NCBI RefSeq assembly: GCF_010183535.1 | Contig: NC_071333.1 | Span: 20,830,587 to 20,894,586, forward strand | Length of the DNA: 64,000 bases | Source: Caenorhabditis remanei | Taxonomy: Eukaryota; Nematoda; Chromadorea; Rhabditida; Rhabditidae | Reading direction: 5' to 3' | Part shown: piece after piece, positions 1-64,000 of the stretch | Layout: each line of letters starts with the position of its first letter | Numbering within the stretch: the first letter of the stretch is position 1 | Translations under genes and position numbers: made by a program | The notes under the pieces: model-generated | What the model saw: only the letters and a program-made list of their open reading frames with translations | Database searches by the model: none | What the model was told of the DNA's origin: nothing

Positions 1-719
1 ATACTGAAGAGTTTCTGCGAATGACGACCTCAAATCTGTTTGGGAATGAGAGCACTGCAGGTCATTTTTTCCTCTTTTGTTGTTCCGTTTTTTCAAAACT
101 TCCGTAGTCATTGATACTTCTTTCAGAATTCCATATTGTCAAGCAACATTGAAAAACACGAGCCAAAACAATTCCAGCTCTCAAATCACATGAATATTGA
201 AGACGTTGATTAGAAGATAACAAATTCTTGGAGTTTTCTGTGAAGATTTGAATATATGTATATGACTTTCTTCGAATGTTTTTTTTAAATAGATATGCGT
301 TTCTGAAAAATCGGCCCCTATTCTTTGCTTTAGATCCACGTTTCACCAAAAAAAAACGCCGAGAGACAATACATTTTTTTGATATTTTTGAAAAAAAAAA
401 CTTGCAATCAACGATTGGAAGAACCTGTGAAACCAGAGAACGAAAATCTGTTTTTACCGCAAATTTTTTCAGGTGTTGGTATTAACATGCAGAAAAGTAG
501 TAGACTAATACCGGCACATTTGGCCTTGCTTACCACTAAACTCTTTAGGTTACTCGGTCGTCTTTTCGTCGGATGTTCATAAGTTTCGATCGTGCTTTAA
601 ACGTTTCTTCTATCGGAACCATCATGATGAGTTCATCAATCGTGTTTTCTGCGTCTCACTAGTTTTCTTTCTCCGATATCTATCTGTTAGAATTGAAATA
701 GTGTGATAAGTTAATTAAT
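1..719. other. Left edge, no supported gene
   Basis: No convincing exon was found. A minus-strand open frame at 62-349 is basic and AT-rich, has no splice or paralogue support and is probably chance. Bases about 590-700 are a diverged copy of the promoter cassette seen elsewhere (a GTGTTTTCTGCGTCTCACTAG-like stretch followed by CTCCGATATCTATCTGT). Confidence 0.5.
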
Positions 720-1214
720 TTATTGAGAAAATTGAAATGTTGTATAAAAAAGTAAGGAATGAAAAAAAGCGAAATCATTATTTTTCTGCTGATTCTTAGT
801 TTTCGCTTCATTGTACTCCTCTTTGGGTATTGCTCTCATGAAGACGTTGCGCACTTTCCTGTGAAATTCTTCGTCTTCAAATCTATTTTTAATTAGGTAC
901 GAGTTCTGGAATAATATTTTTTGTAAAACTGTCGGCTGATTAAAAATGACTCACCCGTATGTCACATGGCTTTTTTTCAAATCTTTCATCGAATCACATC
1001 TCTCGCTGAAGTAGCTCTCACATGCCCAACAGTGATAGAGGTAGACACCGCTGAAAAACTAGAAATTAGAAAATGAACATAACTGAATTCTTACGTGTGA
1101 ATACTGAAATGTTCGTTGACTGAGGAATATGTTCCGACGTACGTGCAACGTCCCTCTTTTCCGCCAGTGTGGAAATTACACATGTAGTACTTTTTTTCCA
1201 ACTTGTATTGAGTC
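720..1214 (-). pseudogene. Zinc-finger-like protein remnant, three exons
   Basis: On the minus strand the exons are 1214-1095, 1050-955 and 905-720, each with GT...AG edges. The first encodes a segment with MCNF-H, then C, then HFSIH, resembling a C2H2 finger. It joins the second in phase; the second carries HCWACESYF and a later Cys, suggesting a second metal site. The third encodes a charged tail (FEDEEFHRKVRNVF) ending at TAA beside an AATAAA. The junction between exons two and three is one base out of phase and would run into a stop, so I call it a pseudogene. No ATG lies in frame upstream. The finger resemblance is an inference from Cys/His spacing; DNA or RNA binding is unproven. Confidence 0.6.
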
Positions 1215-2260
1215 CTGGAAATCAGCAGAGGTATTTTTCATTGGATGGATCAGAGCTATCAAAAAATGCTGTTTTAGATATGTATCTATTCAAAATGTTT
1301 GATAAAAAACTGAATTCATATTTAATATTACTCACCTCCAAACCTTTCACAATCAACAACCAATCAATGAGAATTCCAAAAGAATCAAATAGAAAATTAT
1401 TTCGACATCTATAAGGGAAGACGTCTGGCTGGATATCTGGAAAAGAACTATTGTCCCAATTGTTAATTAGTTCCTAGACAATGGGTCTGACGACCGTGTA
1501 GAAAGAATAAAACACTACTCACCTCCAAAAACACCACAATTAAAAAAAATTAGTATTTCAGAATAATCAGATAGCAAAAAAATAATATCGACATCCATTC
1601 GGTAGGACGTCTGAGCATCTGAAAAATAACTATTATTCAGAATAATAGAGATTCCCTAGAGTGGGTCTGATAACCAAAAAATGAAAGAAAAAAATATGAC
1701 TACTTACCTCGATGTTCTGAGAGAAGACTGCAGGGATAGCGGGGAGAAGGGTTCCTCAGCTGTCGAGCTTTCTGCCGTCTATCATTTTTCAGTGGTCTTC
1801 ATGAATATCAAATAATGGGCGTGGCTAAACGTGCCGCAGGACTCTCAAAATGTGTTTTTTGGGTCTCGCCACTTCTCTCTCCCCGCTATCTGTTCAAAAA
1901 GATGGGGATGATGGCTTCCCAAAAAAGAGAGGAAGCGTTGAGAGAAAAGTGCAACGGAAAGAGCCCCTTCGTGCCATGCGGCGGCGGCAGGGTGCTACAC
2001 CACACATAGTGTTCTTTCCTTCTTCTTTTCTGAGCAAAAAATGCAAAAAAAGAGGGCTATCTTCTTTTTCAAAAGACCGCAGTTCTCTCTCACCGCCATC
2101 TGTTCGTAAGACGTTGACATTTCAAAAAATGAGAGGGAGGGCTAGTAGAACGACAATAAGTGTAACCACGAAAAGGAGACTGCACATTTTTAGAGAAAAG
2201 TGTAACGGAGTAAAAAAAGCCCAGCTATTTTATCCACCCTCAGTTCATAAGCAGTAAGAT
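1215..2260 (-). promoter_or_regulatory. Leader exons and promoter cassette of the first unit
   Basis: Two leader exons lie at 1436-1336 and 1618-1523 (minus strand), each flanked by TTTCAG and GTGAGT. Upstream of them is the cassette shared with 6.84-7.27, 36.48-36.57 and 56.3-56.5 kb: GAGAGAAGACTG, ATAGCGGGGAGAAGGGTTCC, then the CTCTCTCCCCGCCATCTGTTCG-like block, which occurs twice here (about 1880 and 2090). The stretch around 1846-1860 (AAAATGTGTTTTTTG) is a paralogue of the site where the giant LTR element inserted. A long plus-strand open frame over this block looks like low-complexity read-through. Confidence 0.55.
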
Positions 2261-3673
2261 TGTGTTTTTATCAAATGTTTGAAAGAACAACTGATGCTGG
2301 GTGTGTTGAATGTAAACATCGAGAAATACCTGCTCTAAAATTCAATAAATAAAATCATTCATAAGTCAGAGAATTTTTTGATAAGAGGAGTGAATGTCAA
2401 ATGTTAGCTGAAACGACAAATTATTTATTCAGAAAGGGAAACAGTGGAAAAAGTCAGCAAGGATTCAAGAAAAACATAATACCACATACAATTATGACCA
2501 TGTTTCTAACAACTTTGTCTGTTTTCCGGTGAAAATGTTCAACTTTGACAGGGTGTAATTGTTTCACTGATTGTTTCATCAAATAAATATTTTTTTAATC
2601 GTACAGATCAAACGTAGAACTTCATTTTTGTAGTTGACAACGTTTTAGTACGAGTACTCCCTAACAAGTTATGGATCGACAAAGAATTCGCTGTTTCTCT
2701 CACTCACTGTGTTCGGAGGTGATTCGTTTTACAATTCAAATCGCCCCCAACAAGATGTCTGCGTCTCCACTACACTTCAATGTTCCACGTCATTCTTTTC
2801 ATCACTCCCTCCGAGCGCCGAGACACTGCAAACAACTGACATAGTTGTCGACCGACCGACGCTTGTGTTGGCCTATTACTTATAATTTTCCTGAGAGATT
2901 ATTTCAAATACAAAAAGATGTAGTACACTGGCGGAGAATAGGAATTCAAAACTAAAAGATTTGTTTCTTAACAGCCCAAGTCTCTCGAGTAGGGAGTTAG
3001 AACCCTACTCAGAGTAATGAAATATCTGAACAAAAATACTAATAGTGATGGTAAACAGGAGTTGTTCATCTTCTATCATTAATAACATGACCGATAGTCT
3101 TCAATTTGCTTCCTAACCAAACAAATCATTCTTCGTGGTGTCTTATCAGGAGCTTCATGTTCTTTTGTGTCTTCCTTTCTCTATGTTTATAGTTATCAAG
3201 ATTCGGTGTAGAAAAAACTCAAGAAAATTTTCAACGCAACTTTCAGTTTTAAAAACTATTTAAAAAAGGAGAATGACAGCGGCGTAACATGTCGTTTGAT
3301 CATCGTTTCGTCTAACATCCATCAGTTTCCAACGTACTTCATACGTTTTTTCGTTCGGAAACATCGAATAAGTTCATCAATCGTGTTCTCTGTGTCTCAC
3401 TAGTTTTCTCTCCACGGTATCCATCTGTAAGACATGAAATAGTGTGAAAAGTTGATTAGTTTATTGAGAAAATTGAACAAAACTTTATATAAAATGTGAA
3501 AAGTGAAGGCAAGTTATACAATTTAACATCACATTTTTTTATCTGTCCTATCTCCATTGAGTCCATTAACTGGTTTGTTCCATCCATCGCATCCGATCTC
3601 GCATTGTTTTTTTTCTCCATGGCTCTTCCTTCATTTGATTCCAGCACCTTCATTTCTTATATCCTTCTTGCCC
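2261..3673. other. Intergenic, one cassette copy
   Basis: No coding exon was recognised between 2261 and about 3290. Bases 3330-3470 repeat the cassette at 590-740 (CATCAATCGTGTTCTCTGTG, then ATCCATCTGTAAGAC and TTTATTGAGAAAATTGA), so this is a second diverged duplicate of the left edge. Confidence 0.4.
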
Positions 3674-4631
3674 TCAAAATTCTCTGGAACAAATTGGTAA
3701 ATCAGTTGCAAAATATAGTTTGAGTGTAACGACTAGGAATTCGACAAAATCGTTTCCAAATACTCTTTGATAGAGTTCTCTGATGGTGGAATTCAGAATA
3801 TCGAAATGCAAAATCTTCAGCAAAATTTTCAAACTACATTTATTGATATACACCGCCCAACCAACCTGGTACGTCTGTTTTCAGAAAGTCCCCAATTGTC
3901 AACGTTCTCCATCGGGATGAGTGCCTCTTTCCACTTTCCAAGTTCGAATTGCTGAAATAACGTATATTTATTTATAGATGGTTTTTATGTATTGGTTACC
4001 ATCATCATATCGTTTGTGACTTTCTTTCCAGAGTTTCCAAACCTCCACAAATTTGGACATTCTTCCATCAAGTTTAGTCATTCTAAAATTAAAAACTTTA
4101 TGCAGTATTATAGAATGTTCGTTTTTGATTTCAAATCTGAATAACGAGTTCATTCAAAATAAACGCGATGAAGTTTTTATTAAATACTGATGTATGGTAT
4201 TAAGTGTTAAATTTGCAATCACACTTTCTATCCCTCAAAAATATATCTTTTCATCTTTTTTGTCATATTTCTTTCATTAGAATTAATTTGGAACATCATA
4301 TTTCGACCAGCGAAGCAAGCAAAATTTGCTTATTTGGTACACTTACATATGAAAAGTTTCGAAACTAATAAAAAGAGGAAAAATGAGAAAAAGGATGTTT
4401 TGCAGAAAAATAAACGTACTTTGGCAGAGATGAAGCCGTGACGGAGTTGGAAGAGGATGTTCATGGTGTTTGATTTCTGAAATCATAAAATAGTGTAAAG
4501 TACAAACTTTGGCTACCCGCTCACCTCTTTCAATGCTGCTTTGAACTGTACGATTCCGCGAAGGTTTGCCATTCCCATTCTCTCCCACCAGACGACGGTT
4601 TTCTTGTTGCAGATATAGAATCCGGTGGTAA
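3674..4631 (-). pseudogene. Unrecognised multi-exon protein, nearly intact
   Basis: Minus-strand exons: 4631-4525 (includes NKKTVVWWERMGMANLRG), 4476-4420 (NILFQLRHGFISAK), 4081-4000 (starts ATG, DGRMSKFVEVWKLWKE), 3951-3866 (GKWKEALIPMENVDNWG) and 3779-3674 (YQRVFGNDFVEFLVV, then a TGA stop). The first two exons join in phase, and exons four and five join in phase. The joins into and out of the ATG exon are out of phase by one base, so an unseen exon, another splice site or decay must be invoked. Every exon has good GT and AG edges. The amphipathic, Trp- and Lys-rich composition looks like real protein. No family was recognised. A downstream Lys/Glu-rich frame (about 3650-3530) may be a remnant of another 3' exon. 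Confidence 0.55.
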
Positions 4632-5930
4632 CTGAAATTATTTGGGTATTTTGCAGTTATAATTTTTGAAAAAGGCAGTAAAATATTTGTAGATCTCACC
4701 TTCAAATCACCATTAAAATTCGACAACTCACCCCATACCCAAATTCCAAAATAAATAAATAAAAGAGATTAGTGTTCCAAAAAAATCATATAGCAAATTA
4801 TGACGGCATCTATCCAGTAAGACGCCTGAAAAAAATCATTATTTTAACAAAAACTAATTCAAAATTTCAATTTACCTAATATCCAATGAAATAAATAAAT
4901 CAATAAATCATGTGTCGAACATCCATACAGTAGAATTCTGGAAATATATCTTTTATGCATTATCAATTGAGAAATAAAACAACTCACCTTGAGTGAAGAC
5001 TGAAGAGATATCGGGGTAGATGGGTCCTGGGCCATCGAGCTCTCTCCCGTCTATCATTTTTCTATACTCTTCCGAAACATTCGATATTGAAGGTGGCAAT
5101 CCCTCTCGGTGGATGTCCGAAGCCTAGATTTTTTGTGAGTCGTCAGTTCTCTTTTCATTAGTGACTGACCAGTTGGCTCCTCGAAAAATTGAGGGAGAGA
5201 GTTCAAATGCTCCCTCTTGCTCCAATATCTTCTTTTTTTCTCGGTGCTCTTTTCGTAAAGCGGCTGCAGGGACCAGTCAAGCCTGTCTACATGATTAAGA
5301 GCTCTTCTCTCTTTTCTTTTGACGAAGAGTGCACAAAAAATTAAGGGTTATTTTTTTCTTCTCTTCTGCTCACTGGAAAGTATACCATTTGGCTTCGGTG
5401 GATCGAAAGAAGTAAATTTCTAAAAAAAAAAGTGTCCCTTTGCGTCTTGTTCCAATATCTTCTTTTTCTTGTCAAATCATTCAAAAGTTTCTTCAAAAAC
5501 GGGTGGCAGTGAGCAGTCAAGAAATAGACGTAAATCAAAAAACGTAGAAAAGTCTGTCCACAGTTTAGAAAGCAATGTAACGGGAAAAATTCGTTTAGGA
5601 GGAGTATTTGAGCCATACCACATGGTTGAGTGTTTTTCTCTTTTTTTTTCACAAAGATACCATTTTCTATTTTCTTTCTTCTATATCTTCCTTTTCTTCT
5701 CACTCCAAAATCTCTTTTGTTCCGGTGACCACAAGTCGAATGTTTTGAAAGATCTGGTTTTCTGAAAAAATGGTTTTTTTTGTCTCAATAGTTTGTCAGA
5801 GCCACAGTTTGATTACTTTCCGTTTGCTTCAACTTCAATCTTTATAAATACCAATTACAACGACTAAAAATTTATTCAGAAACAAAGGGAAACAACATAA
5901 AAGAAACAGTAATATTTTGAAACAAGCTAA
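4632..5930 (-). promoter_or_regulatory. Leader exon and cassette copies
   Basis: A leader exon at 4825-4732 encodes a hydrophobic stretch ending in NLGMG if read through. Cassette sequence follows at about 4990-5070 (GAGTGAAGACTGAAGAGATATCGGGG, then CATCGAGCTCTCTCCCGTCT) with further pyrimidine-rich copies to about 5760. Bases 5340-5705 hold a minus-strand open frame rich in poly-Lys and poly-Phe that I regard as chance. The poly(A) region of the next unit is near 5870. Confidence 0.45.
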
Positions 5931-6660
5931 TTAATATAAAAAACACAACTTTAAGTCCTTTTGTCCTTCTAAGCATTTCGATCCTGGCTCTTCATAGATT
6001 CGTCCATTAATGTTCGGCTCAAAACTGAAAAATAAGAAATTTGTCCAATTTTTTGAACATTTTGAACTGTTTCAAATTTTGGAACTTACTTTGAGTATGA
6101 AGAGGTTGCCAACTTTTTCCACAACATCACAGGTGTAATTCTGGATTGTGGCTTCCGAAGTCATGCTGTATCCCTGCAATTTGGAAAATGACTATTTTGC
6201 TACGTTGGAAAGAATAAAAAGACTTACCAGTTGGTTCATATTCTCGATCAATGCAGTCTCTGCAAACTGAGAGTGGTGGCTTTCATTCCTTCTTTGTAAG
6301 GCTATAACTTGGATTTTGATAACTTTAATTGAAATTTAAAAAAAAAAGCAACATACCAGTTTATTCATATTTACAATGCTGCAAACTGTCGACGGAAGGA
6401 ATACAATAAAACATCTCGACTTTGGCACGGACACTGGTCTTGACACTTGCTTCCAGGGTCATATTGTATCTCTGAAATTTTAAATCTGATAGCTTAAATT
6501 TCAAATAAAAGAATCAAACAACGTACCAGTTTTCCACTGCATCTGCGAACCGACGGCGGAAGACATTCATTTGATCGAAATTGCACGTCTCGAAAGAGGT
6601 GAGTGATGTGGAGACCAGTTTTTCAATCACATTTCGAAGTGAACCAGAGATGAAAAACTT
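5931..6660 (-). pseudogene. Five-exon unrecognised protein with an internal exon duplication
   Basis: Exons in transcription order: 6660-6527 (NVIEKLVSTSLTSFETC), 6471-6357 (MTLEASVKTSVRAKVEMF), 6291-6228 (FAETALIENMNQL), 6173-6090 (SEATIQNYTCDVVEKVGNL) and 6024-5931 (EPNINGRIYEEPGSKC, stop TAA). Exons two and four look like duplicates (YNMTLEA versus YSMTSEA), and exon three repeats the end of exon one (RFADAVENW versus QFAETALIENMN). The final junction is out of phase and exon two carries a late TAA, so it is probably dead. The same family appears at 34.95-35.4 kb, where IQNFT and CDIVEK recur. Function unknown. Confidence 0.6.
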
Positions 6661-7955
6661 CTGAAAACAAAATAATTTTAAATGTTTTTAATTTTGGCAG
6701 TAACTCACCTCCAAAAGTATCACAACCAAAAATAAATAAAATTAGAATTCCAGAAAAATCAAATAGAAAAAATATACAATATTTTTGACATCCATACAAT
6801 AGGACGTCAGAGCATCTGAAAAATAACTATATCTTATTAAGTAAAAAGTTCTGAGAGAAGACTGGAGAGATAGCGGGGAGAAGGGTTCCTTCGCAGTCGA
6901 GCTTTTTCCCGTCTATTATTTCTCAATGCTCTTCATAAATGTTAAATAAAGGGCGTGGTTTAACGTGCCGAAGGATATTCCAAATGTTTCTTTTGTGTCA
7001 CGCTAGTGCTCTCTCCATCTGTTCGAAAAAACGGAAATGTTGACTTCTCGGGAATTCAGGAGAGAGAGAAAGAGAAAGAGAGTTCTGAGTTTAGAGAAAA
7101 ATGAAACGGAGAGAGTCCCGTCCCTTCGTGCTTTGCGGCGGCGGCAGGAAGCGACACCACACTATGTGTTCTTTTCTTCTCTCGACGAAAAGTGCAAAGG
7201 GATATCTTCTTTTTTAAAAAGAGCCCTGCTCTCTCCACCCGCCATCTGTTCGTAAGAAGTTGACATTTCTAAAATGTGAGGGAGGGGGTGTGTTTGAACG
7301 GCAAAAAGTGCAACCGGGATTTTTTGAGCAGTTAAAATTTCAAAATGTCCAAAATTTGTTTGCAGTGAAAAATCAGATATCAACTACAAAAAATTTTCAC
7401 TTTTATTAAGCTCTCACGATTGTGTTCGTGTGTCTCCGAGAAGAGAAAAGGGCATTCTCTCGGTGTCTCCGTCTCTCACTATCTCCGAGCTGCCGCTCGA
7501 ACGTTGGAAATCAAAATGCAATCTGGGAAAGATGGGAACGTAACGGCATGCCGTTAAAACACGGTTTTTACGGTTCATATATGTACAAATGTTTATTCAT
7601 GAAAGCAATGAAATGTTTCAAAATTAACGAAAAGAGTCCTCTCATCTGCTCAAACTCCAATCAACATATGAACCAGATGGAAGATAGACGTTTTATTGGT
7701 TTTGTGAACCTTCTCAGTCCTATTCATATGTTGATAGGGCGGAGTTAAGAGCTAGGAAGGGAAATCAAACTTACCATTTCTAAAAAAAAGTTTGCAAGAT
7801 GAAGAAGCTTTTGGTCTGAAAATTGGAAAACTGGATTGAGAAGAACTTTTGGAAGTTCCGAGTAAGTATGAATATGGCTAATTAACCATTAAAGAAGAAA
7901 ATTGAAAAAAAGAACACAGTGACATTTTCAAAAAATATTTATTAAATTGAGAAAT
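6661..7955 (-). promoter_or_regulatory. Leader exon, cassette and shared intergenic block
   Basis: A leader exon lies near 6822-6715. The cassette at 6845-7270 closely matches 1710-2130: the GAGAGAAGACTGGAGAGATAGC start, GGGCGTGGTTTAACGTGCCG, and GCGGCGGCAGGAAGCGACAC against GCGGCGGCAGGGTGCTACAC. Bases 7590-7900 carry the intergenic block shared with 9350-9660 and 22690-23000, marked by ACCAGATGGAAGATAGACG and GGAAAACTGGA...TTTTGGAAGTTCC. No coding exon was recognised. Confidence 0.5.
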
Positions 7956-8804
7956 TTAAAATAAAATTGGGTAATTATGTTTAGTTAACTGATGATGTAG
8001 TATTTGAATAAGCCTATGTTTCTCTTCATAGCTGAATGCCTGAGGTTTCCTGAAAACTTTTGTGATCATGGATTAAGAAATTTTTAACTTATTTTGAATT
8101 TTATATTACCTGCCAATACACTGCATACATCTCAATGCGTTATCCTGAATGAGAGGAGTGTTGTGATGTGTTAATCGAAACATTGTTTCTAAGCACTCCC
8201 TATAATCTTTGTCAGTAGGTCTGTAACAAACACTGAACAATTTCGAAAGAAGAAACAAAAAAAGAAAAGAAACGGGCCACTCAAAAACTTACTGATTAAC
8301 AAAAAATTGGTCCTCCCGGTGTCTCTCTTCAAACGAGTTCCCCCATCTTTGGAAACGAAGCCAACTATTTTTCCTTCCTTGTCGAATCCTACTTCTTTTT
8401 TCTACCCAAGTTATTCTGAAAATTGAAGTTTTGGAATATGAGTATATGCTGGTGAAAGTTTGAAGTTCTCATTCCTACAAAATCATATCACAAGTATTTG
8501 GCTTCTAAAAACCGGTGCAAAAGTCAACATTCGGATACTACAGCGGCAGAAAAAAGTTGACTTTTTAGTCAAATTTCAGACCTTCTCTAAAAATCACCTA
8601 GTCACCTATTCTCTCTAGAATCGCCTGGATTATCTGAAGTCCCCTAATATATTTGAAGCCTCGTATTTATTTTAAAATCCTCTATCCTATTCTGGAATAG
8701 GCTCAATTAAAAAAAAAACTCACATTCCAGCATTGCAAGCAACAAAAATAATAAATCCAAAAAAATCAGATTGTGTGCGTGGCAACTCCCATTCAGTAGG
8801 GTAT
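7956..8804 (-). CDS. Four-exon gene, open throughout, 5' end unresolved
   Basis: Minus-strand exons 8804-8724, 8415-8293, 8220-8110 and 8049-7956 join without any stop or phase error, giving about 135 codons to a TAA that sits beside the AATAAA region. In order the protein has a short polar start, a hydrophobic stretch (DFFGFIIFVACNAG) that may be a membrane or signal segment, a basic Arg/Trp-rich part (WLRFQRWGNSFEERHRE), then ECLETMFRLTHHNTPLIQ and a Cys pair (CMQC), ending HHQLTKHNYPILF. The first coding exon is a recoded copy of the leader exon. No ATG precedes it in frame, because the upstream leader exon (8941-8860) has a stop in that frame; the start is lost or lies elsewhere. Family not recognised. 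This is the most intact unit of the array. Confidence 0.6.
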
Positions 8805-9701
8805 CTGAAAAACATTTTGGTAATTAGTTTAATGAACTTTTAGTTAATATTTTACTCACCCAAAAACCACCAATCATAAAAAATTAGACTTCAAACAAAA
8901 TCAATAAACATCCACTTGTCGACATTCATTCAGTAGAACGTCTGAAAAAAAGGTTTCATTAACTAATACGCAACAAAAAACATGAACTTCCTAATGTTCC
9001 CCCGTTTGAACCACGTACCTAGTTGTCTTGCGACCGACGAGAATAAGAATATCGACGCAGTACGTTGGCTAGTTGGAGCGTCGTGTTTTCTGCGTCTCTC
9101 CTTGTTCAACGGTTTCTAACCTGTTATTGGGGGGAGATTCTGTTCGTGTGTCTCCGAAAAGAGAAAGGGGCATTCTCTCGGTGTCTCCGTCTCTAACTAT
9201 CTCCGAGCTGCCGGTCAAACGTTGGAAATCAAAATGCAATCTGGGAAAGATGGGATCGTTTGAACAAATGAGCTTTTGTATCCAGACTACTTCAATTTTG
9301 AAACCGAATATAAAAACCTGATATGATGTTTTTAACATAAATTTGATTAGACTACTGTCGAACTGTTTCAAAATTAACAAAAAAAGTCCTCTCATCTTCT
9401 CAAACTCCAATCAACATATGAACCAGATGGAAGATAGACGTTTTATTGGTTTTGTGAACCTTCCCAGTCTTATTCATCTGTTGATACCTTGGAGTGAAGA
9501 GCTTGGAAAGACAAACAAACTTACCATTTCTAACAAAAAGTTTCGGAAGATGAGGAGATTTGTGGTCTGAAAATTGGAAAACTGGAGTAGAACTTTTGGA
9601 AGTTCCAGGTAAGAATGAATATGGCTTACTAACCATTAAAGAAAAAATTGAAAACACAGAGAGACATTATTAAAAATTTATTTATTTAATCGAAAAATTC
9701 A
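8805..9701 (-). promoter_or_regulatory. Leader exon, promoter cassette and intergenic block
   Basis: Leader exon 8941-8860 is followed upstream by the second cassette type: TAGTTGTCTTGCGAC, CGCAGTACGTTGGCTAGTTGG, GTTCAACGGTTTCTAACCTG, then CTCGGTGTCTCCGTCTCTAAC. The same cassette recurs at about 11.54, 13.85, 16.42 and 25.44 kb. Bases 9343-9660 are the shared intergenic block, followed by AATAAA on the minus strand near 9680. Confidence 0.5.
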
Positions 9702-10692
9702 TTATGGTTTATTTTTTAATAGCTGCTCACATTCGAATCGACGAGCCATCTTGATGACGCTGACTACGTTGTTGTCTGAAAAATAGGACTTGGTTACAGA
9801 TGTCTTATAAAGTCTTCTTTTTGATGATTCGGATAATTTGAACCATTTATTCTAAATTTTTGTCACTTAGAAATTATTGAAACTAATGATTTTGAATGAA
9901 CTGAGACTTACATTTTAACAATCTGCATCAGTTACCCGTTGGTGACCTCCTCAGGCTGCTCGAGCGTGGCAGTCATAAACAACCTTTGTCTCTGTGGTTG
10001 GGCATTTGAACTGCTTCCCACATTTCATACAAAGAACTTCTTTTTCTTTGAAAATAAATCCGATTGGCTGAAAAAATTTTAAATTTTTTTTGCTTTAAAA
10101 AATAGGAAACTCACATAAATTTTTTCTAGATAAACCTGAGGAGGTGGGAGCTTCTTTTTACTGGCTGCTTCTTCAAGAGTCAGCTCCTCAGTCACTACAA
10201 ATTTTTCATCGGGGATTCCTCCGTCGTTGTATCCGAAATTCATCTGAAACGAGAAGAAATGTGAAAATTGATGCGGTTTACGAAGAAAACGACTGTGATG
10301 ATTGTGAATATTCGAATTGAAAACTATTGTCGTGGAATCTAACGAAAATCTATCAAGGAATAAATATTGGTCAGAATCTATTTCACAATAAAAGTAAATC
10401 TTTGATGATTCAGATGTTACAGACCTCGGAGGATGAAGAAGATGCTAAGGTCTTTCCACGAAAGAGTGTTAAAAGTCAGAAAAATTTTGGTGTTTAGAAG
10501 AAAAAAAACTGAAAATTTCAAAAAATCGAGCAGAACCCACATACCTCTTGACGTAGTTCTTCCGTTTCTCCACCTTGACAACGGCATCTTACAATTTTGG
10601 ATCCGATCCGTTGAATTTGGGAGCATCCGTCTTCTCGGAAGAACTTGATGGTCCTCGTTGAGACATTTCGTCTTCTGCGGGAGTTGAGTAAT
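9702..10692 (-). pseudogene. Zinc-ribbon-like protein remnant, four exons
   Basis: Exon 10692-10545 starts MSQRGPSSSSEKTD and continues VVKVEKRKNYVKR, but a TAA interrupts the frame between these pieces. Exon 10243-10115 begins with an ATG directly after the acceptor (MNFGYNDGGIPDEKF) and runs 43 codons in phase into exon 10067-9912, which has CMKCGKQFKC and a later Cys-x-His, like a single metal site, then TGA. A one-base shift in that exon would continue EEVTNG. The last exon 9775-9702 reads VVSVIKMARRFECEQLL, similar in feel to the end of a BTB domain, but this resemblance is weak. A short product of 82 residues starting at 10243 is possible. Confidence 0.55.
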
Positions 10693-12538
10693 CTAAAAAT
10701 TGGATAAGTATTAAGATGAACTGAAAAAAAGCGAGAAGTTGATAAATGTTCTTATTTTTATTCAGAAAAAGTACAATCTCAATTAGTTGAATACTCAAAA
10801 AGTTCTAAACGGCGGTATTTTCGGACTGTTTTTGAAAAATGTTGATTTTTAGTCGGAATTTTTCCGAAATTTCAATGTAGACAATGTCCTCAAACTCATA
10901 AACAGAAATTTCTATATGGTTTTACAATAAATGAGAGTTTCACAAGGAGTTGGAAAATATTCTGTCTCGAAAATCGACAAACATGAAAATTTTCTGCTGA
11001 TAATCTTAAAAGCGCATCTTGACATATTGCTGGTTGCAGAAAATTAGCGCGGTTTTCTAGAAGTGCAACTTTGGTTTCTTTCTGATTTTTTTAGTTCGCA
11101 GACGTTTTTGACATTATTTTCCATGATTTTTGCTGTTTTCTCCAATAGATTCGAGAAGATACGATGAGAAACTACAGAAAACAGATTAAACCATCGTGTC
11201 AACAACTTCAACAACCAAAAATATAACATGATTGCAGTCTAACCCAGCTTTTATATAAACAGAACTCACCTTCCAAATCTCCAAATAATAAAAACTTGAA
11301 TTCCAAAAAAATCAAATTGAATCCATAGTAGGGTGTCTGAAAAATGTTTCGGTAATTGATTTTATAAATTTTCAGCAAATATTTAACTCACCTAAAACCA
11401 CCAATAATAAAAATTAGTCTTCACATAGAATCAATAAATATCCATTGTCGACGTTCATTCAGTAGAACATCTGAAAAAAGTTTCATTTACTAATATGCAA
11501 CAACATTCACTAATATGCAACAAAAAAAAGAATTTTCACTTACCTAGTTGTCTTGCGACGGAGTATAAGAATATCGGCGCATTAGGTTGGTTAGTTGGTG
11601 CGTTGTGTTTTCTCGCGTTCTCTCGCGTCTCTCCATGTTCAACGGTCTCTAATCTGTTGTTGGGGGGAGGTTGTGTTGGTGTGTCACCGGCAGGAGGAAG
11701 GGCCATTCTCTCTTTCTCTACGCTTCTTACTATTTTTGACGTATATATGGCAGTGGGTCAGTCGTCCTCCAGTCGGATGGTGGTTAAAATGAAAGAGAGA
11801 CAGAGAGACAGAGAGAACGAGAGATTTGCATTTCACTATCAATTGCATGGAGATAGGGGCTTTTTGAACAAAACAACATGTTCACTGATTTTTGAAGAAA
11901 AAGAATACATGATAAGACAATTACAAAAATATTAAGTATTTCAATTTTGTTGTCAAATATAATAAAGACTAAGAAAGTACCTTTAAAGCATATTTGAACA
12001 GACATGAAGATAGCGGGAAAACAACTCACTTCTATTTTTTTCAAAATAACTTTATCATGGCAGACTAATGAATTTTTGAGACGTACACATTTTGTAAATA
12101 TCAAAAACTCTCCAACAATTTGCATTCTGTTGGACACGACTTCTCGGCGTGAAAGTTGAAAAAAAGCATGTTCAAAACAATATAATTGAACGATTTACAA
12201 TTTTCAGCAATTACAACTTCCCTAAATGCGATCTTCCAACTCCTTTGAGATTAGTCCTATTTCTAAATTGAAAATAGTTTGATTACGTGGAAATCATAAA
12301 ATCACGGTATCGATTACTCTACAAACTACTAGAATTCACAATCAAACTTACCATTTTTTAAAGAAAGGTTCGGGAGATGAGGAGACTTGTAGTCTGAAAA
12401 TTGGAAAACTAGATTGAGTAGAACTTTTGGAAGTTCCAGGTAAGAATGAATATGGCTAACCATCTAAGAAGAAATGTGAGAAAACACAGAAACATTCTCA
12501 ATCAATATTTATTGAAATTAAAAAACTTTTATAACAAT
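10693..12538 (-). promoter_or_regulatory. Leader exons, cassette and intergenic block
   Basis: Leader exons lie at about 11336-11275 and 11471-11395, with the cassette at 11540-11760. Bases 11990-12250 match 30120-30310 (GCATTCTGTTGGACACGAC against GCATTCTGTTGAACACGAC), a duplicated non-coding segment. The block at about 12350-12480 ends with the shared TTTTGGAAGTTCCAGGTAAG motif. No coding exon was recognised between 10.7 and 11.26 kb. Confidence 0.45.
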
Positions 12539-12842
12539 TTATGTCTCCTCCATTTTCTTGATTTCCTTCGCTCTAGCGGCGTTCCAGTGTAACCAATCCG
12601 ATTTACGAGCTGTGGTCTCGCTATTCAATTTCTCATTGAGATCTTGATTTTTTGCTGTTTCTCTTCTGGTTTCTTCTTTTGACGTCTTCAGACTCTCTTT
12701 CAAGTTTTCAATTTCCGTGTTCTTCTCGGCCAATTTTCTTCCATTTTCTTCCTAAGATTCTTTCTTCAACTTCTCGAATTCGATTATTTTTTCTTTATTT
12801 TGTTGTATCTTCTCGTATTTTTCCACATTTTTCCTTAAAACA
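12539..12842 (-). pseudogene. Coiled-coil C-terminal exon with one in-frame stop
   Basis: The minus strand encodes a highly charged heptad-like segment: EKYEKIQQNKEKIIEFEKLKK, then a TAG at about 12758, then LAEKNTEIENLKESLK and so on to a stop at 12539. The AATAAA region lies about 35 bases beyond. The upstream edge is probably an acceptor near 12842 (TTTTAAG). Apart from the single stop, about 95 codons are open and coiled-coil in character. An upstream exon at 13617-13561 carries the VEYV-x-MDWL peptide also found in two neighbouring units. Confidence 0.55.
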
Positions 12843-13129
12843 TAAATAAGTAAATAACATTATTTGTTTTTTTCTGCTTCTTGTCATTTTTAGATAAATT
12901 ATAACGATTTATCCCAAAATACCATTTTGGACATCGAAAGCTGTAGCACGGTGATCAAGATGCGCGCAAGCATGTCAAGATTATATTTCGTTTTAATAAA
13001 CTCTGTTCAACATTTCTGACTTTAAAACCGGTAAGGTCCAGTTCAAAAATTAAAAAAGGTTTCTGGATTTTCAATTCAAGATCAGGAAAAATTGATAATC
13101 GAAAAAATCACCAGCGATTTCTAATCAAA

Positions 13130-13560
13130 AATTAGAAAAAAAGCTGGTTAATAGTTGGCGGTATCTGTATCTCATCAGACTGGGCCATTCTTAAAATCGA
13201 ATAGAGCAGACTTGCGAAGTTTCGGGTCGGTCCGGCACAACCCGGACAGCCCGGATTTTAATTTTTGAAATTTTGTCACTACAATTTTTGCAAAAATTCA
13301 TTTTTTGAACAATTTCCGAGTTTTTCCTTAACTATAATCGCCAAAAAAGTATGGAAACCTACAAAAAAATTGTTCTTAAGAACGTTTTTAGAGAATATTC
13401 AGGAAATTTTTCGAAAAAAAAGTATTCTTTAGTACCTATCTTTTCAGTACCGATCTTCAAAGGTTTCGAAGCGTTACCCGGTCCGTTGACCCGAAACAAG
13501 GTTGGTTTTTTTACTACAAAAATGGTCCTGATAAAGTTTTACTAAATAATAAAAACTTAC
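13130..13560. repeat. Palindromic MITE-like repeat, copy 1
   Basis: From about 13208 (GCAGACTTGCGAAGTTTCGG, then GTCGGTCCGG) the sequence runs to about 13505, where the inverse appears degraded (CCCGGTCCGTTGACCCGAAAC). A second copy is at 15728-15921. Both sit in the intron upstream of the VEYV exon, so they were copied with the unit. The 13130-13210 flank (AGCTGGTTAATAGTTGGCGG, CTCATCAGACTGGGCCATTC) is a separate short repeat that recurs three times at 15.4-15.75 kb. Confidence 0.45.
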
Positions 13561-13617
13561 TTCATCACTCCAACCAATCCATTTTGACATACTCCACTTC
13601 GCCCACCGATTCCAATT
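13561..13617 (-). pseudogene. VEYV exon, unit at 13.9-12.5 kb
   Basis: A 57-base exon with TTTTCAG and GTAAG edges. One frame reads VGEVEYVKMDWLE then TGA. Paralogous exons at 16034-15978 (VVDVEYIEMDWLE) and 25098-25043 (GVDVEYVAMDWLF) keep this frame despite base differences, arguing that it was once translated. Confidence 0.5.
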
Positions 13618-14727
13618 CTGAAAATATAATTAGTCCAGTTATGAAATCAAAAGAATCTGAAAAAATCATCAGAAAATTTTAACAGAACTTACCCAAAAAA
13701 CCACCAATCATAAAAAATTAGACTTCATATAAAATCAATATATATTTATAGGTCGACATTCATTCTGTAGAACATCTGAAAAAAGTTTCGGTAACTAATA
13801 TACAAAAAACATGAATATCCTAATTTTTCCCGACTGAACCACTCGCCTAATTGTCTTGCGACGGAGTATAAGAATACGACGCAGTACGTTGGCTAGTTGG
13901 AGCGCCCGTCGTGCTCTCTAGAGTCTCCCCTTTTTCAAAGCTCTCTAAGCTGTTATCGAGAGGAAATTCGTTCGTGCTGTTGAGTCCCCGGAAGGAGAAA
14001 AAACTATTCTCTCTTTCTTTAAGTTTCTTATAATACTATCTTTGAGGTCTCTGTGGCAGTGGGCCAGTCGTTCTCCAGTTGGATGGCGGTTTAAATAGAA
14101 GAGAGACACAGACATTTTGATGTCAGCGACGTGTTTAGATTTTTTTCCACTTTTTTCTAGTGTTCACAATTACCTGGCCTTGTCAATTTTAGCCTACTCA
14201 TAGCCAACATGTATAATTTTGAACAAATTCGGAAAGAGAAAGAGAGAAGTGCATTTGACTATCAATTACTTGGAGGAAAGGATGGAATTGTTAGACCATC
14301 AATATTATTGAAAAGTAATATGCTCACTAATTTTGGCCCGTTGCGATTGCTGCTATTTCTAAATTGAAAATAGTTTGACCACGTGAATCTCATAAAATCA
14401 TGGCAGCGATTATTTAACAAACTACTGGAGTTCGAATTCAAACTTATCATTTCTAAAAGGAATGTTCGGGACATGAGGAAGCTTGTGGTCTGAAAATTGG
14501 AAAACTGGATCGAGCAGAACTTTTGGAAGTTCCAGGTAAGAATGAATATGGCTAACCATTCAAGAAGAAATGTTAAAAAAAAAACAAGAAAATTATTTAA
14601 ACAAAATTTATTTAGGTGAAATTTAAAAAAATATATATTATTAAAGAAGCAGGACAGCAGATCAATTTGTTTCTTTTGCCTGAAAAACAGTTCTTAGAAA
14701 CCGAAGAGGTTTGGAAACTTTACTTAC
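13618..14727 (-). promoter_or_regulatory. Leader exon, cassette and intergenic block
   Basis: A leader exon lies near 13779-13690 and the cassette at 13850-14100 (GACGCAGTACGTTGGCTAGT, then GTCTCTGTGGCAGTGGGCCAG). The shared GGAAAACTGGATCGAGCAGAAC block is near 14500, with the poly(A) region of the next unit at about 14600. No coding exon was recognised. Confidence 0.45.
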
Positions 14728-15344
14728 AGATGTCGAAAATTTTGAGCTTCCTCCGGATTCTCACCGAGCACATAATCTCTTCCAAAGTAATCGGTTTCAG
14801 AAAAGATGGATTCTGAGTCGATTTGCACGGATGATTTCAGCCAAGTTCGGATTATAAGCTGTTACTCTGTTGAATGCCATTTTCAATCGAGTTTCCCAGC
14901 TGGAAAAATTTAATATGATCTAAAAACAGATTTTTGAGTAATTAAATTGCTCACCTTTTGTATTTAACGAACAATGGGAAATGTTGGTGACTGAACATGT
15001 CAACCAAATATCTCCTGGCCTTTCCATTCGTGTGATAGTGCTTCTTATCCGTCCATACGACAAAGAATCCATGGATGTGTTTACCATTCAATCTGTAAAA
15101 GTCATTGTTAAAAAGCCACCTCTGGGCGTTTTGATGGACCTGCCAAACTGGTTGAACGTCGCACAGTCACACTTCGACTCCGACTTGGTGGTCTTCTCCT
15201 GCTGAAAAGAATAATTATTCGAGAATGGACAAAATTCTGGTTAACTCTCACCATGTTTTCCTTCTTTGAGATTCTTTTTGTACTTTTTCATAGATATGAA
15301 CCGTTCTCCCGTTTTGTAATCCGGTCGGAAGTCCATGTCGTAAT
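14728..15344 (-). pseudogene. Three-exon unrecognised protein with one in-frame TGA
   Basis: Exon 15344-15252 starts just before an ATG (MDFRPDYKTGERFISMKKYK). It joins exon 15201-14955 in phase; that exon has a TGA after about 11 codons and is then open for about 67 codons (VWQVHQNAQRWLFNNDFYR, HGFFVVWTDKKHYHTNGKAR, FSHQHFPLFVKY). It joins in phase to exon 14899-14728 (WETRLKMAFNRV, YNPNLAEIIRAN), where a frameshift precedes another good frame (FSETDYFGRDYVLGENPEE). So one nonsense codon and one frameshift break an otherwise well-preserved gene of about 150 codons. Aromatic- and His-rich; family not recognised. Confidence 0.6.
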
Positions 15345-15399
15345 CTACAGAGGATAAAGAATTGCAAGTGGAATTGTATTCATTGTAGTCTAACAATTA

Positions 15400-15925
15400 T
15401 GCTCGCTATCCAGCAATTTTCAGTCAAAAATTAGATGAATAGCTGTTTAATAGTTGGTGGATACTGTATCTCATTAGACTAGTCCATTCTTAAGATAAGG
15501 AGTATCTAGACTAGTTCTCTTCAAATAATCTTTCAACTGGGATTCTTTCCAGCGATTTTCAATCAAAGATTAGAAGAAAAGGTGGATAATAGTTAGCGCA
15601 TACTGTATCTCGAGAGACTGGGCCATTCTTAATATTGAAAGGAGCATCTAGACTAATTATCTCCGAAGAAGCTTTTAATTGCGGATACTGTATCTCATCA
15701 GATCGGGTCATTTTTAACATCGAAAAGAGCAGACTTGCAAAGTTTCGGGTCGGTCCGGTTCGACCCCGTCGACCCGGATAAGATGTTTTGAACTCTTTTT
15801 CCAAAATATTCGGGAAATTTTGAAGAAAAAACATTTTTTTTGGATGTTTTCAGTACTGATCTTCCGGGTCGACCCCGAGAAGTTTGGATTTTGGTCCGTC
15901 CCGGTCCGTTGCAAGTCTGGTTTTT
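15400..15925. repeat. Short tandem repeats and MITE-like palindrome, copy 2
   Basis: Three imperfect copies of a module with ATACTGTATCTC and GGGCCATTCTTA lie between 15405 and 15725. The palindrome at 15728-15921 begins CAGACTTGCAAAGTTTCGGG and ends with the inverse TTGCAAGTCTG, with GGTCGACCC sequences inside. An 11-base terminal inverted repeat and a size of about 190 bp suit a non-autonomous DNA transposon. Confidence 0.5.
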
Positions 15926-15977
15926 TTTCACTTCAAAAATGGTCCTGATAAAGTTTTACTAAATAATAAAATCTTAC

Positions 15978-16931
15978 TTCCTCACTCCAACCAATCCATC
16001 TCGATATACTCCACGTCGACTACTGACTCCAAATCTGAAAGACATAGTTATGTTAGTCCAGTTTTAAAATGAAAATAATCTGGAACGATCATCAGTATAC
16101 TTCAACAAAACTCACCTCTCATATTTCCAAACTGTACAAAATTAGACTTCCGTAGAAATCAGATTGTGTCCGTGGCGACTTCCATACAGTATGGTATCTG
16201 AATAACATTTTGGTAATTAATTTTAAAAATTTGTAGCCAATATTTTACTTACCCAAAACCCCCAATCGTGAACTTCAGATTTCAAAAAAAATCAAAATAT
16301 GTACATATGTCGACATTCATTCAGTAGAACATCTGAAAAAAGGTTTCATTAACTAATACGCAACGAACATTAAGAATTTTCTAATATTCCCCAAACTGAA
16401 AGACTCACCTAGCTGTCTTGCGACGGAAAATAAAAATATAGACGCAGTACGTTGGCCAGTTGGTGCGTCCGTCGTGCTCTCTCGCGTCTCTTCTTGTTCA
16501 ACAGTCTCTAACCTGTCTCATTATCTTTGGGATATATAGTGGGTCACTCGCCCTCTAGTCGGATGGTGGTTGAGATAGAAGGGAGACAGAGAGAAAGAGA
16601 GAAGTGCATTTCACTATCAATTATTTGAAGGGATGGACTTATGGAAGGAAAGTAACATGTTTACAAATTTTTGAAGGGAAAGAAAACAATCATAATATCA
16701 TGGCAATGATTATTTTACAAATTACTGGAATTCGCAACCAAACTTACGATTTCTAAAAAGAAGGTTCGGGAGATAAGGAGTTGTGGTTTGAAAATTGGAA
16801 AACTGGATCGAGTAGAACTTTCGGAAGTTCCAGGTAAAAATGAATATCGCTAACCATCAAAGAAGAAAAGAGAAGAAAACACAGAAACTTTCTTTAAAAA
16901 TCTTTATTTAATTGAAATTTTTTTATAAAAA
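15978..16931 (-). promoter_or_regulatory. VEYV exon, leader exons and cassette
   Basis: Exon 16034-15978 carries VVDVEYIEMDWLE and a stop in the conserved frame. Leader exons are near 16199-16117 (reads SPRTQSDFYG, matching the coding copy at 8804-8724) and 16331-16253. The cassette lies at 16410-16560, and the shared intergenic block at about 16740-16860 precedes the minus-strand AATAAA near 16905. Confidence 0.45.
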
Positions 16932-17781
16932 TCAAGATTGAGGTAGCAGATCTTGGAGAATTTCTTGCGGTGTGCACTGTTTGACCAGTTTTGTCATAGC
17001 TTCGATGGATGTGTTATCCGGATATTTCTGAAAAACCAGAAAATGTTTAGAAATATGACCCAATAATTTCGAAATCATAAAAATGATTTTTTTGTTTTTT
17101 CAAAAAAATTCAATATTTGACAGTTCTCTAATAAAATGCGCAAGAATTGCTAGAATCGGCTGAAATCGGTCAACATCTATGAAAATCCTTATTTTTGGGT
17201 GTATTTTGCTCTCACCAACTTTTGAGCCGTATGCCTCAAAAGTGGGTGGAGCAACCTAGAAATTATCAACTACAAAAATGTAGCTCTTGAAATTTCCTGT
17301 ATTTCATCAGTTTTCACTATTTTAATATCTCTTCACTCTGTCGAGACACGCCCATTTAAAGATCAGGAGGTAGAATATATGAGGGCACAAAGAAGCAAGA
17401 CGCTTCAACTGCCTGCGTCGCTCCTCAATAGTTTGAAACACTGTATCTCGATAGGGTGAAACGATATCAAAAAATTGTCAATCGACAAAGTGTAGGAAAT
17501 TTCAATATTGCAGTTTCGAAATACATAGTATCACGGTGCAAAATCGTTTCAGATCAAAAAACGGATACTTACGTAATTATAGAATTCCTCTGAATTGATC
17601 TCCAAACATCACACTTCTTGATATTTGATATTTTATTTAACTATTTAAATATACAGAAAATGTCACTGGAGGTCAGGTAAAGTCCCTCACGAGACTAAAC
17701 CTGAGAAAGGAAACCGGGAATAAGGAATTATAAAATAGGTGTTGGGCAAGGGGGAGGGAGAATAAAGAAAGAAAAAAAATA

Positions 17782-20724
17782 TCAGAATCGTGCAATATTA
17801 TTTACAAGAAGAGAGTTGAATTCTGATGGGCAAAGGAAATGGGGAACATTAATAGTTAAGGCATTCCAAATAGGTATTACAGTTGAGAAAAAATTAGAGC
17901 AATTAGGATTTATACAGATAAGAGACATTGGGCGACGGGAGGAGGAACTTAACCTGACATGGGTCTCAAGACTAGGAAAATATGAGGCGCCGATTATAAG
18001 ATTGTATAAGAGAAGTAGTTGCGCTTTGAGCCTACGGTGGCGCATAGAAAAGAGGTCAAGTTGGGAGAGGCGATCCGAGTAGGAACAATAAGGTGTGTTA
18101 CAGCGTTGAAGAATTTTCCGCGAAAAGAATCTGAGAGGAGTTTCGAGCTTGTGCGCTAGTTTAGATGATGGGGGAGGCGAATAAACGACGGAGCAGTATT
18201 CAACTAGAGGGAGTACATAACTTTTGAATAGGAAGATATAAAATTGGGGAGAGTTGGATTTGAAAGATTTCAGTAGTTGTTTTGAACGGAGTAAGGCGAG
18301 AGCAACAGCCCGATTAATGTGTCTAGTGAACTTGAGATTAGGTTCTATTAATAAACCTAAATCCCTAACAGAATCAACGGAATCAATGAGGGAACCTCCA
18401 ATAGTGTACGGGTGAGAAGAGTTTCGAGGTCCGAGACGAAGAAGGGCAGTCTTAGAGTGGGCCAGAGGTAAGGAGTTATCAGAAGCCCAAGACTCTACCA
18501 AGTCTATTCCCATTTGAAGTGCTAGAGGATCATGAGAGTAAAGCTTAATATCGTCAGCGAAAGCTGCGATACATAGCGATGAAATGTCAGCAAGTTTGAG
18601 CAGGAGATCATTAATAAAGACTAAAAACAGGAGAGGGCCAGAGACGGAGCCCTGGGGGACACCGGAGGGGATAGAAGCAGAGGGAGTGCCAACGAAGTCG
18701 TCAATCTTGACAGAGAATGTTCGATCAGACAGAAAATCAGTAAGCCAGGAAATGATATTACTAGGGATTCCGAAGCTGTCAAGTTTCGAAATAAGAAATT
18801 GGTGGTCCACTTGATCGAATGCCTTGCGGAAGTCGAAATAGACAACGTCAAGAGACTTGTGACTGGAGAGTAATAATCGGTATTCAGAGATGGAGTGGAC
18901 AAGTGAGCTAGAGCAAGATCGTTTAGACAGAAACCCGTGTTGAAATCTGCTTATATTGCGGAAGAGATTAATCTTAATATAATTGCACAAGATACGCTCA
19001 CAGACACGAGAAAAGGGGTCTGTGAGCGATATCGGGCGGTAGTTTTCAGGAGAGGTCAAGGATCCTTTTTTGGGAATTGGGATGATGATAGCGTGTTTCC
19101 AAGAAGCAGGGACGTGTGACTTAAGAAAAGAGTCAGAGTAGATTATTGACAACGGAATAGCGAGGGTGGTAGCGCAGTTACGAATGATATAGAAGTTGGC
19201 ATGATGGGTTGTGAAACCGCAACGGGGAGGGACTTTACGAAGCGTGTTCTCGATGATCCAGGGAAGAAAAAGCTCAGAAGGAGAGATATTATTGCTAGAA
19301 TTGTTCGACACCGGGATAAGCGAGCTGGAAGGGGAAAGGTTGTAGTTGCTAAAAAATACAGATGAGAATATGGATGATTTAGCTGCGTTGGAGGATATCA
19401 GTTGATTATTGACGTAAAGAGGAGGTATTTTGGGGGAGGTTCTAGTACGCTTCTTGATAAGTAGTCGGGCGGAGCGGGAGTTGGGTGCCGATAAAATTTT
19501 TCGCTCCTCAGTAACCATGTTGGACTTGATTCTTTTGGAAGTAGAAGCAATGAGGGTACGAAGTCGGAAGATTTGGTCCGCCGGAGGATTGGGAAGTTTT
19601 AAAAGTTTTGAGTATCTTTGACGAGCACGTTTGAGTTGACGGATAGAGAAGGAAGTCCGATGAGTTTTAGGAGGCGTGGATAAAGGAGTATGGGAGATGA
19701 TAAAATCAGACAACATTTTAGAAAAGAGTGCAAACTTGTCAGTGGGGGAAGAAATAGAACTGAGGACTAAATCCCAGTCTACGTTAGCGATATCAGCGTT
19801 GAGGGATTTAAAATCACACTTCTTGTAATTCAAGCGATGTTCATTACGAAATGTGGGAGAAGTTGGCAAGGAGGCTGAGGAGTGGTTACTAACAGTAGTA
19901 ATTAGGGAGAAATCAACACTGAAATGATCAGAGTTGAGTAATGGTGGCTCCTTAGAGATGTGGGGAATCGCAATATCAGGGGAAGAAAGAACAAGGTCAA
20001 GAATGTTGGAAGATGTGGCAGAAGTACGAGTGGGAAAGGTGACGTTCTGGTAGAGACCTTTAGACTGGAGGAATAAGGAGAATGGATGATTAGAAGATGG
20101 AGGATTCCAGGTAAGAGATGGGTAATTAAAATCTCCTGCGAGGATGCAAGATTTTAGAGGGAGATATTCATCAAGATGATCAATTAGGGCTAGTGATTGA
20201 GCTGAGGAAGCGTCTGGTGGACGGTAGACTAAGAAGAAATTAAAGGGCGTAAAAAGAGTGGAAGAATGAACTGAAGGAGAGATAAGACAAGCTAAAATTT
20301 CAGATTGGTGAAGCGGGTAGTGGTGGGACATGTTGATATCAAGGGTGGAAAGGGAGAGAGAGTTCTTATAAATAAAAGCAACTCCTCCACCACTATTTTT
20401 ACGGTGAACAGTATTAGAACGGTCGAACCTGAGGATGGATAAGTCATGCGAGGAGAAAAGAGAAGAGGGAATAGTGTCGTCGAGAAATGTTTCAGTAAGA
20501 GCTAGAAGATGGTACCCAGAGGAGAGGAAGAGATCAATCAATAGTGAAATTTTAGCGAGCGTGGAAATGCCTCTTATATTGGCAAGCAAAAGTTTGAGAC
20601 CCATGTCAGGTATTTTAGAAGTGGAAGTATCAGGAGCTGGAGAGGAGACAGGAGGAGAGGAATGAGATGAAACGTATGAGAGGTCTAAAAACGAGTGGGT
20701 AGGCCTAGAATTGGGGAAGGTCAA
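17782..20724 (-). CDS. LINE ORF2: endonuclease and reverse transcriptase
   Basis: A 980-residue polyprotein that nicks target DNA and copies the element RNA at the nick. The N-terminal apurinic-type endonuclease begins near residue 41 (LLLANIRG), with LTETFLDD near 75, AGDFNYP near 195 and NSDHFSVDF near 262, which carry expected catalytic Glu, Asp/Asn and Asp-His positions. The reverse transcriptase shows YFDFRKAFDQVDH near 628, SGVPQGSVSGPLLF near 690 and the catalytic AFADDIKLY near 722. No stop or frameshift is present. The motif set fits the CR1/jockey group, and nematode Sam and Frodo elements are the natural comparison. The first 40 residues are Ser/Pro-rich, so translation may start at an internal Met near 41. 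Confidence 0.92.
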   Translation of the reverse strand: MTFPNSRPTHSFLDLSYVSSHSSPPVSSPAPDTSTSKIPDMGLKLLLANIRGISTLAKISLLIDLFLSSGYHLLALTETFLDDTIPSSLFSSHDLSILRFDRSNTVHRKNSGGGVAFIYKNSLSLSTLDINMSHHYPLHQSEILACLISPSVHSSTLFTPFNFFLVYRPPDASSAQSLALIDHLDEYLPLKSCILAGDFNYPSLTWNPPSSNHPFSLFLQSKGLYQNVTFPTRTSATSSNILDLVLSSPDIAIPHISKEPPLLNSDHFSVDFSLITTVSNHSSASLPTSPTFRNEHRLNYKKCDFKSLNADIANVDWDLVLSSISSPTDKFALFSKMLSDFIISHTPLSTPPKTHRTSFSIRQLKRARQRYSKLLKLPNPPADQIFRLRTLIASTSKRIKSNMVTEERKILSAPNSRSARLLIKKRTRTSPKIPPLYVNNQLISSNAAKSSIFSSVFFSNYNLSPSSSLIPVSNNSSNNISPSELFLPWIIENTLRKVPPRCGFTTHHANFYIIRNCATTLAIPLSIIYSDSFLKSHVPASWKHAIIIPIPKKGSLTSPENYRPISLTDPFSRVCERILCNYIKINLFRNISRFQHGFLSKRSCSSSLVHSISEYRLLLSSHKSLDVVYFDFRKAFDQVDHQFLISKLDSFGIPSNIISWLTDFLSDRTFSVKIDDFVGTPSASIPSGVPQGSVSGPLLFLVFINDLLLKLADISSLCIAAFADDIKLYSHDPLALQMGIDLVESWASDNSLPLAHSKTALLRLGPRNSSHPYTIGGSLIDSVDSVRDLGLLIEPNLKFTRHINRAVALALLRSKQLLKSFKSNSPQFYIFLFKSYVLPLVEYCSVVYSPPPSSKLAHKLETPLRFFSRKILQRCNTPYCSYSDRLSQLDLFSMRHRRLKAQLLLLYNLIIGASYFPSLETHVRLSSSSRRPMSLICINPNCSNFFSTVIPIWNALTINVPHFLCPSEFNSLLVNNIARF

Positions 20725-20783
20725 ATGAGCAATGGGGCAAGAAGTTGGAGAGGGAGAAAATGAGGAGGCGGCAAATCGGGAGT

Positions 20784-21599
20784 CTAGAGAAAAGGAAGCG
20801 GATTCTTGTTGACGCGGTAATTGATATCAGACATGATGAAGATAGTCTTACCAGCTTTCTTGTTCTCGTCGTAGACGTGCTTGCGAGAAGCACGGAGTGT
20901 TTCCCATTCAGGACGAGTCAGATCTCTTCGAGCACGTGGTTTCGACGGCATGGCAAGGATATCAGGGTTGGTACGACGAGCAATGTGGAATCCGTGTAGG
21001 AACGAGTCACGGTCGGAGCTGGATTCAAATTGAACTTTCAAAGGGCGGTACATTGACTTGCATTCGTGACGATGGATCTTGACTGGCACTGGAAGGTTGT
21101 TAGAGGATGCAAGATTCTGGAGAATGCGGAGTTGCTTTGTATCTTGCTCCTTGTCGTTGCGATCATCAGGGAAGCGTTCGATGACGACCCGTGTAGCTTT
21201 ATCGATCAATTTAGCGGCCTCCCGCGCGATTTCCAATTTATCCAAGTGATTCGGCGTGAAAGAGGAGACCTTTGGGACGGTATTGGGGTTGGCACCAGCA
21301 TTCTTGGAAGTCACGGAAGCATAAGACGTGGGAAAAATTGATTGCGGGAATACTTCATCGAAAACAGGAGGTGCCAATACGGGAAGTCCGATAGGTGACA
21401 TATCTGGAAGTGGCTCACAAGTCAGAGCAATTTTCTCACCGAGTGTTTTTGAACCAGATTCGATGATACCCGACCTCAGTTCGTTGATAATTGCAGTGAG
21501 CTTCGACACATGATTGAAAAGTTCCATGTAATCCGAGTAGGCAACGAATTGAGGCGGATCGTCCGGCAACGTATCAGTATGTTTCCGTTTCGACATCAT
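20784..21599 (-). CDS. LINE ORF1: RNA-binding protein
   Basis: A 271-residue protein starting MMSKRKHTD. Residues 25-50 could form a short coiled coil. Residues about 115-250 (ARE-AAKLIDKATRVVIERF, then YRPLKVQFESSSDRDSFLHG and TRPEWETLRASRKHVYDENK) look like the RRM-type fold plus basic C-terminal segment common in nematode LINE ORF1 proteins. In the family this protein coats the element RNA. It lies directly upstream of ORF2 on the same strand, with no overlap. Intact. Confidence 0.8.
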   Translation of the reverse strand: MMSKRKHTDTLPDDPPQFVAYSDYMELFNHVSKLTAIINELRSGIIESGSKTLGEKIALTCEPLPDMSPIGLPVLAPPVFDEVFPQSIFPTSYASVTSKNAGANPNTVPKVSSFTPNHLDKLEIAREAAKLIDKATRVVIERFPDDRNDKEQDTKQLRILQNLASSNNLPVPVKIHRHECKSMYRPLKVQFESSSDRDSFLHGFHIARRTNPDILAMPSKPRARRDLTRPEWETLRASRKHVYDENKKAGKTIFIMSDINYRVNKNPLPFL

Positions 21600-22039
21600 T
21601 GGCGTAGATATTCAATAGTCGGAGTAATTATATCACAGATGAGAATATAGGATAGATATCGAATAGAGAATATGTAGCGGGGTAGCGATCAATTCTTCTC
21701 CGCTTGTCTTTGATCAATCGAGAGAATTGATTCCTTAACTGTTTTGAGGGGAATATACTGGAAAAATTAGTAGTAGTGATGTAAACTTTCAATCATTATT
21801 TTAAGACATACAGGATTACTTTCACAATGATCCGCCGCGTTTTCAACCAGCTCCATGACACTTTCCACCTTTTAGCAGAAGTACTGGGACGGCGATTCTG
21901 ACTTGACGATGGTGTTGCCTGAAAAAATTGCGTTTTAAAAAATTCAATTATAATTCAACTTACCGAATCATTTGTCACAGTGGACACCTTTTGAACGCTT
22001 TGATCCGTGAACCATTTTCATGTTTTGGCTGTTTGTTAG

Positions 22040-23034
22040 CTGAAAAATGAACAATTTTTGATTTCTATATTGAGAAAAAGATGAAGGGAAATACAATGAT
22101 TTTTATATATAAAAATAGAATCTGTCTGTCCATCGCAATGTTTGCATTTTATTTTCATTTCCAAAAATGACGGCGCGGTAGTCTTACATTAGCTGATGAT
22201 TTCCTATTCATAAACATACTTCTTCATTTGAACTGTAGAATATTCAGATAAAAAAGAGTTCACGGCGTTATTTTCCTAAAATTCACTTTTTCACGAGGAC
22301 GGCGAGGGAGTTTTTCGACAAAATATAAGGAAAATCTGCACAACGACAGGTTTTTTTTGACATTTTGAGGACTCATAACACGTTTTAGACTAATTTTTGG
22401 GCCTCGGACCAAGAGAGTTTTTTCTTTTGCCCAAATTTCTGAGTCGATTCATATCAAAAACTTCAATTTTTGGACTAGGGTCATTCTTTCTTTCCCTACG
22501 TTTCGTGCTGTCTGCCGGTCGAACGTTGGAGAACGAATTGCCATCAGTGAAAGATGGCAGCGTTTCTAGAAAAAAAGCTTTGTATGTTCAAACTTCAATT
22601 TTGTATGCACACACTTCAATAGAAAATGATTATAAGATTCAGGTATGACGTTCATAACATAAATCTTAATAGACTACATGAAAATATATATGTGCATATA
22701 TACTAGTTTTCATTTATGAAAGCTGTCGAACTGTTTCAAAATTCATGCTCAAATTCTGATCTACATTTGAACCAGATGGAAGATAGACGTTGTATCGGTT
22801 TTGCAAACCTTCTCAGCCCTATTCATCTGTTGATATCTTGGAGTGAAGAGCTTGGAAGGACAATCAAACTTACCATTTCTAAAAAGAAGGTTTGGGAGGT
22901 AAAGAGGGATGAGGTCTGAATGTTGGAAGCAGTACTTTTGGTCGTTCCTGGTAAAAATGCAGCTGGCTAACCATGCAAGAAGAAATTTGAAAAAAAGAGA
23001 AACATTCTTAAGCAATATTTATTTGATTGAAAAA
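22040..23034 (-). promoter_or_regulatory. Cassette and shared intergenic block
   Basis: Bases 22480-22560 contain TGCCGGTCGAACGTTGGAGAA, a diverged copy of the cassette at 9190-9240. Bases 22690-23030 are the shared intergenic block (ACCAGATGGAAGATAGACG, GTCCTTTTGGTC-like variant), ending in AATAAA on the minus strand for the next unit. No coding exon was seen. Confidence 0.4.
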
Positions 23035-25098
23035 TTCTAAAAATATAACTGGGCGGACGGACAGGAGATCGAATTGTTTCTTTTGTCTGAAAAACAGTTC
23101 TTAGAAACCGAAAAGGTTTGGAAAATTTACTTACCGGTGTTGAAAATTTTGAGTTGTATGTGGTTTCAGCATCATCTTGATTCCAGTCAGCGGCGGAGTG
23201 TTCCTATTTTTAAAAGAATATAGTTGCGAACATGTTTAATCGGTTTTGGCTAGCTTGTCGCGCCTCCAAGAAACATTTTACACGTTTCTCAAAACTGAGT
23301 GACTTACAGCCTGTTAAGATTTGCCGGGTAAATGCCGTATTTTGCTTATTTTTTGACGGGTTTTTGAGTGTTACTCGAAGCCATTAGATCCATTTCAAAT
23401 ATTGATTTAATAGCCATTTTACCCATGTAAATTACCTAGCTGTACCAAATTACAAAGCTTTCGGTTTAACTGAGCTCGAGATATCAAGAGAACTATCCCC
23501 AAATTGACTCGTTTGTCTTTACACGGTTTAAGAAAAGTATCGAAAATTCAATATAGAAGAAAAAACTTACTTGCGTTTCAACATCATCTATCATCCACAT
23601 TCCGATATCCTTCGTGTTGTTGACGGTTTGAGGAGTGTAGTTGGCTGATGAGTTGGTTGACCGTAGCTGAAAACTCATCAGTTTTAAAACCAGGAAAATA
23701 TTTAAGCAACTAACCTACCCCACTCATCCATTGGCAGTTGAGTTTCGCTTGAAAGATGATATTTGCTGAAAAAATGTACTTTAGTTACCTAGTTTTTGAA
23801 AGATTAGGAAACGTTCGACCCACATTGACTCAATGGTGTTTTAAGGTCTGTTTTAAAGTTCTGATGATTGCATGTTACGATATTTATGTTTTTACAGCGA
23901 AATGTTAGATAATATTGCTACTTTTTGAAAACTGGTGTGTTGGCCTAGAAATTTATTCACGGACATGTGAACCTTTTAGTTCATAGACGATTTTATTCTA
24001 ATTTTCGCCAGTTTCGGCGGTTTTCTCTCGAAAAAAATACCAAAAAATTTTAACCGAAAAATAACATGTCCGTAGTTGGCCACCTAGCTAACTGTTATCG
24101 GAAAATTTAGTTTTTTTTTGTTTAAAATGAAAAATAATTAGATTGTAACTCACCGCACTTGTTTTTGCAACTCCACTGGCTTTGGATTGTATTTTTGAAT
24201 CACCCTCTGGTGGCGGTTTCAGTAGGAGCTCGGAGCGTGGAGATCATGGCTGCTGAAAACTATTGTGTTTTCGATCTGGACCGTTTTCACATTTCGTTGG
24301 ATGCAGAAACTTAGCGCGGTGGTCTAAAAGTTCAACTTTGTCTCTCTCATTTTCTCATTTCTCGGATTTTTTTGTCATTATTTTCCATGATTTTTGCTGC
24401 TTTCTTCAACAATTTCGAGAAGATACGAAGAAAAACTATAGAAAACAGGCTAAACCATCAGAAACAGTGTTAACATCATCTACAACCAAAGAACAATATG
24501 AATTTCTAGGTGCACGTTGCTGATATTTTTAGACCAAAAGAATGAAAACTAAACTTTGAAAATTATCAACTCACCCATGTTCCATTTCTCGAACTTTGGA
24601 ACGTTTGGGCAGTCATAACGAGGCTGGAACCCATTTTGTCTGAAAAGTAATATTATAAATACACTTGATCATCCAACAAAAAAAGTATTAAAATTTCAAA
24701 CCGAGTTATTTGAAAACCATTTTTTGTACTTCTGGAAATAGTTGTGTGATAAACTTCAGATGTTATCCAAAATAAGAAAATGTGTGAACTCGGCTCTTTG
24801 GTTCCCCATAATTTGGTTCTGAGTGGCGGACCTATTGCAAAAACTTGCATTCAGACCGTCCTAACCACCTGCTAAGATTTTCAGAAATTTCCAAGCTCTT
24901 GGCCCTTCAAGCTGTTACAAAATAATGGTCTACTGTCAGAGTAGTCTATTCCCTCACGTTTATTAAGTTTTTTTTTACTCCAAAAATGATTCTGATATAA
25001 TTTTTACTTTTTTTAAAACTATTTTTTGAAATAAAATCTCACCTCTGTTGAACAACCAATCCATTGCGACATACTCTACATCGACACCGGTTTCAAAT
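23035..25098 (-). pseudogene. Multi-exon acidic protein remnant
   Basis: Candidate exons on the minus strand are 25098-25043 (GVDVEYVAMDWLF), about 24249-24157 (SELLLKPPPEGDSKIQSK, after an early TGA), about 23754-23714 (SSETQLPMDEWG), 23666-23571 (YTPQTVNNTKDIGMWMIDD), 23203-23135 (HSAADWNQDDAETTY) and about 23086 downward (TKETIRSPVRPPSYIF). The last three join in phase. The join between the exons near 23754 and 23666 gives two competing open frames, so the true structure is unclear. AATAAA is near 23020. Function unknown. Confidence 0.5.
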
Positions 25099-25880
25099 CT
25101 GAAAAAATAACTAATTCAGTTTGGAAATTGAAAGAATTTTCAAAAATTTTCAAAAAGTTTGAACAGAGCTCACTTTTAAAATCTCCAAACAAAAAAATTA
25201 GACTTCCATAAAAATCAAATTGAATCGATGGCGACTAAAATCTGAAAAACATTTTTCAGTTAAAAAACTTTTGGTCAATATTTTCCTCACCCAAAACCAC
25301 CAATCATAAACTTTAGGCTTCACATAAAATCAATATATACCTAGGCCGACATTCATACAGTAGAACGTCTGAAAAAAGTTTTAATAATTAACTTTAAAAA
25401 AATAGTAGATGTTCTAATTTCCCCCCAAAAACTACTTACCTAGTCTTGCGACGGGAATGAGAAAACCCACGCAGTATATTGGCTAGTTGGAGCGTCGTGT
25501 TCTCTGGCGCCTCTCCTTTTTCAACAGTCTGTTATCGGGGAAAATTCATTTGTGTTAGTGTGTCACCGGGAGGAGAAAGGGATCATTTTCTCTTTCTCTA
25601 CGTTTCTTACTATTTTCGAGGTTTATGTGTCAGTTGGTCAGTCGTTCTGAAGTCGGATGGAAGTTGAGATAGAAGGGAGACAGAGAAAAGTAGAGAGGCA
25701 AAACGATGAGCTTATTTTCACAAGCAATCATCCTGAAGACTATTTCAGGCTGCATACACACTTTAAAAACGTATTCGAACAGGAATCAAATCAACGAAAA
25801 AAGAACACACTGGATTTTTTTCTCAAAATAACTTCATTATGACAACAAAACAATTTTAACAAACAGTGAAATGAAAATTT
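25099..25880 (-). promoter_or_regulatory. Leader exons and cassette
   Basis: Leader exons lie near 25241-25175 and 25370-25292, with the cassette at 25438-25660 (CTAGTCTTGCGACGGGAATG, then GCGTCGTGTTCTCTGGCGCC). A plus-strand open frame over the cassette (25479-25667) is judged chance. Confidence 0.45.
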
Positions 25881-25884
25881 AACA

Positions 25885-26216
25885 AAAATTAATTTTAGGC
25901 ACTTAATCTTGTCGAAGTCGTGACAGGCTTTTCGGATGGATTGTCTGAAAATTGAAAGACATTGAACAAAATTTTTCAGATTGACAGAAAAAAGTGGAAT
26001 AAAAATTAAACCAACATCTCTGGTGTTTCATCTTGTAGCATTCGTGGCAAGTTTTACGAAGGGATTGACTGAAAAGTATAAAACAATGAAATCCGAATTC
26101 TTGTTTTCAAATTGGTAAAACTTTGTTTATACTCACATTTGTCATGCCCAGTGCGTCTGGTCCCATTTTTTCCTACTTCGCAGCGTCAACATGGTCTTCG
26201 TGGGTATTGACTGAAA
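25885..26216 (-). pseudogene. Short repeated exons, decayed
   Basis: Three related exons each begin shortly after TTTTCAG with TCAATMC or CAATCC. They are about 26216-26135 (THEDHVDAAK, TAG, EKMGPDALGM), about 26068-26010, and about 25942-25890 (NPSEKPVTTSTRLSA then stop). The exons look like tandem duplicates of each other. At least one nonsense codon is present. Confidence 0.4.
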
Positions 26217-28138
26217 ATATTAGCTATGTATTAGTAATGCTAATAAGCTCATAGCTAAATATTTTTTTACGTTTTTTTCAGTAAATATCGTTTAATTTTG
26301 CTAAAAAATGTCACAGTTATTACTGGTCGGATCGGTCCGACTTTTGCAAGTTTGAAAATATATCTTAAATTAACTCACGAGCTGGAAACAAGTCGCAGGA
26401 GCTTACTGATATATTCGTTTGACAATCTTTCGGGAAACTCCGTCTTCCTGAAAAATGTTTTGAGAGTTATGAAATTCTGAGTTTTGGATGTTTTATTCGG
26501 AACTGCAACTAGAAAACGTTCAGCCAGAAAATTTAGTGAGATCAAGTAGTTAACTATTGCTATGATATCAATTTTAGACTTTTTTGACTATGAGGGTTTT
26601 AGTTATGCATTCAGAATGAGTTGAATCCTACTGGTGAATAATTATGACTTTTAAAAAGGGCTTATTTTTGCCAAAACAAAAACACAGCAAGAAGAAAACT
26701 ATTTTGGAACGCAGAAATAGAAATTTCAGAGTCAAAATCTGAAGTTTAAAGTTTATTGCAACAGTTTCCTTCATCATCTCACTGAGATTTTGGACCGTTT
26801 CAGATATTGATACTTCATTTGAAAAAGCTTGCCACATTTGGTTCCAGCAGTTGGTTTTCTTTTTTTTTGTCAAAAAAGCTACTAATTTTTGAAACCGACT
26901 TACCTTCTACTCCATGACGAACATCGCTGCAATTCCCATGGATATTGTGATCCCAACACCCATGAGGAACCTGACTAAGGTGAAGAGAACATGATTGACT
27001 ATTTGCAAAAATGTATTTGAAAGTTTTTATGTTAGTTATTAGTTTGTGACACTTTGTAACTACGAATTAAACAACTAATGTACATTTTGCAACAATTTCC
27101 CGCAACTCGTCACTTGAACTTACCAAGACAAAACAAATTTAGAAAAATATTTAAAATTAGAATTCCATAAAAATCATCATAACAAATTGTTCGATCTCCA
27201 ACCAGAAGGAAATCTGAAAACAATATTCATATAGTTTTCATATAAAGTGTCAACCACTCACCTCAAATCTAATAAATATAAACATAATTCTAAAAAAATC
27301 AAATATCAAGTAATGTCGACTTCCATTTAGTAAAAAGTCTGGAAGAAAAAAAAACTTAAAAATTATAAAACCAAAACGATGGTCTATTCACTTCAAAAAA
27401 ATACAAGTAGAATGAGAAGATAGCGTCGCGACAGGTTTGAAAGAGGTTGTGTTCTCTCTCTGGCGTGTCTCGCGTCTCTTGATTTGTTATACTCTCTAGT
27501 TAAGGGTGTCATCGTTCTAGTTTTATTATCGGTTCTCTGTCGGGAAGGTTGTAGACTGATCATTGATTACGGAATTACCGTATCTCGAGGTATTTTTCTC
27601 ACGCTGAACATTGAAACTATAAACGAAATGGAAAAACGCGCCAACGGTACGCCAGATAGGTGGGTTTTTAGCCTAAAATTATCGATTTCGACTTTTTGAC
27701 AATATTTTTGCATTTTTCGGTTGAAAATTCAACATTTTTCATTGATTTGCGCGTGTGAATTTAAAAAAAAAACCGAACCTTCTGTCTCTACACATCCGGC
27801 ATCTTCAACTCCGACATTTCCTTCCTTAACGTGCCAATTTATGCCCATTAAATCTCGCACATCGTTTAGTGTTCAATGTTAACTGTTCAATTGAGCAATT
27901 CAGTTGGAATAGTAAGCAAACCAGACAAAAAGCCGCCTGAAGTTAGGTAGCACTGAATATATTTCGTATTAAGTTATAATATATTTATTTTAAACTGAGA
28001 AGACAAGAAAAAAAAACAGAAAAGAATTTAAACATCAAAAAATTGCCAAACAGAAGCCAAACTGCAAAAATAAAACACAAAATGAAATGCTGAAAACATG
28101 AAATTTAAAAAATGAATCCAGTCGTCCAACTTGTCTTC
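26217..28138. other. Intronic and intergenic sequence with one cassette
   Basis: No coding exon was recognised. Leader exons lie near 27211-27130 and 27338-27264 on the minus strand, and a degraded cassette at 27420-27580 (GTCGCGACAGGTTTG, GTGTCTCGCGTCTCTTGA). A minus-strand AATAAA for the following unit is near 27985. Bases 26600-26870 contain AT-rich sequence with no clear signal. Confidence 0.4.
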
Positions 28139-28425
28139 TTAGTTCTCCCACTCGTCATCCTCATCGCCTAGCTGAAACACGTTAGTTAAAACGTGAGAGA
28201 GGAACATACAACTCACCGGCACTTTCCAACATTAATTTTGGTTGATGCGGTCCAAATAATGGCCCAAATCAACTGTAACTGATATGGTTTTGTATTTAAA
28301 AATTTATTTTAAGAACTCACTGGTCTTCTTTTTGAGCAACCAAATCTTGCGTGCTACTTATTCTACAAAATCGGTCCTCCCGACATTACATAGACACCGT
28401 TGTTCATTGGCCCATTTTTCACACT
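28139..28425 (-). pseudogene. Three-exon protein remnant with two in-frame TAA
   Basis: Exons 28425-28321 (CEKWANEQRCLCNVGRTDF, TAA, ARKIWLLKKK), 28278-28217 (VDLGHYLDRINQN, TAA) and 28171-28139 (LGDEDDEWEN, stop) join with consistent phases throughout. A single frame runs the whole way and is broken only by two TAA codons. The AATAAATATA signal follows at about 27985. A leader exon lies upstream at 28567-28475. The acidic tail and Cys cluster are all that can be said about function. Confidence 0.6.
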
Positions 28426-28757
28426 CTGGAAACGTGAAACTGAACTCAACAATTATCGAAATTACTCACCTTCAAAATTCAACAGATATACAAATAAATT
28501 AAAACTAGAACTCCAAAAAAATCATTTAATAACCAATATTTGACGACATCTATTCCGTTAAGACGTCTGAAAACAAAGAAATTTTCATATTAGTTAAAAA
28601 TCACAAAGACTTACCTAAAATCCAACAAATACAAAAATTTTAAAGTCTGACTAAAATAATGAAAAAATGTTCAAACAAACATAAAACTAGATAGTCATGT
28701 TTTTATGTCTCTCATTTTTTTATGCTCTCTAAATTTTGGCTGATTGGACAAGACACC

Positions 28758-29233
28758 GATACGCAACACAAAGAGGATGATAATATTCTATATGACAACG
28801 TCTGTGACATGTCGGCAAGAAGAACTTTAGCCTGTGAAAATGTACAATGCACTTTTTTGACAGAAAACTTTATTCCGATACGCGACACAAATATAATTGC
28901 ATTTCTTTTTGTGATAACGTGTGTGACTTGTCTGCAAGTGAAACTTTCGCCTGTGAAAATGTACAATTCTCTTTTTTGACGGAAAAATTTCTTCCGATAC
29001 GCGACACAAATAGGATTACATTTCTTTTTGTGATAACGTGTGTGACTTGTCTGCAAGTGAAACTTTCGCCTGTGAAAATGTACAATTCTCTTTTTTGACG
29101 GAAAAATTTCTTCCGATACGCGACACAAATAGGATTACATTTCTTTTTGTGATAACGTTTGTGACTTGTCGGCAGGTGGAACTTTGGACTGTGGAAATGT
29201 ACAATCGCACTTTTTGAGAGAACATTTTATTCT
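28758..29233. repeat. 119-bp tandem repeat, four copies
   Basis: The marker GATACGCRACACAAA recurs at 28758, 28877, 28996 and 29115, exactly 119 bases apart. The two inner copies look nearly identical; the outer ones are diverged. The unit includes GTGTGACTTGTCTGCAAGTG and CCTGTGAAAATGTACAATTC. Because 119 is not a multiple of three, the long open frames seen across it shift between copies and are unlikely to be genes. Confidence 0.9.
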
Positions 29234-29700
29234 TATCTCCGTTTTTTAGTGTAGTCAACTTATGTCTGACTATGAATAGATTTTTTTGACTATAAATAGA
29301 TTTGTTCATTGAACAGGTCGAAATTCTATTTTTAGTCTCCCTTGGGGAGCAAGGTGTGTGAGCGAACATGTATAGGTACCAAGCAGCTAACAAGGAGTCA
29401 AACATGCTGTAATGAAGAGGACTGTTACTCTTAATCACATTTTAGAGCGTTCAGTACTCTCCATAGAAAATCTTCATGAATTTCTAAAGAGATATTACGA
29501 TTCTTCAGCTGAAGTAGTTCAGAGACTGTGACTAGACTCTATTAAACTTTTGCTTCCAATAATTTTGATATTTCCATCTGCTTGCATAGAAATAATAAAC
29601 AATAGTGTTTTGATTACATGAGTAGTTACAGAAACAGAACAGAACGGTATTTTTTCAAAACAATCATTTATTGAAAATGAAGCAAAATTTTTTCAAAAAT
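29234..29700. other. Intergenic
   Basis: No exon recognised. A minus-strand AATAAA for the next unit lies near 29665. Confidence 0.4.
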
Positions 29701-30035
29701 TAGCACTGACATCGTAGGCGTGTCGACTCTGAAATAACATTATTATGTCATTATTCACATTTCTATGCAGAAAAACACTATCAAATACAATACTGTTATT
29801 TTAGTATTTCACAGCTACTAAGCATTGATATAAAGTAACTCACTGTCCAAGGACTGTTCCGAATCCTCAATGACGTTCATCGAGCTTCCGGGTAATTGCT
29901 GTAAAAAAATTGGAGTAATTTTTATTATACGCATGTTAAAAAAAATGGTATAGCTTCACTCACCAATCTGAATTTATCCAACTTTTTCAAAATGGGTCTT
30001 CTAGTTCAGTCGCAATTGCTCCACTCTCTGAATTA
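29701..30035 (-). pseudogene. Three short exons, decayed
   Basis: Exons near 30027-29968 (SGAIATELEDPF, TGA, KSWINSDW), 29900-29853 (LPGSSMNVIEDSEQSLD) and 29732-29702 (STRLRCQC, TAA). The last two join in phase; the first does not. Non-coding sequence upstream (30120-30310) matches 11990-12250, so the unit was duplicated from the same source as the 12.5 kb unit. Confidence 0.4.
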
Positions 30036-32035
30036 GAAACATGTTTAATATATTTACGTTTTTGTGGCTTTTTTACCATTGTTTTCAAAACACCTAATTT
30101 TCTTAAACCTAATTTTTTTTTGAATTTTGGAAGGCTGACTCATAAATTTCTGAGACATATACATTTTTGAAACTAAAACTCACCTGCAATTCGCATTCTG
30201 TTGAACACGACTCTTCCGTGTGAAGTCTGAAAAAAGCTCATGTTACAAACAGTATAATCGAACAATTTACCATTCCCAACTATCGCAACTTCCCTAAATG
30301 GGATCTTCCCACCCCGTGGCGAATGGTACTCTTTTTTGGTCATGCAGACATGTTGCTGTCAATGCTGAAAAACGGATGCTCAGTTATTGTTTATTTTGAA
30401 CCGTTTATGACCAACAATTTATCTCAAAACAAAAACTTGCTCTCTGTTGATCTCCAAATATTCGTCTCCCTTTTCATTAAAAATTACATACCTGGAACTT
30501 TCCACTACTGAACTGCATGGCCTCAATAGCTTTATCCAGTTGGCAAAAATTCTGTGAACATAACTTCCAAGTTATCTCTCGGAAACCATTGTTTACCCTC
30601 ACAACCTCCTCCTTCAAAAACCTCCAGTGAGAGGTTCTCAAGAAATATTCAACCAGAAGAACATCTGAAAAACACGATTTATAAGAAAGCTAGTGAGGCA
30701 AGTATACTCACCTTCAAAAAAACAAAGAAACAAAACAATAATACATTAATTCTCGAAAAATCAGTAGACGGTGACGTTTATTCAGTAAAACATCTGAAAA
30801 ACTTATTTATGTAATTGTAAATTGTTATATTGTTAAAAAATCTTTTTTAATACAAACTCACCTGGATAGTGTGCATAAGGAATGAAAAATCTTTCCTCCT
30901 GCTGCTTTAAAAATGCGTCTTGGACTCTCGGCTCTCTTAAGTTAATATGATCTCTACTGTGTTTTACCGTTATCAGTCAGGACGTTGATTGATAATGATG
31001 CTTATGATTTTTATGACAATACAACGTGTTTCCCAATATCAGGAGCCGAAAGCGGGCAAAAAAATCTGAAACATCAAAAGAAGTGTCCTCCTGATAATTT
31101 TTTCAATTAGCGGTTCATAGTTTCATCACATTCAAAATATTACCAATCAACATACGGACACGGAATATCTAAAACACTAAAAATACAGTTTCCAACAAGA
31201 AAATGTCCAACAATTCTGATATTTCCAACTGTTAACATGGAAATAACAAATGAAAGTGTTTTATCTAGAAGCGTAGTAAAAAAACAGAACTGAACGGTTC
31301 TTTTGAAAACAATAATTTATTCAGAATTAAAAATATAATAGTAGTCTCAAAAAATCGAATTCAAACTACCGCGTTTTTGAGTGGTGCAACGGGGCGCGTT
31401 TGCATTAACCTCAGTGGGTTGGATATTTACGTTAGAGTTTTAACTATCTGTATTTCTACTAACAAGTTTATAGGTTGATTACAGATTGAGTTAGCAGACT
31501 AATTTTCTCGGGCGGCTCACACTTAATAGCACTGTCTTTTTACTCTCGTTCCTCCCCGCATGCAACGCGGTTGCGTCGCGGTCCACAATGAGTTTTCCAA
31601 TAATTGCTTCTTATTTTACCAATTTCCGTCAATTTCCTGTGTTTTTAAAATATTTTTTGTTGAAATTAAGTTTAGTACAGGGCAGACTACATTTTCTTTT
31701 TTTCTTATCTTTTTTTCTTTCAAAATTTGATAAAATTTGAAATTTTTTCAGAAGCACGATAAAAAAACGAGGGATTCCGCATGAAAAACTCAAAAAACAA
31801 ACAATTATTTCATCCGATTGGAAAGGGTAAGTGATTCTTCGTTGGAAATGTTGAAAACAGGAAAAATACGTGCATTTTTTAGTGTAACGTCGATTTTTGT
31901 TGAAAAATATTGAAGTGCTGTTCAAATATCTCAATATCATCATTTAAGAATTTGAACAGCGGTTGAAAACAGCAGCGAGAAGCACCAAGATTTTTGTGAA
32001 ATTATAGAAATTGATCAAAAAACTGATTTATTACA
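30036..32035. other. Leader exon, intergenic sequence and inverted-repeat edge
   Basis: A leader exon lies near 30795-30712 (minus). A minus-strand poly(A) signal is near 31315. Bases 31436-31505 carry part of the repeat seen in full at 34353-34480 (ATCTGTATTTCTAC, TTGATTACAGATTGAG). Bases 31880-31940 match the inverse of 61255-61310 (TTCAAATATCTCAATAT). No coding exon was recognised. Confidence 0.35.
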
Positions 32036-34260
32036 ATCTTGTGCGTCTTCTCCGAAAGTGATGTGTTGATTTTAGACAATGTTATCAAGTCCAAAAAAGC
32101 AACAACGTTTCATGATGGGTGAACTAGCTTTGAATAAGTGAGTTGCCTGGTCGGATTAATGAAAACACTGAGATTAGAAGCCTCGTCCAAAGGAAAATCC
32201 TTGATTTCAACAGTCCAGTGGATATTTTTGTTGCGTTTGACTGAAAGTCACAGAGAAAAGCTTCGTAGCATATTTATCTTGACTCTCGATGCTAAAACAT
32301 GAAGAATGCAACTGAAAACAAGTTTAATTCTCTGAAAATTGCTTTCTGATGCTGCCGCTTCTCTGATATAGTTCTGCGTCGTGCTAACTGTCCGGTTTTT
32401 CGACTTTCAACTTTATTTCAAGGTTCTGAGAACTTCCTTATTGTTCCTCAACTGTTGAAACTTGAAAAAGAACCAAATATTGAAATTGCCAGCAAGAGAA
32501 GACCACTAGGCCAGGGTAAAACAAACGCGCTCTATTGACACGCATTAGAGATGAGAGACGTGAGACTAGACTAGATGAGACTAACTATCGATTCCCTTCT
32601 TCAACGTTTTCTGCGCTTTGTAGTCGTTAAAATGACTTCAATCAAACAAAAGTGATTCTCATAGTTGCTATCAGTAAATGTTCGTATTTGAAAACCTTTA
32701 GATCTCATTATTTGTTCGTGGTTTGTAATAAAAACGTGTTTTTTTTTCAGAGTCCACCGGAAGTGGCATATGCCAATGATCCGGACGAAATCATGTACAA
32801 TCTTCATTTTGGACACTTCGAGAACCTTTCTGCACCTGATATGAAACTTGGAAAGTGAGTATTTACCTGATTATTGAATCAAAAATACATTATGGGTGCG
32901 GGAAGCGCTGGCCAATTTTTTTTTTGCGAAGACGAGCGAGACGTGATTGAAAACCAATAAGCATGAAAGTCAGTGGAAAGAAAATTAGCCGATTCCACTG
33001 ATTGGTGTGTTTTGAGCAGTTCCAGCAATCGGAGTCGAATTTTGAAAATTTTGAGTGGAAAATGGACCAGTTTAAATAAATGTTAGAGTGTTTTGGGCTA
33101 AAAACGGATTACTCGAGGGCGCTTTTCGAGCATTTTGTGTGAAACACGAAAATCAATGGTTTCGGAGGAGCAATTTGTGTCAAATTTTTGTCTATTTTCC
33201 CTATTTTAAAAGCATTTTTCAGTTTCGGCGGTTTCGGCTCAATGGGCGTCGTGTCGAACACATTCTACAGCTTATTCTTCTGATTGGAACAGCGACGACC
33301 GCTTCGCCGACATTTGTGGCTTCTCCTCGGCAGTGCGAGAGTAGATATTGACAATGGGATTCATCGGTTTCTGGAGCCGCCGGCACCGAGGAGGATTCTG
33401 AAGTAGCAGAAGGCGCTTCTGACGTCACGGCTTCCTGTGATATGTAAATTGGCGGCCTCGCGAATGGATCGTTTTCTGATTGTGGCTCATCGGGAGAGCC
33501 TATTTCTATACTGGCACGTGTTTATCGAATGAAGCCGGCGGATACTAATACTGGAGATTCTGAATCTGAGGATTCTGAATTTAACGTTGTGACGGACTTT
33601 GAATCGGGACGTCAGTGGAGGAGGTGGAACGGGAATGTAGTAAAATGCGACGAGAAGAATGCCTGGCGGATAGAAATTCCGAAAGTGGACGAGGTTCCGA
33701 AAGTGGACGAGGTTCCGAAAGTGGACGAGAATAATGGACGAGGTTTCGGAGCCCGAGCAATGTTCTGGTTTAGTGTGATATGAAAATGAGAAAACTAGAG
33801 AATTTAGGGTAAAAATTCAGTGAAAATCGACTGTTAAATCGAGAACCGACCAATTTATGGGTGATAAATGTCCGAGAATCTGACTTTGCTGGGACACGAT
33901 CTCGAATTCTAGCCTCTATATCAATTTTCAGATAGCTGCATCAAACCATCTATTGATAATAGTATCAATGTTGGACGTTCGAGACCCACCCTGAGGAATA
34001 TATTTTTCCGGAAATTAGAGAAACGATAAAAAAAGATCTATCTACGGTTGTTTCATTCGATGTCTATTTATTCGAATTCAATAGGCAAGACGATTGGCGG
34101 ATGGATAATTTGTGAACAAGTGAGTTCGAAAATGATATTGGTCGAATGAACCATACGTTGTTACAGAAATTCAATATATTCCTTGCAAAAATGTCTATGG
34201 ATTCGTGTGGCGAAACATCGAGATCGAGAAGGGGACCGCTAGATGTTGTCACAGCTTAAA
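32036..34260 (+). pseudogene. Plus-strand multi-exon gene remnant (left inverted arm)
   Basis: An ATG exon near 32080-32137 reads MLSSPKKQQRFMMGELALN up to a GTGAGT donor. Exon 32751-32853 reads SPPEVAYANDPDEIMYNLHF and ends at GTGAGT. The inverted copy at 63435-63353 reads VTFGIDPDKIVDCVLFSH, which confirms the frame. Further frames follow at 33265-33345 (SSDWNSDDRFADICGF), about 33365-33445 (EEDSEVAEGASDVTAS) and 33529-33783 (SESEDSEFNVVTDFESG, then an 18-base triplet repeat encoding PKVDEV three times), separated by frameshifts. An exon near 34168-34257 reads FNIFLAKMSMDSCGE. Acidic and repeat-rich; family unknown. Confidence 0.5.
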
Positions 34261-34352
34261 ATAATTAAAACCTATTATCTCCTTTTTCCAGTGGATCTGT
34301 ATTCCCTTCTGTCTATATTTTATCCCTGATGTGAGTTTATGTAGTTTGACTA

Positions 34353-34480
34353 ATCGTAGGCTCACCTTACGGAGTTCTCTGTTGAAAAATGTCACCAGAT
34401 GAATAGGTTGTGTAGATTCACGGATTCGATTATCTGTATTTCTACCAACTAGTTCATACGTTGATTACAGATTGAGCTAC
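34353..34480 (-). repeat. Dispersed repeat, copy near 34.4 kb
   Basis: About 125 bases that recur inverted at 60574-60700 and 61843-61970, and partly at 31436-31505. Markers are CTCAATCTGTAATCAACG, AGTTGGTAGAAATACAG, GTGACATTTTTCAACAGAGA and GTGAGCCTACG. It has no obvious terminal repeats. Confidence 0.6.
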
Positions 34481-34904
34481 CTGGATTTGGAGTATTAAAT
34501 AATCCTCCTTAACAGTGATTCAAACCCAAAATTTTCGTTTGGTGTTCACTATTGAAAAGCTATTCACGAGTGAACCGAAAAGTGCACCTTCGCAATCATG
34601 GGATATTTCCATGTATGATTCGTTCAATGGTAAGTTTCAAGGGTAATGTTTGACAGGGCGCGTTCTGTTCTGCCTCTCGGCAGTTTTTTTGTCATGAACT
34701 TTCCTTGTGAGATCGGAAACATTTGTTCAATATCCTCTTCGCATTTTTCCCAAGCACAAAAAGTTAAGAGACATTTTTTTTCTCGCTAGAAAGTACTATT
34801 CGAGTCCGATGGGTCAAAGAATCTAGAAAGAAATTTCAATCGGAAGCGAAATTATTCATAAGTTTCATAAATCTTCTAGTAAAAAACACTTTTAGCAAAG
34901 TTGG

Positions 34905-36229
34905 ATTTATTCAGAAACTTCGAGAAGATAGAAAAAGTTTATGTAGGCGGCGACGACTGGGCATTTTGATCCTGGCACTCATAGCTCCAACTCGATCTGA
35001 GCAATTACAAATGTTGTGATAATCATCAAGAGTAAAACTCACGTGAAGTATGTTGGAGTTTTCTCCACAATGTCACAGCTTGATGTGAAATTCTGGATAA
35101 CCGGTGGTCGTGTGGCTCTGAAAATTGGAGAATTACTATTTTAGTTTAAAAGAAAATAATAAAGAAACATACTTGTGCTTCCATATTCCTGACTACGGAA
35201 AGTGTTGATGTGCTCCAGGTTCTTTCTCCAACACTTCAATGTCGAAGAATAGTGGAATCGCTTTCCCTTCAAATAATACTACTTTACTTATTTGAAAGTC
35301 CTAAAAATGCAACTTACTCGGCATATTCTCCACATGATCGAGAAGAGCGCATGAGAACTTCTTGATGATGGCGTCCAGTGTACCGTTGCGGCTCTGAAAT
35401 TTGAAAAAGCTGGATGAATGAACACTGGGAACATTATTATTGCTAATTTCATTGCTTATACACAGTTCCAGCAGAAATTGTTAATAAGCCTAAATTTTAG
35501 TGCACATTTGAAACTACAAAAAATATCAACTGTAAAGCATGTAATAAAGGCGCACCTAGTGTGGCCAGTTCGCAGCGGTAAATCTCGGTTCCCAAGTGAA
35601 ATATCACAAACCTGCCAACTTACAAAATATAGCTTAAAACTTATAGAATATTTCATTAGTTAAAATTTGCATATCTTCAAAGACAGCCGAGATAGGATGC
35701 TCCACATTTTCGCCTCTTTTACAGGTTTGACGGTATTTACAGAGCTACAACCCGAGGAGTTATTGCTTCAAATATTATTAGTACACTAGCATCTAAAATC
35801 GCGGTTACGAAAATGTGACGGCCTACATATTCGAATGAACTAACATGCTTTTTTTCGAAATAAGTATCTTTCGTGAGGGCAAATATCGAAAAATTGACGA
35901 AACTGTTTTGTTTTACTAAAGTATTTAGCTAAAAAAAAAGTTAAAAAAAAGTTACCCCAATCTCTTCTTGGTGCTGATGGGCAGACACGAGGAGGGGCTT
36001 CGTGCTCAGGAGTAGACATTCCAACCTTTTTCAATATCAGCGGCTTCCGGTCTTGGAGATTTATTTGATCCCACGGAGCAGGGAGGTGGAGCACAATTAT
36101 GTTGATGCTGTGTGGCCGGTCTGGAAAATCCGGTGGTTGATATATTTGTAAAACAATATCAACATACCTTTCAATATGCTCCTCTTTTGAACGGACTACA
36201 TGACATCGTTGGCAGGGCGAGGGTTCTTT
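34905..36229 (-). pseudogene. Array gene displaced from its promoter by the LTR element
   Basis: Minus-strand exons: about 36229-36169 (KEPSPCQRCHVVRSKEEH, a CxxCH site) joins in phase to about 36121-35957 (HQHNCAPPPCSVGSNKSP, stop after WNVYS; another frame is also open). Then come exons near 35395-35327 (NGTLDAIIKKFSCALLDH), about 35260-35172 (PLFFDIEVLEKEPGAHQ) and about 35121-35049 (VIQNFTSSCDIVEK). The last three are paralogues of the 5.9-6.66 kb unit (NVIEKLV, TIQNYTCDVVEK). AATAAA is near 34905. Its leader exon is at 36388-36283, and the cassette that should lie upstream is cut by the LTR element at 36579. Confidence 0.5.
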
Positions 36230-36282
36230 CTGAAATTAAAAGAAACTAAGAAATGGTTATGTATACAACCGATGACTCACCT

Positions 36283-36579
36283 CCAAAAATACCACAATCA
36301 AAAATAAATAAAATTAGAATTCCATAATAATCAGGTAGCAAATATAGCGAATGATTTCGACATCCATACAGTAGGACGTCTGAGTATCTGAAAAACAACT
36401 ATTGTTACCATTCAGATCCCGGTTAGAAACAAATTGGGAGGTCTCGCGACCCAGTAGGACTACTCACCTCGATATTTTGAGAGAAGACTGGAGGGATAGC
36501 GGGGAGAAGGGTTCCACGGCTGTCGAGCTTTTTCCTGTTTATTATTTCTCTGTGCTCTTCATTCCAAACATTCTAAATG
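36283..36579 (-). promoter_or_regulatory. Leader exon and interrupted cassette
   Basis: The leader exon is followed by GAGAGAAGACTGGAGGGATAGC and GTCGAGCTTTTTCCTG. It then stops at CATTCTAAATG, the target site. The missing part of the cassette resumes at 56301 on the far side of the element (AAATGTGTTTTTTTGCGTCTCG). Confidence 0.7.
36575..36579. other. Target site duplication, left copy (AAATG)
   Basis: Matches 56301-56305. The uninterrupted sequence can be seen in the paralogous cassette at 1846-1860 (AAAATGTGTTTTTTG), which supports the exact junction. Confidence 0.9.
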
Positions 36580-37372
36580 TGTTGTCAGTTTGACGCTTCT
36601 GGCATGCAACCTGCCAACTTTGTGGCCCTATAATTCCGGGTCGCACCGATTTTCCCCACAAAATCCCCCGAAATTATAGTTCCAATCTTTCTTGTCATTT
36701 ATCTCTCTTCCTATACTTCTTTTCCCCTTTTTGTTCTACTCAAAACGGTCAATTCTACCGAATTCTACTAATTTATTGCCGCGCCCCATTATTTAAACGG
36801 CGCGCGCTTTTGTCTACAGTATCCCGTTCGTCGCGGGAGTTAGATGTGCAGGCGGCGCACCGCCTTTTTAGGCCAACGCCCGCTGCACACCGCTCACTCT
36901 TCACCACCGCACTTCTACTACTTTTACGCCACGTTGCGGCCCGTTGGTGACGGATTTTTCCCCCATTTTTTCCCTTATTTTTATCCCTTTTTCTCTGTTC
37001 TCCTTCCCCTCGTTTTTCCCCTCTAAACCATCTACAAAACCTCTACAATACTCTACAAAACTCTACGAAACTCTACGAAACAGGTTTTACCTGACAGGAA
37101 GGAGAACCGAAAGGTTTCCTCGCATCCCACTAGGGAGCGAGGTTTTACTCCTACGCATTTTGCTCCACAATTCCTGTCAACGGATTTTCCCTTTCTCTTG
37201 TCCCTATCTTTCTCTTAATAAACGGGTCATTGAGAAATTGTGTACTGTTTTGTCATTTGCATAGCTTATCCGAAGGTTCTGCGGAACCGGGTCTCATACG
37301 GCGCATACAGGGAGTCTCCCTGGGTTATGACTGTGTCCTGGTCTTCGACTGGACCTACAGGCATTGTCAACA
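36580..37372 (+). repeat. 5' LTR
   Basis: 793 bp, TG...CA ended, with a short inverted terminal match (TGTTGTCA and TGTTGACA on the complement). The U3 part contains a GGCGGCGCACCGCC palindrome near 36853. AATAAA at 37217-37222 is the likely poly(A) signal, so R and U5 lie beyond it; U5 contains hairpin sequences such as GGTTCTGCGGAACC near 37274. One GCATCCCAC motif is at 37132. A CTCTACAA/CTCTACGAAA string occurs near 37040-37080. Confidence 0.97.
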
Positions 37373-37390
37373 TGGTGCATCGACGGACGG
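37373..37390 (+). other. Primer-binding site, tRNA-Gly(GCC)
   Basis: TGGTGCATCG directly follows the LTR and is the exact complement of the last ten bases of nematode tRNA-Gly(GCC) (CGATGCACCA). The next eight bases match only partly. The tRNA end is recalled from general knowledge, so the assignment is an inference. Confidence 0.75.
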
Positions 37391-40300
37391 TCTGTTTAAG
37401 GTAGCAGAACTTCGAGTTCTCCCATCTACAAGCTACATTTCGAACCCAAGTCGAACCCGCTAGCCTTCCTGGCGTCTGAGCACCCCACTTCCACGAACTC
37501 GACAAAAAACGACGAATTTCTACGATTTCCACGAAAATATACTCGATCGACAACTTCTGGCAGCCCACTGAGGCGAAAATCTACAAATTGACCGCCAAAA
37601 TTGCATCATCGGCGAGAAAATCTACAAAAAATCGATAAATCTGACATAAATATCGATAATTCTACATAAATCAGCTTCAAATCGTGATAAAATAATTTAA
37701 TACACACGAAAAGTTTTGATTCCCGCTGAAATTCTACTATTTTTGCCAGAAACTGCCACAATCCATCGAGAAAATCCGGAAAATCGAGATAAATCGTCCT
37801 CGCGACGAAATCAGTACCAAGTCCGGTCGAAATCTACAAAAAATCCTGAAAAAATCTGAAATCAGGTGTTCCCAGGCTCTTTCGGTCTTCGGTTGTCATT
37901 TTTTCCGAAAAATTCGGTCCAATTTACCCAAGAATCGATGTAAAAACATCGAAATTATTTGAATTAAGTTCAAATTATTTTCGGAGGTATACGGTCGACA
38001 ATGCGCGAGTCACTGTACGCAAACACCGATTGCGTACAATGCGCACTCGGTCGTCGACAGTACTCACCCCGAGAAGAGTGCGCCGACGCTCAAAAATGAG
38101 CGTTTTGGGCGCGAGGTGTATGCCATACACTCCACACACTCACCATTGCTCACTTTAAAAATTTCCGATTTTTTAACGAAAAATCCACGTTTTTCATCGA
38201 TTTTTTCCCCTTTCCCCACAAAATTCGATAAAAATCGAATAAAATGTTGCATCCCACAACATTAAAGGTAAGATTTGAGTTTAAAAGTACTCGAAAATCG
38301 ACGAAAATCGCTGAAAAGCGTATTCTACACGAAAAAATCGACATCCGAGCCGCAGCCCACCAATCGACGGAAATTTCTATGAAAAAGTCGCCAAAATAGG
38401 CGCAATCTACACGATTCCAGTCATTTTCACAGCCAGGAGGCTAAAAAAGTCTACGTAGCCCACAAAAATGCCGAAAATCGGCTAAAAATCGCCAAAATTG
38501 GTGAAAATTCGCGTACTCCAGCGAAACCGTCTACAAATCGGAGTGGTAACCCACCCATCTACTATAAAATTCTACTGAACCATCGTAAGTTTTCACATTC
38601 AACAAATTTCTACGAAAAATCGCAAAAATGACCGAAAAACCGGCAATTTTGCTAAAAATTCCCCATCGGTACCAAAAAAAACGGATCGATCGGGGTAGAA
38701 CGGCCTCCCAGGTGAACGCGTGGCCGGAAAAATTTCCGAAAAGCCAGGGAGCAGCCCACTAAGAGCCAAAAATGGCTGAAAATTTACTTTTCTGATGTAC
38801 TTGTGCTGAAAAATGCCAAAAATTCTGAGAATTCTTAAAAAAAGGAATATCCAGAACAGTAAATTATCGATTTTACAAGGCGAATTGCTGCCCAAAATTT
38901 CAAGAATCACCAATTTCTCACTGAAAATTGTTTTCGAAAATTTCGAAAATCAATAAAAACTCGAAAATCGATACAAATCGAGACGAACTGATTTCAATTC
39001 ATTCAATAATGAATATAATCGGAGCATCCCACCCTTTTAGGGGAAGCAATGCCCAAATTTCGACAAAAATCAGATAGTTTTCAGTGAGAACGTGATTTCG
39101 AAAAATTTCGAAAATCCAGAAAAATTCAAATCGATAAAAAATCGATTTTATAATGATTCTTATTCATTATTTCAATGATTTCAATCGGCGCAACCCACAT
39201 TTCGAGGGGAACCTATGCCCGATTTTGACCAGAATCCAGAATTTCTACGAGAAATTTATTTCGAACATTCTCGAATGTCTTTAACAACAATTCCGAATAG
39301 TGTAAAGACTCAAATGATTCTGACTCATTGAAATAATGCATCCCACAAGCAATTCGCCATAGTTTGGCAAAATTTTGATCGATTTCGTATCCGATCAGCC
39401 AGATTTCACTAAAAATTCAGTTGAAAATTTCGAAAGATCGATAAAAATCTTCGGCGTTAGTAATTCCGAAGCTCCAAGAGCCTAGCAATCAATAAAAAAG
39501 TGAATGCCAAGGCTGGCGAAGCAAAATTTTGTAAGATTTGCAGCCCACACATCAGAAATCAGAAATATTTGGCGGAAAATATTCGAAAATTTCCAAAAAA
39601 TCGATAATACTCGGTTTGAATATTTTCTAAGCACTCTTTCAAACACCTTTCATAGCCCAAAGGGCATGACGAAAAGCATTTTTGCTAGGGGAGGTGCTGC
39701 CCAAATTTTCATTTTTTTTTTCTAAAAACTTAGAAAAATCCCCAATCTAAAAACTTTCGGTTGATTGGCTGAAAATTTGACGGAAAATATTGGAAAAACT
39801 TCGGAAGGTCGGTAATACCCGATCAGAATATTTTCATAGCACCCCACAAACGTTAAGCATAGCCAAAAACGGCATGCCAAAAAGCAGTTTTACTAGGGGA
39901 AGTGCTGCCCAAATTTTCATTTTTCTGAAAACTTAGAAAAAATTCTAATCTGAAAAAACAAGTCAGATGAGATTTGGCTGAAAATATCGGAACAACTCCA
40001 AAGAGATGATAACATCCGACTTAAATATTTTCATAGCATCCCACAATCACTAAGCATAGCCAAAAACGGCATGCCAGAAAGCAGTTTTGCTAGGGGAGGT
40101 GCTGCCCAAATTTTCATTTTTTCTAAAAACTTAGAAAAATTTCCATCCTGAAATTCGGATAAAAATTTTTTCTTTTGTGGAGTTTTTAATCTACATCAGA
40201 CTTCCCCACTCAAGGAAGCATCAGAGCCTCATAAGGTTACTCGCAACCCACTTTTTATCGACAACCCAGAAAAATTCACTGAAATTTCTAAAACCTTTTG

Positions 40301-40716
40301 GAACCATACCAATTGGTAATAAGCCAAAAAGTGATTCTGACTGTCTATATTGACTCAAAATTGATTCTAAACCGAATCCAAAAGGACTAATAGTTCTCCG
40401 AGTTAAAAATACCGGAGTTATTGATCAGAATTCACCAATTTCGATAAAAAACTGTCAATCTAGATATTCCAGCAAAGAATCTCTGTGACTAAAAGCATTC
40501 TATTGAACACAACGGCAATATAAATACGATTGCTTACATTCTTTTCGATGCACAGAATTCAGAATTTTGGCTAGAAATTGTATTCTTTATATATGCATAT
40601 CACCTTTGCTGGATATTCAAATACTTCCTGAAAATTTCCTTCTTAAAAATGCTACGCGATCTCTTAAAAACTCTCTTATCTCTCCATAAAACATTCAAAC
40701 ATTACTGTTCTTCCAG
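37391..40716 (+). other. Long 5' leader with degenerate repeats
   Basis: About 3.3 kb with no gene-like frame. It is dense in GCANCCCAC (12 exact copies between 37480 and 40243) and in CTACAAA/CTACGAAA and AAAATCG words. A module of about 200 bp with GCTAGGGGAGGTGCTGCCCA recurs at about 39685, 39892 and 40090; older copies with AGGGGAAGCAATGCCCAAAT occur near 39043 and 39205. A strong splice donor AAAG|GTAAGA lies at 38267/38268, so much of the leader could be intron. It may hold packaging signals, but nothing in the sequence proves this. Confidence 0.6.
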
Positions 40717-40717
40717 A

Positions 40718-41438
40718 ATGTCCTCAACGCCCCAAGCCATCACTTTCGAGCAGCTCGTCAAGGAGTGCGGTGATCTCTACAGCACCCTCCAAGCAACCGC
40801 CGAGAAGGTGAAAGAAGATTTCGCAGCGATGCAAGTCGCTGTTGAGAAGATCATCGCTGAACAGGAAGAGAAAGAGAACCAGGGAGACAGCGGCATCCCA
40901 CAAGGAGACGTTCCAGAAGAAAAGAAAGAGAAGGCAGTCCCACTCTGGCCGATGGCACCGATGGTCCAAATCGCCGTGGCGATCGTTGAAATCGAGCGCA
41001 CCCACCACATCACCATCGTGATGGACACCACCCCATACGAGTTTGGAAATCGAGCTGCCCCGAACCAGTTGTTCCAGGTCAAGAACCGGACTGTAATGAG
41101 AAAGAACCCACTCGAGGAGGAAGATCCATTCCCTTCCGCTTCATCAGGAAAGCCAGTGAGTTAACCTAAACGTAACTATCAACTTAAAATTAACAAGTAT
41201 CTTCTTCCAGAAGAAATCGGCAAAAATCGCCAGTGGATCCACTCAGGTGTGGACGCGTCAGACGGCAACCCGCAGACTCCGTTGCAAGTGCAATCCCGCA
41301 TATCACGGAGACACTCGCTGCCAGCACCATGACAAGCTGATGTGCATGGCCCATGGTATCGGTGCAGCCCTGGCGGAGATCATTTGGCAAGGACAGCCCG
41401 TCGAAGGAGTCGTCCTCCCGGATGACCTCTTCGCATAA
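40718..41438 (+). CDS. Accessory gene A: coiled-coil, Cys/His protein
   Basis: Two exons, 40718-41155 and 41211-41438, give 221 residues in phase. The ATG is one base after a TTCTTCCAG acceptor, so the mRNA probably starts there by cis- or trans-splicing. Residues about 8-60 are a likely coiled coil (LVKECGDLYSTLQ, AVEKIIAEQEEKE), followed by an acidic linker and a hydrophobic stretch (MVQIAVAIVEIE). Exon two has a compact Cys/His cluster, CKCNPAYHGDTRCQHHDK then MCMAH, that could hold one or two zinc ions. An AATAAA lies at 41542-41547. No family was recognised. The layout of coiled coil plus C-terminal Cys/His recalls a small Gag, which is inference only. Confidence 0.8.
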
Positions 41439-41721
41439 ATTCTCTTACGTCTGGCATCCCACTTACACATACTTGTTACTTTTTACTTTTATTTTCTGTT
41501 GTTGTTACTGTTATAACTTGTTGACCTATGGCAACCCACTGAATAAACTCAATTGATTAATACCTGAATGAACCTAATTGGTCAATAAATAATTGATTTA
41601 TAATTATAAATACAAATGCTCAGTTATTGTTTTACCTATCAAGGATGAAAAAGACCTGAAATCTTACTCTGTTGCTCTACCCGTCATGCCCAAATTTTCA
41701 TTTTTTCCAACGTGTTTTCAG

Positions 41722-43348
41722 ATGTCATCATCAAACACCCAACCAATCATTGAGCCAACTGCATCCCCACCACGTGAGGAAGCACATCAGCAGCCCACTA
41801 TTGAGCCGAAGGACTCTACCGAATCGTCGGATGAGTCAGACCGTGAGATCCAAGAGGACTCGGATGTCATCGAAGTGGTACCAGATGCTGAAGCTGAAAA
41901 GAAAAAGGAAAAGAAAGAGGCACCCACTAGACAGAAGGAGTCTAAGAAGATCAATACTCCAAAGACAGACAGCAAGAGAACTGCTGAGCAGCATGAGGAT
42001 GGAAAGGACTCAGCGGGAAGCCCACAAGCTCCAAAAAGGCTCCGCCTGGAACCTTCATCAGGGTTCTCGGTCCCCATGACACTTGTTCCATTGAACACTG
42101 AAGGTAAAAATAATCAACAGAGTATTCAGTTAGAATATCATAGCAAAAGACCTAAACTAATATGACATGTAAGAGAACAATCATGACGTGGTTTCAGATG
42201 TCACCAAACAGCTGATGGATTTCCAAAGAGAAATCGTGGAGCTTCTCAGAAGAGAAATCACCGATCTGAGGGTGGAACTTCGCACCAACAAAGAGGAGAA
42301 CAAGCGACTCGCCCGGAAGTACGAAGAACTGCTAAAGAAGTACAACGAGATGGTGTTGAACTCGGAGAAGTTGACGAAGGATGTATGGGCGTCACTCGGA
42401 AAAACGCGACTGATCGCTAAAGAGTACGAAAGTATTATCGAGAAATCTGAGAGATCTCTGCTAATCAACAGCAGCGCCCTACACGAAGTCCAAAAGCAAC
42501 ACACCGAGATCAAACACATCCTCAGCTGCATCGAAGTTCCGAGCTATTCTGTTGCCTTCAAACAAATTGTGCAAGAAGAATCGAAGAGTACGGAGACCGC
42601 AACGGCATCCCACACCTCTCGACGGGAGCGAAGCCCATCTACATCCCCACCACTTCCGGCACCAAGCCCGATCCGATACAACCTGGGAACTCCGAGCTAT
42701 CATTCGTCGAGGTATTCCATAAACTCGATGGCAGACCCGGAGCCAATCCCACGATTCGGGACACCCGAAGATCTTGATCGCATCCCACGTCCAAGTGAGC
42801 AATCCGGTTCGGAGAAGGTGACAGCAGCCCCACCACTATCAACCACAGTCAAAACAGCTGTCAAGCAAGACAAAACGTCTAAAAGACACGTAAGTACACA
42901 CACTACAATAGAATTTCAATAAATAACTGTCGTTCTTACAGTGTCCATTCTGCAACCGATCCAACCACAGCGCTACAAACTGCCTCGATTTCCCATCAGC
43001 GGCATCCCGCAAGACAGCGCTTATCCAACAAAATCGCTGCCCACGTTGCTTGGAGCTAAATAACTTGCCAGGATCAATGCACGAACCTTGTCCAAGTTCA
43101 AATCGTGCGTGCTCGATTTGCAAGGATGATTTTTACGGAGAGAAAAATAAGACCGGAGCCTTTCATCACCCGGCCATCTGTCCCAAATCGCAGCCCAAGC
43201 CATCCGGCAAGCCACCCGGCAGAGCAGGATCCAAGCACCCACGAAGCAGACGAGTAAGAACTGACCACACTATATATAACAAAACAAAATTGATAACTGG
43301 GAATTGTTTCAGGGACGCATGCCATCTCCGGCACGACGCCGCCACTAG
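41722..43348 (+). CDS. Accessory gene B: Gag-like zinc-knuckle protein
   Basis: Four exons (41722-42103, 42198-42889, 42942-43253, 43313-43348) give 473 residues with all phases consistent. The ATG directly follows GTGTTTTCAG. Residues 1-127 are acidic and Lys-rich with a possible nuclear signal (APKRLRLE). Residues about 135-230 are a long coiled coil (LMDFQREIVELLRREITDL, RKYEELLKKYNEM). A Ser/Pro-rich region follows. Exon three begins with a perfect CX2CX4HX4C knuckle (CPFCNRSNHSATNC), then CPRC, H, C, CSIC and HHPAIC. This is the extended Cys/His pattern seen near the end of BEL/Pao Gag proteins and in this element's own gag. I infer a second, diverged Gag or RNA-binding protein. AATAAA at 43480-43485. 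Confidence 0.8.
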
Positions 43349-44483
43349 GACCGTGGCATCCCACAATTGAGCCATCAGCTCTGTCTATTGTTTGGCATCC
43401 CACATCAATCATTGTTCTGTTGTTTTTTGTTTTGTTATTAAATCTTATTTGTTGATCTTTTTATTGTAGTGTCCACCAGAATAAAAGTAAAAATTTTTTT
43501 TTGGACCATAACCCTACTATTCTCTACTTATTAAATACCCACGAGTCATATTACTCGATTAATATATGATCTACTATTACTTGCTATTATTTATACGACT
43601 GTGTCCCCTGGAATGTGACCCATAATGACTGGAAAGAAACAAACATCTACAAGCACAAGAAATTCTACGAAAAAACTACATAAGATCTACAGATAAAGAT
43701 AGGAATAAATCCACCAACTGTGACTCGGTAGAAGAGTCGGGTGACCCCTATGGACAGGGAAGCCCTCAATCTAAGAACACATAATAGTGTCGAATCATAC
43801 AATCCCAGTATGAAAATTAGACAGATTGCGATACTTGAAGTATTCTATCAACGAGACTAGATTCTATGACTTCCAGCATCTTGCTAAGGACCGGAGAGTA
43901 TCTGTTTCCGGCCAGTCACAGATACAAAAAGAGGATTACACCAGGCTGACCTATTATAGTGGCAGTATGTCAGGCAGCCCACAAACATCTACACGTGTAA
44001 ATCCTTGGCTCTATTACAACATCCAATACACCTGGATCACTGAAAAATGATCAGTTTAGTGAATTCAACAGTATCCCAATTAATAGTGCAACCCGCGAAG
44101 TAAAGAGCTGAGGACAGTAGTATCTACAATCGAAAATAATAATACTGAAAAGTTTCTACGTCCTTTTAATTTGACAATTCGATCGTTGAGAGACGTTTCG
44201 ATGTGAAACCAAATTCTACAATTCATTTCCACTAATTCATTTCAAAAACGTGTTGAAATAAACTTTAAAACGGCATACTAGCCCAGAAACCCGTATCAAA
44301 ACGACACGGTAGCCCCAATACAATAGTACATAAGTTGATTCAAAGTAGAATAAAGCAGTTAAAAGAGTAAATACACTCACATCTGCATTCTCAACAGGCC
44401 AGAGCACCCCTGTAAGCCACGTCCACGGGATCAGTCGAAAAAAGAGATCCTCGACAAAATTGTACTACTATACAATTCTTACA
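43349..44483 (+). other. Spacer between genes B and C
   Basis: Contains poly(A) signal AATAAA at 43480, several GCATCCCAC or GCAGCCCAC copies (43356, 43395, 43974) and CTACAA-rich stretches. A 74-codon open frame at 43826-44050 has no splice or composition support. The spacer ends in TTCTTACAG, the acceptor for gene C. Confidence 0.5.
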
Positions 44484-44489
44484 GCCAAA

Positions 44490-46971
44490 ATGGAGCCCAA
44501 CCCAGCATTGGACATTCAACCAGAGCCACCAGCACCCCACCAGCAGGAGGCACCGACGTTGCAACCCACCAGAGAAATTCCTCTTCGCATCCAGCACCCC
44601 AAATACTCAGTGCTCCATTACGGAGAAGTAGCCGGCCCAGGGGACAGAAGGCGAAACAAGCCTAACAAATTCAGAGTTCAAAGCTTCCATCAGTTCACCG
44701 GCCAGGCATTGCCGGTCCCAGATGACGTACTGAGAACCTGGGCGGAATATGAAGGCGAATGGGCGGCAAACGATGTTCCTCCACTGATATTTGACTACGG
44801 ATGCCTACGTCTACAAGTCTGGAAACAGTCTATTCCTGACCCAGCAACCCACTTCGATGAAGTCTCAAAGAGAATGCCTTTTCTCGCGACTCTTCCAGGA
44901 CTGCAAATCTGGTTTCTTCGAAACGTCAGAGGTACCCAGGAAGTTAACCATCTGGAAGCGGGCGGATCCGGAAGGTGTCAACTATGTGGATCAAATTTGT
45001 TGGGCATCCCACTCTCGAACCACCACCACTCCAATTGTATATTTCGCCACCTCGATCGACACACTCTCATGCAATTCATGTCGATCAATCACTTGGCGTT
45101 CTGCCCGTATTGTGGCTCTCGCAGCGCAACCCACACCATCGCAGAATGCATGCAGCGTGAAAGCGCCTGCCGTCAGTGCGGCGCGGTTGACCACATGGAA
45201 TGCCAAAAGTTATGCGAATCAGTCGGAGTGGACCCAATGACAGCCGAAGAACAAAAGACCCGAGTAACTCAATATCGGCGTGAATACTACGAGCACTGCA
45301 GACGTCTAGCTGAAAGAGGCGAACTTCGGTACAGAATCATTTCTGACGCAACCCACCCCTACTACAGTAGAAGAATTATCGAAGAGAGTTTGCATCCCGC
45401 CGGTTGGGGTCTCTTCCTGGACTACCAAAGAGAGTATCCACAAATTCCACGAATACGGTATCAGACTACCCAGCTGTACTCGGGTTTGGTCACACCGGAA
45501 TCAGACGCAGCATGGTCGAATGAATATCCAGTGTTTCAACCATCAGAGATGGATGAGATCGAAAGGCTACAATGGAGAGTGGACGAAATCCGTTTCGGAC
45601 GCCAAGTGAGTTAACATTCTACTTTAATCTACCTTGAGCTATTGCTCTGTTTGGATCTACATGATCCATGAACTCAGTGAATCAACTTATGTACACGATA
45701 AGTTACAGACCAGATTCAACCGTACAAATCCGCATCCCACCTACACCATCAACGAGTTCATCGGACAACGATCCCGCATTCGTGAAGAACGTCTGCAAGC
45801 CCAAAGGGCTCTCAATGAACCGATACTGCCGGTGATCGTTGACGACTGGAGTGTAGAAATGAACGAAGAACAACGAGTAAGACTGATCTGATAAATTCAG
45901 ATCCAAAGAGCAAGAACAGGATAATTACTCCTTAATTTCAGCAGGAAGAGGTAGCCCAACAGCACCCACCACTGGAGGAGCAAATCCCCGACGACATAAG
46001 TCAAGAAGACGACATTGAGGCCCATTCAGAAGAATCCAATGCGTCGAGTTCTGCCGACTCCAATGTGTCCACTTCTGACAACTCAAATGAATCCATCGAA
46101 GACTCCAATCGTGAAGATGACTCAGAACCCGTCGAATCTTCTATGTCATCGGTGGGTTGAAATAGTAGATCACACTAGTATTGATCCATACTATTCAGAG
46201 TGATTCTCGGGATAACGAAGAGCCAGCAGTCCCTCCGGCAGTAGAGGAGCCAGTCGCCGTACTTCCAGCCGCATTCCCACCAGAAGTACGGGAGCCCGTA
46301 GAAGCTCCAGCAGTTGTGGAACCTCAAGTTGAAGCTCGACCAGTGGTGGAACCTTCAGCAGAAGCCCAACCAGTAGTCCCACAAGCGGTCAGTGATAAGA
46401 CACGCAATTGAAACAACATTCCATTCTTTGTTTTCAGGACATCTTCCACACGGAAGACAGTCAGTGGGATATCGTTCGAGAGGCCGAGCAAGAGAGACAA
46501 TTAGCTCTGACGGCGGCCCGAATCTCGAGCTATCGAGATCGAACATTGGAGGTACTCTCGGCGGCAGACGACCTCGACCTTCTTGCTGCGAATAGCATCC
46601 CACTGGACCCACAGAACTTGCGAGACCGAATCGCGTGGCAAGTGCAAACAGTCACAGGCAGAAGGATTGAGGAAGAGATGGAAGCATATCCACAATTCAT
46701 TCTTCGCGACTACGCTCGCATGCTAACCGGAGTGCTACGTACTGTCGCCAAAATTCGCCGTGTTCAACGAGTCATCAGTATCCATTTCACACGCTGCGAT
46801 GAGTCACTTTACCTGAATGACCATGGTCACCAATTGTTCATTCCGACACTTGCACTTTTCGCCAGGATTCCATTTGACGATCGTCAAGCTCGTCTCATCC
46901 ACAACTGGGAACAGCTAACGGAATGGCTGGTTACGGATGGCAACTCGGGATGTCGAGTTGCTCTCCAATAG
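44490..46971 (+). CDS. Accessory gene C: large Cys/His protein
   Basis: Five exons (44490-45605, 45709-45876, 45942-46151, 46199-46387, 46438-46971) join in phase to give 738 residues. The ATG lies five bases after a TTCTTACAG acceptor. A Pro-rich start is followed by a globular region (residues about 60-160), then three Cys/His groups at about 168-250: CQLC with HHHSNC, CPYC with H and C, and CRQC with H, C and C. Residues about 270-425 are globular and Tyr/Arg-rich. Exons three and four are low-complexity, first Ser/Asp/Glu-rich, then Pro/Val/Glu repeats (VEPQVEARPVVEPSAEAQ). The last 177 residues form a helical domain (REAEQERQLALTAARISS, RDYARMLTGVLRTVAKIR). No family was recognised. Zinc-dependent nucleic-acid binding is a reasonable guess only. 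Confidence 0.8.
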
Positions 46972-48283
46972 CAGCACAGAGGCATCCCACACAATTATCC
47001 TACTCTAATTTTTCTTCTCTTTCCTTGTCTCAACTTATTGTATAGTATGGCATCCCACAAAGATAAAATTGATTTATTTTAAACCACGTTGAAATGAACA
47101 AGCCTACATAATAAGAGACAAGACTGTATATGTCCTCTGTACTCTTACACATCGTTACAGATTTCTCTTCAGAGTCTCTCCGAACGAATTAGTTTTCGAC
47201 ACTCCTCTGCGAGAATATGAGGATGTGAGCGTTTTTAGGACGATCACTAGTCCTTCTTTCTGTGAATCAATATATCCAATTACGTGGCATTGTCCATGAC
47301 ACATTTGATTCATCCACATCTTGGTGTAGAAAGATGTTGGAGTCTGAGAACCGGACTAAAAGAGCCGGACGACTATTCGGACCAGAAAAGCGAGTTCTCT
47401 ACGGTAGGAGCAAACCTCTCTTCATGACGTCGAAGAAAGGTTCAGAGGAAACTAGCAAATTCAACTGATGCTCATCGACTAAAACCATCAACTCGCATCC
47501 CACAGTCTCAAAGAGCTAGTGGTTATAATGTCCATCCACTAATTTCTACACTGACAACTCGGAGCGACACAGACCTATAAGGCCCCTTCAGTCCCACCAG
47601 AGGGCTTGCTACCTAATGAATAAATTCATCCTGGTCACTGTTGGGCGTCGCATAACAGGTCTAAGGATCTAAAGGTATCCGGGAAAGTCAACATGTTATT
47701 AGGCGAAGCGGCAGTCCTATAAGGATCACAAGGTTCTGACATAGCGCAAATGCAGCACGTGTGATAGATGTGAGAGGACAATAGACCTAAAAGTATTCGA
47801 TCCTATACATGCAAAAGTCTGTTCACACTGGAATCTCACGGAAACTAGTGGTATAGTAAGACAACTATCCACCAGCAACAGCTACCCACAACGGGTCTGT
47901 TCACGCCGGGATTTTACAGAAATTGGTGGAATAGCAAGAGAACTATCCACTAACAACAGCAACCCACAAAAGTCTGTTCACACTGGAATCTCACGGAAAC
48001 TAGTGGTATAGTAAGACAACTATCCACTAGCAACAGCTACCCACTAAAGGTCTGTTCACGCCGGGATTTTACAGGAATTGGTGTTATAGCAAGAGGGCTA
48101 CTCACTGACAACAGTCTTTTTACAAACCCCTCTACGTCAACAACCAACAACACTAAATACCAGAGATTAATCTCAATTCTACTGTTTCTCCAGTTCGATT
48201 GGGCAACATCCACACCATTATACCAATCCCATATAATTATCACTGTATCCCCTATAACATATCCATAATACATCTATTTCCAG
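46972..48283 (+). other. Spacer between gene C and gag, with a repeat block
   Basis: Starts with two GCATCCCAC copies (46982, 47050) around a possible terminator of gene C. No coding frame is credible. The 78-bp repeat block occupies 47811-48120, and the spacer ends in CTATTTCCAG, the acceptor before gag. Confidence 0.55.
47811..48120 (+). repeat. 78-bp tandem repeats of two alternating types
   Basis: GTCTGTTCAC begins a copy at 47817, 47895, 47972 and 48050. Copies one and three read CACTGGAATCTCACGGAAAC; copies two and four read CGCCGGGATTTTACAG. The true repeat is therefore a dimer of about 155 bp, present twice. Each copy ends near ACAGCWACCCAC. Position just before gag suggests a regulatory or RNA role, but this is not shown. 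Confidence 0.85.
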
Positions 48284-48324
48284 GGTACTGCTTTTCAACG
48301 TTCGAACGAACAACAACTTCAACC

Positions 48325-50694
48325 ATGACGCTTACGGAGACCCGTAAGCAGATCACGAACTTGAGAGCCCTCCCAGATCAGGTCAACTCGAGTAAGGTGC
48401 ACCCACTCGTCCTCGAATCGGTCAATAAAGACAAATACTTGGAGGAAATGGACAATTACCTTGCCAAGACCCAGTACTTGACAGCCATCTCCACCTGCAC
48501 CGAACTGATCAAACAGATCGAGGCCGAGTTGTCCGAACATGGTCAACCAGCCAGCCCATTTGACGAAAGTATCCACGACGCCAACACGGCAGTCGAACAA
48601 TTGGGTTTGCTCGTTATCGACCCACAAACGGGAGACCTGATCGAAGAGGAGGGGGATCCCATTGAAGACATCATTGACCAGCTCACTGAGGAGCTAGCAG
48701 AGACGAATCTACTCGCTGAGTCATTAAAAGATGCTAGTGAAAATAATGATGGTGATGCTAAAGATCTAACGCCACTCGCAAAAACCGAGATTGAGCAACA
48801 GCATTCATCAGTGGAAGAGGCGGCATCCCACTCGGCGGACTCTAATATGAATGATAGACTGGAAGATTTGGAAACCGATATGGAGAAAGCCATATTAGAG
48901 CGCCAAGGAAAACTTGCCGAAGGAAAAAGGCTCCGAGATGAGATAGCTATGAAGAAGGCTGCGTTTGCGAACAGGGGCGTCGCAACACCTTCGCCAACTA
49001 TTTCCATCAAAGAGAACAAATCGACAGGGCAAACTCTTCCCAAAAATGATCACAAGCATCCCACAATGCACGAGACACAGCACTCGGCAGAGCAATCTCA
49101 GGTCAACAACATGAGAGTCATAGCAACTCATTCCCAAGAATCGCTTCTCTCCGAACCGATTCAATCACAACTACTACAACATATCTCACGACTTGAGCAA
49201 CACGTCGAAAAAGAAAAGTCAAATCAAAACAAATTTATGAACTCAGTGAGCGCCAACTTTGAAAAAATCTTCAATACTTTGAAGAAAGACAATAACAGAG
49301 CCAAGAATACTCGCCTGGACTCTGATGATGATATCACATCATCAGAAGACGAGGACGATTACGCCAGGAGATACATGGAAGGGTGCAACCCACGCGATGA
49401 CAAATCACGTGATAAGAACCACCGCATCCCACATTCTACACCTAAAAAGGCACCAACTCACCTGAAAAACGTCACATTCGACAGTGTCAAGTCAAATCTG
49501 GTCACTTTTGATGGCTCAGACGATTTCCAAATCTTTCGCAATACCTTCAACGACTACGTCACCCAGAACCCCAACATCTCCAAAGACCACAAATGGGTCC
49601 TATTAAAGGGTCAACTGAAAGGAAAAGCTGCGAAGTGTCTCTACAGCTTAGACGACCCGGAAGAAGCAGTCCGCCTCACATTCAATGAACTCGAAACCAA
49701 ATATGGGAAGAAGAGTGACAGAATGGAGTTGCACAACAAACTCGCAAACCTCCCATTTCATCCAACCGACCATCACCGAATGGAAGACGACTTGCGAGAG
49801 CACAGAAAAATCCTCAGCCAAATGAAAGGCCGAGGCATGAATGTAAACGATGAAATGATCATCAAGCATTTCTGTGTGAAACTTCCCAGAGATATCAGAA
49901 AGCAAATAGTCTCAATGATCAATGAATATAAAGACAGACTGACTTTCGATATGGTTCATGACGCAGTACAGAGAGGAATCTCAGAGCTACAAACTGAGGA
50001 GTCCTTCTTTGAGTTATCGACTCGGCAGAGAATTCAAAACGAAATCCCAGCCGCTATCCACGCAATGGATGCTCAACAATCGCATCCCACAGGAAACTAC
50101 TACAGAAACAACAACTACCAACAGTTCAACAGCAACAGTAACGGTACACGCAACAGTAGCCAGACCGGTGGCGTTCCACGACAGGGTTCACGGCAACCCA
50201 CTGACGGGAATTTCCGGAATAATTACCCACAGAATAACAACTACGCTCAACGAGCTAAGCCACAGTTATCTTCGAATAAAGTTGTAGACACCTCCGGCGT
50301 CACACTCGACGAAAACTACCAGCCAGGTCACTCGGGGATCAATCTGAACATTATCAGATACTCATTCCCGTTCAGTAAGCCGGAAACACAATCGACATGC
50401 AACGCCTGTAACCAGCCCCACAACGCAATCCGGTGCCCGCTACCAAGTGGAGAGTTTAGACAAGCGCTGAAACAAAAAGGTCTGTGTGAGCTGTGCACTG
50501 GCAAATCCCACAAAATTGAGAACTGTACTTCGAGATACATGTGTGGATACTGTGGGGGACGCCATCACATGGGAGCATGCCCACAAAAAGAGTACTACAG
50601 AGTTCCAGCCAATCTCCCATCGAAGATTGGACCAATTGTCACAGAAGAGAGAAAGAAATTTTTTCGTGGCTACTCACGAAACTCAACTCATTAA
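48325..50694 (+). CDS. gag: Gag polyprotein of the BEL/Pao element
   Basis: 789 residues from the ATG at 48325, which lies 42 bases after a TTTCCAG acceptor; an in-frame upstream extension to 48199 is likely untranslated. The N-terminal part (to about 350) is helical and acidic with coiled-coil stretches (LEDLETDMEKAILERQGK, LLQHISRLEQHVEKEK). Residues about 375-560 look like the DUF1759 capsid-type region (VTFDGSDDFQIFRNTFND, LKGQLKGKAAKCLYSL). After an Asn/Gln-rich linker come Cys/His knuckles from about 692 (CNACNQPHNAIRC, CELCTGKSHKIENC, CGYCGGRHHMGAC). Gag should assemble the particle and bind element RNA. The frame is intact and overlaps pol by about 209 bases in another frame. Confidence 0.92.
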   Translation: MTLTETRKQITNLRALPDQVNSSKVHPLVLESVNKDKYLEEMDNYLAKTQYLTAISTCTELIKQIEAELSEHGQPASPFDESIHDANTAVEQLGLLVIDPQTGDLIEEEGDPIEDIIDQLTEELAETNLLAESLKDASENNDGDAKDLTPLAKTEIEQQHSSVEEAASHSADSNMNDRLEDLETDMEKAILERQGKLAEGKRLRDEIAMKKAAFANRGVATPSPTISIKENKSTGQTLPKNDHKHPTMHETQHSAEQSQVNNMRVIATHSQESLLSEPIQSQLLQHISRLEQHVEKEKSNQNKFMNSVSANFEKIFNTLKKDNNRAKNTRLDSDDDITSSEDEDDYARRYMEGCNPRDDKSRDKNHRIPHSTPKKAPTHLKNVTFDSVKSNLVTFDGSDDFQIFRNTFNDYVTQNPNISKDHKWVLLKGQLKGKAAKCLYSLDDPEEAVRLTFNELETKYGKKSDRMELHNKLANLPFHPTDHHRMEDDLREHRKILSQMKGRGMNVNDEMIIKHFCVKLPRDIRKQIVSMINEYKDRLTFDMVHDAVQRGISELQTEESFFELSTRQRIQNEIPAAIHAMDAQQSHPTGNYYRNNNYQQFNSNSNGTRNSSQTGGVPRQGSRQPTDGNFRNNYPQNNNYAQRAKPQLSSNKVVDTSGVTLDENYQPGHSGINLNIIRYSFPFSKPETQSTCNACNQPHNAIRCPLPSGEFRQALKQKGLCELCTGKSHKIENCTSRYMCGYCGGRHHMGACPQKEYYRVPANLPSKIGPIVTEERKKFFRGYSRNSTH

Positions 50695-53600
50695 CTCTCT
50701 TTCCAGGGCAGGCGCGGAAGCTAAGTCATTGCTTCACGTGCCACAATCTGCCTTGCCACCAGACTCCCGAGCTACTAGCTCACACAATTGTTCTACTAAT
50801 ACCAATCAACCCCCCGACTCTTCTCTCAAAACCGTTCCCACTGTTACTGTTTCTACTAACTCCACTGTTGTTTCTTCAAAAACATTTATCTCTACGGACT
50901 CGACGCCGAGTGAAAACCAAGAATTTCTCAAATTCCTATCCCAAACTACACATCATGTCAATCATGTTGCCACACCAAAACATGACGAATCAGACAGAGA
51001 TTACAAGCTACCATTCCTGTGCTTACACAGTCACGAAGGCAAGCCCATCAGAGCTCTTGTCGATACAGGTGCAACCCTCTCTATGATCGATCATACTGCG
51101 GCAGATAAACTGGGATTTGAAATTCTTGGTACCACAAACATCACTGTCACCGGCTTCGATTCCACTGTTACTATCCCCTCTAATGCCTATAAGGTCCCCC
51201 TAAAGAGTAAATACTCAACTACACCTGTCACAATCAGAATAGCTGGCTCCCCTCAACTTCCACCCACTCGTTTTCGCGCTCCTATCTTGAGCAAAAAAGA
51301 TCTACAATACATCCAAGAACTGAATATTCCGAAATCAGAACTCAATGCATCCCGAAATCAAACAGGCAAACGGATTGACCTAATTTTAGGCAATGATGTC
51401 ATAGCCTGGTTCAACTCTCTAGCTACCACAACCAGACACATTCTACCTTCCGGAAGGCTGATGGAAACATCTCCGTTCGGGTTCATCGTACACCCCACTC
51501 CAGATTTGGGTCTGCTCATTCAAGCAACCCACAAACTCAGTAACACTTCGGTTGATCTGGACGATGAGAATTACATCATGACTCTCATGGACTACTCAGA
51601 TCCCGAAGATCCATTATCGAGACTAATTGCGGAAGTGTGTCAAATGTGGAATATCCAAAACCTTGGAGCAAAATCTCCAGAGCTAGATGAGACCTTCAAA
51701 AAGGAACAGCGTGATCTGATGGACGAATTCAATAGAAATGCGAAATATAACGAGAAGGGAGAGTTTGAAGTTGCACTCCCATTAAACGGCAACGAAGCCA
51801 GACTAGCCAACAACTATGAGATCGCTATCAAACGACTCATCCATCTAATTGTGACCCTCAAAAAGGGCACCAATCTTCTAAAGCAATACAATGATATCAT
51901 TCAAGAGCAACTTGCGAAAGGTATCATTTCCAAAGTAACCCCACAAATGATGGAGGAAGAAAGGAAACGAGGACAAGTGGTTTACAATATCCCTCACAGA
52001 GGAGTTGTAAAATTATCATCAATGACCACAAAACTCCGCATTGTGTACGATGCGTCGAGTCACAAAAGAGACCAGCTATCACTAAATGATTGCGTTTTTC
52101 CCGGCCCTTCTATCCTCCAGTCCATTTTTGGTATTCTCATCCGAGCTCGAATGTACAAGTACCTGGTGATCGCCGACATTGAGAAGGCATTTCACCAAGT
52201 ACAAATGCAGGAACAATTCCGAAGTCTAACTCGCTTTCTCTGGTTGAAAAACATTGAGCATCCCGCAACTCCGGACAATATTGAAACATTCCATTTCAAT
52301 AAAATCCCATTCGGACTTGCATGCAGCCCTTTTTTGTTGGCGGCGGTTATTCATTACTTTTTGGCAAAGAACCCAAATAAGTTGAATGATATGACAAGAG
52401 AAAATCTTTACGTTGATAATTGTCTGTACTATACCAACGACAAGGGAGAAATCCCTGAAATAGTCAAAGCCGCCAAACAAATTTTCGATGACATGGATAT
52501 GAATTTGCGAGAATTCATTGTCAACGAAGCTGAGGAGATGATGAAAATTCCAGAAAAAGATAGAGCGGCATCCCTCTCGGTAAAAGTCCTCGGATACCTT
52601 TGGAGCTCTAAGGAAGATACCTGGACTATTAAAATTGCTAATCTTGAAGAATCCCACCCCACAAAAAGACAAGTAGCATCCCGCTTAGCGGAAACATTCG
52701 ACCCCCTTGGGCTGGTAACACCCATTCTCGTAGGATTCAAAAGACTAATGCAAAATTGCTGGCTAGACGGTGTCAAGTGGAATGAACCACTACCGCCACA
52801 ACTACTGTCCGATTGGCGCAAAGTCCAAGAACAGTTTAAAGATGAAGAGATAGTAATCCCACGAGAACTAACGCCCGCCTACAACTTCCTCGATGTTCGG
52901 CTAATGGTGTTCTCTGACGCATCTAAAGACATGATGGCAGCCTCAGTGTACGCGTTATACACATTCGAAGACAAGCATCCCACTATCTCCCTCATCTGCA
53001 GCAAAAACAAAATCAGACCATCCAAAAACGAGAAATGGACCATCCCCAAGTTGGAACTCATGGCAATTGAAATTGCTACAAATCTTGCCGTCGCCACCGT
53101 CAACGAAATCCGCCTACCAATCACAGAAGTCTGTTTCTTCACTGACTCTGCATGTGCCCTGTTCTGGATTCTAACCAAAAAACTCACGAGACCATTCGTA
53201 GCCAATCGCGTTGAAGCAATTCACACGAATAAAGATATACTGACTAAACAGAATATCGAGGAGGTCAACATACGACATTGTCCCACAAAAGATAATCCAG
53301 CAGACCTCGCAACGCGAGGAATGAGTACTTCAGAACTACAGAGCAGTTCACTATGGTTCAATGGACCAGCATTTTTGAAGACAGACAGAAGTGAATGGCC
53401 AACCAAAATTGAAGGCGTTAGCGAAAATATCAAAGAATTTCAAGCTCTCGTATTCTCAGAAGTAGTAGATCCAACTACTAAGAAGAAGAAAAAGAGCATG
53501 CTCCCTCTTCCTACTCCAACTAAACCTTCTGAAACAGAGACTATTCTGACGGCATCCCACGATAGCAAGTTCCAATCGATTGTCCCGTATACTAAGACCA

Positions 53601-55561
53601 ACTCGATGCGAAAACTCGTCTCAACCATGCATTCTGCCATGAAATTCCTTGTGCAGAGCAACCCACATCATGAGTGGCAGAGCTACATCATGAAAGAATT
53701 CGTCCGTTGTAAAGAAACATCCCCTACAGCTAGAAGAAATCTAGCTAGAACATTCGTAATTCAGCAACACTATCTGGAATGCAAAAGTCAGGGATATACG
53801 TTCCCACAAGACATGAACGCGTATCAAGACCAAGACGGACTGTACCGCTACAAGAGACAAGTCAGATCGAAAGTACTCCCACTGGAAGCTCGAGAACCAA
53901 TTCTCATCCACTCCAAACATCCATTAGCCGAATTGATAATCCGAGAGACTCATGAAATAAATGGTCATCTCCCAGAATCGTATACTATCAGCGCAGCCCG
54001 CACCAAATACTGGGTCCTGCACGACCGTCAGATTGCGGGTAAAGTCATCGCAAATTGTGTGCAGTGCAAAAAAGTAAATGGCTTACCATTTGCATACCCA
54101 CATTCACAGGCACTCCCACAATTTCGAACGGAACCATCCACACCGTTTGAACATTCTGGAATCGATTATCTCGGCCCAATCATGTACACTAGAGACGACG
54201 GCTCTTTGAGCAAAGCTTTCATTCTGATCTACACGTGTCTAGTCACCCGTGGAGCCCGCTTAGAGATAATTCCAGACGGAACAGTCGAGAGATATCTCGA
54301 AGCCTTGTCCATTGTCTTCTCCCGATCTGGTGTCCCGAAAACCATCTATTCGGATAACGCCAAGACATTCCAACTTGGTGAAAAAATCATCAATGAAGAC
54401 ATTGCGGGAGATGAAGCGTCGGAGTCCTTGACAAGCTTTCTAGCCAATCAGGAGATCGACTTCATCTACATCACCCCTCTTGCCCCATGGCAAGGGGGCA
54501 TCTACGAACGCATCGTCAAGCTGGTCAAACATCAGCTGATGAAAGAAATCGGAGATATGAAACTGGATTTCCAAGGCTTACGGCGAGTACTAGCAGGAGT
54601 AGAAGCGATGATTAATAGCCGACCACTGACACCACACCCGAAAAGACCGAATGATATGGTGGCGCTACGCCCCATTGACTTCCAGTTACCGGCAGCCCTC
54701 ATAGACCTCCCCTTCAATACTAAACCGTTCGAACCCACTCAGTCTAAGACTGAACAGAGAACGCGAGCCCACCTCGAACAATACGAGAACGTATTAGAGA
54801 GGCTATGGAAAGGTTGGTCACTCGGATATCTTCTTCATCTACGAGAATCCAAACACAAAAACAAGAGGTGCTCCAGGATACAACCAACAGTGGGTCAGGT
54901 GGTAATCATCAATACGAATCTCGTCCGTCGCCAGAAATGGCCACTTGGTCTCATCGTCAAAATCTGTGAAAGTAAAACTGGAGAAATCAGATCCGTAATC
55001 GTGAAATGTAAAGGAAAACTTTACAAACGTGCTGTATGTCAACTGATCCCACTCGAGATCGAGACACTTAACAACGAAAATTGTCCAAAAGATCAAAAAG
55101 ATACGGAGACAGACCCACGGTACAAATCTAAACCAATACCTCCATCTCCCGCAATCTTTGATATTCCCAATGCACGATACTCACCCAGTTACTTTACAAA
55201 CAGCAATGACGCATCCCACCCAGACGCAATCCCACACACTGCTGAATTACCCATTATCGGTGAAAAAGTCGTCGACGAAGAAGAAATTGACTATGATCTA
55301 CACGATCTGGAACAAGAAGACGATGATATGGTGACCAGTTATCAAGATCCAAACGCTCCCGCAGCCCACAGACTTGATATAATTGATCAACCGATCCTGC
55401 ACCCACACAGAGCTCGTGAGTACCTTCCACGGAAGGCAAAGGCTCCATACGTGAACTACGTGCATCATATGACTGTTCGTCATCTTTCTTTTTCTGGGCC
55501 CCCGGAGTGTTGTCAGTTTGACGCTTCTGGCATGCAACCTGCCAACTTTGTGGCCCTATAA
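50486..55561 (+). CDS. pol: Pol polyprotein: protease, RT, RNase H, integrase
   Basis: An open frame of 1691 codons, +1 relative to gag. The part before about 50707 overlaps the gag knuckles and is probably not the real start, since CTCTTTCCAG at 50698-50707 offers a splice acceptor. In order: retropepsin (ALVDTGATLSMI near residue 190, DLILGNDV near 304), reverse transcriptase (IADIEKAFHQV near 565, FGLACSPF near 612, catalytic box LYVDNCLYY near 642), RNase H (VFSDASKD near 808), integrase with an HHCC-like zinc region (HEINGH, CVQCKK near 1190) and DDE residues near 1226, 1289 and 1340, then a small barrel-like C-terminal domain (LVRRQKWPLGLIVKI). The last 17 residues are encoded by the 3' LTR. 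No nonsense codon or frameshift. Confidence 0.95.
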   Translation: MSCALANPTKLRTVLRDTCVDTVGDAITWEHAHKKSTTEFQPISHRRLDQLSQKRERNFFVATHETQLINSLSRAGAEAKSLLHVPQSALPPDSRATSSHNCSTNTNQPPDSSLKTVPTVTVSTNSTVVSSKTFISTDSTPSENQEFLKFLSQTTHHVNHVATPKHDESDRDYKLPFLCLHSHEGKPIRALVDTGATLSMIDHTAADKLGFEILGTTNITVTGFDSTVTIPSNAYKVPLKSKYSTTPVTIRIAGSPQLPPTRFRAPILSKKDLQYIQELNIPKSELNASRNQTGKRIDLILGNDVIAWFNSLATTTRHILPSGRLMETSPFGFIVHPTPDLGLLIQATHKLSNTSVDLDDENYIMTLMDYSDPEDPLSRLIAEVCQMWNIQNLGAKSPELDETFKKEQRDLMDEFNRNAKYNEKGEFEVALPLNGNEARLANNYEIAIKRLIHLIVTLKKGTNLLKQYNDIIQEQLAKGIISKVTPQMMEEERKRGQVVYNIPHRGVVKLSSMTTKLRIVYDASSHKRDQLSLNDCVFPGPSILQSIFGILIRARMYKYLVIADIEKAFHQVQMQEQFRSLTRFLWLKNIEHPATPDNIETFHFNKIPFGLACSPFLLAAVIHYFLAKNPNKLNDMTRENLYVDNCLYYTNDKGEIPEIVKAAKQIFDDMDMNLREFIVNEAEEMMKIPEKDRAASLSVKVLGYLWSSKEDTWTIKIANLEESHPTKRQVASRLAETFDPLGLVTPILVGFKRLMQNCWLDGVKWNEPLPPQLLSDWRKVQEQFKDEEIVIPRELTPAYNFLDVRLMVFSDASKDMMAASVYALYTFEDKHPTISLICSKNKIRPSKNEKWTIPKLELMAIEIATNLAVATVNEIRLPITEVCFFTDSACALFWILTKKLTRPFVANRVEAIHTNKDILTKQNIEEVNIRHCPTKDNPADLATRGMSTSELQSSSLWFNGPAFLKTDRSEWPTKIEGVSENIKEFQALVFSEVVDPTTKKKKKSMLPLPTPTKPSETETILTASHDSKFQSIVPYTKTNSMRKLVSTMHSAMKFLVQSNPHHEWQSYIMKEFVRCKETSPTARRNLARTFVIQQHYLECKSQGYTFPQDMNAYQDQDGLYRYKRQVRSKVLPLEAREPILIHSKHPLAELIIRETHEINGHLPESYTISAARTKYWVLHDRQIAGKVIANCVQCKKVNGLPFAYPHSQALPQFRTEPSTPFEHSGIDYLGPIMYTRDDGSLSKAFILIYTCLVTRGARLEIIPDGTVERYLEALSIVFSRSGVPKTIYSDNAKTFQLGEKIINEDIAGDEASESLTSFLANQEIDFIYITPLAPWQGGIYERIVKLVKHQLMKEIGDMKLDFQGLRRVLAGVEAMINSRPLTPHPKRPNDMVALRPIDFQLPAALIDLPFNTKPFEPTQSKTEQRTRAHLEQYENVLERLWKGWSLGYLLHLRESKHKNKRCSRIQPTVGQVVIINTNLVRRQKWPLGLIVKICESKTGEIRSVIVKCKGKLYKRAVCQLIPLEIETLNNENCPKDQKDTETDPRYKSKPIPPSPAIFDIPNARYSPSYFTNSNDASHPDAIPHTAELPIIGEKVVDEEEIDYDLHDLEQEDDDMVTSYQDPNAPAAHRLDIIDQPILHPHRAREYLPRKAKAPYVNYVHHMTVRHLSFSGPPECCQFDASGMQPANFVAL

Positions 55562-56300
55562 TTCCGGGTCGCACCGATTTTCCCCACAAAATCCCCCGAA
55601 ATTATAGTTCCAATCTTTCTTGTCATTTATCTCTCTTCCTATACTTCTTTTCCCCTTTTTGTTCTACTCAAAACGGTCAATTCTACCGAATTCTACTAAT
55701 TTATTGCCGCGCCCCATTATTTAAACGGCGCGCGCTTTTGTCTACAGTATCCCGTTCGTCGCGGGAGTTAGATGTGCAGGCGGCGCACCGCCTTTTTAGG
55801 CCAACGCCCGCTGCACACCGCTCACTCTTCACCACCGCACTTCTACTACTTTTACGCCACGTTGCGGCCCGTTGGTGACGGATTTTTCCCCCATTTTTTC
55901 CCTTATTTTTATCCCTTTTTCTCTGTTCTCCTTCCCCTCGTTTTTCCCCTCTAAACCATCTACAAAACCTCTACAATACTCTACAAAACTCTACGAAACT
56001 CTACGAAACAGGTTTTACCTGACAGGAAGGAGAACCGAAAGGTTTCCTCGCATCCCACTAGGGAGCGAGGTTTTACTCCTACGCATTTTGCTCCACAATT
56101 CCTGTCAACGGATTTTCCCTTTCTCTTGTCCCTATCTTTCTCTTAATAAACGGGTCATTGAGAAATTGTGTACTGTTTTGTCATTTGCATAGCTTATCCG
56201 AAGGTTCTGCGGAACCGGGTCTCATACGGCGCATACAGGGAGTCTCCCTGGGTTATGACTGTGTCCTGGTCTTCGACTGGACCTACAGGCATTGTCAACA
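55508..56300 (+). repeat. 3' LTR
   Basis: 793 bp, offset exactly 18,928 bases from the 5' LTR. By eye the two LTRs are identical over every block compared, and open frames inside them translate identically. The pol stop codon is at 55559-55561, inside U3. The sequence before the LTR (TCTGGGCCCCCGGAG) is a poor polypurine tract. Confidence 0.97.
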
Positions 56301-56856
56301 AAATGTGTTTTTTTGCGTCTCGCCAATGCTCTCTCTCCCCGCCATCTGTTCGTAAAAATAAAAGCGTTGGCCTTGCGAAAAAGAAAGAAGGAGCATTTAG
56401 AAAAAAGGGTAACCGAGAGAGTCCACTGGGGCCTTACTTCAATATTTTCTTTTCTTCCCCCAGAACAATTTGGTTTTTGCAAAGAGAGGCGGCGACAGCT
56501 GGCAGTTGAGTCATTCCACATGATGAAGCGTTCTTCTCTTTTCTTTTTTTACTAGTTAGTGCAAAAAAAGAGAAGACGTATCTTTTTTCCAATCTTCTTG
56601 ACATTGCAAGGGGTCGACCAATTCATTTTAACATGTAGAAAATGGACAGAGAGAACTGAAGAGACACAGAGAACACTAGTCATCATGTATCGGTCAGTGT
56701 TTTTGATAGGAAAAAAGTGAAAAGTGCGTAAAAGACCGATAAACCGGCGCCGACATGACGACCCACTCCGCCGCTCTCTCTCTCATTCTTTCCGTAAAAT
56801 CACTAGGTCAGTTGTTGAGTTGTTATTTATATTTTAATAATCTGTTTTGTTTTCAG
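56301..56856. promoter_or_regulatory. Target duplication and right half of the interrupted cassette
   Basis: AAATG at 56301-56305 is the right target duplication. Beyond it the cassette continues (GCGTCTCGCCAATGCTCTCTCTCCCCGCCATCTGTTCG-like). It contains further pyrimidine-rich blocks to 56.8 kb, where the first plus-strand leader exon begins, so this stretch probably served as a divergent promoter region before the insertion. Confidence 0.6.
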
Positions 56857-57680
56857 ATTTCCTACTGAATGAAAATCGAAACAACAATGTATTCTTGATT
56901 ATTTGTGAATTCTTGTTTTAATTTTGTATATAAATCAGGTCTTAAGGTGAGTTTCATTAATTCTCTCCAAATTTTAAAATAATGTTTACTGTTTATTTCA
57001 GATGTCTTACTGTATAGACGTCGCTATAATTTTATATTTGATTGTTTTGGAGTTCTAATTTTTTATTAGTTTTGTCATGTGGAGATTTTGGAGGTAAGTC
57101 ATTGCTGTCTAGGTTGAAAGTAATTATATAATTTTTATTTTTCTTCTAGAAAAAATCCATGTTAATTGGGAGATCATTGAAAAGGGGGTTTTGTGAGCGC
57201 AATACCAGCAAAGTCAGAAATCGTATGTATTTATGTTAATATTTGGAACAAAAAAAACCAATCCTTTCTTTTCAGTTCATAAAAGTCGCCAAAATGGTCA
57301 GACGATTAAGTTTACGGGTGCCAATTCCTTTCTCCTCGGAAAAATTTCAAAAGATACAGGGTATGCATGTTTTATATTTTCTCAAATTATTTTTAAATTT
57401 ACAGACAAGATTCTAATTTGCTCCAGATGCCGCACCTTCCTAGCTGTCGTCTTGGTCCAAATGTGAATATGAAGAATGAAGAATGAGAGACAGAAAAAGG
57501 TATGTTTTGATTTACTTCTTTCATTCTTAGTTAAATTTCGTAAATAAATCAGTAATTTTTTAAAGAAAACCGGAAAAAATCTATTTCCAGAAATGTCATC
57601 GGCCGTCGAGAATCAGGAAATGGCAACCTCGAAGAACTGCTCTGATGGCGACTATTGTGGCGTTTGGAAGCTCGTTTAGT
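56857..57680 (+). pseudogene. Plus-strand leader-exon gene with an in-frame TGA
   Basis: Leader exons 56857-56946 and 57002-57093 are followed by exon 57150-57222 with an ATG at 57159 (MLIGRSLKRGFCERN), exon 57276-57360 (QNGQTIKFTGANSFLLGK), exon 57405-57499 (LLQMPHLPSCRLGPNV) and a last exon from about 57593 (MSSAVENQEMATSKNC, stop TAG). The four coding exons join in phase in one frame, but a TGA at 57484-57486 interrupts it. Either a basic protein of about 76 residues ends there, or the gene once ran on through the last exon by about 40 residues. No family was recognised. Confidence 0.6.
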
Positions 57681-58510
57681 TATCTACGATCTAACATGTA
57701 ATTTATTTTCTAATTTTTATACGGATGTTTCCTACTGGTATGTATTTCCTTCTTTCATATCGTTTTTCCAATTTCGATCTCATTGCCTTTGACATTCATC
57801 ATGTTAATAAATGGTTTTTTTTTTCATTTTTTGTGTTCAAGGAAAAAGGAAAAAGTAAATAGCTTGGTAAAGCAAAGAGGAGTCAGAAGAAAAGTCAATA
57901 TAATGATTATACCTAATTGATAAAGCAAGCAGACATCAAGTAATACATTTCTTCTTCCTTCTATTAAATCATTTCCTTCATTTCCGCCACTTTCTTCTTT
58001 TTTGTCTTTTTCGTCTTTTTCTTCTTCTTCTTCATCATAATTTTTCAGTTCATCGTTATGTTCTTTTTCATCTCATTCTTCTTTTTTTTCTACTTCATTT
58101 TTTTCTTTCTCCTCAATCGTTCTCCGTTCGCTGCTTTAAAAAATACAATGTTAAGGAATCAGGAATCCAAAAAACTTACTGCCAGACGTCATCGAGTTTC
58201 CCGGCAAAAATAGGGGTGTTATACCTCAACCAGCAGCCACAAACGGTTTGAGGCCTGATGCATTACTTTGGATGATGGCGCAGAAATCTGAATTGATAGA
58301 ATTTTTTGTTATTTCAGGTCTCAAATAAACACAAAATCATACCGGCAAAAGTCAGCAGTGTGGTGTTCTGGGAAAGCAGTTGACTTGCCTAAGGAGGGGA
58401 TCCTGAAGAAAGAACCGTAATCTAATGAATTTTTACCGAAAAATGGCTCACCTCTTCCCGCATCTTCTTAGTGGTTGACTTTGTGAAGAGTTCCGTTGCG
58501 AAACCTGAAA
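57681..58510 (-). pseudogene. Acidic Glu/Lys-rich protein remnant
   Basis: Minus-strand exons near 58505-58453 (SQRNSSQSQPLRRCGK) and 58404-58342 (IPSLGKSTAFPEHHTADF) join in phase. A third near 58287-58181 reads CAIIQSNASGLKPFVAAG, TGA, ITPLFLPGNSM in a different phase. A 3' stretch (about 58135-57860) encodes runs of Glu, Lys and Asp (NDELKNYDEEEEEKDEK) broken by one TGA. The plus strand here is a CTT/TTC low-complexity tract. Clearly decayed; function unknown. Confidence 0.4.
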
Positions 58511-59619
58511 AATTCGTTTTTAGGATTGTGTCTCGCAACCCAAATATGTATTCGTCAAGTTGTAACTCTTCAGATAATGCACTTACAAAAATATGGTCAA
58601 CTACAAAAATAAGGCTTTATTTTTCATAGTTGTCAAGGCCCGGGTAATTGGCGTTAAAATTCAAAATTAAAATGTTTTCGGATTTTTGGAAATTTTTGAG
58701 TTTATTTCGCGAAAAAGTCAAATTTTTGACTATCATTCGGAAGTAGAAGAAATTCTGAAAAATCATCTAGAATGTTCACATTTTTTGATGAACAATTGAA
58801 AAAAACGGGTTTTTTTTGAAGCACCTTCGCACCGCCCCCGAGCCTTGAAAAGTATGCTATTTTTAATTTGTCTAGTCCCTCCAAGATTCACTCTGAGAGA
58901 CAATCAGCAATGGCGTGACCGATACTGAAAGTTGGACACTTTCAACTGAAAACAGAACGTATTTCTAAAATTATATCAAAAATTGTTATTCTCCATCAGA
59001 AAAAAGGGAAATCGAAAATGCGAAGTACTTTCAACTGCTAAGATAACAAATCAAGGTTCGCTGAACGAAATGTGATGAGCGGGCAGGAAAGGATGAGAAA
59101 GGGGGGAGAAAGAAAGGTGGATCAAAAACACATTACTTGAAGACAATGAGGAGGTAAGATGGAAAGAGACGCATGAGGGATACGAAGAAACTATGTTCCC
59201 AACGTGTGTAGAACAGCCTTCTAGGAAACATACGTGTTTTTTCATATAGCCTTGAATCTAGAGCTCAATGACAAGTTGGATACGCATTTCGAAGTAGCCC
59301 CTCTTTTTCGACCACTGGTTGGTGGAAGTGATGGAAAATATAAGAAAGGAAAACGCATCTGTGAGTCACTTCGAACTGACAGCTCTCGAGAAAAAAGAAC
59401 TGATGAGACGCAGAGAACACGAGTCGTTCACACGTATCGACCACACTTTCAATATGACAAAAGGCGAGAGTGTGAAAGAAATTGATATGCAGCAGGGACG
59501 AGGAGGAACGGCCAACTCAGCCGGCCGCTCTTCCTTTCATTCATTCCTTTCCCAATATCGTTGCAATAGGTGAATTGGCTTATTCTTCTGCTTTTAGTCT
59601 ATAAAAAATTGTCTTTCAG
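58511..59619. other. Intergenic with plus-strand promoter cassette
   Basis: No exon recognised before 59.2 kb. Bases 59340-59575 resemble the inverse of the minus-strand cassettes (GACGCAGAGAACACGAGTCG, CCGCTCTTCCTTTCATTCATT) and probably drive the next gene. Open frames across this part differ by frame with no splice support. Confidence 0.4.
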
Positions 59620-60332
59620 ACATCTTTCTGGTTAGAAGTCGAAACAATGTAATATAATATTGATTTTTCGTGAAGCCTTGGATTTTTTGTATTTGGTTTT
59701 TGAAGGTGAGTCATAAATGTTCTAGGTATTCAAATAACTATTACAGTTTTTCAGATATCCTACTGGATGGATCGTCGAAATAATTTGTTATTTGATTTTT
59801 TTGAAGTTCTAATTTTTATTAGTTTTGGAGTTCTTTGAGGTAAGTCACTGTTCTCAAAATTGTGAGCAATAATACAATTTTCAATTTTAGGAAACAAAAC
59901 CCATCCTTCGGATCCTCAAACATCTTGAATTCCGTGAAAGGAGAAACCCCGGACGTGCCAGGTTCCAGCAAAAAAAAACGGAAACACGAGGAATCGTAAG
60001 TTTAGGCATTACCTAACATACTAGACTCTTAAAATCTTGTTTTCTAGAAACACCAAACTCGCTGTGCCGGACACCTCGGCATATAACATGCTCTTTGCCG
60101 TGAATGCTTACCTGGACGACCTGTGTAAGGTACAGAGTGCTCTGAATAGCCTGGCAAAAGAGTTTGAGAAAACATTGGAGACGAAAGAAAAAGGGCATAA
60201 AGAGAAGGTGAGTTATCATTAGAGCGAACTTGCTAATTTAATTTTTTGTTACAGAAGGTTCCATACGACACGTTCTTTGACAACCTGGAGTATGCTTACA
60301 AGTTTTTAAAGGAGAAGAAGCGAAGGTTGTGA
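59620..60332 (+). CDS. Leader-exon gene for a small basic helical protein
   Basis: Leader exons 59620-59705 and 59755-59839 precede coding exons 59891-59995, 60048-60207 and 60255-60332, with canonical splice sites and AATAAA at 60424-60429. The coding exons form one uninterrupted frame of about 113 codons: SSNILNSVKGETPDV, a nuclear-signal-like SSKKKRKHEES, then helical segments (MLFAVNAYLDDLCKVQ, LAKEFEKTLETKEKGHK) and YAYKFLKEKKRRL. No ATG lies in frame before the Met in exon two, so the product is about 65 residues unless another first exon exists. The second leader exon itself contains a separate 23-codon hydrophobic frame (MDRRNNLLFDFFEVL). This is the best-preserved unit on the plus strand; family not recognised. 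Confidence 0.65.
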
Positions 60333-61842
60333 AATTTAAATTTTGAAATATAAAATTGTGAATTCATGTTGTAAATATTATATTGTAAATGTTGTTTTCT
60401 TTTGCAAAATGAACTACCTGGATAATAAAAGCTACAGAAAAAGAAATTCATTGTCTTTTCTCTTCTAATTTCATTCTTCTATCTTTATAACGGCATCGCC
60501 GCTATCTCACTTCTTACATTCCAGGCTCTTCACTATGGACATTCGAGGGCTACTATGATGCTGAGAATCCCCTTAGCTCAATCTGTAATCAACAAACGGA
60601 GCAGTTGGTAGATTACATCTTATCGTATTTATGAATCTACGCAACCTATCCACCTGGTGACATTTTTCAACAGAGAACTCTGTGGGGTGAGCCTACGTCT
60701 GGTCAAACTACATGAATCCGGAGATAAACTCTAGGAAAAAAGAAACAGAGTTCTTCCAAAACAGCCAAGAGTTAGGTTTTACAAGCAAAAACTGTTCTAA
60801 TGAGGAAGATTAGGACAGATTTCATCTGTTTCGTGTTTTTCTTCAAAATGATTGCTTTGATTCGGTATTTCAACAATGGCAACTTGACGAAGGTTGGATT
60901 CTACTGCACTGGAATAAAAAACTGAATCGCGCCCCAATGAAGGCATCAGATGCTTCAACACCACAGCAAGAAAGTCCTATTTCGCTTTTTCCTTTTGAGT
61001 TTTAGTTTTCTTCAGAGTTTTTTTGTATTTCAAATCAGAAAACTCACGGAAGACAAGGTGGGCTGCGTAGGTTTTGAGTCCGTCATCCAGGAATCATCCC
61101 AATATGCTCATTACTTGTTTATAACATGATTGGCGTTAGACCCGAAGTAATCACATATGGAAGAACTTCTTTACATGATTCAGTCATCAATTGTCCTATC
61201 ACACACATCCAATTTGATATCCATCTCTCAATTGGGGCATCGCTCTTCAGCTTCTGAAGTAAAAATATTGAGATATTTGAATAGCTTTTCAGTATTTCTT
61301 ATCAACAATCGGTATGTTTCTCCTGTTTTCAACGTTCACACTGTTGAATTACTAACATTTTATGATCCGATAGAATAATTGCAGTTATTATGTCTTTTTC
61401 GACGCGCGTCCATTCATTTGTGTAGTTCTTCTGAAAAAACTTGAATTTCTGACCAAATTCGATAGAAAACAGTTAAAAAAGAAGGAAAAAGTAGACTGCT
61501 ATGTACTGAACATAATTCCAGTGAAAGAAATGATAAAAAACACAAGAAATTGATAAAATAAGAAGTATTCATTTTTTAAAAATGCATTAATGACCGCGAC
61601 GCGTCCGCGTTGCTTCCGGGGAGGACAGAGAATAAGGAGACAGTGTTATTAGGTGCGGGCCACACGACAAAACTAATAGAAAATGGTCCGAAGAGGATGG
61701 GAAGAGAGATGAATCTAATTGGAAAAAGACCAAACAATCTGAATGAAATGGTCAAAAAAAGAAGAAAATGTGAACACATAACGATACAAATGTGACTAAA
61801 ATCGTCGTTTTAAACTGTAGAGGTGGTTCTGTTAAAGAGATT
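60333..61842. other. Intergenic with dispersed repeat
   Basis: The repeat described at 34.4 kb occurs on the plus strand at about 60574-60700. Bases 61255-61310 match 31880-31940 inverted. A minus-strand frame at 61576-61779 and its plus-strand partner have no support. No exon recognised. Confidence 0.4.
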
Positions 61843-61970
61843 ACAGCGCTCAATCTGTAATCAACGAATGAACGAGTTGGTAGAAATACAGATAATCTAA
61901 TCCGTGAATCTACACAACCAATTCATCTGGTGACATTTTTCAACAGAGAACACCGTGGGGTGAGCCTACG
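61843..61970 (+). repeat. Dispersed repeat, copy near 61.9 kb
   Basis: GCTCAATCTGTAATCAACGA through GTGACATTTTTCAACAGAGA and GTGAGCCTACGG, inverted relative to 34353-34480. It marks the inner edge of the right inverted arm. Confidence 0.6.
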
Positions 61971-64000
61971 GGATAAAATCTAGGAAGAAGGAGACACAGT
62001 TCTATCAAAACAGCCAAAAATCAGGAGAGATAATGGTTTTGAATCATTTTTGGTTGTCTCAACATCCAGCAGTTGCCTTTTTGATGTTTGTGGCTGCAGA
62101 ATCGTTGATTGACACAACAACAACACTGATCCAGACCCAAGAAGATAATTGAGCCATGACACAATTTGTCTTCACATCGCATCTTTCGACAAATTTAGAG
62201 CACTTGGTCTATCCGCTTTTGTACTCTTTCTTTGCATTCACCAATGAGTCTAAATAAAAAACGAGAATAGAAACAAAGACTTACCAATGAGCTTGTTGCC
62301 CAATCAAATGCCAATAAAATTGAGCGCCATTGGAGTCTTCGTGTCCAAAGTCACCAGTATTTGAAGCCACAATCGTGTGGACGTCAAAGGGATGATCAAA
62401 ATCCGATATTTCACATGTGTCATCGCATTTTGAGACAAATAATCCTTTTTCAATCAATAAACTTTGAACGTTTGGGTTTTACCACGTGCTATCGCTATCA
62501 CCTGAAAACATCACTATAACTATAACTATTAGTACCTGTTTCGGCTAAACAGTTGGTCGATGGTGTCCAGTAAATCCCGATTAGGCCCGTCGAATCCACA
62601 TGCCACTGTCGAACGAGTCGTTCGCGTCTTTTTGTGTCTATCCGCCATACTGAAGACACCACTTTTCTTCTCATTACACCTTTTTGCAGGCTTCTCGCAC
62701 TTGGTCTACCAAATGAACAATTGGAGATATTTGAGGCATTATCAGTAGCTTGTTGTGAACAACCTGAAAAGGATAGACGTTGATGCTGGTGGTAACAATC
62801 AAAGTCTTACCGTAATAACATTAAAATCCATATCTATCGTGAAACCAGCTGCTTAATAACCAAATTATGATAACCTTAGCTGTCTGATATCTTGAAGAGT
62901 ATCGGAATTCAATTGATATCAGGTTTTTGTCATTCATCGGCTTTTGGGGAGCACTTTTCCAATTGAGCGGGTCTACTGGAAAGCCAACTGGAGACGTTAA
63001 AAAGCAGGGCAGTGTCGTTCAAAACCTTGCTCCAAGTAGGTCCCAATCAGAATGTCGTAACTTTATGTTCGTTGACGAATCCTATTCCGTATCACACAAT
63101 ATTCGAAGGACTGCTCATGGTGATCTGATTTGAACGAGTTGCCAACCTGGAAGCAAATCACATTTGTTCTGTCAAATCACCGAAAATTAAGAAAATCGAT
63201 AGTGGATTCGCGAGCGATGTAAGCCTATATTTGTTTGAATCTATTAACAGAGCACATCTTTGCAATGAAAAATTGGGCAGCGCTTCCCGCGCCCATAACG
63301 TCTTTTCTATTCCAAAAAATTAGATAATACTCACTTTACAAGTTCACAATCGGAATATAACGAGATCTGGGATGACTGAAGAGCACACAATCCACGATTT
63401 TGTCCGGATCGATGCCAAATGTCACTTTTCGTTGACTCTGGAAAAAAACAAGTTTTTTTAACAAACCACAAAGAAATGTTGTGAAATAGAGGTTTCCAAA
63501 TATAAAAACTTACTAAGAGCAACTATCAAAACAATTTTCATAGAATTGGAGCCATTCCAACGATTACAAATCGCTGAAAACGTTGAAGAAGGGGATCAAT
63601 AGTTAGTCTCTCCTAGTCTAGTCTCACGTCTCTCATCTCTAATGCGTGTCAATAGAGCGCGTTTGCCCGGCCTTCGCCTACTGGTCTTCCTTTGCCAGCA
63701 ATTTCAAGATTTGCTCATCTTTCATCTTTCAGTGGTTAAGAAAGAATAAGACAACTTAAAAAACTCAAAATAAAGTTGAAAGTCAAGAAACCGGACATAG
63801 AAAACTAACGGAAGATAGTCATAAAACGAAACTGGGAGTCGACGGCTTCCGATCTCAGTTTTCTCATCATTCCGCCCAAAGAACTGCTAGTCTGTCCAGC
63901 ATAAAAAGATGTTGCTTTTCTGGAGTTTATCACACTTGCTAAAATCAACACATAACTTCTGGAGAAAACGCACAAGGCAGCAACAAAGTTTGTTGATCGG
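61971..64000 (-). pseudogene. Multi-exon gene remnant (right inverted arm)
   Basis: Minus-strand exons: 63435-63353 (VTFGIDPDKIVDCVLFSH, paralogue of 32751-32853); about 63140-62990 (SFKSDHHEQSFEYCVIRN, then after a frameshift SYDILIGTYLEQGF); about 62771-62538 (NCSFGRPSARSLQKGVMR, VVSSVWRIDTKRRERLVRQW, TGLIGIYWTPSTNC); and 62503-62286, in phase (a TAA after DSDSTW, then LLIEKGLFVSKCDDTCE, ASNTGDFGHEDSNGAQFYWH). A further exon near 62258-62205 reads GECKERVQKRIDQVL. Long stretches are open, so decay is recent. The distal end (63590-63990) matches 32035-32560 inverted. Family unknown. Confidence 0.55.

What the first reader, a model, noticed from the sequence alone, without database searches (positions are those of the whole stretch)
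37132..56068. GCANCCCAC motif repeated about 45 times across the element, one strand only
By eye I count about 45 exact copies (for example 37132, 38249, 39024, 40892, 41453, 42605, 43356, 45004, 46595, 48823, 49424, 50082, 53552, 55211), mostly with T, A or G at N, plus near matches ending CCCGC. Chance predicts less than one per strand. Copies lie in the LTR, leader, introns, spacers and all three coding frames (reading ASH, GIP/RIP or HPT/QPT), so selection or spread acts on nucleic acid, not protein. None was noticed in the 44 kb of flank. It could be a binding site for an element protein (the Cys/His products of A-C are candidates), an RNA export or packaging mark, or a defence-related tag.
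Basis: partly seen in the sequence, partly recalled or inferred. Interest (0 to 1): 0.93.

Follow-up and report, generated by a model that had tools for sequence, protein, structure and literature searches.

The report
Private RNA word repeated through retrotransposon
A jumping element in a roundworm genome carries the same nine-letter word about every 400 letters, always on its message strand and even inside its genes; three of the four other families of the same kind that I could examine carry a different word of their own, so the word looks like a family address that the element's own machinery reads.

Summary
GCANCCCAC occurs 47 times in the element (36580-56300), all sense; chance predicts 0.47 for the whole window, both strands. 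The element is a young 19.7 kb BEL/Pao LTR retrotransposon, probably of Caenorhabditis remanei. Its genome is held, so I tested relatives. Nine related elements, six without pol, carry 234 more copies, all sense; the 281 copies reduce to 58 distinct positions. Copies are kept better than other 9-mers (178 of 193 against about 96 expected) and exceed synonymous-codon shuffles in gag, pol and one further ORF. Three of four other Pao families sampled around RT carry a different word: YCCGCGG, CCCGCCG or ACCGCT; the fourth shows none. Two sister families (70% identical pol) share no word start column. Best reading: a family-specific sense-strand recognition word in genomic RNA, read by the element's Gag for selective coating or packaging. 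The word and selection on it are shown; the reader protein and its purpose are inferred. Closest known analogue: VANC target motifs of Arabidopsis VANDAL transposons, which are DNA-bound, noncoding and tandem.

The parts
36575..36579 (.). 5-bp target site duplication AAATG (partner at 56301-56305)
36580..37372 (+). 5' LTR, 793 bp, identical to the 3' LTR; motif copy at 37122
37373..37386 (+). primer-binding-site-like stretch directly after the LTR, beginning TGG; tRNA not identified
   Evidence: PBS rule recalled
37373..40717 (+). noncoding leader; 12 exact motif copies: 37480, 37560, 38249, 38352, 38751, 39024, 39190, 39338, 39540, 39839, 40036, 40243
40718..41438 (+). gene A (2 exons by eye, 221 aa, Cys/His-rich end); motif 40893; motifs 41454 and 41531 just downstream
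41722..43346 (+). gene B (4 exons by eye, 473 aa; one CX2CX4HX4C knuckle plus further Cys/His clusters); motifs 41790, 42605, 42780; 43356, 43395, 43974 in the following spacer
44490..46971 (+). gene D (5 exons by eye, about 738 aa; CCHC-like clusters); motifs 44532, 44561, 44844, 45004, 45126, 45348, 45732, 46595; then 46982, 47050, 47495, 47959 in the spacer
   Evidence: first exon searched
48325..50691 (+). gag (DUF1759; three C-terminal CCHC knuckles by eye); motifs 48823, 49056, 49385, 49424, 50082, 50193
50692..55561 (+). pol (aspartic protease, RVT_1, Peptidase_A17, Integrase_H2C2, DUF5641; open frame from 50471); motifs 51524, 52975, 53552, 53658, 55211, 55361
55508..56300 (+). 3' LTR; motif 56050
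37122..56058 (+). the 47 exact sense-strand GCANCCCAC copies taken together (about 1 per 420 bases); 7 further GCANCCCGC

Best explanation
The word is a family-private recognition site in the element's genomic RNA. It is kept at one to four copies per kilobase along the whole transcript and read as single-stranded sense sequence by a protein that the family encodes, most likely Gag. Many weak sites on one RNA would give high total affinity, so Gag would coat and package its own 20 kb RNA, and the RNAs of its pol-less relatives, in preference to host RNAs and to the RNAs of the many other Pao families in the same genome. Shown: the word, its strand, its spread through coding and noncoding sequence, its maintenance, its presence in pol-less relatives, and different words in other families. 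Inferred: RNA and not DNA as target, Gag as reader, packaging or coating as purpose.
For: 47 sense and 0 antisense in the element. 234 sense and 0 antisense in nine relatives; together 58 distinct positions, so orientation was chosen many times and not copied once; beyond the nine bases there are only weak preferences. Synonymous shuffles: pol 6 v 0.48, gag 6 v 0.41, ORF 44349-45611 6 v 0.81, 0 of 1000 reaching the count. Conservation both ways above the 9-mer control: 166 of 225 v about 108 and 178 of 193 v about 96. Pol-less relatives N1-N5 have stretches not alignable to the window with 33 copies in 11.8 kb, among them six distinct positions without a window counterpart; 82 of their 84 alignable copies are kept in the window element. 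Other families have other words, with no shared start column between sisters beta and gamma. The Gag body is matched in all nine relatives.
Against: No binding data. The word has no special RNA structure or accessibility (native 0.549 v transplanted 0.614 unpaired, p 0.06). The Gag frames of N1-N6 show no CCHC knuckle, so if the knuckles read the word they must act in trans. In yeast Ty1 up to 5 kb of internal sequence can be deleted without significant effect on transposition (PMC4974528, passages), so packaging need not use internal sites. Family epsilon has no detectable word in its pol region. In family beta the core CCGCGG is a palindrome, and 3 of 11 hits of YCCGCGG are antisense. In window-family locus L009 the gapped word is matched by 3 of 25 shuffles. 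The link between word and Gag could not be tested because beta, gamma and delta gag sequences could not be fetched.
Confidence: 0.45

Rival explanations
1. RNA-level export or stability tag: an element-encoded adaptor (A, B, D or a Gag isoform) binds the word to export long unspliced RNA or shield it from germline small-RNA silencing, as CERV is needed for export of Cer1 genomic RNA.
For: Sense-only. Several Cys/His proteins are encoded. CERV of C. elegans Cer1 is required for gRNA export (PMC10309623, passages).
Against: Genes B and D are unmatched in E1-E3, and A, B and D in N1-N5, yet the word is kept; the adaptor would have to act in trans.
Confidence: 0.22
2. VANC-like DNA tag: an element protein binds the word in double-stranded DNA and blocks silencing over the whole element.
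For: Closest published pattern: private 9-mers, high density, same orientation, different between related families (PMC5735166, passages).
Against: VANC motifs lie mainly in noncoding regions and often in tandem repeats, where one orientation comes free by duplication. Here most copies have unrelated flanks (58 distinct positions) and many lie inside coding sequence by codon choice. A duplex-DNA binder gives no evident reason for 58 to 0.
Confidence: 0.15
3. The reader is a host RNA-binding protein or host RNA, and families tune to different host factors.
For: The words share a CC[AG]C-like core across families (by eye). The nonautonomous copies would need nothing of their own.
Against: Different flanks and word sites in sister families fit co-evolution with a family protein better.
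Confidence: 0.12
4. The word is read on the minus-strand cDNA (GTGGGNTGC) during reverse transcription, for example by nucleocapsid coating or as multiple plus-strand start sites.
For: Strand-specific. G-rich complement suits knuckles of the HIV type (recalled).
Against: No purine-tract character. No data.
Confidence: 0.05
5. By-product of base composition, codon use or recent spread without function.
For: The element has a sense-strand A and C excess. Three sets of window copies are related by duplication: the two LTR copies, 39024 with 39190, and 39839 with 40036.
Against: Shuffles keeping dinucleotides or codons never reach the counts. Conservation above control.
Confidence: 0.01

Closest known systems
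VANC target motifs of Arabidopsis VANDAL transposons (Hosaka et al. 2017, PMC5735166; PMC10398659; passages seen)
   Different: VANDAL: mainly noncoding regions, often tandem repeats, bound as duplex DNA; a DNA transposon (recalled). Here: LTR retrotransposon, also in all coding frames by codon choice, mostly not tandem, orientation kept across independent sites.
Multiple dispersed packaging signals of RNA viruses (PMC6281560, passages seen)
   Same: Many degenerate sites with one shared recognition motif spread along a genome, proposed to be read by the coat protein.
   Different: Those are motifs presented in secondary structure such as stem-loops. Here the word is linear with no structural preference and strict in sequence.
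Cis-acting regions of Ty1/Ty3 (PMC4974528, passages seen) and retroviral Psi (recalled)
   Same: Cis sequence that lets Gag pick its own RNA.
   Different: Confined near the ends; up to 5 kb of Ty1 internal sequence dispensable. Here the sites run through the whole element.
Cer1/CERV of C. elegans (PMC10309623, passages seen)
   Same: Nematode LTR element with an extra protein acting on its own genomic RNA.
   Different: Cer1 is another LTR lineage (recalled); no repeated RNA word appeared in the passages I saw.
DNA uptake sequences with dialects in Neisseriaceae (recalled)
   Same: Short private word scattered through genomes, with dialects between relatives.
   Different: Read as DNA in transformation by bacteria.

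Membership tests
BEL/Pao LTR retrotransposon (ICTV Belpaoviridae) | Pao-type pol: Peptidase_A17, RVT_1, integrase, DUF5641; DUF1759 in gag | tested here: met
BEL/Pao LTR retrotransposon (ICTV Belpaoviridae) | two LTRs TG...CA with short target duplication | tested here: met
   identical 793 bp LTRs, 5-bp AAATG
VANC/VANDAL target system | private short word dense in one family only | tested here: met
   (against four other Pao families sampled round RT; whole genome counts show background copies elsewhere)
VANC/VANDAL target system | word mainly in noncoding regions, often tandem repeats | tested here: not met
   23 of 47 copies lie in my coding models, 24 if the acceptor puts 45732 in exon 2; only three sets of window copies are related by flank
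VANC/VANDAL target system | element protein binds the word as duplex DNA | not testable with these tools
   needs EMSA or ChIP
Dispersed RNA packaging signals | many copies of a shared motif along the genome | tested here: met
Dispersed RNA packaging signals | motif presented in secondary structure | tested here: not met
   no difference from transplanted copies beyond p 0.06
Dispersed RNA packaging signals | capsid or Gag protein binds it | not testable with these tools
   needs binding assay
Retroviral Psi | packaging site near the 5' end | tested here: inconclusive
   densest in the leader (3.6 per kb against 1.25 per kb in pol) but present throughout

The most novel reading that the evidence does not exclude
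Coexisting BEL/Pao families in this nematode each write their own 6-9 base address through their whole genomic RNA, using synonymous codons where they must, and a co-evolving family protein reads it so that each family sorts its own RNA, and that of its pol-less parasites, from the rest. Sister families switch to a new word and rewrite their sites.
Probability: 0.5. Interest if true: 0.93.

Novelty: new variant of a known kind. Interest (0 to 1): 0.85.

Why it matters
How retroelements recognise their own RNA among many relatives is usually ascribed to structured sites near the 5' end (recalled). A short, strict, linear word spread over 20 kb and different between families would be a readable self/non-self code. 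It would predict reader specificity, explain how pol-less copies are mobilised, and make co-evolution of RNA word and RNA-binding protein testable across several natural families in one genome. The words are also simple markers for finding nonautonomous elements.

Tried and rejected
Chance and base composition: rejected. Codon bias or peptide repeats: rejected by synonymous shuffles. Hairpin-presented motif: the LTR copy sits in a hairpin-like context, but as a class the copies are not more accessible than transplanted ones. The accessibility run, and the accessibility part, used a pairing sum that exceeded 1 (negative values) and are discarded. Regular spacing: rejected (gap CV 0.89 against 0.97 random, 29% of simulations as low). 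A word in family epsilon: none beyond shuffles (L024 62 and 32 of 150, L025 35 and 13 of 150; L024 7 of 25; L026 and L027 not run). Mined words could be selection artefacts, so the best word of the real sequence was compared with the best word of synonymous shuffles: beta, gamma and delta loci pass with 0 of 150 at 6-mers and 0-1 of 150 at 7-mers. Of the window family L009, L010 and L012 pass with 0-1 of 150, but in the gapped test L009 does not (3 of 25) while L012 does. Split halves agree for beta, gamma and delta; L010 recovers part of its word from its second half and not from its first. A first count of 63 distinct positions by flank similarity alone was too high; adding alignment positions gives 58. 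Genome counts for TCCCGCCGAA are inflated by 58-60 bp tandem arrays on C2 and C4, so for gamma I rely on pol loci only. Homologues: gag finds two C. remanei proteins among the 7986 candidates scored, the first exon of D none, gag no solved structure.
Full report
Observation. GCANCCCAC occurs 48 times in the window: 47 on the + strand between 37122 and 56058 and one on the - strand at 61058; dinucleotide shuffles give 0.47 on average for both strands. The 47 copies fill one element. Its LTRs are 36580-37372 and 55508-56300, identical over 793 bp, with a 5-bp duplication AAATG, so the insertion is young. Pfam names the pol as BEL/Pao: Peptidase_A17, RVT_1, Integrase_H2C2, DUF5641, with DUF1759 in gag. 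Upstream of gag lie a 3.3 kb noncoding leader and three extra genes by my eye-made models: A 40718-41438, B 41722-43346, D 44490-46971, with Cys/His clusters. The species is probably Caenorhabditis remanei: the genome has 130.47 Mb and gag matches the partial protein CRE_05286 at 94% identity over 56% of the query.

Sharpness. Single-mismatch neighbours of the word number only 23 on the sense strand and 1 on the antisense, and 10 of the 23 are at position 8. The N position is free (T 25, A 12, G 7, C 3) and beyond the word there are only weak preferences, such as A after it. A ranking of all 9-mers puts GCATCCCAC first (24 against 0.1 expected, one LTR left out).

Relatives. In the same genome three full relatives (E1-E3; RT 95-97%) and six LTR-bounded relatives without an RT match (N1-N6) were fetched, each in two pieces. 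Sense and antisense counts: E1 23/0, E2 27/0, E3 27/0, N1 22/0, N2 25/0, N3 23/0, N4 24/0, N5 23/0, N6 40/0; the word read backwards gives 0-2 sense and 0 antisense in each. The nine account for part of the 41 LTR matches; the other matches were not examined as elements, though some of their 3.8 kb loci hold 1-6 copies, and four of the 20 (L036, L037, L042 and none other) show one antisense copy beside 2, 2 and 4 sense ones (L032, L033, L043 and L044 are - strand matches whose copies all read as antisense in contig orientation). The antisense copies of L036, L037 and L042 lie in loci that include host flank, and I did not place them. Genome-wide the word has 739 + 594 matches against 431 + 426 for the backward control, so most copies elsewhere are background. 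Clustering by flank and by aligned position reduces the 281 copies of the window element and the nine relatives to 58 distinct positions, 44 with a window member and 14 without (flank alone gave 63). The similarity threshold is mine.

Maintenance. Window copies alignable to a relative keep all eight fixed bases in 166 of 225 comparisons, against about 108 expected from non-motif 9-mers in the same alignments and about 112 from C-rich 9-mers (sums over nine relatives). The other way, 178 of 193 copies of relatives are kept in the window element, against about 96 expected: E1 17/21, E2 20/24, E3 20/25, N1 14/14, N2 19/19, N3 16/18, N4 17/17, N5 16/16, N6 39/39, controls 0.37, 0.37, 0.37, 0.41, 0.54, 0.39, 0.55, 0.36, 0.83. 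Relatives are not independent of one another. In E1-E3 the excess in the first direction is modest (15/29, 19/29, 17/28 against 0.35). N1-N5 have stretches not alignable to the window with 8, 6, 5, 7 and 7 copies in 2662, 2016, 2013, 2458 and 2672 nt (the lengths include short flanks and some sequence that is merely diverged). Six distinct positions there have no window counterpart, so the word also exists in sequence that the window element lacks.

Coding. With amino acids and codon usage held, the word is still in excess: pol 6 v 0.48, gag 6 v 0.41, ORF 44349-45611 6 v 0.81, with 0 of 1000 shuffles reaching the count. Density is 3.6 per kb in the leader and 1.25 per kb in pol, as expected if coding limits it.

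Other families. RT loci of 4.2 kb were held for 16 copies of other Pao families (lower-ranked families of that list were not fetched). They hold no GCANCCCAC and at most one GCANCCC[AG]C (8 of the 16 loci are shown), but beta, gamma and delta have their own words: beta (L013-L019) YCCGCGG, 8 sense in 4.2 kb; gamma (L020-L022) CCCGCCG, 7 sense and 0 antisense; delta (L023, L028) ACCGCT, 17 and 19 sense and 0 antisense; epsilon (L024-L027) none. The copies compared within a family are 95% or more identical, so these are three families, not twelve cases. Synonymous shuffles: beta 8 v 0.58 and 8 v 0.51, gamma 7 v 0.33 and 7 v 0.34, delta 19 v 3.3 and 10 v 1.7, 0 of 1000 each. To pay for mining, the best word of the real sequence was compared with the best word of shuffles: 6-mers beat all 150 in the beta, gamma and delta loci run; epsilon does not (L024 62 of 150, L025 35 of 150). 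A gapped search finds GCANCCCAC unaided in L012, TCCCGCCG in gamma, CCGCGG in beta and ACCGCT in delta, 0 of 25 shuffles as good each; in L009 it finds GCANCCC, but 3 of 25 shuffles do as well.

Word sites between families. Beta and gamma pol are 70% identical, yet their 8 and 7 sites share no start column; the nearest pair is 6 columns apart (1898 and 1892) in a variable stretch where a window-family site also starts (1888). Delta, with up to 19 sites, shares one start column with beta (395) and one with gamma (1157). At one conserved peptide (ATRGM) beta spells its word by codon choice and gamma does not.

Whole elements of family beta. ATCCGCGGTT has 234 genome matches against 98 for the backward control, of which the first 100 places are listed. 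Groups of five or more sites in that list: C3:14753221-14771457 9 - and 2 + round a - strand RT; C4:1665766-1676161 7 + and 1 - round a + strand RT; and five groups of about 5-10 kb without an RT match, each on one strand: C4:1384216-1393684 8, C4:2018372-2023189 5, C4:2923302-2932677 7, C4:5549745-5559157 8 and C2:8425446-8432796 6 sites. A smaller group at C1:1032534-1034991 is mixed (2 + and 1 -). So the beta word also runs outside pol and probably in pol-less copies, mostly in one orientation. For gamma the genome list is swamped by satellites and delta was not tried.

Mechanism. One orientation at many independent sites, inside and outside genes, without special structure, is what a reader of single-stranded sense RNA would leave. 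A reader that differs by family is most simply element-encoded. A, B and D are unmatched in some relatives that keep the word; the Gag body is matched in all nine, although the N copies show no CCHC knuckle. I therefore favour Gag, acting in trans on pol-less relatives, with coating and selective packaging as the purpose. Everything after 'reader of sense RNA' is inference. The words share a CC(A/G)C-like core, by eye.

Known systems. VANC proteins of VANDAL transposons read private 9-mers arrayed in one orientation, mainly in noncoding regions and often in tandem repeats, as duplex DNA (PMC5735166, passages). Dispersed packaging signals are described as secondary structure elements (PMC6281560, passages). 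Ty1 tolerates loss of up to 5 kb of internal sequence (PMC4974528, passages). Cer1 needs CERV for export of its RNA (PMC10309623, passages). In the listings of eight library searches I saw no report of private dispersed words in LTR elements; most listed papers were seen by title and start of abstract only, and that library lacks most subscription journals and preprints.

Noticed in passing
36579-56300: A second sense-strand word, TCTAC[AG], 48 sense and 4 antisense in the element; TCTAC is dense in LTR, leader and the spacer at 43.5-44.2 kb, and the E relatives show TCTAC 14-18 against 2 in 4.2 kb of pol. Not tested against synonymous shuffles.
   Followed up: partly
L056, L058, L060, L062, L064, L065: Six pol-less relatives keep a Gag body frame that ends before the CCHC knuckles; in L064 the frame is interrupted.
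   Followed up: partly
17782-21599 (- strand): A non-LTR retrotransposon with Exo_endo_phos and RVT_1 domains and an upstream 271 aa frame; its top 7-mer CTGATAT is 6 sense and 0 antisense, not tested against shuffles.
   Followed up: partly
39567-40141 and 47812-48114: Three 170-nt and two 148-nt direct repeats in the noncoding parts; two motif copies (39839, 40036) sit in the leader repeats.
   Followed up: no
G000 C2:17425401-17426803, C4:2272242-2272551 and others: Arrays with 58-60 bp spacing that contain TCCCGCCGAAA, close to the word of family gamma; relation unknown.
   Followed up: no
41722-46971: Genes B and D have no match in relatives E1-E3, which are about 5 kb shorter; the first exon of D has no detected homologue.
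   Followed up: partly
37105-37145: The LTR copy of the word lies in a hairpin-like stretch (CCTCGC ... GCGAGG by eye); the word there is kept in all nine relatives.
   Followed up: no
L036, L037, L042: One antisense copy of the word each beside 2, 2 and 4 sense copies in 3.8 kb loci that include flank; not placed.
   Followed up: no
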